Source of the DNA: Bacteroidales bacterium
Lineage (GTDB): Bacteria > Bacteroidota > Bacteroidia > Bacteroidales > F082
Direction: 5' to 3'
Length of the DNA: 33,617 nt
Assembly (NCBI GenBank): GCA_017549605.1
Contig: JAFYUH010000160.1
Location: forward strand, 1 to 33,617
In this document: in pieces, positions 1-33,617 of the stretch
Position numbering within the stretch: position 1 is the stretch's first letter
Layout of the letters: every line of letters starts with the position of its first letter
Notes under the pieces: model-generated
What the model was told of the DNA's origin: nothing
Database searches by the model: none
What the model saw: only the letters and a program-made list of their open reading frames with translations
Position numbers and translations under genes: made by a program

Positions 1-698
1 GGGACGTCAACGCCGAAAGGATTAGCTTTTACTGTAGTTTGTTCTGCCTTGACGCGGAACAATGCTGTACATGTAAGGTCTTTGACGTCGCGGTAGCAAC
101 CAGGGATGTTAAGTTCGTGTGAACTTAAGCCTGTACCAGCTGCTGGTGAATAAGGCTGGATTGTGTAGCCTTTGTAGAGGAGACCTTTCTTGTAGATCAC
201 AGACAAGAGATACCATAAGGTCTCGATATATTCGTTTTTGAATGTGATATAAGGATCGTCTAAGTTGACCCAATAACCCATGGTACGTGTGAGTTCGTCC
301 CATAAGTCTTTATATTTCATGACTTCTTCACGGCAGGCTTTGTTGTATTCATCAACGCTGATCTTGACGCCGATGTCTTCTTTTGTGATGCCGAGTTTCT
401 TCTCTACGCCGAGTTCTACTGGGAGACCGTGAGTGTCCCAACCTGCTTTACGAGATACTCTCTTGCCTTTTAAAGTTTGGTAACGGCAGAAAATATCTTT
501 GATGGTACGTGCCATAACGTGGTGAATACCAGGAGTTCCGTTTGCTGATGGAGGACCTTCGAAGAATACGAATGCAGGACCATCCTTGCGGTTGTCTAAA
601 CTCTTTTGGAAGACATCATTTTCTTCCCAGTATTTACGAACCTCTTTTGCTATATTGGTGAGGTTCAAATTTTTATACTCTTTGTATGAGTTCTTCAT
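1..698 (-). CDS. ileS: Isoleucyl-tRNA synthetase, N-terminal part (runs off the window)
   Basis: Class Ia aminoacyl-tRNA synthetase that charges tRNA-Ile in the cytoplasm. ATG at 698 opens an uninterrupted frame to the window edge, 232 codons. The translation starts MKNSYKEYKNLNLTNIAKEV and contains the HIGH-type signature in the context PPSANGTPGIHHVMART near residues 47-63, followed by RKAGWDTHGLPVE, a hallmark of the IleRS Rossmann fold. The editing domain begins near the window edge and the KMSKS part lies outside. A -7 promoter box is at 741-748, giving a leader of about 40 nt. Identification is secure; the gene is cut only by the window. Confidence 0.96.
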   Translation of the reverse strand, partial: MKNSYKEYKNLNLTNIAKEVRKYWEENDVFQKSLDNRKDGPAFVFFEGPPSANGTPGIHHVMARTIKDIFCRYQTLKGKRVSRKAGWDTHGLPVELGVEKKLGITKEDIGVKISVDEYNKACREEVMKYKDLWDELTRTMGYWVNLDDPYITFKNEYIETLWYLLSVIYKKGLLYKGYTIQPYSPAAGTGLSSHELNIPGCYRDVKDLTCTALFRVKAEQTTVKANPFGVDV

Positions 699-740
699 AT
701 ATCTATAACTTTTGTTTAACTTTCGTTTTTTAATAAGCGA

Positions 741-748
741 CAAATATA
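741..748 (-). promoter_or_regulatory. Bacteroidota -7 box of ileS
   Basis: On the minus strand the bases read TATATTTG, matching the Bacteroidota consensus TAnnTTTG, about 43 nt upstream of the ileS ATG. No clear -33 TTG is visible: the expected position is occupied by the AATTAGG tandem array that begins a few bases away. Confidence 0.6.
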
Positions 749-752
749 TAAA

Positions 753-787
753 AAATTAGGAATTAATAATTAGGAATTAGGAATTAT
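753..787. repeat. Heptamer array, AATTAGG family
   Basis: Degenerate tandem copies of a 7-bp unit AATTAGG with one AATTAAT variant, in the ileS/glyS intergenic region directly upstream of the ileS -7 box. The same family recurs at 2505, 3773, 6958, 7872 and 13623. Confidence 0.85.
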
Positions 788-810
788 TTTTTTCAATATC
801 TCTTCGCATA

Positions 811-850
811 ACAAAAAAATCCGCTACAATTTCTCGCAGCGGATTTCTTA
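811..850 (-). terminator. Intrinsic terminator of glyS
   Basis: A perfect 9-bp inverted repeat (AAATCCGCT at 817-825, AGCGGATTT at 838-846) with a 12-nt loop. Read on the minus strand it ends in a run of seven T (811-819 region), so it terminates glyS transcription about 60 nt after the stop codon. Confidence 0.85.
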
Positions 851-869
851 TAACTAAAACTCATTTCTG

Positions 870-907
870 AGTTCTAAGATTTTAAAGTTCTAAGATTCTA
901 GAATTTT
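870..907. repeat. Octamer array abutting the glyS stop
   Basis: 8-bp units of the form AGTTCTAA / GATTCTAG in tandem. The array reaches the glyS stop codon (906-908), lying between the gene and its terminator hairpin. Confidence 0.75.
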
Positions 908-2435
908 ATTTCACTCTCTTAGGAGCAATTTTATTTCTGATGATTGTGTAGAGTTCGTCAGCATTTACGCGGATTTGTTCCATAGTATCGCGGTCGCGGA
1001 CTGTAACTGTGTTGTCTTCCAAAGTCTGGTTGTCGATAGTAACACAGAGTGGAGTACCGATAGCGTCTTGTCTTCTGTAACGTTTGCCGATAGAGTCTTT
1101 TTCTTCGTATTGGCACATGAAGTCTGGTGTGAGTTGTTCCATGATTTCGCGTGCTTTTTCTGGAAGACCGTCTTTCTTGACGAGAGGCAAGATAGCGACT
1201 TTATAAGGAGCCAATGCTGCTGGGAATTTCATCACAACGCGTTCTGAGCCGTCTTCGAGTTTTTCTTCTGTATAAGCGTGGCTCAACATAGCGAGGAACA
1301 TACGGTCCAAACCGATTGATGTCTCGATAACGTAAGGAACGTAGCTTTCGTTTGTCTCTGGATCGAAATATTGGAGTTTCTTGCCTGAGAACTTAGAATG
1401 GCTGCTGAGGTCGAAGTCTGTACGGCTGTGAATACCTTCCAATTCTTTGAAGCCAAATGGGAATTCGAATTCGATGTCGGTAGCTGCATTAGCATAGTGA
1501 GCCAATTTTTCATGATCGTGGTAACGATATTTTTCAGCTGGGATACCGAGTGAGAGATGCCATCTGAGACGTTCTTCTTTCCAGTGTTTGAACCATTCGA
1601 GTTCAGTGCCAGGGCGTACGAAGAACTGCATTTCCATTTGTTCGAATTCTCTCATTCTAAAGATAAACTGACGAGCCACGATTTCGTTACGGAATGCCTT
1701 ACCTGTCTGTGCGATACCGAAAGGCACTTTCATTCTACCAGTCTTTTGAATGTTGAGGTAGTTAACGAAGATACCTTGTGCTGTCTCAGGACGGAGGTAG
1801 ATTTCGTTTGCGCCTTCTGCTACAGAACCCATCTGTGTAGCGAACATAAGGTTGAATTGACGAACATCAGTCCAGTTGCGTGAGCCAGAGATTGGACAAA
1901 CAATGCCGAGGTCTTCGATAAGCTGTTTGATGCCAACGAGGTCGTTGTTTTCCATAGCAACGTAAAGACGATGGCTGATGTCTTCTATTTCTTGTTTATA
2001 ACCAAGAACGCGAGCGTTTGTAGAAACGAACTGTTCCTTATCGAAAGCTTCGCCGAAACGTTTCTTTGCTTTCTCTACTTCCTTGTTGATTTTATCTTCA
2101 ATCTTAGCGATATGATCTTCTACGAGGACGTCAGCGCGATAGCGTTTCTTGCTGTCTTTATTGTCAATCATAGGGTCGTTGAATGCATCAACGTGACCTG
2201 AAGCCTTCCATACTGTTGGATGCATGAAGATCGCTGCGTCAACGCCAACGATGTTTTCGTGCATCTGCACCATGGCTTTCCACCAGTATTGGCGGATGTT
2301 ATTCTTTAATTCAACACCGTTTTGACCGTAGTCATAAACAGCTGAAAGTCCGTCATAGATATCACTTGAAGGGAATACGAAACCATATTCCTTAGCGTGA
2401 GCTGTTATCTTCTTGAAAAATTCTTCTTGATTCAT
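906..2435 (-). CDS. glyS: Glycyl-tRNA synthetase (single-chain, class II)
   Basis: Charges tRNA-Gly. The protein is 509 residues from the ATG at 2435 (MNQEEFFKKI). The frame continues nine codons further upstream, but that part is repeat-derived, so the internal ATG is preferred. Class II features visible: GSRNWTDVRQFNLMF, motif 2 FRNEI in the context GKAFRNEIVARQF, the RPETAQGIF glycine-site segment, motif 3 IGLDRMFLAML, then an anticodon-binding domain starting APYKVAILPLVKKDG. This is the alpha2 GlyRS used by Bacteroidota and eukaryotes, not the alpha2beta2 type. It may be cotranscribed with queA, 100 bp upstream, since no -7 box is seen between them. It ends with a good terminator at 811-850. 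Confidence 0.96.
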   Translation of the reverse strand: MNQEEFFKKITAHAKEYGFVFPSSDIYDGLSAVYDYGQNGVELKNNIRQYWWKAMVQMHENIVGVDAAIFMHPTVWKASGHVDAFNDPMIDNKDSKKRYRADVLVEDHIAKIEDKINKEVEKAKKRFGEAFDKEQFVSTNARVLGYKQEIEDISHRLYVAMENNDLVGIKQLIEDLGIVCPISGSRNWTDVRQFNLMFATQMGSVAEGANEIYLRPETAQGIFVNYLNIQKTGRMKVPFGIAQTGKAFRNEIVARQFIFRMREFEQMEMQFFVRPGTELEWFKHWKEERLRWHLSLGIPAEKYRYHDHEKLAHYANAATDIEFEFPFGFKELEGIHSRTDFDLSSHSKFSGKKLQYFDPETNESYVPYVIETSIGLDRMFLAMLSHAYTEEKLEDGSERVVMKFPAALAPYKVAILPLVKKDGLPEKAREIMEQLTPDFMCQYEEKDSIGKRYRRQDAIGTPLCVTIDNQTLEDNTVTVRDRDTMEQIRVNADELYTIIRNKIAPKRVK

Positions 2436-2443
2436 GTTTTTTA

Positions 2444-2479
2444 TGCTATGAGCTGTGGGCAATGAGCTTTGAGCTCAAG
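2444..2479. repeat. Heptamer array, ATGAGC family
   Basis: Tandem units around the core ATGAGCT/TTGAGCT immediately upstream of the glyS ATG. It creates a spurious nine-codon upstream extension of the glyS frame. The 13 bp just beyond it (AAGTCCATCATTG, from about 2480) match the inner right arm of the 79-bp palindrome at 9729, suggesting a remnant of that family. Confidence 0.75.
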
Positions 2480-2504
2480 TCCATCATTGTTAATTACAAT
2501 TAAA

Positions 2505-2540
2505 ATAATTCCTAATTCCTAACTCCTCATTCCTAATTAT
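2505..2540. repeat. Heptamer array, AATTAGG family, at the queA stop
   Basis: About five 7-bp units of TCCTAAT/TCCTAAC. The queA stop codon TAA (2537-2539) is the first triplet of the array on the minus strand. Confidence 0.85.
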
Positions 2541-3610
2541 AAAATGAGCATAGCGTCGCCGTAGGTGAAGAAACGATATTTCTCTGCTACAGCTGTTTTA
2601 TATGCCTTCATAAGCAATTCATAACCAGCGAATGCTGCTACTTCCATCATCATTGATGACTTAGGAAGGTGGAAGTTTGTTATGAGAGCGTCTGCTGTGT
2701 TAAAGTCGTAATGAGGGAAGATGAACTTGTTTGTCCATCCTTTATAAGGATTTATCTGACCTGAGATTGTTACAGATGTCTCGAGAGCTTTGAGAGATGT
2801 TGTTCCAACTGCGAAGATCTTGTGACGCTCAGCCTTAGCTGCGTTGATGATATCGCAAGTCTCTTGTGTGATTTCCATCTCTTCTGAGTCTGTCTTATGT
2901 TTTGTAAGGTCTTCAACCTCGATATCGCGGAAGTTACCCACGCCTGTATGGAGAGTGAGTTCTGCAAACTGAACGTCACGGAGTTCGAGGTGTTTCATAA
3001 GAGATTTGCTGAAGTGCATACCTGCTGTTGGAGCAGCCACAGCGCCTTCGCATTTAGCGAATACTGTTTGATAGTTTTCAGCGTCTTCTTCTACATTTTG
3101 TTCCTCGCCAGCTTTCTCACGAGCGTGTTGTATCTCTACAGGAATAGGAGTGTTACCTAATTCTGTGATTGTCTTTTTGAATTCTTCGTGAGTTCCGTCA
3201 AATAAGAAACGTAATGTTCTACCGCGTGATGTAGTGTTGTCGATGACTTCAGCTACTAAATCGTCGTTCTCGCCGAAATACAATTTATTACCGATACGGA
3301 TCTTACGTGCTGGGTCTACGAGTACGTCCCAGAGACGGCTTTCGTGATTGAGTTCACGGAGCAACATAACTTCGATCTTAGCACCTGTCTTTTCCTTTTC
3401 GCCATAAAGACGTGCTGGGAAAACCTTGGTGTTGTTAAGTACGAATACGTCACCAGCGTCGACATAATCCAAAATATCTTTAAATGTACGGTGTTCGATG
3501 GAACCATCTCTACGGTTAACGACCATCAAACGAGATTCATCTCTGTTTCTTGCCGGATGTTGGGCAATGAGTTCTGCAGGAAGGTTAAATTTGAATTGAG
3601 ATAACTTCAT
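2537..3610 (-). CDS. queA: S-adenosylmethionine:tRNA ribosyltransferase-isomerase
   Basis: Transfers the ribosyl moiety of SAM to 7-deazaguanine at tRNA position 34 to make epoxyqueuosine in queuosine synthesis. 357 residues, full length for the family, from ATG 3610 ([19 protein letters not shown]). Visible QueA motifs: the N-terminal [16 protein letters not shown] block, [10 protein letters not shown] in the middle, [16 protein letters not shown], and the C-terminal [16 protein letters not shown] followed by FAGYELL..AY. A strong promoter (TTG, 20 nt, TATATTTG) lies at 3647-3677. glyS follows in the same direction after 101 bp. No anomaly within the frame; the stop abuts a heptamer array. 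Confidence 0.96.
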
Positions 3611-3646
3611 TATATAATGATTTTATGTTATTTCTTGGGAAAGTCA

Positions 3647-3677
3647 CAAATATAATATCAGAATGAAGTTTTGTCAA
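3647..3677 (-). promoter_or_regulatory. Promoter of queA
   Basis: On the minus strand a TTG (3677-3675) is separated by 20 nt from TATATTTG (3654-3647), close to the Bacteroidota TTTG-N19-TAnnTTTG consensus. The leader to the ATG would be about 30 nt. Confidence 0.7.
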
Positions 3678-3716
3678 GACCTTTTTATAAAAAAATTAGG
3701 AATTTTATTTTCAATT

Positions 3717-3773
3717 AAAAAGACGTGTCAACGTGTGTTTATTTTTAAGGTAACGTTGACGCGTCTCTACATC
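3717..3773. repeat. Short copy of the GACGCGTCAA imperfect palindrome
   Basis: Left arm AGACGTGTCAACGTG and right arm CGTTGACGCGTCTCTACA form an imperfect inverted repeat around an AT-rich centre, 57 bp in all. The arms match the two different ends of the 79-80-bp palindromes at 9729, 20402 and 29251. It lies between the PfoR-like gene (3' side) and queA (5' side). Confidence 0.7.
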
Positions 3774-3806
3774 AATTCCTAACCCCTAATTCCTAATTCC
3801 TAATTA
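3773..3806. repeat. Heptamer array encoding the end of the PfoR-like gene
   Basis: About four and a half units of TCCTAAT. On the minus strand it supplies the last residues (LIRN) and the TAG stop of the upstream membrane-protein gene. Confidence 0.85.
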
Positions 3807-4809
3807 ACAAATCCCCTTCCTTGATCCAGTTCAATTTTCTGAATATCTCTCCGAAGATCCATGTGAGGATTGCTGGAAGTATGAAGCACACTAACAATAT
3901 TCCGAGCCACATTCTTGTTCCGCCGTCCGGCATCGCTGTGATTATTCCGAATGGACCGACGAGTCCGCATGTTCCCATACCAGCGCCAATCGGCACGTTT
4001 TCGAGTTGGAACACACATGTCGCTATCGGACCAGTGATGGCAGCTGCCAATGTAGGTGGAATCCATATGAGAGGATTTTTTATGATGTTAGGCATCTGTA
4101 ACATAGATGTTCCTATGCCCTGTGAGACGAGTCCGCCCCAACGGTTTTCCTTGAACGACATAACTGCGAATCCTACCATCTGAGCGCAGCATCCTGCTGT
4201 GGCGGCGCCGGCAGCAATTCCTGACAAGCCGATTGCGATACACAAAGCAGCGCTGCTGATAGGCAATGTCAAAGCCATTCCGACAGACACCGATACCACA
4301 ATTCCCATTATGAAAGGACGTAACTCTGTTGCATTTTCTATGAATCTTCCGAAAGCCTCCATAAAGGCGTTGATGCCAGGACCGACGAACATAGCGAGGA
4401 GCACGCCGCTGATTATCACGACAGATGGCGTGACGAGGATGTCGACTTTAGTTTCTTTGGAGACAATTTTTCCGAGTTCCGTGCTGATGACAGTAGCGAC
4501 GTATGCTCCGACAGGACCGCCCAATGCGTTGCCCGCGATGCCGCATACTGTTGCAGAGAACAAGACAAGAGAAGGCGCATTGAGCGAATATGCTATCGCG
4601 ACCCCTATCGCGGCGCCGGTAGCCTGCTTGGCATATTTCGCGATCTCAAGCAAAAATGGGATGTTTAACTTATCACCTAAAGTAGTGAATATCGTTCCTA
4701 TCAATAATGAAGCGAACAGACCGAACGCCATCGCACCAAGAGCATCGAGGAAATACGCCTTGGCTGTGATATTGACGGATTTTTTATCAAGGAAAGATTT
4801 GAAATTCAT
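3793..4809 (-). CDS. PfoR / PTS EIIC-like (PTS_EIIC_2) membrane protein
   Basis: A very hydrophobic 338-residue protein with about 8-10 predicted membrane segments, rich in Gly and Ala (for example TGAAIGVAIAYSL, GNALGGPVGAYVA, GLSGIAAGAATAG). The sequence resembles the PTS_EIIC_2 family that includes Clostridium perfringens PfoR, an EIIC-like protein of uncertain transport substrate. No EIIA, EIIB, HPr or sugar-metabolic gene is adjacent, so a role in classical phosphotransfer is not supported here; it may be a regulator or a solitary transporter. Start ATG 4809 (MNFKSFLDKKSVNIT). The C-terminal LIRN and TAG stop are written by a heptamer repeat, so the original end may have been slightly different. 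Confidence 0.8.
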   Translation of the reverse strand: MNFKSFLDKKSVNITAKAYFLDALGAMAFGLFASLLIGTIFTTLGDKLNIPFLLEIAKYAKQATGAAIGVAIAYSLNAPSLVLFSATVCGIAGNALGGPVGAYVATVISTELGKIVSKETKVDILVTPSVVIISGVLLAMFVGPGINAFMEAFGRFIENATELRPFIMGIVVSVSVGMALTLPISSAALCIAIGLSGIAAGAATAGCCAQMVGFAVMSFKENRWGGLVSQGIGTSMLQMPNIIKNPLIWIPPTLAAAITGPIATCVFQLENVPIGAGMGTCGLVGPFGIITAMPDGGTRMWLGILLVCFILPAILTWIFGEIFRKLNWIKEGDLLIRN

Positions 4810-4821
4810 GATATATTTATA

Positions 4822-4893
4822 ATGCCATGAGCATTGGGCTATGAGCCATGAGCATTTATTGAATTGCCCTTAGCTCTTGGCTCATTGCTCAAA
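4822..4893. repeat. Heptamer array, ATGAGC family, between DUF3109 and PfoR-like genes
   Basis: Units of GCCATGA/GCATTGG/GCTATGA, then the inverted sense GCTCATT near 4875-4890, so the two halves could pair. The DUF3109 stop TGA (4891-4889) lies at the array edge. Confidence 0.75.
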
Positions 4894-5443
4894 GCTGTTT
4901 TACGAATCTCTCATACCAGTCCTCGCCGAAGCGACGGATCATAGGACCTTTTAAGAATTTATATAAAGGTATTCCTTCTTTCTCGCCTTTACGTTTTGCT
5001 GGGACGCATACGCTCCACTCGTGATAATTCACATAGATGAAGCCGTTTTTCTCTTCGAGGCGAATAGGATAAAGATGGCAGCTTATAGGTTTCCAGAAGT
5101 CGATCTTACCTTCCAGATAAGCTTTTTCTATAGCGCATAATGCAGTGCCGTTTTCATGAAAATAGACGAAAGCACATTCTTCGTTATTGATAAGACGTGT
5201 GACGAGAGCGCCTTTTTCGTCGTAGTCATAGACGTCGTCATTTTCGATTGCCTCGATGCCTTCCGGACGCATGTAAGGTTTTATCTCTTCGATATACTCC
5301 TCTATCATACCGACCTCATCAGGTTCGAGAGGAGCACCAGCGTCGCCGGCAATACAACATTCACCTTTACATCTTGCGAGATGACAGCAAAAACGAGCAT
5401 TGATGAACTCGTCAGTGACTATTACATTATCTACTATTACCAT
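4889..5443 (-). CDS. DUF3109 family cysteine-rich protein
   Basis: 184 residues, ATG 5443 (MVIVDNVIVTDEFINARFCC). It has the cysteine pattern FCCHLARCKGECC near residues 18-30, then C at EECAF, TALCAIE, ISCHLYP and WSVCVPA, giving eight or nine cysteines well placed to hold a metal or Fe-S centre. The DUF3109 family is common in Bacteroidota and its reaction is unknown to me. The gene has an unusually good Shine-Dalgarno (AAGGAGAA, about 7 nt before the ATG) for this group, and a TATCTTTG promoter box at 5482-5489 with a 12-bp palindrome in between. The stop abuts an ATGAGC heptamer array. Confidence 0.85.
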   Translation of the reverse strand: MVIVDNVIVTDEFINARFCCHLARCKGECCIAGDAGAPLEPDEVGMIEEYIEEIKPYMRPEGIEAIENDDVYDYDEKGALVTRLINNEECAFVYFHENGTALCAIEKAYLEGKIDFWKPISCHLYPIRLEEKNGFIYVNYHEWSVCVPAKRKGEKEGIPLYKFLKGPMIRRFGEDWYERFVKQL

Positions 5444-5489
5444 AAGAATTCTCCTTAAACTTCATTAATGAATTGAGAATGCAAAGATA
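5444..5489 (-). promoter_or_regulatory. Promoter box, palindrome and SD of the DUF3109 gene
   Basis: On the minus strand: TATCTTTG at 5489-5482, a perfect 12-bp palindrome TTCATTAATGAA at 5461-5472 in the leader, and a Shine-Dalgarno AAGGAGAA at about 5457-5450. The palindrome sits just downstream of the expected transcription start, where a repressor could bind; that role is inferred. Confidence 0.55.
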
Positions 5490-5528
5490 GAAAGAGAAAT
5501 TGAAAAAGGAAGAACTGAATAAAAAATA

Positions 5529-6845
5529 TTACGATATAGTCTTGTCAAGATTTAATGACGATAAACTAGAAACGGAATATAACGGAACATTTACCATCCA
5601 ATCTTGATCTGCATATCCAAGCATAGAAAATCTGCAAGCTTTCAATCCAGGATTATCATTTATAAACTGTCTTAAAGAACGAGCTCTAACATTGACTTCC
5701 GCCTTCACTTCAATAGGAATAATCTTATTGTCTGCTTGAATAACGAAATCTATTTCAGAAGGTGTTCTGTCGCTACTCCAATAATAAGGTTTCAAATTCT
5801 GACACACAAGTTGTTGGAGAACATATTGCTCAGCGAATGCGCCCTTATATTCAACGAAGACATTATCGCCAATAAGCATTTCTGCAGCCGGCACATCACA
5901 CATGCACGCAAATAGACCCAAATCAAGGAGAAATAATTTGAACGCAGAAATATCCTCATAAAACTTTATCGGCATCTTTGCTTCTTTTATTCTATTGACT
6001 TTATGAATTATTCCAGCATCAATAAGCCATTGTATCGCCAGTTCATATTCAGAAGCCCGCGCACCATTTTTAATCACTCCGTAAATGAATTTCTTATTTT
6101 CTTTTGCCAATTGGGAAGGAAGAGAATCAAGCACTTGACCAATCTTTACTGATTCAGTTTTTGTAGCATGTTTAGAAATATCATTACGATACGCTTTCAG
6201 TATATTATTTTGAATGTGTCTTACTTGCGCGAGGTCTTTATATTTACAATATGAATCTACAGCTTCAGGCATCCCTCCAACATAATAATATTGACGAAGA
6301 TATTCAATGTATTTTGAACTTAACGATTCTATCAACTGCCAATCTTGCGAATCTAGGATCTTTCTCAATTGCTCCTGCCCAACAGCATCAAGGAATTCAT
6401 TAAAATTCATCGGATGCATATCAATCATATCGACTTTTCCAACGGGAAATGATGTCCCTTGATTCAAAGTTATGCCCAACAAAGAACCAGCAACCATAAT
6501 ATGATAATTTGGAGCTTCTTCGTAAAAATATTTTAACAGATGAAGTCCACGAGATATCTGCTGTATCTCATCAAAGACAATTAGTGTTTTACCCTCTTTA
6601 ATGTTAACGCCAGAAATTGCTTGAAGTCCTAACAAAATACGATCGATGTTATAATCGTCAGACAACAGCTTTTCCACCCTGCTTTCGTTATCACAATTTA
6701 TATAGACGACATCATCATATTCGTTCTTTCCAAACTCTCGCATTATCCACGTCTTCCCGACTTGTCTAGCACCAGTAATTATCAATGGTTTACGATTGGA
6801 ATCATTCTTCCATGATAATAATTCACTATATATTTCTCTCCTCAT
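5529..6845 (-). CDS. AAA ATPase with DUF4143 domain
   Basis: 438 residues, ATG 6845. N-terminal AAA_14-type ATPase with Walker A GARQVGKT (residues 25-32) and Walker B LIVFDEIQ (D92, E93), then a DUF4143 C-terminal half that ends in a PD-(D/E)XK-like fold: SEIDFVIQ followed by IIPIEVKAE near residues 365-380. This large family is abundant in Bacteroidales; its cellular role is not established and proposals include defence or regulation. Whether the nuclease-like core cuts DNA is unknown. It is a single-gene unit behind a triplicated 33-bp promoter element (6863-6966). Codon use looks like that of its neighbours. Family assignment is secure, function is not. Confidence 0.9.
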   Translation of the reverse strand: MRREIYSELLSWKNDSNRKPLIITGARQVGKTWIMREFGKNEYDDVVYINCDNESRVEKLLSDDYNIDRILLGLQAISGVNIKEGKTLIVFDEIQQISRGLHLLKYFYEEAPNYHIMVAGSLLGITLNQGTSFPVGKVDMIDMHPMNFNEFLDAVGQEQLRKILDSQDWQLIESLSSKYIEYLRQYYYVGGMPEAVDSYCKYKDLAQVRHIQNNILKAYRNDISKHATKTESVKIGQVLDSLPSQLAKENKKFIYGVIKNGARASEYELAIQWLIDAGIIHKVNRIKEAKMPIKFYEDISAFKLFLLDLGLFACMCDVPAAEMLIGDNVFVEYKGAFAEQYVLQQLVCQNLKPYYWSSDRTPSEIDFVIQADNKIIPIEVKAEVNVRARSLRQFINDNPGLKACRFSMLGYADQDWMVNVPLYSVSSLSSLNLDKTIS

Positions 6846-6862
6846 AATGCAATATTTTTATG

Positions 6863-6892
6863 CAAATTTACACTTTTTCGAGGATAAAACAA
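6863..6892 (-). promoter_or_regulatory. Promoter of the AAA-DUF4143 gene
   Basis: TTG (6892-6890), 19 nt, then TAAATTTG (6870-6863) on the minus strand: an exact fit to the Bacteroidota promoter consensus. The 19-nt spacer is the core of the proximal 33-bp repeat. The leader to the ATG is short, about 10-12 nt. Confidence 0.75.
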
Positions 6893-6966
6893 GCATATTA
6901 TTACATTTTTTCGAGGATAAAATTAGTGATTTGTTACACTTTTTCGATGATAAAACAACACTCCTA
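6868..6966. repeat. Three 33-bp direct repeats upstream of the AAA-DUF4143 gene
   Basis: Copies start at 6868, 6901 and 6934, exactly 33 bp apart. Each begins TTACA(C/T)TTTTTCGA(G/T)GATAAAA; the remaining ten or so bases vary. Only the copy nearest the gene has both promoter boxes; the outermost keeps the TTG but lacks TTTG, and the middle lacks both. The period is about three DNA turns, so a regulator could bind all copies on one face. Confidence 0.9.
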
Positions 6967-6997
6967 ACTCCTAACTCCTAATTCCTAACTCCTAACT
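6958..6997. repeat. Heptamer array, AACTCCT family
   Basis: Five tandem 7-bp units of AACTCCT/AATTCCT, continuing directly from the last 33-bp repeat. No coding function seen. Confidence 0.85.
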
Positions 6998-6998
6998 G

Positions 6999-7051
6999 AA
7001 AAGACGCAACGACATCTTGTTTATTTCATATGTGTCGTGTGATACGTATCT
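6999..7051. repeat. Degenerate palindromic element
   Basis: Left arm AAAAGACGCAACGACAT and right arm ATGTGTCGTGTGATACGTA with a terminal CTAC give an imperfect inverted repeat. It resembles, but clearly differs from, the GACGCGTCAA palindrome family, and could be a decayed or sister copy. Confidence 0.4.
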
Positions 7052-7088
7052 ACTTGGTGTCTCGGTGACTCAGTGACTTGGTGTCTTA
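7052..7088. repeat. Octamer array, GACTCGGT family, at the nuclease stop
   Basis: 8-bp units TGGTGTCT, CGGTGACT, CAGTGACT, TGGTGTCT. The TAA stop of the WHH nuclease gene (7088-7086) is its last triplet. Confidence 0.85.
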
Positions 7089-7610
7089 AATCTCCAGACA
7101 TCTCAGCATGGAAACTCCGCCGTAATGAGTGATGTTGTCGTGTATCATTCGTGGAACGAGCAACAAAGTCTTGCAATCGGATTTCTCGTGCCACACGAGA
7201 TTATTATCTTCCTTGTATTTATAAGTCTGTTCGAGCGACCATCCTTTGGATTTAGCGAGTTTGTCGAAAGCGAGATTATGCAAAACAGAACGTTCGTTTT
7301 GCTGCAATCTCAAAAGCTCATCACGACCGATGTCTTCATATCGCAGAACGACTTCCTCCCATGCCAAATCATCAAATACAGGTTCACCTTCTTTAAACAA
7401 AATACCGTTTTTAACCTTATAAAAATCCAATATCTCGCCCCAACTTTTCCCTTCAGGATTGCTGTACATATTTCTCTCAGGAACTATGTTTCTGGCTGGT
7501 TGCCAATAAGAGTTACCAGTTTCTCCAGACCACTTGCCATTTGACTTAGGAGTGTTGTTATATCCTCTATTGGAATATTTTATCTCGAAGTAAGTGTCGA
7601 GACTTATCAA
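7086..7610 (-). CDS. Orphan WHH-type (HNH/ENDO VII) nuclease toxin domain
   Basis: 174 residues from a TTG at 7610; no ATG fits and the frame continues upstream to a TAG without a convincing start, so this is probably a C-terminal fragment. The C-terminal half carries the signature of the WHH branch of HNH/ENDO VII nucleases: NNLVWHEKSDCKTLLLVP, then MIHDNITHYGG. The N-terminal segment GYNNTPKSNGKWSGETGNS is the type of linker that precedes toxin tips in polymorphic toxins. The delivery part of such a toxin is missing, and no immunity gene can be recognised with confidence. The adjacent plus-strand fragment at 7625 is a possible but unproven remnant. Octamer and heptamer arrays bracket the region. 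Confidence 0.6.
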   Translation of the reverse strand: MISLDTYFEIKYSNRGYNNTPKSNGKWSGETGNSYWQPARNIVPERNMYSNPEGKSWGEILDFYKVKNGILFKEGEPVFDDLAWEEVVLRYEDIGRDELLRLQQNERSVLHNLAFDKLAKSKGWSLEQTYKYKEDNNLVWHEKSDCKTLLLVPRMIHDNITHYGGVSMLRCLEI

Positions 7611-7624
7611 AAGGCGATTCCGTA

Positions 7625-7846
7625 GTGTTCGAATGGAATCCTAACCGCTGTTGCCTCGCAGAATTCTTAGGCAACGACAAATTTCTCGTCATAGACGCCC
7701 AAAACTGCAAACTGGAAATCGGCGATACCTTCACAACAACTCAGTTTATCCTCAACAATCCGTTAATAATAACAGATTTAATTCAAATCAGAATGCCTGA
7801 AAACTCACCTAAAAAATATGTAGCGGGGGGGGCAAATCTGGATTGA
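7625..7846 (+). pseudogene. Broken ORF with a G8 tract, no recognised family
   Basis: From GTG 7625 the frame reads MFEWNPNRCCLAEFLGNDKF and continues with protein-like composition to ENSPKKYVAGG, where a run of eight G (7825-7832) is met; the frame then ends after four residues (ANLD). If one G is removed, the frame instead continues QIWIDKTERDKEEI and stops at TGA 7884-7886, right inside the following heptamer array, which is how most neighbouring genes end. The 5' end is unclear: coding-like sequence (DLSKGDSVV) extends upstream to overlap the divergent nuclease fragment. It is either a frameshifted remnant or a gene switched by the G tract. Confidence 0.4.
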
Positions 7847-7871
7847 CAAAACTGAGAGAGATAAAGAAGAA

Positions 7872-7968
7872 ATAGTTAGGAGTTGAGACTTAGGAATTAG
7901 GAATTGATGCGTCTGATTAGTTAGGATTTGAGGGATTAGCAACCATTAGTCTTTTGCCATTAGCCATC
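7872..7968. repeat. Mixed heptamer arrays (TTAGGAG and CCATTAG families)
   Basis: Units of AGTTAGG/AATTAGG at 7872-7935 are followed by CCATTAGTCTTTTGCCATTA units at 7943-7966, which abut the TGA stop of the ABC ATPase gene (7969-7967). Nothing else is seen in this stretch. Confidence 0.75.
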
Positions 7969-9712
7969 ACATCTTGCAAATCGCCGCTATCAATTTCTTA
8001 GTGTAATCGTTTTGCGGATTGTTAAAGAGTGCGTCGGCTTCGTTCATCTCCTGAATCTTGCCGTTATACATCACCACAACTCTGTCGGACATGAATCTTA
8101 CAACGCCGAGGTCGTGGGAGATAAATATATATGTGAAACCGAATTCTTTCTTTAATCTGTTAATAAGATTTAACACCTGAGCCTGCACTGAGACGTCGAG
8201 AGCAGAAACCGACTCGTCGCAGATTATCAGTTTCGGATTAACAGCAAGTGCGCGTGCAATACAAATGCGCTGCCTCTGACCTCCAGAGAACTCATGCGGA
8301 TAACGCTGATAATGCGACGCCTCCAATCCTACTTCCTCCAAAAGATGGCGAACTCTCTCTCTTCTCTTCCTAGCGTCTTTTTCAATGCCATGAACCATCA
8401 TCGGCTCAGCGATAGAGTCGCCAATACAAATACGAGGATTCAATGAAGAATACGGATCCTGGAAAACAATCTGCGCCTGCTTGCGGTATTCTCGCAACTC
8501 CTTACTATTTAACTTCGTGATGTCTCTTCCTTCAAAAATGACATTTCCTGAAGTAGGTTCCACCAATCTTAAAATACTGCGTCCTAAAGTCGTTTTGCCG
8601 CATCCCGACTCGCCCACAAGTCCGAGCGTCTCGCCTGGATATACGTCGAAACTGACATCATTCACGGATTTTATGTAGTCGTAAGTACGTCCGAAGACGC
8701 CTTTACGAAGCGGATACCAAGTCCTGAGATTCTGCACTTTAAGAATTGGTTCCTGAGAATACAATAGTTCGTGATGTTTTTGTCTTACATCGTAAGTGAT
8801 AAGCAATTCGTTCTTAACCTGCTCATTGTTGCTCCACTTTCCATCGAGGAATTCCTTCACAATAGGAAGTCGCTCCAGACGATAATCAAGCGGCGGGCGA
8901 CAAGCGATGAGACCTTTTGTATAAGGATGCTGAGGATTATTCAAGATATCGTGGGTCTTGCCTCTTTCCACGATGACGCCTTTGTTCATCACGATGACAT
9001 CGTCGGCGATTTCGGAAACCACGCCAAGGTCGTGAGTGATGAATATCATTCCCATTCCGTTCTCGCGTTGCAGTTCCTTAAGAAGTTTCAAGATTTCCTT
9101 CTGCACTGTCACATCGAGAGCCGTCGTAGGCTCATCAGCGATAAGCACTTTCGGATTGGAAATAAGAGCCATCGCTATCATAACTCTCTGCTTCTGACCG
9201 CCAGAGAGTTCATGAGGATATTTATCGAAAATTATCTCTGGATCAGGAAGTTTCACCTTTTCGAAAAGTTCTAGAACTTTTCTCTTAGACTCCAAGTCAC
9301 CAAGACTCCTAGACCCCTTGGTGACTCGGCGACTCGGTGACTCGGTGGCTTTAAAGCCGAAGGCTTCCATCACCTGAAATCCACATTTATAAACCGGATT
9401 GAGAGACGTCATCGGTTCCTGGAAAATCATCGCGATTTTCTTGCCGCGTATCTCCGACATCTGATCGTCGTTATAACGAGAGATATCTATATCTTCCAAT
9501 AAGATGGAATCTGATTCTATTCGTGACTTACGGCTGTCGAGAAGCTGCATCACTGCGAGGTTACTAACGGACTTACCAGATCCCGACTCTCCAACTATAC
9601 CGAGAGTCTTGCCCTCAAACACTTCAAAGTCGACGCCATGCACCGCCTCCTGCCATTTATCATCACGGCAGAAAGAGATATGGAGATTATTGACTTTCAG
9701 AAGTGGGGCCAT
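7967..9712 (-). CDS. Fused two-domain peptide/nickel-type ABC transporter ATPase (DppD-DppF like)
   Basis: 581 residues, two complete ABC nucleotide-binding domains in one chain, as in Bacteroidota oligopeptide transporter ATPases. Domain 1: Walker A GESGSGKS (41-48), Q-loop [11 protein letters not shown], signature LSGGQKQR near 168, Walker [13 protein letters not shown], plus the oligopeptide extension [18 protein letters not shown]. Domain 2: Walker [10 protein letters not shown] near 366, signature FSGGQRQR near 474, Walker [13 protein letters not shown]. No permease or binding-protein gene is adjacent. An octamer repeat is inserted in frame at about residues 121-141 of domain 1, between Q-loop and signature. 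The likely promoter is at 9837-9844, so the leader contains the 79-bp palindrome at 9729. Confidence 0.93.
9289..9352. repeat. In-frame octamer array inside the ABC ATPase gene
   Basis: On the coding strand, units of TCACCGAG followed by an inverted copy, so CACCAAG and CTTGGTG arms can pair (about 10 bp). It encodes roughly [20 protein letters not shown]. The same octamer family lies in intergenic DNA at 7052, 10416 and 17460, which shows this is an insertion rather than native protein sequence. Confidence 0.85.
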
Positions 9713-9728
9713 TTTAAAGTTTATAGTT

Positions 9729-9807
9729 TGTAGAGACGCGTCAATGATGTAGCTTATATATAAATACGAACCTCAATACATTAAGTCCATCATTGACACG
9801 TCTGTAC
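9729..9807. repeat. 79-bp imperfect palindrome (MITE/REP-like), A end left
   Basis: Left arm TGTAGAGACGCGTCAATGAT; right arm, read inward on the other strand, GTACAGACGTGTCAATGATG. The arms pair except at two positions. Related copies are at 20402 and 29251, with a short form at 3717. It sits in the probable 5' UTR of the ABC ATPase gene. Confidence 0.85.
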
Positions 9808-9836
9808 TAATTTGCAATTAGTGTATTTTAAGTTTA

Positions 9837-9844
9837 CAAAGATA
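9837..9844 (-). promoter_or_regulatory. -7 box upstream of the ABC ATPase gene
   Basis: TATCTTTG on the minus strand. No clear -33 element. If used, transcription would start near 9830 and read through the palindrome at 9729-9807 before the ATG at 9712. Confidence 0.5.
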
Positions 9845-9856
9845 GGAAAAAGTTTG

Positions 9857-9882
9857 AAGCTCACTACTCGCAGCTCATAGCC
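9857..9882. repeat. Short degenerate ATGAGC-family array
   Basis: Units of AGCTCAC/TACTCGC/AGCTCAT in tandem, between two divergent -7 boxes, occupying the -33 region of the nitroreductase promoter. Confidence 0.6.
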
Positions 9883-9891
9883 AAAATTTAT

Positions 9892-9899
9892 TATCTTTG
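9892..9899 (+). promoter_or_regulatory. -7 box of the nitroreductase gene
   Basis: TATCTTTG, matching TAnnTTTG, 17 nt before the ATG at 9917. The -33 position holds repeat sequence rather than TTG. Confidence 0.6.
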
Positions 9900-9916
9900 T
9901 CCAATAATCTCATTCT

Positions 9917-10393
9917 ATGAAAAACTTCCTTGAATTATTAAAAAGCAGACGTACATGCCGTCAGTTCACTAACAAATCCGTCAGTAAAGAATCTATAGAA
10001 TATATCTTAGAAGCAGCGCGTCTATCGCCATCAGGACATCGCATCAGACCTTGGGATTTCATCGTCGTGGAAGACAAGGAAACTCTTAAGGCATTGTCGG
10101 TCAGCAAGGCATCAGGAGCTGCTCTCATAGAAGGAGCTGCTGCCGCTATCGTAGTCGCTGCCGACATCACAAAGACAGATGTCTGGGTTGAAGACTGCTC
10201 CATCGCGACAATCATCATACAGCTCGCAGCAGAAGAACTAGGTCTCGGCAGCTGCTGGGTACAGATCCGCATGCGTAAAGACGCCGAAGGCAATGACGCC
10301 ACCGAAAACGTCAAGAGAATACTCAATTTACCAGAAAATTATTCTGTGCTTTCAATAGTAGCGATAGGACATAAGTTAAACTCTGAACGCTGA
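9917..10393 (+). CDS. Nitroreductase family protein (FMN-dependent)
   Basis: 158 residues, ATG 9917 (MKNFLELLKSRRTCRQFTNK). The N-terminal RRTCRQF and LSPSGHRIRPWDFIVV segments are the FMN-phosphate and isoalloxazine-binding motifs of the nitroreductase fold, and AAEELGLGSCWVQIR is the conserved helix-strand after the insertion. It is likely a small NAD(P)H-dependent oxidoreductase; substrate unknown. It is a single-gene unit, convergent with comF, which ends 55 bp downstream. The last residues (NSER) and the TGA stop are encoded by a TTTGAAC-family heptamer array. Confidence 0.92.
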   Translation: MKNFLELLKSRRTCRQFTNKSVSKESIEYILEAARLSPSGHRIRPWDFIVVEDKETLKALSVSKASGAALIEGAAAAIVVAADITKTDVWVEDCSIATIIIQLAAEELGLGSCWVQIRMRKDAEGNDATENVKRILNLPENYSVLSIVAIGHKLNSER

Positions 10394-10412
10394 ACTTTGA
10401 ACCTTGAACTTC
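10377..10412. repeat. Heptamer array, TTTGAAC family, at the nitroreductase stop
   Basis: TCTGAAC, GCTGAAC, TTTGAAC, CTTGAAC in tandem. The first units are coding and the second provides the TGA stop (10391-10393). Confidence 0.85.
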
Positions 10413-10415
10413 CTT

Positions 10416-10449
10416 AGCGACTCGGGGACTTGGTGACTCGGTGTCTTAT
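10416..10449. repeat. Octamer array, GACTCGGT family, at the comF stop
   Basis: GACTCGGG, GACTTGGT, GACTCGGT, then GTCTTA. With the heptamer array next to it, it fills the whole 55-bp convergent intergenic space; no ordinary terminator hairpin is seen there. Confidence 0.85.
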
Positions 10450-11144
10450 CATCCCGAAGTACACGCCGCTGTCGCCACACTTATTTTTATATCCTCGATA
10501 TTCGACAATGTTCTTCCTGCCGCTAACAATGTCGATCCGGTAGTAAGAACATCGTCAATCAAGAGAATATGCTTACCCTTAAGTCGTTCCTGATTTTTCA
10601 CATCAAAGATATCTTTCACATTATCCCAGCGTTCTTCCCGCGACTTCTTTGTCTGCGTTGAAGTGAAAGTCTTTCTATAAAGACAATCGTTCATTATCGG
10701 TATATTCGTCTTTTCCTCCACTCCTTGCGCTATTATGTAACTCTGGTTATAACCTCGCAGATGTTCTTTTTTAGGATGAAGAGGAATTGGTATGATATAG
10801 TCAATTCCTTGGAATAAAGCAGCGTCTTTTATACTTTCGCCTATCTGTTGTCCCAGAAAAAATCCAGCGTCTTTATTTCCTTCATATTTCAACTGATGAA
10901 GCAGATGCTGCACCTTGCCCGTCTTGCTGAAGAAAAACTCTGCCGTGACAGCATTGAAATCGATTTGTCCATAAAACATCTGCGCTAAAGGATTGTCGGC
11001 ATTTTTCTCATATTCTGTTTTAGGAAGAAGATAACGACAGGAAAGGCATACTGATTCCTCGTTACGCATCAAAAGATTACCGCAAGCGGAACATACCGAA
11101 GGATAGAAAAGATTGATAAGATGGTTTAAAAATTTCAGTTTCAT
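10449..11144 (-). CDS. comF: ComF family phosphoribosyltransferase-like protein
   Basis: 231 residues, ATG 11144. An N-terminal zinc-ribbon CSAC...CLSC (residues about 18-36) is followed by a phosphoribosyltransferase fold with IIPIPLHPKKEHLRGYNQ and the PRPP-loop ILLIDDVLTTGSTL. In transformable bacteria ComF is a cytosolic competence protein acting on incoming single-stranded DNA; its role in Bacteroidota is not established. The -7 box TAATTTTG lies at 11216-11223, and a heptamer array fills the leader. The stop abuts an octamer array. Confidence 0.93.
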   Translation of the reverse strand: MKLKFLNHLINLFYPSVCSACGNLLMRNEESVCLSCRYLLPKTEYEKNADNPLAQMFYGQIDFNAVTAEFFFSKTGKVQHLLHQLKYEGNKDAGFFLGQQIGESIKDAALFQGIDYIIPIPLHPKKEHLRGYNQSYIIAQGVEEKTNIPIMNDCLYRKTFTSTQTKKSREERWDNVKDIFDVKNQERLKGKHILLIDDVLTTGSTLLAAGRTLSNIEDIKISVATAACTSG

Positions 11145-11157
11145 TTTTAGTTTTTTT

Positions 11158-11217
11158 GCAATGAGTAATGAGCATCGGGCAATGAGCTAAATTGCTCACA
11201 TCTCATAGCTCACTGCA
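11158..11217. repeat. Heptamer array, ATGAGC family, in the comF leader
   Basis: Units GCAATGA, GTAATGA, GCATCGG, GCAATGA followed by the inverted sense TGCTCAC, CTCATAG, CTCACTG. The two halves are complementary, so a transcript could fold. It lies between the comF promoter and ATG. Confidence 0.75.
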
Positions 11218-11223
11218 AAATTA
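11216..11223 (-). promoter_or_regulatory. -7 box of comF
   Basis: TAATTTTG on the minus strand, about 70 nt upstream of the comF ATG. No strong -33 element is seen at the expected distance. Confidence 0.45.
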
Positions 11224-11313
11224 CAAATAAAACTCGTAAGTGATTAAAAATTAACACTTTTTAACTCAAATGTTAATTTATGTTAATTTCATAAAAATCC
11301 TTAACATATCTAA

Positions 11314-11346
11314 ACAAAAAAGGACGCCATAAGACGTCCTTTTGTT
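11314..11346 (-). terminator. Intrinsic terminator of tRNA-Cys
   Basis: Minus strand: AAAAGGACGTC, short loop, GGCGTCCTTTTTTG. A GGACG/CGTCC stem flanked by A and T runs, directly after the tRNA; the flanking A run may make it work in both directions. Confidence 0.85.
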
Positions 11347-11348
11347 TG

Positions 11349-11419
11349 AGGTACCAGACGGAGTCGAACCGCCGTACAAGGTTTTGCAGACCTCTGCCTA
11401 GCCACTCGGCCATGATACC
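11349..11419 (-). tRNA. tRNA-Cys (GCA)
   Basis: A 71-nt cloverleaf: acceptor GGTATCA pairs with TGGTACC (one G-T), U8 follows, D-stem GCC/GGC, anticodon loop CTGCAAA with anticodon GCA, T-arm GGTTCGACTCC, discriminator T as expected for Cys. The 3' CCA is not encoded (TCAA follows). It has its own promoter at 11432-11461 and a terminator. Confidence 0.95.
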
Positions 11420-11431
11420 TTTTTGCGAGTG

Positions 11432-11461
11432 CAAAGATACAACTTTTTTTTAATGTACAAA
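11432..11461 (-). promoter_or_regulatory. Promoter of tRNA-Cys
   Basis: TTTG (11461-11458), 18 nt, TATCTTTG (11439-11432) on the minus strand, close to the Bacteroidota consensus, ending about 12 nt before the mature tRNA. Confidence 0.75.
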
Positions 11462-11489
11462 CATTATTTTCAAAAAAAAGTTTTAAGAC

Positions 11490-11580
11490 CAGTTTAAGGT
11501 TTAAGGCTTAAAGTTTAAGGCAGTTTATAGTGTATTTAAAACCATCGTCTTTAGCCATTTGCCCTTAGCCTTTAGCCTTT
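11490..11580. repeat. Heptamer arrays (TTTAAGG and GCCTTTA families) between tRNA-Cys and folB
   Basis: Two arrays: GTTTAAG/GCTTAAA units at about 11490-11520, and GTCTTTA, GCCATTT, GCCCTTA, GCCTTTA units at about 11547-11580. On the minus strand the second encodes the last two residues and the TAA stop of folB. Confidence 0.8.
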
Positions 11581-11922
11581 CAATTCCAGAGAAACAAACG
11601 CCATCTTTCCACCTAATGGTGGATTCATTTTTCTGACTTTCAACTGAGCGTTTTTAACGTCTGGGAATCTCTCTTTTATGGTATCTAATATACGTCTTCC
11701 TACATGTTCCAACAATTTGGAAGGTATCATCATCTGTTCTTTAACAACTTGATATACTGCTGAATAATCTACAGTATCTTCGAGTTCGTCAGACAACTCA
11801 GCCTTGCTTGTATCGACTTCCATTGTCAAGTCCAAACTAAACCATGTGCCTATCTTCTGCTCTTCTTCAAAGTGACCATGATAGGCGTAGAATTCCATAT
11901 TTTCTATTGTGATGAGCGACAT
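11572..11922 (-). CDS. folB: Dihydroneopterin aldolase
   Basis: Splits 7,8-dihydroneopterin to 6-hydroxymethyl-dihydropterin in folate synthesis. 116 residues from ATG 11922 (MSLITIENMEFYAYHGHFEE). The open frame goes 17 codons further upstream, but that segment is heptamer-repeat sequence, so the shorter start is chosen; it gives the family's normal length. Motifs: YAYHGHFEEEQKIG with the pterin-site Tyr, DTVDYSAVY, KLLEHVGRRI and the C-terminal KVRKMNPPLGGKM. It lies 121 bp downstream of gltX in the same direction and may share its transcript. The C-terminal KG and stop are within a GCCTTTA array. Confidence 0.93.
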   Translation of the reverse strand: MSLITIENMEFYAYHGHFEEEQKIGTWFSLDLTMEVDTSKAELSDELEDTVDYSAVYQVVKEQMMIPSKLLEHVGRRILDTIKERFPDVKNAQLKVRKMNPPLGGKMAFVSLELKG

Positions 11923-11927
11923 ATTTT

Positions 11928-11960
11928 TAATGACTAAAGACAAATGGCTAAAGAATAAAG
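11928..11960. repeat. Short degenerate array upstream of folB
   Basis: ATGACTAAAGACAAATGGCT with a further CTAAAGA unit, the same CTAAAG family as at 11547 and 12022, just before the folB start. Confidence 0.55.
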
Positions 11961-12021
11961 TACCTTCGGCCATTGTCTTTATTTTATTTCAAGATTCTAT
12001 TAATTTACTTTTATTTCCAAC

Positions 12022-12052
12022 TTTTGTCTTTAGCCTTTAGTCCTTAGCCTAG
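12022..12052. repeat. Heptamer array, GCCTTTA family, at the gltX stop
   Basis: GTCTTTA, GCCTTTA, GTCCTTA, GCCTAGC. The gltX terminal residues LG and the TAA stop (12046-12044) lie within it. Confidence 0.8.
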
Positions 12053-13561
12053 CACTTCTAATCCTTTATCAATTCTCTTAACAGCTTCTTCTTTGCCGAT
12101 AAGCTCTAAGATTTCGTGGATGTGAGGTCCTTTGCCAGCACCGACGAGCATCAAACGCAAGCCGTTCATGACTGGTCCCATTCCGAGTTCGTTAGATGTA
12201 ATCCAATCGTTGAGAACCTTTTCTATATTTTCTGCTGAGAAGTCTTCGATACCGTTGATGAGTTCTTTCGCCATTCTCATCAATTCTGGTGAGTTTTCTT
12301 TCCAGCGTTTCTTAACTGTTACTTCATCGTAAGTTGTTGGAGCTTCAAAGAAGAAGAAACTTTGATCCCATAATTCTTTTACGAAGTTGACGCGGTCTTT
12401 TACCAAACCTGCAACCTTAACGACGTAATCTCTATCTGCTTTGATGCCTTTTTCTTCTTCAAGCCATTGGAGATATTCTTCGCCGACTTCTTCCTTGTCT
12501 TTCTTCAAAAGATATTCGTGGTTGAACCATTTTGTCTTGTCAACATTGAAACGTGCGCCTGACTTAGTGCAGTGTTCAAATGAGAAAGCTTCAATAAGTT
12601 CTTCCATTGAGAAGATTTCTTGTTCTGTACCTGGATTCCATCCGAGGAGAGCCAACATATTGATGAAAGCTTCTGAATAATAACCTGATTCTCTGTAACC
12701 TGAAGAAACTTCGCCGCTCTTAGGATCAACCCAACGAAGTGGGAATACTGGGAAACCGAGACGATCGCCATCGCGTTTGCTGAGTTTGCCATTACCATCT
12801 GGTTTTAACAATAATGGAAGGTGTGCGAATTCTGGAGCTTCCCAACCAAATGCTTGATATAAGAGAACGTGCAATGGCATTGAAGGCAACCATTCTTCAC
12901 CACGGATGACGTGTGAAATCTTCATCAAGTGGTCGTCGACGATATTTGCCAAGTGATATGTAGGCATTCCGTCTGACTTAAACAAAACTTTATCGTCTAA
13001 TGTATTTGTGTTGACTTTGATATCGCCGCGGATGATGTCGTGCATTCTTACTTCATAATTTTCAGGCATTTTGAAGCGCACTGTGTAAGGGATGCCGTCG
13101 TTAATCATCTTTTCAACTTCTTCAGCAGCAATTGTCAAAGAGTTGCGTAAAGTCTTGCGGCTTTCTGCATTATAAATGAATGTCTTCTTTTCTGCTTCAG
13201 CTTCTGCGCGGTATTTGTCAAGTTCTTCTGCTGTGTCGAAAGCATAGTAAGCGAAACCTTTTTCAATAAGCTCGTCGCTGTATTGTTTGTATAAAGGCTT
13301 GCGGTCACTTTGTCTGTAAGGACCATATTCACCACCAACGATATCGCTTTCATCGAATTTGATTCCGCACCAATCGAGTGATTTTACGATATATTCTTCT
13401 GCACCTGGAACGAAACGGGTTTGGTCTGTATCTTCAATACGAAGAATCATCTTACCACCGTTCTTCTTGGCAAACAGATAGTTATATAAAGCTGTCCTGA
13501 CGCCGCCGATATGAAGCGGACCTGTTGGACTTGGAGCAAAACGTACACGTACTTCTTTCAT
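12044..13561 (-). CDS. gltX: Glutamyl-tRNA synthetase
   Basis: Charges tRNA-Glu. 505 residues, ATG 13561 ([20 protein letters not shown]). Class Ib features: HIGH-type HIGG at residues 17-20, [26 protein letters not shown], and the KMSKS variant KLSKRDG near residue 265; the C-terminal half is the helical anticodon-binding domain ([19 protein letters not shown] at the end). A weak -7 box TATTTTTG is at 13581-13588, divergent from the DUF4175 promoter. folB follows. In organisms without glutaminyl-tRNA synthetase this enzyme can also glutamylate tRNA-Gln, which the window cannot decide. Confidence 0.96.
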
Positions 13562-13580
13562 ATAATAAATTTATTTTTTG

Positions 13581-13588
13581 CAAAAATA
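13581..13588 (-). promoter_or_regulatory. Possible -7 box of gltX
   Basis: TATTTTTG on the minus strand, 20 nt before the ATG. The nearest TTTG is only 15 nt upstream, so the fit is weak. Confidence 0.4.
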
Positions 13589-13622
13589 AGAATTATTTAC
13601 TTACAAATCCCGACTCAATTAC

Positions 13623-13688
13623 ACATTCCTAAGCCCTAATTCCTAATTAAAAAAAACCGTAGTCCGTAGTCTATAGTCCATAGTCTTT
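13623..13688. repeat. Two heptamer arrays in the gltX/DUF4175 divergent region
   Basis: TCCTAAG/CCCTAAT/TCCTAAT units at 13627-13648, then TAGTCCG, TAGTCTA, TAGTCCA, TAGTCTT at 13662-13688. The second ends a few bases before the DUF4175 -7 box and occupies its -33 region. Confidence 0.85.
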
Positions 13689-13691
13689 TAT

Positions 13692-13699
13692 TATATTTG
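13692..13699 (+). promoter_or_regulatory. -7 box of the DUF4175-ybeY-mnmG unit
   Basis: TATATTTG, 21 nt upstream of the ATG at 13721. No TTG at the usual distance; that position is in the TAGTC array. Confidence 0.6.
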
Positions 13700-13720
13700 C
13701 AGATTATTAATTTAGGTATA

Positions 13721-16700
13721 ATGTTTTCTGATGGTAAATCATATAATCGCATCTTGTTGGACAAGATAGAATCTTTCATAAAGAAATTCTATCTCAACAA
13801 ACTCATTCAAGGCGCATTGATAGGCTCCGTCATACTCATTTTATCCTTCCTGATTTTCAACGTAATAGAATACATTTCCTGGTTTCCTGGAAAAATAAGA
13901 CTGATGCTTTTCATAACATTAGTCTCGATATTCTCCATCATAATCGTTTCTTACTTCGTCATTCCTTGCATAAATCTGATTCGTTTCAGAAAAAAGATGT
14001 CCAACAAAGAAGCCGCCGTCTTGATCGGAAAATTTTTCCCAGAGATAAAAGACAAACTTCTCAACACGCTTCAGCTTACTGATGAGATAAGTGGCAATCA
14101 GGATAACGAGCTGCTTATCGCCACCATAGAACAAAGAACACAAAACCTACAAACCTTCAACTTCAGCGATGCCGTAAATCTTAAAGGCAATTATAAATAC
14201 CTGAAAATATTCGGAATATCATTTATAGTCCTAATCGCGCTCATATTGTTCTTCCCTGACTTCTCACAAAAACCTGTCGAAAGAATTATCAACTACGACA
14301 AATTTTACGAGAAGCCTCTTCCTTTCCAAGTGAAGCTCCAAGCCGAAGAGATGGAAGTCACACAAGGCGACGACCTAGAATTCAGGATTTACGTAAGCGG
14401 CGAGAAAATCCCAGAAGCGTTTTATGTCAACACCTCCGTCGGAACAAGAATGATGTCGAAAACATCGACAAATGAATTCTATTACATTTTCAACAATATT
14501 TATCAATCGGAGACATTCCAGATCAAAGGCGGAGATTATATAAGTCCGGAGATTAGGATTATCGTCAACCCATCACCTGCTCTTTTGTACTACGAAACTG
14601 AACTTGCTTTCCCCAAATATATCAACAGAAAGAACGAGACTTTGTCGGGCAAGACTCGCATCATGGTTCCGCAAGGCACCGAAGCGAAGTTCATCTTCCA
14701 CACCAAAGACGTCACAGAAATGAATATCTTGCACGATTCGACAAATCACGTATTGAAATCGGAGGGCAATAATTACGTCTATAGTTTTAAGACTTTACAG
14801 ACTTCAAAGTTTTATGTAAACATTTCAAACAAATGGAGCGAAAGCAACAACCCTATTCCATTTACGATAGAAGTTATACCTGACGCTTATCCGGAAATCC
14901 AGGTTCAAGCCTTCAATGAAAATTTCTCGAAACAAACATATTATTCAGGTCTCATTGCCGACGACTATGGATTTACAAAACTTCTTTATCATTTTGAAGT
15001 CGAGAACAAGCCAAATCAGTCTTTCGCCAAACGCATCGACATAAACAAGAAGGCGACACGAACATCATTCTATTACAGCATCGACCTTGACACTCTCACA
15101 ATATTCCCTGGCGATGAAATAAAATCTTATTTCGAGATTTGGGATAACGACGGAATAAACGGCGCCAAATCTAGACGCTCAGAATTGTTCCACATCAACA
15201 TTCCGACTCGAGAAACCCTTGACTCCATCGCAGACGCTTCAGAAGAAAATATCATCTCTAATCTGGAAGAAAAGACCAACAACTTAGAGCAGCTTCGCAA
15301 AGACATCGACGAGATGATCAAAGATCTTATGTCAAAGAAAGAACTCGACTGGACCGACAAGGAAAAGATAAAAGAACTTCTTGAGAAAGAAAAGGAGATA
15401 CAAGAAGAATGGAAAAAAATCCAGGAGGAGCAGAATGAGCTTCAGGATTTCATGAAAGAAAATGAGCTTACTTCAGAAGATTTGCTGAAGAAACAAGAAG
15501 AGATCAACAAACTCTTCGACGAAGTCATTCCTGAAGAAATGAAGAAACTCATGGAGGAAATCGAGAAGATGCTGAGCGAGATGCCTCGCGAGAAAATGCA
15601 GCAGATGATGCAGGATCTCAAGAAAAGCAACAAAGAACTCCAAGAGATGATGGACAGAAATCTAGCTTTATTGGAACAATTAAAGGTAGAAAAAGACCTT
15701 AACGATTTGATTAACAAGATAAACGACTTATCGGACAAGTTACAAAACACTGACAAGAACAACAATTCTTTAAAAGCAGAAGACGCTAAGAATCAATTCG
15801 ATAAGTTATCGAAAGAATTAGATTCCATTATGGAAAAGAACAAAGGCTTACAAGAACCTTTCAATATTTCCAAAGATGAGAAAATGGAAAACGAGATAAA
15901 CCAAGATTTGGAAGAAGCCGGAGAGATGGAAAACAATGGCAACGACTCTGGTTCCAGCCAAAAGAAAAACGCTGCCGGCAAGAAGATGAAAGAAATGGCC
16001 AACAAACTCAGTTCAGACATGATGATGGCCGGCATGGAACAACTCGGCGAGGATGCACATTTGGTACGTATATTATTAGAAAACGTAGTGCGTTCTTCTC
16101 ACGAAGAAGAAAAACTTATGAATGAAGTCGGCAAGATGAAGAAAGACGACCCTTCATTATCGGAGAAGATCAGCCGCCAGAAAGAAATAACCGACAATTT
16201 TGTCATAGTAGAAGATTCTCTAAGAAAGATGGCAATGCGTCAACCTAAGATTAAAAACTTCATTTTCACAGAGTTGCAGTTGATAAATCAACAACTAAAT
16301 CTCTCTATGAAAGAGATGAACGAGATGATTTTACTAACTGCAGCCTCGCGTCAACAAAGAGCGATGATGTCGATGAATAACTTAGCGTTGATGTTGTCAG
16401 AATCTCTTAATGACATGAACGAAAGCATGATGGAAGCCAGCGGATCATGCTCAAAGCCTAAGAACAGCAAAAAGCCTAGCAAGAGTCAGCAGAATATGAA
16501 AAACATGAAAGACCTGCAAGAACAGCTTGGCAAACAGCTGGAGCAATTACGCAAAGAGATGCAGCAACAGCAACAACAAAAAGAAGGCAAGCCTCAGCAA
16601 TCGATGAGCGAGGAGTTTGCAAAAATGGCTGCTGAGCAAGAAATGCTGCGCGAAGGCATGCAGAAGATGCTGGAAGAAATGAAGAAAGAAGGTCTGACAG

Positions 16701-17041
16701 GCGATGACGGCATCAACGAAATCATCAAAGATATGGAAAAGCTGGAAGAAGATCTCGTCAACAAAAAGATCACCAACCAGACCATGCGACGCAACAGAGA
16801 CATTTTATCAAGAATGCTAAAAGCACAGAATGCACAAGAGGAACGTGAGAAAGAAGAAAAGCGCAAGTCGGATGAATTCAAAGGTTCATACGAAAAACGC
16901 AATATAGACGAATTAGAATATCAAGAAAACCTGAAAAAGCAACAAGAGTTTTTGAAGATGAACAGCATCGAATACCAGCCGTTCTACAAATCAAAAATCA
17001 ATGATTATTTCTTCAAGAAAAACATAAAAACAAAGGAGTAA
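13721..17041 (+). CDS. DUF4175 family membrane-anchored coiled-coil protein
   Basis: 1106 residues from ATG 13721 (MFSDGKSYNRILLDKIESFI). A TTG-initiated extension to 13697 overlaps the -7 box and is rejected. Three membrane segments are evident near residues 29-50, 57-80 and 160-180, followed by an extracytoplasmic beta-rich region (to about 500) and a long highly charged helical part, about residues 510-1080, rich in E, K, Q and M with clear coiled-coil spacing and stretches such as QQQQQQK. DUF4175 proteins are found in Bacteroidota, often before ybeY as here; the function is unknown to me. ybeY starts 2 bp after the stop with a Shine-Dalgarno overlapping the final codons. Confidence 0.88.
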   Translation: MFSDGKSYNRILLDKIESFIKKFYLNKLIQGALIGSVILILSFLIFNVIEYISWFPGKIRLMLFITLVSIFSIIIVSYFVIPCINLIRFRKKMSNKEAAVLIGKFFPEIKDKLLNTLQLTDEISGNQDNELLIATIEQRTQNLQTFNFSDAVNLKGNYKYLKIFGISFIVLIALILFFPDFSQKPVERIINYDKFYEKPLPFQVKLQAEEMEVTQGDDLEFRIYVSGEKIPEAFYVNTSVGTRMMSKTSTNEFYYIFNNIYQSETFQIKGGDYISPEIRIIVNPSPALLYYETELAFPKYINRKNETLSGKTRIMVPQGTEAKFIFHTKDVTEMNILHDSTNHVLKSEGNNYVYSFKTLQTSKFYVNISNKWSESNNPIPFTIEVIPDAYPEIQVQAFNENFSKQTYYSGLIADDYGFTKLLYHFEVENKPNQSFAKRIDINKKATRTSFYYSIDLDTLTIFPGDEIKSYFEIWDNDGINGAKSRRSELFHINIPTRETLDSIADASEENIISNLEEKTNNLEQLRKDIDEMIKDLMSKKELDWTDKEKIKELLEKEKEIQEEWKKIQEEQNELQDFMKENELTSEDLLKKQEEINKLFDEVIPEEMKKLMEEIEKMLSEMPREKMQQMMQDLKKSNKELQEMMDRNLALLEQLKVEKDLNDLINKINDLSDKLQNTDKNNNSLKAEDAKNQFDKLSKELDSIMEKNKGLQEPFNISKDEKMENEINQDLEEAGEMENNGNDSGSSQKKNAAGKKMKEMANKLSSDMMMAGMEQLGEDAHLVRILLENVVRSSHEEEKLMNEVGKMKKDDPSLSEKISRQKEITDNFVIVEDSLRKMAMRQPKIKNFIFTELQLINQQLNLSMKEMNEMILLTAASRQQRAMMSMNNLALMLSESLNDMNESMMEASGSCSKPKNSKKPSKSQQNMKNMKDLQEQLGKQLEQLRKEMQQQQQQKEGKPQQSMSEEFAKMAAEQEMLREGMQKMLEEMKKEGLTGDDGINEIIKDMEKLEEDLVNKKITNQTMRRNRDILSRMLKAQNAQEEREKEEKRKSDEFKGSYEKRNIDELEYQENLKKQQEFLKMNSIEYQPFYKSKINDYFFKKNIKTKE

Positions 17042-17043
17042 AA

Positions 17044-17460
17044 ATGATCAGTTTACAATTCATCGACACTGAAGTTTTGTCCGAAGAAATGGCGGGCGTA
17101 AAAGAATGGATCAAAGACTTTGTCAGAAGTTACGGCAAAGAAGTTGGAGAATTATATTATTCATTTTGCAGCGACGAATATCTCTATAAAATGAATGTAG
17201 ATTTGTTGGGCCATGATTTTTACACCGACATTATCACCTATCCTTTGAACGAGTGCGAAACAATTTTATCGGCAGAGTTCCATATCAGCATAGACAGAAT
17301 AAAGGACAATGCCGTGACTTTCGAACGCAGCTTCAAAGACGAATTACATCGAGTGATGGCACACGGAGTCTTGCACCTAATCGGTTTCGATGATCTATGT
17401 GAAGAAGACGAATTAGAGATGCGCAAGCAAGAAGACAGATGTCTTGAAATGAGACACTGA
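17044..17460 (+). CDS. ybeY: Endoribonuclease YbeY, 16S rRNA maturation factor
   Basis: 138 residues, ATG 17044, with a good SD (AAAGGAG) that includes the upstream gene's stop region. The metal site is HGVLHLIGFDD near residues 104-114. The third histidine of the canonical HGxLHLxGxDH motif is Asp here; as far as I know Bacteroidota YbeY proteins often vary at this place, so activity may still be kept. Acts in 16S rRNA 3' end processing and ribosome quality control. It is cotranscribed with DUF4175 and probably mnmG. The stop TGA abuts an octamer array. Confidence 0.92.
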   Translation: MISLQFIDTEVLSEEMAGVKEWIKDFVRSYGKEVGELYYSFCSDEYLYKMNVDLLGHDFYTDIITYPLNECETILSAEFHISIDRIKDNAVTFERSFKDELHRVMAHGVLHLIGFDDLCEEDELEMRKQEDRCLEMRH

Positions 17461-17491
17461 GACGCCAAGTCTCCGAGTCACCAAGGATAAG
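17460..17491. repeat. Octamer array, GACTCGGT family, after ybeY
   Basis: GACGCCAAGTCTCCGAGTCA then CCAAGGA: inverted-sense units of the family at 7052, 9289 and 10416, beginning at the ybeY stop. Confidence 0.75.
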
Positions 17492-17545
17492 AAAAGATAT
17501 TTGAGATTCGAAGTTAATTAATGACAATTAAGAAGTTATATAATA

Positions 17546-17561
17546 CGTTTCACGTGAAATA
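17546..17561. promoter_or_regulatory. parS-like palindrome upstream of mnmG
   Basis: CGTTTCACGTGAAATA has the perfect 12-bp palindrome TTTCACGTGAAA and matches 14 of 16 positions of the known ParB site TGTTTCACGTGAAACA. It lies 14 bp before the mnmG ATG. A second copy follows mnmG at 19449. Confidence 0.6.
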
Positions 17562-17575
17562 ATAAAACAAGAGAT

Positions 17576-19450
17576 ATGATTTTCGACAAGTATGATGTTA
17601 TTGTTGTAGGAGGCGGACACGCCGGTTGTGAAGCAGCTGCAGCTGCGGCTAATATGGGAAACAAGACACTTCTCATCACAATGAACATGAATGCCATGGC
17701 AGCGATGTCATGCAACCCAGCAGTAGGCGGCATCGCCAAAGGGCAGATAGTCCGCGAAATTGACGCTTTAGGCGGACAAATGGGCATCATTGCGGACAAG
17801 ACAATGATCCAGTTCAGAATGCTTAACAAATCCAAAGGACCTGCTGTATGGAGTCCTAGAGTTCAGAGCGATAAATTCGAATTCGCAACAGAATGGAGAA
17901 ACGTTTTGGAAAGAACAAACAACCTTGAATTCTGGCAAGACCATGTCGACTCTCTCATCGTAGAAGGCGACATAATAAGAGGCGTTCACTGCTCTATGGG
18001 CGGCGACATTTACTCTAAAACCGTAATCTTGACAAACGGCACATTCTTGAACGGAAAGATATTTATCGGCGAAAAATCATTCACAGGAGGTAGAATTTCA
18101 GAAAGCGCGAGCTACGGCATCACAGAACAACTTGTCTCTTTAGGTTTCGAAGCCGACAGAATGAAGACAGGAACTCCAATGCGTATCGACGGCAGAAGCA
18201 TCGATTTCAGCAAGCTTTCTGAACAAAAAGGCGACGATGAGGTAACTGGATTTTCATATCTTGAAGTAGAAAAACCAAAAGAACAACGCAGTTGCCACAT
18301 CGCTTATACATCCAAAGAAGTACACGACATCTTAAGAACCGGCTTCGAAAAATCACCTCTTTTCACAGGAAGAATAAAAGGCATCGGACCACGTTACTGC
18401 CCAAGCATCGAGGATAAAATCGAACGTTTCGCTGATAAAGACATGCATCAGTTATTCGTGGAACCAGAAGGCAGAACAACTGTAGAATACTATCTCAACG
18501 GTTTCAGTTCTTCCCTTCCAGAAGACATCCAATATAACGCATTACGCCGCATAGAAGGATTTGAAAACGCCAAGATATTCCGTCCAGGATACGCTATCGA
18601 ATACGACTTCTTCCCTCCAAACCAGCTTTACCACAGCTTAGAAACACACCAAATCCATGGTTTATTCTTCGCTGGACAGATAAACGGAACCACAGGTTAC
18701 GAAGAAGCCGCCGCTCAAGGATTGATGGCGGGTATCAACGCACACCGTTTAATTCACGATTTAGAGCCTGTAGTCTTACGCAGAGACGAGGCTTACATAG
18801 GCGTTTTAATCGATGATTTAATCACAAAGAGCGTTGATGAACCTTACAGAATGTTTACAAGCCGTGCTGAATATCGTATATTATTACGTCAAGATAACGC
18901 TGACGCACGTCTCACAGAAAAAGGATATGAAATCGGACTTGCAACAGAAGAACGATTAAATCATTATAAAAACAAGTACGAAAAAGTACACGAATTAGTC
19001 GATTTCTTAAAGACAACTAATATCAGTCCAGATAGAATAAATGGCTTGTTAGAATCTAAAGGCACACCAGGAATCGCAAATAAAATGCGCCTCGCTCAGA
19101 TTTTGACACGCCCACAAATCAATCTCACAGACATGATCGGCGTTATAGATAGCCTCAAAGAAAACTACGATTTAAGCATAGAATCTGTAAGAAACATCGT
19201 TGAAGAAGCTGAAATCATAGTAAAATACGAAGGATATATCGACAAAGAACGTGAAGTTGCAGATAAATTAAACAGACTTGAAAACGTAAAACTAAGTCCT
19301 GACTTCGACTATTATGCTTTAAATTCTCTAACTATGGAAGCAAGAGAAAAACTGACCAAGCATAAACCTCAGACATTAGGACAAGCAAGTAGAATCAGCG
19401 GCATCTCCCCTGCCGACATCTCTGTCATCGCTGTTTTCTTGGGAAGATAG
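17576..19450 (+). CDS. mnmG: tRNA uridine-5-carboxymethylaminomethyl modification enzyme MnmG
   Basis: FAD-dependent enzyme that, with MnmE, modifies U34 of certain tRNAs. 624 residues, ATG 17576. The N-terminal dinucleotide motif VIVVGGGHAGCEAA (residues 8-21), SCNPAVGGIAKGQ, the central GTFLNGKIFIGE and ETHQIHGLFFAGQINGTTGY-type segments, and the C-terminal EAREKLTKHKPQTLGQASRI domain are all present, so it is full length. No mnmE in the window. It is flanked by two TTTCACGTGAAA palindromes, the second touching the TAG stop. The methyltransferase gene follows after 42 bp. Confidence 0.96.
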   Translation: MIFDKYDVIVVGGGHAGCEAAAAAANMGNKTLLITMNMNAMAAMSCNPAVGGIAKGQIVREIDALGGQMGIIADKTMIQFRMLNKSKGPAVWSPRVQSDKFEFATEWRNVLERTNNLEFWQDHVDSLIVEGDIIRGVHCSMGGDIYSKTVILTNGTFLNGKIFIGEKSFTGGRISESASYGITEQLVSLGFEADRMKTGTPMRIDGRSIDFSKLSEQKGDDEVTGFSYLEVEKPKEQRSCHIAYTSKEVHDILRTGFEKSPLFTGRIKGIGPRYCPSIEDKIERFADKDMHQLFVEPEGRTTVEYYLNGFSSSLPEDIQYNALRRIEGFENAKIFRPGYAIEYDFFPPNQLYHSLETHQIHGLFFAGQINGTTGYEEAAAQGLMAGINAHRLIHDLEPVVLRRDEAYIGVLIDDLITKSVDEPYRMFTSRAEYRILLRQDNADARLTEKGYEIGLATEERLNHYKNKYEKVHELVDFLKTTNISPDRINGLLESKGTPGIANKMRLAQILTRPQINLTDMIGVIDSLKENYDLSIESVRNIVEEAEIIVKYEGYIDKEREVADKLNRLENVKLSPDFDYYALNSLTMEAREKLTKHKPQTLGQASRISGISPADISVIAVFLGR

Positions 19451-19464
19451 TTTCACGTGAAATT
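19449..19464. promoter_or_regulatory. parS-like palindrome downstream of mnmG
   Basis: AGTTTCACGTGAAATT has the same 12-bp perfect palindrome as at 17546; 13 of 16 positions match the parS consensus. It begins at the last bases of the mnmG stop codon. Confidence 0.55.
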
Positions 19465-19492
19465 GAATTATAAATTACTGAAATAAAATATT

Positions 19493-20398
19493 ATGAGTAA
19501 AAAATGTCCATGGTGTAATTCAGAAAACAATCATCAGTTTTTGGAATTGAAAGATTATTTTCTCACTCAAGAGCAATTCGAGATATTAGAATGCAACGAG
19601 TGCGGACTTCTATTTACCAGCCCATGCCCTACTCCTGATAAAATCGGCAGTTACTATAAATCCGAGGATTATTTAAGTCATAACGAGGATAAAAAAGGAC
19701 TGTTCGCAAAGATCTATAATGAGGTCAAAAAGATAAATATTAAAAATAAATTTAATATTGCAACCAAAAGCCAAAAGCCAAAAGCTAAAAGCTTATTAGA
19801 TATCGGTTGCGGCGTTGGCGATTTCTTGCTTTATGCTAAAGAAAACGGATGTAATATCACCGGCATCGAACCAAGCGAAGACGCAAGAAAAATAGCAGAG
19901 AAAAAACTCGACTGCAAAATCTTGCCTCCAGAAGAACTTCAGAACATTCCTGATAACTCTTTCGATATAGTAACAATGTGGCACGTCTTAGAACACGTCG
20001 CCGATCTTAAAACAGAAATTCATCACCTTCAAAGAATTCTTAAAAAAGACGGCAAACTGGTTCTGGCTCTTCCAAACTATAAATCATACGATGCCGAATA
20101 TTATAAAGACAAATGGGCGGCTTATGACGTTCCAAGACATTTAAGCCACTTCTCCAGGACATCAATCAATAATATTTTTAAAGAAACAAACTTGCAACTT
20201 ATTGATATTAAACCGCTTAAATGGGATAGCTTCTACATTTCCATGCTCAGCGAACAATATCTTAACAGCAAGAACAGCTTCCTTAAAGGCATATTAACAG
20301 GTTGGAAATCAAATAGAAAAGCAAAGAAATCAGGAGAATATTCAAGCTTGGTATATATATTTGAGGTCAACGGACAACAGTCAACAGACAACAGATAA
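19493..20398 (+). CDS. Class I SAM-dependent methyltransferase with N-terminal zinc-binding motif
   Basis: 301 residues, ATG 19493. An N-terminal CPWCN...CNECG zinc-ribbon (residues 5-8 and 34-38) precedes a Methyltransf_23-type domain with the SAM loop LLDIGCGVGDFLLYA near 102-116, the acidic motif GIEPSE, and FDIVTMWHVLEHV. The substrate is unknown; such enzymes often act on sugars, quinone precursors or small molecules. Two heptamer arrays are in frame: TKSQKPKAKS just before the SAM motif (residues about 91-100) and a C-terminal tail NGQQSTDNR that ends in the stop. It follows mnmG closely and may share its transcript. Confidence 0.85.
   Translation: MSKKCPWCNSENNHQFLELKDYFLTQEQFEILECNECGLLFTSPCPTPDKIGSYYKSEDYLSHNEDKKGLFAKIYNEVKKINIKNKFNIATKSQKPKAKSLLDIGCGVGDFLLYAKENGCNITGIEPSEDARKIAEKKLDCKILPPEELQNIPDNSFDIVTMWHVLEHVADLKTEIHHLQRILKKDGKLVLALPNYKSYDAEYYKDKWAAYDVPRHLSHFSRTSINNIFKETNLQLIDIKPLKWDSFYISMLSEQYLNSKNSFLKGILTGWKSNRKAKKSGEYSSLVYIFEVNGQQSTDNR
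19764..19793. repeat. In-frame heptamer array (CCAAAAG) in the methyltransferase
   Basis: CCAAAAG, CCAAAAG, CCAAAAG, CTAAAAG. Stop-free in the frame used; encodes TKSQKPKAKS between the N-terminal part and the SAM motif. Confidence 0.8.
20366..20397. repeat. In-frame heptamer array (CAACGGA/CAACAGA) at the methyltransferase C-terminus
   Basis: TCAACGGA, CAACAGT, CAACAGA, CAACAGA then TAA. Encodes the tail VNGQQSTDNR and the stop. The palindrome at 20402 begins 5 bp later. Confidence 0.85.
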
Positions 20399-20401
20399 AT
20401 T

Positions 20402-20480
20402 TGTAGAGACGCGTCAATGATGTAATTCAAAAATAAAATAGTGTAATTAAATAATAAGAACATCATTGACACGTCTGCAC
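20402..20480. repeat. 79-bp imperfect palindrome (MITE/REP-like), A end left
   Basis: Same arms as the copy at 9729: left TGTAGAGACGCGTCAATGAT, right CATCATTGACACGTCTGCAC. Its centre resembles that of the 29251 copy more than chance would give (ATT..AAATAAA.TA), which suggests descent from one element. Confidence 0.85.
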
Positions 20481-20540
20481 TCAATTCAGGATCAATTTTT
20501 CTGCAAAAACAGTAAAATTCAAAATAATGGGGATTTTAGG

Positions 20541-20607
20541 CGTTTTAAGCGATTTTTGAGACAAAATGAACAAGAAGTCAAAAAATCAAAAATCTCCGCT
20601 TAAAACG
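20541..20607. repeat. Inverted repeat upstream of the histidine kinase
   Basis: CGTTTTAAGCG (20541-20551) pairs with CGCTTAAAACG (20597-20607), and ATTTTTG (20552-20558) with CAAAAAT (20587-20593), a stem of 18 bp with a small bulge and a 28-nt loop. It has no T run after it. The 284-bp gap 20399-20682 holds only this, the 79-bp palindrome and AT-rich sequence; no clear -7 box for the kinase is seen. Confidence 0.7.
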
Positions 20608-20682
20608 AAAGAAATTTTCAAGACGCTTCAACGAACAACAATTCGCTGATTTACAATAACTAACATATAAAATCGTATTTTT

Positions 20683-23600
20683 ATGGATAAGAAAGGTATT
20701 TTTCGTGAATCTCTATGCCTGATTTTACTGATCATGTTATTAATTTTTAGCAATATCATCATAAAATCAAAAAACAGCGAAGAAAGAGTCATCAAGAAAA
20801 TTTCAGCATCTCTAGAATCGATCCAGGCCAAACACGACAGCCTCGCCTTGGAATTCCAAAATAATTTCAAGTCCATAATTGAAAAGCCCGAGGATTTTTA
20901 TCCAACAAACGAAGAAAACAGTTTCGCAATTTATCTTTTCAAAAACGACAGCCTCATCTACTGGAACTCCGATTTGAACGATCCGAAAAGCCTGCTGAAA
21001 ACCGATTCTGAAAAAAACATCTTCTCGCAAGGAAACAATAAATTTTTCCTGACGCTTACCAAAAACGATTCCCTAAAACTTTTCACCTCTACCCCACTCT
21101 ATTATAAAAATCCAAATATCGCGGACAACAACATTTTTCTTCCAGAAAAAATCAACGGAGAATACGAAATCGATTTCCTTATCGACGACAACAAAATCAA
21201 CTTTAACATAAACTACAAAGCGAAAATGAACGACCTAGATTCCTATCTGCTCGGAATCTTGCTAATCATCATATTCATCTGCAGCCTAAGTTTCGCTTAC
21301 AAAAAGATACAAAGTTATAGAAGTAACAAGAATAAATACGTGCTGTTTCTTATTGCCAGCAGTCTTATCTATCTAATCATCACATTATTACAAAATAACC
21401 TATTCATATCTACATCCGATTTATTCGGCACCTCCTGCCTCAACCAAGGTTGTAGATTTTCATTCAGTTTAGGAAGTCTGGCTGAATTCACAATATTCTT
21501 CTTCGCAAATATAATCGCCCTGTCTCCAAACATCACAAAAGAAATATCATTAAAAAACATCGGTAGAATAATAATAAGCTGTTCGATATTTATCTTTATA
21601 TTATTGACATACACATACTTAATCTACGAACTCATATCAAGTATCAATATTCCTTTTGCATTTCTTGAGATTTACAACACAACCGTCAACAGTTACATAC
21701 TCCTTATATTAATAGCAGCGCTCACCTGCGCCGTCATTATCATACTGCAGACCTTAATGAAAATTTTCATAAATGAAAAGCAGTCGTATTTATGGTCAAT
21801 AGCAGCGTTTCTGATAATAGGTGCCATTTATGAAATAATCGCGAATCGATTCATCGGATTAAGATTCTCGTTAATCACAAACGTCGTTGGAATATTATTC
21901 TACCTCAGCCTCCTCTGGGAGAAAAAATCAAAGTCAAAAATCAAGGACATAGTCAGAAATATCATCGTCATCACATTGATGACAACACAACTAACATACA
22001 TTCTTTATTTAATAAAAGAAAACAAAGAATACGAAGAAATGTCGTGGTTTGCCAATGTTGTCGGCGACGAATCCGATAAGGATTTCGAGAACGCCATGAT
22101 AAAAACAATAGAGAAATTAAAAAATGACGATAACATCATCATCTGGCAAAAGAGAAACGACTTCCCTTCTGACGACAGCATCTTAAATTATCTTAACGAA
22201 AAATATTTTAACATAAAAGAAGTCGAAGACTATTATAAAGTCGTCACACTCTGCGACACATCAACAATACTTATAGTCGAGAGCTTGAACGATTACGAAT
22301 ATAATTGCAACGAATTATTCAACGAAATATTAGAATCTAATCCTAGCAAGAAAATCAGCGAGGAGCTGACTTTAGTCGATGACCCGACAACAGACAGCTA
22401 CTACATTCTAAAACTCGACCTATCCCCTATTGACTCTAACTATGCAAACACCTGCTACATAGAGTTTTACAAAGAATATATCTTGAATCACATCGGCATT
22501 CCCGAAATCATCACATCATCAGAAAACGTAATTCTGCCTAAACTCGTAAATTATTCATTCAGCTGCTACGAAGAAAATATCTTACAGTACAAATACGGCA
22601 ATTACAACTATCCTAATGAATTCAACAACTTCAGATATAAAGATGAAGAATACGTCAAGACCAAGATTTTCAAACATTTAATCAAGAAAATAGACGAACA
22701 TAAAACCATCATCGTCACTATCGAGAAACCACGTTTCATTGATATAGTAGCACCATTCTCTTATATCTTCATCATCCTGATACTGATGTATTTCCTTAAC
22801 ATAAAATTCTACAAGAAACAGGAAATCATCAACTACCAGCAGACATTACATGCAAAGATGCAGCTTACAATCATATTGACATTAGGACTGTCGTTCATCG
22901 TTGTAGGCATCACTTCTTTCATATTTATGCGTAACTCATTAAATGAGAAAGCATTTGAGTTTCAATACGAAAAGAATAAAAGCATAGTCAAGAATCTGGA
23001 AAAAGACCTCGACAAGGAATTGATTACAGAATATGATTATCTTAAAAATTATAAAGAAAACAACTTCATCGATATCAACATTTACGATTTAAACGGTTAT
23101 CTTATAAACACAACACAACCTAAATTATTTGATGGATTTAAGTCAAAGATAATCAATAGAAAAGCATACGAATATATCAAGTTAAGAAACCGCTTCTATT
23201 ATTCAAATGAAGAGAAAATAGACGGAACAAAATACAATTCATCATATTTCCCTTTGAAGGACAAAGAAAGTAACACACAGGCCATCGTCAACATACCATA
23301 TTTCAACAATAACATAAAGAGCAAGATCAATATATCGAATTTCGTCATCACATATCTGAATATCATTTTAGTCCTAATGGGCGTTTCTGCTTTAGTTATC
23401 ATTATCGTCACCAGAAACACCATCAAACCTCTGAAAATCATTCAAGATAAGATGCAGAAGATCAGCCTTACAGGCAAGAACGAAGAGATTGAATGGAACA
23501 GTCAGGACGAGATCGGCGATTTAATCAGGATTTATAATAACCTTATTAAAGAGTTAGAGATAAGCGCGAACAAGCTGATGCGTTCAGAGAGAGAGACAGC

Positions 23601-24255
23601 ATGGAGAGAGATGGCTCGTCAGGTCGCACACGAAATCAAGAATCCATTGACGCCAATGAAACTCAACATACAGTTCCTTCAAATGGCTTGGGATGAGAAA
23701 AATCCGGACATCGACAGAAAACTGAGAGAAACGACAAACACCTTATTAGAACAGATCGACATTCTTTCGAATATCGCGACGGCATTTTCAAACTATGCGA
23801 AACTGCCTCAAAAGAATATCGAGATGTTTAATATCAAAGAGTTAATACTTAATACAATAAACCTATACGACAACAATCAAAATATAAATATTGTATTTAA
23901 AGAAGAAAACGAAAGCGATTACATCATCAATTCCGACAAGAACAATTTGAGCATCGTTTTCGGCAACATCATCAAGAATGCAATTCAGGCTATTGGCAAG
24001 AAAGAAGACGGCAATATCTTAATTAAAATTAAGGATATTAAAAAATATTATAATATCGAGATCAGCGATAACGGCTGCGGCATCAAGGAAGAGGAAAAGA
24101 AAAAGATTTTCATGCCTAATTTCACGACAAAATCAAGCGGCATGGGTGTCGGATTATCGATAGTTTATGACATTTTAGAGACATTAGAAAGCGACATCAG
24201 CTTTGAAAGTGAAGTCGGCGTAGGAACCATTTTCAGAATAAATATTAAGAAATAG
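20683..24255 (+). CDS. Large membrane sensor histidine kinase (NtrY-like)
   Basis: 1190 residues, ATG 20683. A membrane helix at residues 9-27 is followed by an extracytoplasmic region, a block of about eight hydrophobic segments (residues ~190-430), a second extracytoplasmic region, helices near 697, 735 and 890, a HAMP-like linker (NTIKPLKIIQDKM), then HisKA with H983 in ARQVAHEIKNPLTPMKL, and a HATPase domain with N box NIIKNAIQAI, G1 ISDNGCGIKEE and G2 TTKSSGMGVGLSIV. The HEIKNPLTPMKL box is typical of NtrY-like kinases. No response regulator is adjacent, so the partner is encoded elsewhere. The multi-pass sensor half is unusual and its signal is unknown. Confidence 0.9.
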   Translation: MDKKGIFRESLCLILLIMLLIFSNIIIKSKNSEERVIKKISASLESIQAKHDSLALEFQNNFKSIIEKPEDFYPTNEENSFAIYLFKNDSLIYWNSDLNDPKSLLKTDSEKNIFSQGNNKFFLTLTKNDSLKLFTSTPLYYKNPNIADNNIFLPEKINGEYEIDFLIDDNKINFNINYKAKMNDLDSYLLGILLIIIFICSLSFAYKKIQSYRSNKNKYVLFLIASSLIYLIITLLQNNLFISTSDLFGTSCLNQGCRFSFSLGSLAEFTIFFFANIIALSPNITKEISLKNIGRIIISCSIFIFILLTYTYLIYELISSINIPFAFLEIYNTTVNSYILLILIAALTCAVIIILQTLMKIFINEKQSYLWSIAAFLIIGAIYEIIANRFIGLRFSLITNVVGILFYLSLLWEKKSKSKIKDIVRNIIVITLMTTQLTYILYLIKENKEYEEMSWFANVVGDESDKDFENAMIKTIEKLKNDDNIIIWQKRNDFPSDDSILNYLNEKYFNIKEVEDYYKVVTLCDTSTILIVESLNDYEYNCNELFNEILESNPSKKISEELTLVDDPTTDSYYILKLDLSPIDSNYANTCYIEFYKEYILNHIGIPEIITSSENVILPKLVNYSFSCYEENILQYKYGNYNYPNEFNNFRYKDEEYVKTKIFKHLIKKIDEHKTIIVTIEKPRFIDIVAPFSYIFIILILMYFLNIKFYKKQEIINYQQTLHAKMQLTIILTLGLSFIVVGITSFIFMRNSLNEKAFEFQYEKNKSIVKNLEKDLDKELITEYDYLKNYKENNFIDINIYDLNGYLINTTQPKLFDGFKSKIINRKAYEYIKLRNRFYYSNEEKIDGTKYNSSYFPLKDKESNTQAIVNIPYFNNNIKSKINISNFVITYLNIILVLMGVSALVIIIVTRNTIKPLKIIQDKMQKISLTGKNEEIEWNSQDEIGDLIRIYNNLIKELEISANKLMRSERETAWREMARQVAHEIKNPLTPMKLNIQFLQMAWDEKNPDIDRKLRETTNTLLEQIDILSNIATAFSNYAKLPQKNIEMFNIKELILNTINLYDNNQNINIVFKEENESDYIINSDKNNLSIVFGNIIKNAIQAIGKKEDGNILIKIKDIKKYYNIEISDNGCGIKEEEKKKIFMPNFTTKSSGMGVGLSIVYDILETLESDISFESEVGVGTIFRINIKK

Positions 24256-24272
24256 GATAAAGAGTAAATTAT

Positions 24273-24280
24273 TATATTTG
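24273..24280 (+). promoter_or_regulatory. -7 box of the subtilisin-led operon
   Basis: TATATTTG, 22 nt before the ATG at 24303, with no good -33 TTG. It suggests that the S8 peptidase starts a new transcript only 18 bp after the kinase stop. Confidence 0.6.
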
Positions 24281-24302
24281 CAAAAGAGAAAATTCATTAG
24301 AT

Positions 24303-27266
24303 ATGAGAAAGTTAGTTTTTTGTTTTATCATAATGCTTCTTACATGTGGCATTAGTATTGCACAAAATGTGATTGATCCTGAATTACAGGCTATTATAGA
24401 TCAAAAAGGAAACGAAAAAATCAGCGTAAACATAATTTTCAAGTCACAGCCAAACCGTGACTATTTAAGAGAACGCTCAAACAATTTCATCGACAAGGAA
24501 ACAAAACGTCAGGCTGTGATTCAAGAGCTGAAGAATTTTTCAGAAGAGTCACAACACGATGTTCTCTCAATCATAAAATCCGCTGAAGGCAAAAACCAAG
24601 CTTCAGACATCGTCTGTCACTGGCTTTCAAACGCCATCACATGTACCACCACAAAAGCCGTCATTGAAGAATTAGCGAAACGCGACGACATCCTTTTGAT
24701 CGGACACAACTGCGACAAAGACGTGCTTCTTGGAGCAGTCAGCGGCGAAGCAAGATCAGGTGCAGAATTAACAGAAAACGTCATCCAGGTCAACGCTCCT
24801 AAAGTTTGGGAGATGGGTTACACTGGAGAAGGCATTTTGGTTGCCATATTAGACACCGGCGTCAACTACGAACATCCAGACCTCGCCGACCACCTCTGGG
24901 ACGGCGGTTCACAATATCCAAATCACGGATTCGACTCATATAATAACGGCAAGGAAACGATGGACAGAAGAGGACACGGCACACACTGCGCTGGCATCAT
25001 ATGCGGCGATGGCAATAGCGGCGAGAAACAAACAGGCGTCGCTCCAAACGTAACGCTAATGTGTATCAAAGCATTAAGCGATGAAGGATCTGCCAATGCC
25101 AACTCAATATGTTCAGGCATGGAGTTCGCAGTAGAACACGGTGCTGATGTCTTAAGCATGTCATTAGGCATTGCCAACGCATCAGTAACAGACAGAACCA
25201 TAATACGTCAGACATGCGTCAACGTTTTGGAAGCAGGCGTGATTGCTTCTGTGGCAGCGGGCAACGAAGGCGAAAAGCTAAACAGCAACCCTGTTCCTGA
25301 CAACGTCAGAGTTCCAGGCAGCTGCCCAGCACCATGGATTCACCCTGACCAACAAGGCAACGCCGGCGGCACTTCATGCGTCGTCTCTGTAGGCGCTGTC
25401 GACAAAAACGATAAAGTAGCTTCTATATCATCACGCGGTCCTGTCACATGGCAGAACACTTCTTACGCCGACTATGCATACAACCCAGGCATCGGCTTGA
25501 TCCGCCCTGACGTATGCGCACCTGGCAAAGATATCGTCTCCCTCGACTATAACAGCAACGGCTATGTGAAGATGACAGGCACATCAATGGCAACTCCTTG
25601 CGTTGCAGGCGTCATCAGCCTTATGTTATCAAAAAATCCTGAACTGACACCAGCAGAGATAAGCATGTTATTAGAGACAACAGCCGTGAAACTCGCTGAT
25701 ACTAAAAACAATGAGACAGGATCGGGCAGGGTAGACGCTCTAGCTGCAGTAAACGCTATCGACATGGGTAACATAATATTCAAAGAACTTGCCTTCACCG
25801 ATGAAAACAATAACGGCAACATAAACACTGGAGAAGAAATAAAGCTTAACGTCAAATTCGAAAACACTGCAGACGTAGCATACAATAACATCACTGCTAA
25901 GTTAACTTGCACCAACGACTTGGTCAACATCACAAAAGCCAACGCAGAGATAAACAATATCGCTGCAAATCAGATATTTGACATCAATAACGTATTTACT
26001 TTCGCAGTAGACGAAAAAGTAGAAGACCAAGAAAAACTCCATTTCGACGTTGAGTTTTATGATGGCAGCAAGAGAATCTCATCAACAAGATTTTCAGTCA
26101 CAGTGACAGACAAGGCCATCAAGTTCTCTACTATCATCATCAGCAACGATGACAACGGCAACGGAATACTCGAGGCTGGCGAGACTGCAGATTTCGGCAT
26201 CGTTTTGAATAACGCAGGAAACGAAATAGCAGTGAAATTAAACGGAACATTGAAGAGCAACAGTCAGTTGATCACCATCGACAACAACAATGCAGACTTC
26301 GGTTCTTTAGCGCCAAACAGCTCATCAACAGCATATTTCAAGGTGACATTGTCAAATAGCGCAACAAGCAATACCGACATTCCATTCGAATTGGAATTAA
26401 CAGACAAATATAATGACGTAAAGAAAATCAGCTTCGATTATGTAGGTTCATGCGACATCATCTACACCTTACGCGACGACTACGGCGATGGCTGGATGGG
26501 CGCCAAAATCATTGCTCATTATAACGACAATTCTGAATCAGACACTTACACACTTACAAGCGGATCTGTCGGAACTTTCACCAAGACATTAAACACAGGC
26601 GTTGAAGTGTCTCTCGAATGGAAGAAAGGCAGCATGGACTCAGAATGCAGATACAGCATCAACTACGCAAACGGCGCTGAGATATATAACGGCAAAGGAA
26701 CACAAAAAGGCACATTCTTCAGCTGGGTCAACAATTGTTCTACACAAGACATAAGCATAAAGACAGGCGAAGCCGTCAAGAAGCTCGAACTCAAAGCAGG
26801 AAGCAAGTCAGTGACATTACACTGGGAAGCTCCTGAAACAGAAGGCGTAGTAGCTTATGAAATCTATCGCGAGACAATACTCCTCGGCACAACAGAAAAC
26901 CTCTCTTATAATGACAATAACTTAAGCAGCGGAACTTACACCTATAACGTAAGAGCTGTCTACGAAGACTGTAATGGCGCTACAGCTTCACAAGATATCG
27001 CATTCTACGAAAGCATCAACGATATGTTCGTTCCAAACGTGACGATATATCCAAATCCTGCTAACGACAAAGTATTTATCGAAGCAGAAGCTGAGATAGA
27101 AGAGGTTGTTGTTTATACAATAACTGGCGTTATTGTTGGTCAACGGACAACAGTCAACGGACAACAGACATTGAGCATAAATGTCTCTGATTTAAGCAAA
27201 GGCGTTTATTTTATAAATGTCAAGACTGGCGCTGGCAGTGTCGTCAAGAAAATAATAAAACATTAA
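24303..27266 (+). CDS. Secreted subtilisin-like (S8) peptidase with T9SS C-terminal domain
   Basis: 987 residues. A signal peptide (MRKLVFCFIIMLLTCGISIA) is followed by a propeptide-like region and an S8 domain with the full triad: D184 in ILDTGVNYEHPDL, H225 in GHGTHCAGI, S428 in GTSMATPCVAGV. After it come two acidic Asn/Asp-rich CARDB-like domains (DENNNGNINTGEE, NDDNGNGILEAGE), a domain with DDYGDGWMGA, a fibronectin type III domain (LHWEAPETEGVVAYEIYRE) and a C-terminal sorting domain beginning VTIYPNPANDKVFIEA and ending VVKKIIKH, the mark of type IX secretion. A heptamer array at 27141-27170 is in frame inside this sorting domain (Q947-T956). The flippase gene follows after 10 bp. Confidence 0.94.
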   Translation: MRKLVFCFIIMLLTCGISIAQNVIDPELQAIIDQKGNEKISVNIIFKSQPNRDYLRERSNNFIDKETKRQAVIQELKNFSEESQHDVLSIIKSAEGKNQASDIVCHWLSNAITCTTTKAVIEELAKRDDILLIGHNCDKDVLLGAVSGEARSGAELTENVIQVNAPKVWEMGYTGEGILVAILDTGVNYEHPDLADHLWDGGSQYPNHGFDSYNNGKETMDRRGHGTHCAGIICGDGNSGEKQTGVAPNVTLMCIKALSDEGSANANSICSGMEFAVEHGADVLSMSLGIANASVTDRTIIRQTCVNVLEAGVIASVAAGNEGEKLNSNPVPDNVRVPGSCPAPWIHPDQQGNAGGTSCVVSVGAVDKNDKVASISSRGPVTWQNTSYADYAYNPGIGLIRPDVCAPGKDIVSLDYNSNGYVKMTGTSMATPCVAGVISLMLSKNPELTPAEISMLLETTAVKLADTKNNETGSGRVDALAAVNAIDMGNIIFKELAFTDENNNGNINTGEEIKLNVKFENTADVAYNNITAKLTCTNDLVNITKANAEINNIAANQIFDINNVFTFAVDEKVEDQEKLHFDVEFYDGSKRISSTRFSVTVTDKAIKFSTIIISNDDNGNGILEAGETADFGIVLNNAGNEIAVKLNGTLKSNSQLITIDNNNADFGSLAPNSSSTAYFKVTLSNSATSNTDIPFELELTDKYNDVKKISFDYVGSCDIIYTLRDDYGDGWMGAKIIAHYNDNSESDTYTLTSGSVGTFTKTLNTGVEVSLEWKKGSMDSECRYSINYANGAEIYNGKGTQKGTFFSWVNNCSTQDISIKTGEAVKKLELKAGSKSVTLHWEAPETEGVVAYEIYRETILLGTTENLSYNDNNLSSGTYTYNVRAVYEDCNGATASQDIAFYESINDMFVPNVTIYPNPANDKVFIEAEAEIEEVVVYTITGVIVGQRTTVNGQQTLSINVSDLSKGVYFINVKTGAGSVVKKIIKH
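27141..27170. repeat. In-frame heptamer array in the T9SS sorting domain
   Basis: CAACGGA, CAACAGT, CAACGGA, CAACAGA. Encodes QRTTVNGQQT, inserted in the loop between VVVYTITGVIV and INVSDLSKGVYF, two strands that are adjacent in ordinary sorting domains. Confidence 0.9.
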
Positions 27267-27276
27267 GAATTAGAAA

Positions 27277-28782
27277 ATGAAGAATCCTATCAAGGCACTG
27301 GCAGGACAGACTGTCATTTACGGATTAGGCACCATAGTGCCGAGGCTGCTCAACTATCTGTTGACGCCTTTCTACGTCCGCGTCTTCTTATCAGGAGAAT
27401 ACGGACAGATTTCTGAGTTATACGCCTGGATTGCCTTGCTGCTCGCGATCTTGACATTCGGGATGGAGACGACATTCTTCCGTTTCTCGCAAAAAGAAGA
27501 CAGCAGGAAAGTATTCAACAATGCGGAGACTCTAGTGCTTCTGATAAGCTTTGTCTTCATTCTATTCTATAGCATTTTCTATAAGTCGTTCGCGGAACTC
27601 ATTCATTACGAATTCAATACTCATTACGTCCTTTTGTTGGGAATCATCGTTGCCATTGACGCAGCGGCAGCCATTCCTTTCGCGATGTTGAGAAAAGAAA
27701 ACAAAGCAGGACGTTTCAGCCTGATAAAGACCGTCAACGTCCTGACAAATATCTTCTTCAACATTCTGTTCCTTGTCATCATTCCTGAAAAATCTATGAT
27801 GATCGCGGAACGTATCTTCGGAGAACAGACTTCATTACTCATCTGGGTATTCATTTCCAACATCTTAGCAAGTCTCTTAAACCTAATATTACTTGCTCCG
27901 CAGCTCTCGCAGCTGAAGATAAGTCTCAACAAAGACCTCATCGTTCCTATGTTGAAATATTCATTCCCGATCTTATTGATAAGTCTCGTCGGGATGATAA
28001 ATGAAGTAGCAGACAAGATTTTAATCAAATACCTCGTAACGATTCCAGATGCCAGCGTGTTGGCAGATATGAACATAACAGGCGAGGAGTATGCCATGCG
28101 GCAGCTCGGAATCTATTCGGCTAACTTCAAGCTCGGCGTGCTGATGACCATCTTCATACAGATGTTCCGTTTCGCCTCAGAGCCATTTTTCTTTGGCCAC
28201 GCCAAAGACCGCAACGCCCCAGCTTTATATGCAAAAGTCATGACATATTTCGTCATCTTCTGTCTGCTCATCTTCTTGGGCGTGATGTTCTATATGGACA
28301 TACTACAGCATTTCGTCGGAAGAAACGGAAGCGACTATCGCGAAGGATTACGCATAGTGCCTATAATACTTATCGCCAATATGTTATACGGTATCGTCTT
28401 CAACCTCTCGATATGGTTCAAACTATCAGACAAGACATATTACGGAACGATAATAGCCATCATCGGCTCGATAATAACCTTGATATGTTTCTTCACCTTG
28501 ATACCAAGAATCGGTTATATGGGCGCCGCCATCGCTCACCTTGCATGTTATAGCGTTATGATGCTGGTGTCGTATTTCTGGGGACAACGCGTACTCCCTA
28601 TACCTTATCAAATAGGAAGAATAGCAGTCTATTGCATCCTAGCCTTTGCCTTATTCATCGCAAGCAATTTCATAATAGATTTTAACATCATAGTAAAACT
28701 CACGATAAATACTTTGATGTTGATATCATATATCGCAATAGTTTTCGTTTTAGAAAGAAAAAATCCACTTAAAATAGAATAA
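27277..28782 (+). CDS. Wzx/MATE-like polysaccharide flippase
   Basis: 501 residues, ATG 27277 (MKNPIKALAGQTVIYGLGTI), about 12-14 hydrophobic segments. The start GQTVIYGLGTIVPRLLNYLL and the internal FSQKEDSRKVFNNAETLVLL segment are typical of Bacteroidota oligosaccharide flippases of the MOP superfamily, which move lipid-linked sugar units across the inner membrane. The cargo cannot be told from the sequence; no glycosyltransferases are adjacent. It is in a tight run with the peptidase (10 bp before) and dut (12 bp after). Confidence 0.9.
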   Translation: MKNPIKALAGQTVIYGLGTIVPRLLNYLLTPFYVRVFLSGEYGQISELYAWIALLLAILTFGMETTFFRFSQKEDSRKVFNNAETLVLLISFVFILFYSIFYKSFAELIHYEFNTHYVLLLGIIVAIDAAAAIPFAMLRKENKAGRFSLIKTVNVLTNIFFNILFLVIIPEKSMMIAERIFGEQTSLLIWVFISNILASLLNLILLAPQLSQLKISLNKDLIVPMLKYSFPILLISLVGMINEVADKILIKYLVTIPDASVLADMNITGEEYAMRQLGIYSANFKLGVLMTIFIQMFRFASEPFFFGHAKDRNAPALYAKVMTYFVIFCLLIFLGVMFYMDILQHFVGRNGSDYREGLRIVPIILIANMLYGIVFNLSIWFKLSDKTYYGTIIAIIGSIITLICFFTLIPRIGYMGAAIAHLACYSVMMLVSYFWGQRVLPIPYQIGRIAVYCILAFALFIASNFIIDFNIIVKLTINTLMLISYIAIVFVLERKNPLKIE

Positions 28783-28794
28783 AAAACAATAGTT

Positions 28795-29232
28795 ATGACA
28801 GTAAAAATCGTTAACAAATCAGACAATAACTTACCTGCATACGAGACAAGCAGCTCAGCAGGCATGGACTTAAGAGCTTATTTACCAGAAGGTCCAATCA
28901 CTTTGAAACCAATGCAAAGAACACTCGTTCCAACAGGACTTTTCATGGAAATCCCTGAAGGTTACGAAGGACAAGTAAGACCACGCAGCGGCTTGGCAAT
29001 AAAGAACGGTATCACCGTGTTGAACACTCCTGGCACCATCGACGCCGACTACAGAGGCGAGGTTAAGATTATCCTCATCAACTTATCAGACACCGACTTC
29101 GTCATCAACAGCGGCGAGAGAGTAGCACAAATTGTTTTCGCTAAATGTGAACAAATGGAAGTCTTAAGTGTAGAGACACTTAGCGAGACAGAAAGAGGCG
29201 CCGGTGGTTTTGGACATACTGGAAAGAAATGA
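28795..29232 (+). CDS. dut: dUTP diphosphatase
   Basis: Hydrolyses dUTP to dUMP, keeping uracil out of DNA and feeding dTMP synthesis. 145 residues, normal for the trimeric family. All five motifs visible: [45 protein letters not shown] and [11 protein letters not shown]. The stop TGA is followed at once by a TTTGAAC heptamer array, then the 80-bp palindrome, before the TPR gene. Confidence 0.96.
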
Positions 29233-29249
29233 CTCTGAACTTTGAACTA
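29231..29249. repeat. Short TTTGAAC-family array at the dut stop
   Basis: GACTCTGAACTTTGAACTAA: about two units, beginning at the stop codon. Confidence 0.7.
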
Positions 29250-29250
29250 A

Positions 29251-29330
29251 GTACAGACGTGTCAATGATGTAGTTTTTATCAAAATCAGATTACTTTATT
29301 TATAAATTACATCATTGACGCGTCTCTACA
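29251..29330. repeat. 80-bp imperfect palindrome (MITE/REP-like), A end right
   Basis: Left arm GTACAGACGTGTCAATGATG, right arm CATCATTGACGCGTCTCTAC: the same element as at 9729 and 20402 in the opposite orientation. It is flanked on both sides by TTTGAAC units, as if inserted into that array. Confidence 0.85.
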
Positions 29331-29402
29331 TTGAACTTTGAGCTTTGAACTTTGAACCAGAAATGGACAAAGTCTGTTGACCGTTGTCTGTTGTCTGTAG
29401 AC
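29331..29402. repeat. TTTGAAC array followed by GTCTGTTGACCGTT array
   Basis: TTGAACTTTGAGCTTTGAAC with a further unit at 29331-29358, then an array of GTCTGTT/GACCGTT units at 29373-29401, the reverse sense of CAACGGA. Positions 29363-29388 are identical to 33184-33209. The array creates a false upstream extension of the TPR frame. Confidence 0.85.
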
Positions 29403-29416
29403 TTATAATCATAAAA

Positions 29417-31117
29417 ATGCGAAGAATCTTATTCATATTATCATTGTTATTGGCGAATTCCGTGGCGGGATTCTGTCAGGATACGATACAACCTAAAATG
29501 AGCTTGGCTCAGAATGCTGAGGCTTTTTCCAAGGGATTAGCAGAGAAATACAATGAGAACTTCGACATGGCGATAGCTTATTTCGAAGAGGCATTGAAGG
29601 CTTTTCCTGAAGATCATGCGAGCATGTATGAACTCAGCGCATTATACAGCAGAAAAGGTCTGCCGGAAAAAGGTTTCGAGATGATCAAGGCAGCCGTCGA
29701 ACTCGACAGCACAAACAAATGGTATAAGATTCGCCTCGCTGACTTCTACAGCCAGAACAACGACTACGATTCGTTCGTGAACATCTACGACGACCTGCTC
29801 AAAGATGAACCTAACAATCTGGAATATCTGGAAGTATATATCGACGCCTTGCTTCATCTTGAAAGATACGAGCAAGTGACAGAGAAGCTCGATGTCTTTG
29901 AAGACAATATCGGTGTAAATGAATATATCTCACTACAGAAACTTGAGATTTACAACCTATTAGGCAATAAGGATAAAGTCATTGAGGAAATGGAGAAACT
30001 TTCCAAGGCATATCCTTATGAAACCAGATATATGTCAGTCTTGGCAGAGATGTACATGCAAGACAAAAGAGATCAAGACGCATTGAACGTATATCTCAAG
30101 ATCAAGGAAATCAACCCAGAAGACCCTTATATCAACACTTCATTGTTGGAATATTACCAGAAACAAGGCGAACTCGACAAGGCTTTCGAGGAGTTTATTT
30201 TGGCCATAAAGAACAAGAAGCTTGATTACAACACCAAGGCACAGATTTATGAATATTGGTTCAATCTAAAGGATGACGGAGACAACACCGTCAAGGAAGC
30301 CGAGATAGCAGGCAATGCTTTCATAGAGACACATCCAGACAAAGAACTAGGATATTATGTGATTGGCACTGTGCATTATAACAACGAGAACTATGCAGAA
30401 GCGAAGAAATATTACATGGACGCGATAGCTCGTGACAGCAGCAGTTTCATATCATGGTATCAGCTCATCTTCACCGACCTTGAACTTAATGATACTGAAG
30501 GTTTATACGAACACACGATGAAGGCGCAGCGCTTCTATCCTGAGCAGCCTATCTTCTACCTCTTTAACGGCGTGGCTCTAATTGAAATGCAAAAATATCA
30601 AGAAGCCGCCAAAGTCCTTGAGAAAGGAAGATATTTGTCAGCCGACAAAAAACTCACAGTAAACTTCGACACCTATCTCGCTGACATATATCACGAACTC
30701 GGCGAGAAAGACAAGATGTATAAGCAATACGACAGAGTGCTCAAAAACGATCCTGAAAACATTTATGTGTTAAACAACTACGCATATTTCCTTTCTGAAG
30801 ATAACACACGTTTGGAAGACGCACTGAGAATGTCGGCCGTAACAGTAGAGAAAGAACCTAAAAACACTACATATTTAGACACTTACGCCTGGGTTCTTTA
30901 TAAATTAGGCCGCTACAAAGAAGCAAAGAAATGGATGGAGAAAGTGTTCTCCTATGACAAAAACGCCAGCGGTGTCTACTACGAACATTATGGCGATATT
31001 TTGTATAAATTCGGCGACACGCAGAAGGCCGTACAAAACTGGAAGAAAGCCAAGAAACTCGGCGAGACATCAGAGTTTATTGACCAAAAGATAAGAGATG
31101 AGAAACTCTATGAGTAG
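29417..31117 (+). CDS. Secreted tetratricopeptide repeat protein
   Basis: 566 residues from ATG 29417 (MRRILFILSLLLANSVAGFC), where a normal signal peptide begins; the longer frame from TTG 29384 is heptamer-repeat sequence. Cleavage is likely at GFC|QD, typical of Bacteroidota envelope proteins. The rest is a series of TPR-like helical pairs (for example AEAFSKGLAEKYNENFDMAI, DPENIYVLNNYAYFLSED, TTYLDTYAWVLYKLGRYKEA). Such proteins are periplasmic scaffolds. It precedes the DUF4292 lipoprotein and EnvC-like genes, a Bacteroidales gene order, suggesting a role in envelope assembly. It overlaps the next gene by 8-20 bp. Confidence 0.9.
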   Translation: MRRILFILSLLLANSVAGFCQDTIQPKMSLAQNAEAFSKGLAEKYNENFDMAIAYFEEALKAFPEDHASMYELSALYSRKGLPEKGFEMIKAAVELDSTNKWYKIRLADFYSQNNDYDSFVNIYDDLLKDEPNNLEYLEVYIDALLHLERYEQVTEKLDVFEDNIGVNEYISLQKLEIYNLLGNKDKVIEEMEKLSKAYPYETRYMSVLAEMYMQDKRDQDALNVYLKIKEINPEDPYINTSLLEYYQKQGELDKAFEEFILAIKNKKLDYNTKAQIYEYWFNLKDDGDNTVKEAEIAGNAFIETHPDKELGYYVIGTVHYNNENYAEAKKYYMDAIARDSSSFISWYQLIFTDLELNDTEGLYEHTMKAQRFYPEQPIFYLFNGVALIEMQKYQEAAKVLEKGRYLSADKKLTVNFDTYLADIYHELGEKDKMYKQYDRVLKNDPENIYVLNNYAYFLSEDNTRLEDALRMSAVTVEKEPKNTTYLDTYAWVLYKLGRYKEAKKWMEKVFSYDKNASGVYYEHYGDILYKFGDTQKAVQNWKKAKKLGETSEFIDQKIRDEKLYE

Positions 31118-31919
31118 ACAACGGACAACAGACAACGGACAACAGACATTTTTGGCCACTGAGTTCAGGCATCATTCATTGCTCATTGCTCATTGCTCAT
31201 TGCTCATTGCCATTATCTTCGTTCTTGGCTCCTGTTCTACAAATAAAAGTATGTCGGGTCTCAGGAACTTATCGGCGAATCATATCTTAAGAGAAGTCGA
31301 GAGAAACCAGTTTGAGTTCGACAATCTCGCGACGAAGTTCAATGTTAAAGTCAAAGGCGATAACAGCATCGGACTTAAAGGTCAGCTGAGGATGCAGAAC
31401 GACAGCGTGATATGGGTTTCAGTATCGTTGAAATTAGGTATTGAAATGGCGAGAGTGATGATAACCGAAGACTCCGTGAAGTTCATAAACAGGACTGAGA
31501 AGACATATCTTGCTGAAAGCATAGATGATTTCAAGTCGCGACTTCCAAGCGAGGCGACGATAAGTTTCTTGCAGGATATGCTTGTCGGAAACGACATCCA
31601 ATTCAATGACAACGAGAAATTCAAAGTCAGCATTGAAGACAACAGCTACAAACTCGCATCAGAAAAAAACACCTTCTGGGTCACGCCGAAGATATTTAAG
31701 GTCAACAGACAACGGACAACGGACAACGGACAACAGACAATCATAGACCTTATCTACGATAATTTTCAGGAAATCAATGGTAAACTTTTACCAACGAAGA
31801 TCATCTTAGATACTAACGACGAATTTGACATAAACATAGAAATAGATTATACAGAAGTAAAAGTAGGAGAGAAGTTAGAATTTCCTTTTAACATCTCAAA
31901 AAAATATAGTAGAATATGA
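31098..31919 (+). CDS. DUF4292 family lipoprotein with repeat-built N-terminus
   Basis: 273 residues from ATG 31098; ATG 31110, overlapping the TPR stop as ATGAGTAG, is equally possible. The mature part from C46 (lipobox VLGSC) to the end is a DUF4292 protein, an outer-membrane-lipoprotein-like beta fold (LKGQLRMQNDSVIWVSVSLKL). Before the cysteine, two repeat arrays are in frame: RQRTTDNGQQT from CAACGGA heptamers and HSLLIAHCSLLIAI from ATTGCTC heptamers, the latter forming the hydrophobic core of the signal peptide. A third array inside the domain gives NRQRTTDNGQQT (residues ~203-214). EnvC-like starts in the ATGA overlap at the stop. Envelope role inferred. Confidence 0.82.
   Translation: MRNSMSRQRTTDNGQQTFLATEFRHHSLLIAHCSLLIAIIFVLGSCSTNKSMSGLRNLSANHILREVERNQFEFDNLATKFNVKVKGDNSIGLKGQLRMQNDSVIWVSVSLKLGIEMARVMITEDSVKFINRTEKTYLAESIDDFKSRLPSEATISFLQDMLVGNDIQFNDNEKFKVSIEDNSYKLASEKNTFWVTPKIFKVNRQRTTDNGQQTIIDLIYDNFQEINGKLLPTKIILDTNDEFDINIEIDYTEVKVGEKLEFPFNISKKYSRI
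31116..31148. repeat. In-frame CAACGGA heptamer array at the DUF4292 N-terminus
   Basis: GACAACG, GACAACA, GACAACG, GACAACA units. Starts at the stop codon of the TPR gene and reads RQRTTDNGQQT in the DUF4292 frame. Confidence 0.9.
31174..31212. repeat. In-frame ATTGCTC heptamer array forming the signal-peptide core
   Basis: Five near-perfect ATTGCTC units, reading SLLIAHC, a 7-residue hydrophobic period, directly before the lipobox. Confidence 0.9.
31702..31740. repeat. In-frame CAACGGA heptamer array inside DUF4292
   Basis: CAACAGA, CAACGGA, CAACGGA, CAACGGA, CAACAGA. Encodes NRQRTTDNGQQT between two beta-strand-like segments (KIFKV and IIDLIYD). Confidence 0.9.
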
Positions 31920-33157
31920 AATTCAGAAATCCAGAAACTCAGAAACTCAGAAGTTCAAAGCCTCAGAAGTTTTGGATTTTATTATTCCTATTAATTCTGG
32001 CTATTTCTGCTAATTGCCAAAGCGTTGAGTCTTTGGAGAAGAAGATCAAGTCTATCCAGAAGGACATCAAACTAGCAGAAAAGCTTTTGAAAGAGACCTC
32101 CAAAAACAAGGAAGCCACCATCAACCAGGTGTCGTTGCTTCAGACTCAGATCAATCAGAGAGAGGCACTCATCAAGACATACCAGAGTCAGGTCAACACG
32201 CTGAACAAGGAGATTCAGAAAAACAAGAACGGCATAACAGCTGCCAAGAAAGACCTCGCTCTTTTTCAACAAGAATACGCTAATCTTTTGGTCATAGCCT
32301 ATCGCAACAAAGGCAAGACCAACAATCTCTTATTCATATTTTCTTCAGAAGACTTCAACCAGGCGATGCGCAGAATGCGTTATCTTCAAGAACTTAACGA
32401 CTTGGTGAAAGTCAAGATAGAAGAGATAAAAGCCACACAGGACAAAATCAACAGGCAGTTGAACAAGAACGAAGCCAACAAGAGAGAGATTGAGAAAGTA
32501 CTGGCAAAAGAAAAAGAAGAGAAAGCCTCTTTGATGAAAGACCGCGACAAACTCAACAAGGACATCGCGTCTTTGAAGAAGAAAGAAAGTCAGATTCAGA
32601 AAGACATCAAGAACAAGGAAAACGAGACCAAGAAACTCAAGAAGGAGATTGAAAAGATCATAGCCGAGGAAATCAGAAAGGCCAAGGAAAGAGAAGAACT
32701 GGCGAAGAAAAATAACACCAATTCTGTCGATTACAATCTCTCTAACAGTTTCGCCCAGAACAAAGGCAAGCTCCCTTATCCTGTAGAGCAAGGCATCATC
32801 ACAGGACGATACGGATTGACGCCACACCCTACACAACCTAAAGTGACTGTCAACAACAACGGCGTCGACATCAGCACGACAAGAGGAGCAAAAGCACGCA
32901 GCGTCTTCGAGGGCGAGGTCTGTTTCGTCACAAGCCAAGGCAACAACAACGCGATACTCATCCGTCACGGATTATACTTCACCTTATATTCCAACCTCGA
33001 GAAGGTATTCGTCAAGACTGGTGACAAGGTCGCGACAGGACAAGAGATAGGACGTATTCACACAAACGTCAGCGACGGCAAGACAATATTGCACTTCGAG
33101 ATCTGGCAGGAAAACAGAACTACGGTAAATCCGGCCTTGTGGATTAAGAAAAATTGA
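31916..33157 (+). CDS. EnvC-like murein hydrolase activator (degenerate M23 domain)
   Basis: 413 residues, ATG 31916, overlapping the DUF4292 stop by 4 bp. Signal peptide core FWILLFLLILAISANC, likely cut before QSVESL; then a long coiled coil (~residues 40-260) and a C-terminal LytM/M23 domain (VEQGIITGRYG, NNNGVDIST, ILIRHGLYFTLYSNL, ILHFEIW). Two zinc-ligand histidines of active M23 enzymes are replaced (N in NNNGVD, I in ILHFE), as in EnvC and NlpD activators, so it probably activates an amidase at division rather than cutting peptidoglycan. The first ~18 residues before the hydrophobic core come from an octamer array. The stop TGA lies in another array. Confidence 0.9.
   Translation: MKFRNPETQKLRSSKPQKFWILLFLLILAISANCQSVESLEKKIKSIQKDIKLAEKLLKETSKNKEATINQVSLLQTQINQREALIKTYQSQVNTLNKEIQKNKNGITAAKKDLALFQQEYANLLVIAYRNKGKTNNLLFIFSSEDFNQAMRRMRYLQELNDLVKVKIEEIKATQDKINRQLNKNEANKREIEKVLAKEKEEKASLMKDRDKLNKDIASLKKKESQIQKDIKNKENETKKLKKEIEKIIAEEIRKAKEREELAKKNNTNSVDYNLSNSFAQNKGKLPYPVEQGIITGRYGLTPHPTQPKVTVNNNGVDISTTRGAKARSVFEGEVCFVTSQGNNNAILIRHGLYFTLYSNLEKVFVKTGDKVATGQEIGRIHTNVSDGKTILHFEIWQENRTTVNPALWIKKN
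31921..31976. repeat. In-frame octamer array at the EnvC-like N-terminus
   Basis: TTCAGAAA, TCCAGAAA, CTCAGAAA, CTCAGAAG, TTCAAAGC, CTCAGAAG. Encodes FRNPETQKLRSSKPQK, the positively charged region before the signal-peptide core. Confidence 0.85.
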
Positions 33158-33182
33158 AAGTTGAAAATTGAAAATTGAAAGT
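33153..33182. repeat. Heptamer array, GAAAATT family, at the EnvC-like stop
   Basis: GAAAGTT, GAAAATT, GAAAATT, GAAAGTT; the TGA stop (33155-33157) is in its first unit. Confidence 0.85.
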
Positions 33183-33183
33183 T

Positions 33184-33223
33184 ATGGACAAAGTCTGTTG
33201 ACCGTTGTCCGTTGACTGTTGAC
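33184..33223. repeat. GTCTGTTGACCGTT heptamer array with shared leader
   Basis: ATGGACAAA then GTCTGTT, GACCGTT, GTCCGTT, GACTGTT, GAC. The first 26 bp are identical to 29363-29388. Confidence 0.85.
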
Positions 33224-33231
33224 TAATTATT

Positions 33232-33363
33232 ATGAAAAGAAATCGAATTTTTATTATAGCAGCGATAATAGTTGGAATATTATTATCCTCATGCAGCAGG
33301 GCATATCAACCTGCTAACATTCAGAAGAAAAAAAACAACTGCAGAACCTGTTCAAGATGGTGA
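33232..33363 (+). CDS. Small lipoprotein, 43 residues
   Basis: ATG 33232: MKRNRIFIIAAIIVGILLSS followed by the lipobox cysteine of LLSSC, then SRAYQPANIQKKKNNCRTC and SRW to the TGA at 33361. A signal peptide with type II cleavage site and a short tail with a paired-cysteine CRTC motif. Tiny lipoproteins with a CxxC-like C-terminus next to envelope genes occur in Bacteroidota; I know of no function. It is too short for usual ORF filters but the lipobox and position after EnvC-like make it credible. Confidence 0.7.
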   Translation: MKRNRIFIIAAIIVGILLSSCSRAYQPANIQKKKNNCRTCSRW

Positions 33364-33364
33364 A

Positions 33365-33429
33365 AAATGAGGTATGTCTGTTGACCGTTGACCGTTGTCT
33401 GTTGACTATAAAATAAATCTCCCTCATTT
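33365..33429. repeat. Heptamer array held between the arms of an 8-bp inverted repeat
   Basis: AAATGAGG (33365-33372) and CCTCATTT (33422-33429) are perfect complements and enclose GTCTGTT/GACCGTT units (33375-33407). It may have been the terminator stem of the lipoprotein operon, with the array now in its loop. Confidence 0.5.
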
Positions 33430-33460
33430 GAATCAAGTTTGAATTATTTTTATATTTTTG
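33427..33460 (+). promoter_or_regulatory. Promoter of argF
   Basis: TTTG (33427-33430), 22 nt, TATTTTTG (33453-33460), followed by a leader of about 32 nt to the ATG. No ARG-box-like operator could be recognised. Confidence 0.55.
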
Positions 33461-33498
33461 CACCATTAGAATTTACAAACAAATAAAAACATACAATT

Positions 33499-33617
33499 AT
33501 GGCATTCAACTTAAGAAACAGAAGCTTTTTGAAGTTATTAGACTTCACTCCAAAAGAAATTCAATACTTTTTAGACTTAGCTCGCGACCTCAAACGTGCT
33601 AAATACGCAGGTACAGA
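33499..33617 (+). CDS. argF: Ornithine carbamoyltransferase (or close paralogue), N-terminal part
   Basis: ATG 33499; 39 codons before the window ends. [20 protein letters not shown] then [19 protein letters not shown] matches the N-terminus of anabolic ornithine carbamoyltransferases ([23 protein letters not shown]). Makes citrulline from ornithine and carbamoyl phosphate. Carbamoyl-phosphate and substrate motifs lie outside the window, so a related transcarbamylase (for example acetyl- or succinylornithine specific) is not excluded. Confidence 0.85.

Follow-up and report, generated by a model that had tools for sequence, protein, structure and literature searches.

Why does a single stretch of a Bacteroidales genome carry so many short tandem arrays whose units are 7 or 8 bp long and otherwise unrelated, and could one process have made them? 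The question is raised by a window of 33,617 nucleotides (the whole stretch analysed here), and we addressed it in the window, in further stretches of its genome and in relatives.

Arrays of 7- and 8-bp units in the window and in the genome

The 7- and 8-bp arrays of the window are real, as several counts confirmed. TRF with a minimum score of 30 returned 52 rows, many with period 7, 8 or 14. A periodicity scan at a score of at least 12 gave 15 arrays of period 7 and two of period 8, none at periods 4-6 or 9-13, and no period-7/8 array in 20 dinucleotide shuffles of the window. At a score of at least 8 the scan gave 35 rows of period 7, 8, 14 or 16, which we judged to be 28 arrays and seven chance matches, and TRF added the arrays at 2445 and 4824. 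This agrees with the roughly 30 arrays counted in an earlier note on this sequence. All the units named there were found, as themselves, rotated or complemented, but some of its separate entries are one family (AATTAGG at 754, 2506, 3778, 6960, 7890 and 13628).

That family, written ARTKAGG, was detected by the scan at 754..786 (+, 33 bp, intergenic, also by TRF), 2506..2538 (-, 33 bp), 3778..3805 (-, adjoining a REP-like palindrome at 3720-3772), 6960..6997 (-, 38 bp), 7890..7905 (+, a short array of 16 bp, also by TRF) and 13628..13648 (-). Other scan-detected arrays are a 28-bp array of the 8-mer AGTTCTAA adjoining the 3' end of glyS (870..897, +), one of the 8-mer RAGWCRCC (7056..7078, -), a GACTAAW/GGCTAAW array also detected by TRF (12021..12050, -), a GACTAYR array (13657..13685, -) and a CAACRGW array (33380..33404, -). 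The two TRF arrays are 7-mers of GCTATGA type (2445..2475, -) and of GCCATGA (4824..4853, -).

The window comes from a MAG that comprises 2.53 Mb in 205 contigs and is 84.75% complete. The earlier note had asked for a genome-wide tabulation of periods, with a peak at 7 and 8 as the critical point, and such a peak was found in 400,617 bases of the MAG (the window and 20 further stretches): 133 arrays of period 7, 66 of period 8, and at most 10 at each of the remaining periods from 2 to 30. The 8-mers are thus about one-third of all 7/8-mer arrays. The 20 stretches were drawn from contigs already known to have AATTAGG matches, so that the density of arrays may be inflated, but the contrast among periods should not be. 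Across the MAG, three AATTAGG units with up to three mismatches matched 255 times, against once for the reversed control. In 50 kb of E. coli K-12 there were no arrays at any period from 2 to 30. When the threshold was lowered slightly, a set of 80 loci from named Bacteroidota (1.53 Mb) had 16 arrays of period 7 and four of period 8.

Recurrent words and their distribution among relatives

The units group into recurring degenerate words, 18 of which were scored in stretches of the own genome, of its nearest relative (G009), of G027 and G023, and of a sister clade. Eleven of the 18 have at least six arrays each in the own sample: the 7-mers CAACRGW, RTKAGGA, YYTGARC, AATTCAT, AAATTGA and GGYTWAW, and the 8-mers RCCRAGWC, TCARAANY, GGRWYTRA, GGGTATRA and RAGTCWAT. 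Matches partly guided the choice of stretches in G009 and G027, but not in G023, G034, G020 or the sister clade.

Across 60 relatives the AATTAGG word is patchy. It is abundant in G009 (222 matches, 19 for the reversed control), G027 (179, 4) and G023 (146, 18), and present in G014 (45 matches), G008 (36) and G045 (57), the last from another family in the set of relatives. G051 has 96 matches, yet its reversed control has 50. There are 0-2 matches in G005, G011, G015, G017, G025, G026, G032 and G035, which have 80-82% MnmG identity. When sampled, five of these eight (G011, G015, G017, G025 and G026) contained period-7/8 arrays of other words at lower density; the habit is thus common to these relatives, but the vocabulary differs. 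Samples of G045 and G051 (40 and 38 kb) held just three period-7/8 arrays each. The GTACCAAG pattern has a match in 16 of 60 genomes of the phylum, with two mismatches at each place listed.

Set length and independent units

In CAACRGW five of the seven positions are 95-99% conserved, and the remaining two are split 68/29 between A and G and 68/24 between A and T. Among its arrays of at least three units, 45 of 56 have exactly four, a count that leaves out 70 matches of two units. In several large families the typical form is A(BA)n, where a 4-nt motif A occurs five times and is separated by a spacer B of 3 or 4 nt; in the main families this is A(BA)4. With five A motifs, array length has its peak at 31-33 bp for 7-mers and at 36 bp for 8-mers. 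The former length was found in 57 of 141 own 7-mer arrays, while 36 bp is the commonest length of the own 8-mers (35-37 bp in 13 of 69). Other words in sister species behave similarly, 12 of 18 7-mer arrays being 30-33 bp long. Median lengths in the own genome are 32 bp for CAACRGW, AATTCAT and AAATTGA, 33 for RTKAGGA, 31 for GGYTWAW, 36 for RCCRAGWC and 37 for RAGTCWAT; in G009 they are 35 bp for AAGACYAC and 36 for AAGWCAAC.

Many arrays are also locked in phase. CAACRGW arrays start at RGWCAAC in 43 of 50 cases, RTKAGGA arrays have a single start phase in 31 of 36, and RCCRAGWC arrays in 16 of 19 in the own genome and in 10 of 10 in G009. Arrays of the locked families begin at one phase and end at one of a few adjacent phases, with the motif of about 4 nt present five times. 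As a pattern, a periodic A-B-A' product of quantised length is seen in several families. The lock is partial in TCARAANY (12 of 27; median 41); AACKGAR is at its common phase in 8 of 16 arrays, and CAACRGW in G009 at its usual start in three of seven. Two large families, YYTGARC (median 36) and GGRWYTRA (median 47), showed no phase lock. Array lengths in G027 are scattered (19-67 bp, with 31-33 bp in 4 of 21), and longer arrays exist, one of GGAAYTRA having 25 units.

Adjacent units are identical in 33 of 122 CAACRGW comparisons (0.27, against 0.34 expected). The observed and expected values are 0.32 and 0.41 for RTTAGGA, 0.29 and 0.26 for YYTGARC, and 0.11 and 0.09 for TCARAANY; in GGAAYTRA (0.38 against 0.28) and GWCTYGGY (0.25 against 0.18) the likeness of neighbours is somewhat above expectation. 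The variance of differences between pairs of haplotypes was compared with that of column shuffles in six tests covering five families, and in none was it higher (fractions 0.11-0.58): the degenerate positions of the five families tested are in linkage equilibrium. CAACRGW departs from this by an excess of identical haplotype pairs (17 against 7.8, fraction 0.005). Likeness is greater within than between arrays in RAGTCWAT, GGYTWAW, GGRWYTRA, AACKGAR, AAGACYAC and AAGWCAAC. Taken together, the comparisons of neighbours and the variance tests imply that in the large families most copies do not reproduce one another faithfully and did not arise by duplication of a neighbouring unit.

Convergent polarity of neighbouring arrays

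Neighbouring arrays tend to point towards each other. In the window, YYTGARC at 10379..10409 (+) converges with RAGWCRCC at 10419..10443 (-), and the left arm of GTTTAAG/GGYTWAW at 11492..11518 (+) with the right arm of GGYTWAW at 11554..11580 (-), all four detected by the scan. YYTGARC at 29331..29357 (+) and CAACRGW at 29376..29398 (-) are the left and right arms of a cross-family convergent pair. A 32-bp left arm of CAACRGW at 31117..31148 (+) has as right neighbour a 35-bp AGCAATG array at 31176..31210 (-, scan), and a 31-bp left arm of AAATTGA at 33150..33180 (+) is followed by a right arm of CAACRGW at 33197..33224 (-, scan).

Over 97 adjacent pairs from four genomes, with family signs optimised, 64 are convergent, two divergent and 31 point the same way. 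The polarity score is 62. With the signs re-optimised for each set, 200 sets of random orientation reached at most 34, and 200 sets with flipped order at most 42. A strict cross-family subset, restricted to families whose direction is fixed by their own pairs, has 17 convergent, two divergent and 12 same-way pairs. Cross-family pairs provide a more independent test than same-family ones: in the own genome, G009 and G023 they are convergent 33 times and divergent twice at gaps of up to 60 bp, and 35 and five times at gaps of up to 100 bp. Same-family inverted neighbours in these three genomes have U and then its complement 30 times and the reverse order never, a count that is partly circular because the directions of families were assigned after inspecting such pairs, in part by hand. 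When word likeness was counted automatically in the own genome, 24 comparisons were consistent and 18 inconsistent, the latter between words that we grouped in different families or involving L111:2740. GGATTTGA is close to the complement of TCARAANY, on the opposite strand, which makes the family direction ambiguous. In the sister clade two same-family pairs are labelled '-+', opposite to the order of those 30, and one '+-', with the direction of GACTAAW set by hand, and the TAGTC-first order is identical in all three.

The orientation of genes does not account for this polarity as its main cause, because the array order is kept in each gene arrangement: in the own sample, convergent and divergent array pairs number 25 and one between tandem genes, seven and none between convergent genes, and three and none between divergent genes (gene calls are from a simple codon-usage script). 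U arrays are commoner in ++ gene gaps (33 against 13), and the counts in -- gaps are 31 and 36. We also rejected the templating of one arm on the other as a hairpin, since in 25 pairs the two arms resemble each other less (0.451) than random arms do (0.540).

Location of arrays and turnover between species

The own genome yielded 236 assigned arrays: 158 between genes, 50 inside called genes (37 in sense and 13 in antisense orientation) and 28 at the ends of stretches. Arrays in genes add or replace codons, as in the methyltransferase, the subtilase tail, the DUF4292 gene and the ABC transporter. The methyltransferase gene has a GCCAAAA array in frame (19764..19793, +) and a CAACRGW array that makes up its final codons (20368..20395, +, scan). 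Other CAACRGW arrays are in frame in the subtilase sorting domain (27139..27170, +) and in the DUF4292 gene (31703..31740, +). The ABC transporter gene (7967-9712, -) includes RAGWCRCC-type repeats in both orientations at 9282..9347, where G015, G017, G025 and G026 lack about 13 residues. A GACTAAW-type array (11929..11954, +) lies at the 5' end of the ORF at 11572-11973 (-), and a 35-bp array of the 8-mer TCARAANY (31918..31952, +, scan) at the start of an EnvC-like gene.

The sets of arrays turn over between species, and the sampled species differ in their words. The alignment with G009 covered 17 of 19 window sites, some of them poorly, and repeats were judged by eye; at these 17 sites G009 has a different family at six and the same family at one. 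The array at 11929 is of the same family in G009. The gap around 2445 there holds ACCACAAG-type repeats, the place of the array at 2506 is taken by AGTTCTAA-type repeats, that of 31117 by ACTACAAG-type repeats and that of 33150 by GTTTAAG-type repeats, and the gap at 29331 holds a AAGTCAAT/ATAGACTC inverted pair. Within genes, G009 has AGAATTCT-type repeats instead of those at 9282..9347, CAACAGA-type repeats at the codons of the array at 19764, and native codons of similar length at 31703.

Gene order is scrambled, and arrays occur both at broken and at kept gene neighbours. In 24 of 46 cases a REP-like core lies no further than 60 bp from the array, compared with 6.9% for random positions; the association is partly confounded because cores and arrays are both mostly intergenic.

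Discussion

Our study showed that arrays of the main families behave as discrete directional elements of set size made of independent units. They look more like something written in one go than like the result of ordinary copying slips. The best explanation, to which we give a probability of only about 35%, is that a repeat-adding synthesis on 3' DNA ends, resembling that of telomerase or DRT10, wrote the arrays. A short template of the form A-B-A' (11 nt for 7-mers, 12 nt for 8-mers) would be copied in about four rounds, the DNA end being re-aligned on A in each, to give 32 or 36 nt. One or both ends of a break would be extended and then joined. Extension of both ends would leave U(n) as the left arm and its complement as the right arm, with words independent on each side, and slippage might afterwards lengthen some arrays. 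Template copying by itself gives no account of the positions with two free bases.

There are models for such synthesis. In the parts of the source used here, the DRT10 reverse transcriptase is described as making tandem repeats in bacteria by re-alignment (PMC12632851), and vertebrate telomerase is held, in the sections cited, to leave telomeric repeats at repaired break sites (PMC8537989). The likeness lies in the logic: an A-B-A' template would give quantised repeats, and insertion at breaks would give interstitial arrays. DRT10 differs in that no reverse transcriptase common to the array-bearing genomes was found here, and the relevant parts of PMC12632851 claim no chromosomal insertion.

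Known candidates for the maker were considered and rejected. The model RVT_1 (PF00078) had no match in the array-rich G027 or in the array-bearing G011, G015 and G025, although a divergent reverse transcriptase could escape it, and the sole reverse transcriptase of the own MAG resembles that of a diversity-generating retroelement; the presence of such enzymes does not track the arrays. Neither does that of the Y1 transposase (PF01797), for which the own MAG (84.75% complete), G027 and G017 gave no match. A search of 60 genomes, whose listing includes the own MAG, gave no match for Ku; its distribution does not follow the arrays, and Ku-type end joining is thus an unlikely joiner. Rfam models found one tRNA only in the window, where a template of 11-12 nt would be indistinguishable from the arrays.

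Tiny mobile elements could be thought of instead, each family being a REP- or MITE-like unit of 32-36 bp, copied as DNA by a transposase and often present as an inverted pair. Copies are indeed dispersed, the ends are locked in several families, inverted pairs occur, some haplotypes are identical, and REP-like cores lie near arrays (24 of 46 against 6.9%, partly confounded). Yet the variance test shows no clonal linkage, cross-family pairs follow the same polarity, paired arms are less alike than random ones (0.451 against 0.540, 25 pairs), and the Y1 transposase had no match in the own MAG, G027 and G017. REP and REPIN palindromes are short, intergenic and paired, and they are not tandem words. 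The present arrays share the first three traits, but they are tandem words, in a MAG where Y1 had no match. We regard this origin as rather unlikely.

It is also unlikely that selection maintains the arrays as binding sites of a multi-subunit factor, protein or RNA, which reads a 4-nt motif every 7-8 bp. Independent, position-specific degeneracy and set spacing are typical of such sites, intergenic arrays outnumber coding ones (158 against 50), and ++ gaps favour U arrays (33 against 13). Under this explanation one would hardly expect whole families to be swapped at orthologous sites, so many differing words, or arrays within genes; and the counts in -- gaps (31 against 36) make the tie to the gene strand a loose one.

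The earlier note had proposed a mechanism that fixes length and leaves the sequence free, for example slippage at a fixed register. A common process is supported, since families of different words share unit number, length and, in the pair tests, polarity; the statement that only unit length is common to them was therefore too weak. Fixed-register slippage fits poorly, because neighbours are not more alike in most large families and the unit number has a sharp mode. Replication slippage with a polymerase register of 7-8 nt would explain the period peak at 7 and 8, the longer arrays (GGAAYTRA with 25 units, those of G027), the somewhat greater likeness of neighbours in GGAAYTRA and GWCTYGGY and, in part, the likeness within arrays of six other families, and a 7-nt polymerase footprint was proposed by Mrazek in 2007, as cited in the parts of PMC4679880 used here. 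Nevertheless, neighbours in CAACRGW, RTTAGGA, YYTGARC and TCARAANY are not clearly more alike, the unit number is sharply set, the same families occur at many loci, and convergent polarity is something that slippage does not predict; we consider it improbable as the origin of the arrays. Finally, an assembly or binning artefact, conceivable for a window that is part of a 205-contig MAG, is scarcely credible, because the same architecture is found in G009 (rated 100% complete) and in named Bacteroidota contigs, including a Flavobacterium record (L012) that is not labelled as a MAG.

Heptanucleotide repeats of cyanobacteria are called STRRs. These and the Nostoc repeats, as far as the sources describe them, have in common with the present arrays that they are degenerate heptamers and mostly intergenic. 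The Nostoc GGGGA(C/T)T patterns differ by their length of 39-179 nt and by having few inverted pairs, according to the parts of PMC4692102 cited here. The closest precedent is in Xanthomonas, where the cited sections of Rehm et al. 2015 (PMC4692102) describe GGGAATC/GGGANTN heptamers with two free positions and 2 to 26 units, four in the majority. These are dispersed and 89-93% intergenic; close convergent pairs number 70 in one genome and 75 in another, and prominent repeats are at different genes in two species. By this description, the same kind of thing is already known for one G-rich family. Four-unit heptamers, free positions and convergent close pairs are shared, the first being found here for CAACRGW, RTKAGGA and others. 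The Xanthomonas repeats, as described there, are a single G-rich family of a single unit length, whereas here there are many 7- and 8-nt words, cross-family pairs, the A(BA)4 form and word sets that differ between species. Their G-rich, G-quadruplex-forming type of unit has no parallel here, to judge by the letters: CAACRGW, AATTCAT and most of the other units are without GGG.

The earlier claim that nothing of the kind was described in Bacteroidales needs trimming, because MacGregor 2015 (PMC4679880), in the parts consulted, describes arrays of the heptamer TAACTGA not only in Beggiatoaceae and cyanobacteria but also in five Bacteroidetes, including Paludibacter. In the main genome of that study they have 2-6 units, mostly in one orientation upstream of genes, with one inverted repeat; they are patchy across phyla, and some close relatives have shorter gaps and no obvious repeats. 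The same pages relate that a 2007 survey found heptamers to be the top repeat class in most genomes rich in repeats of 5-11 nt. Heptamer arrays and patchiness are common to both systems, but TAACTGA is the single family treated in those parts. In the open-access literature searched we found no account of 7/8-mer arrays of many families in Bacteroidota, and against this literature the many families, the two unit lengths and the cross-family polarity look new. To the Xanthomonas description our results add many families, a second unit length, the five-motif rule, linkage equilibrium and cross-family polarity.

Repeat-adding synthesis at DNA ends, if it did write the arrays, may have a wider meaning. 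It is a speculative and doubtful extension that Bacteroidota have a system for writing repeats, in a fixed number of template copies, with which DNA ends are capped or healed. The arrays would then be interstitial telomere-like scars with species-specific words, and the heptamers of Xanthomonas would be of the same nature, in a different phylum. By adding or replacing codons, the arrays shape proteins. Slippage alone is insufficient in view of three features, namely the sharply set number of units, their independence and the convergence across families, and these features are testable marks of a directional writing step.

Gene order around the arrays

Over positions 1-5443 of the window, gene order differs from that of the related genome G009 by the rearrangement of ileS, the glyS-queA block and the gene at 4889-5443, and the breakpoints fall within gaps that bear arrays.

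Palindromes, longer repeats and abutting arrays

The window has REP-like palindromes, located by eye, at 3720-3772, 7000-7055, 20396-20470 and 29260-29330. Their core, GTAGAGACG, had 46 matches in a 400 kb sample of the same genome (the window and 20 stretches from contigs with AATTAGG matches), 24 of them at most 60 bp from an array. Despite these palindromes, the MAG (84.75% complete) gave no match to the REP-associated Y1 transposase (PF01797). Longer repeats also occur: a 33-bp repeat (2.8 copies, 6868-6958) adjoins an ARTKAGG array, and a clustered, interspersed one with 21-bp tandem copies (GTGGCGTCTGAAAGGAAAAAA) lies at 14064-15252 of stretch L113.

Another related genome, G023, carries inverted AACKGAR arrays that abut closely, in some cases with a gap of 0 (stretches L166-L169); by eye, the degenerate base of the unit favours G in left arms and A in right arms.

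Other loci

A small ORF in the window (7086-7610), matching WHH and colicin-DNase nucleases, is perhaps a toxin remnant. Elsewhere in the MAG, a locus with ORFs at 429-1430 and 1996-3630 of L185 (G000:C47:23000-29000) looks like a diversity-generating retroelement: one ORF weakly matches Lcl_C, and its end recurs, in an asparagine-rich copy, at the start of the reverse-transcriptase ORF.
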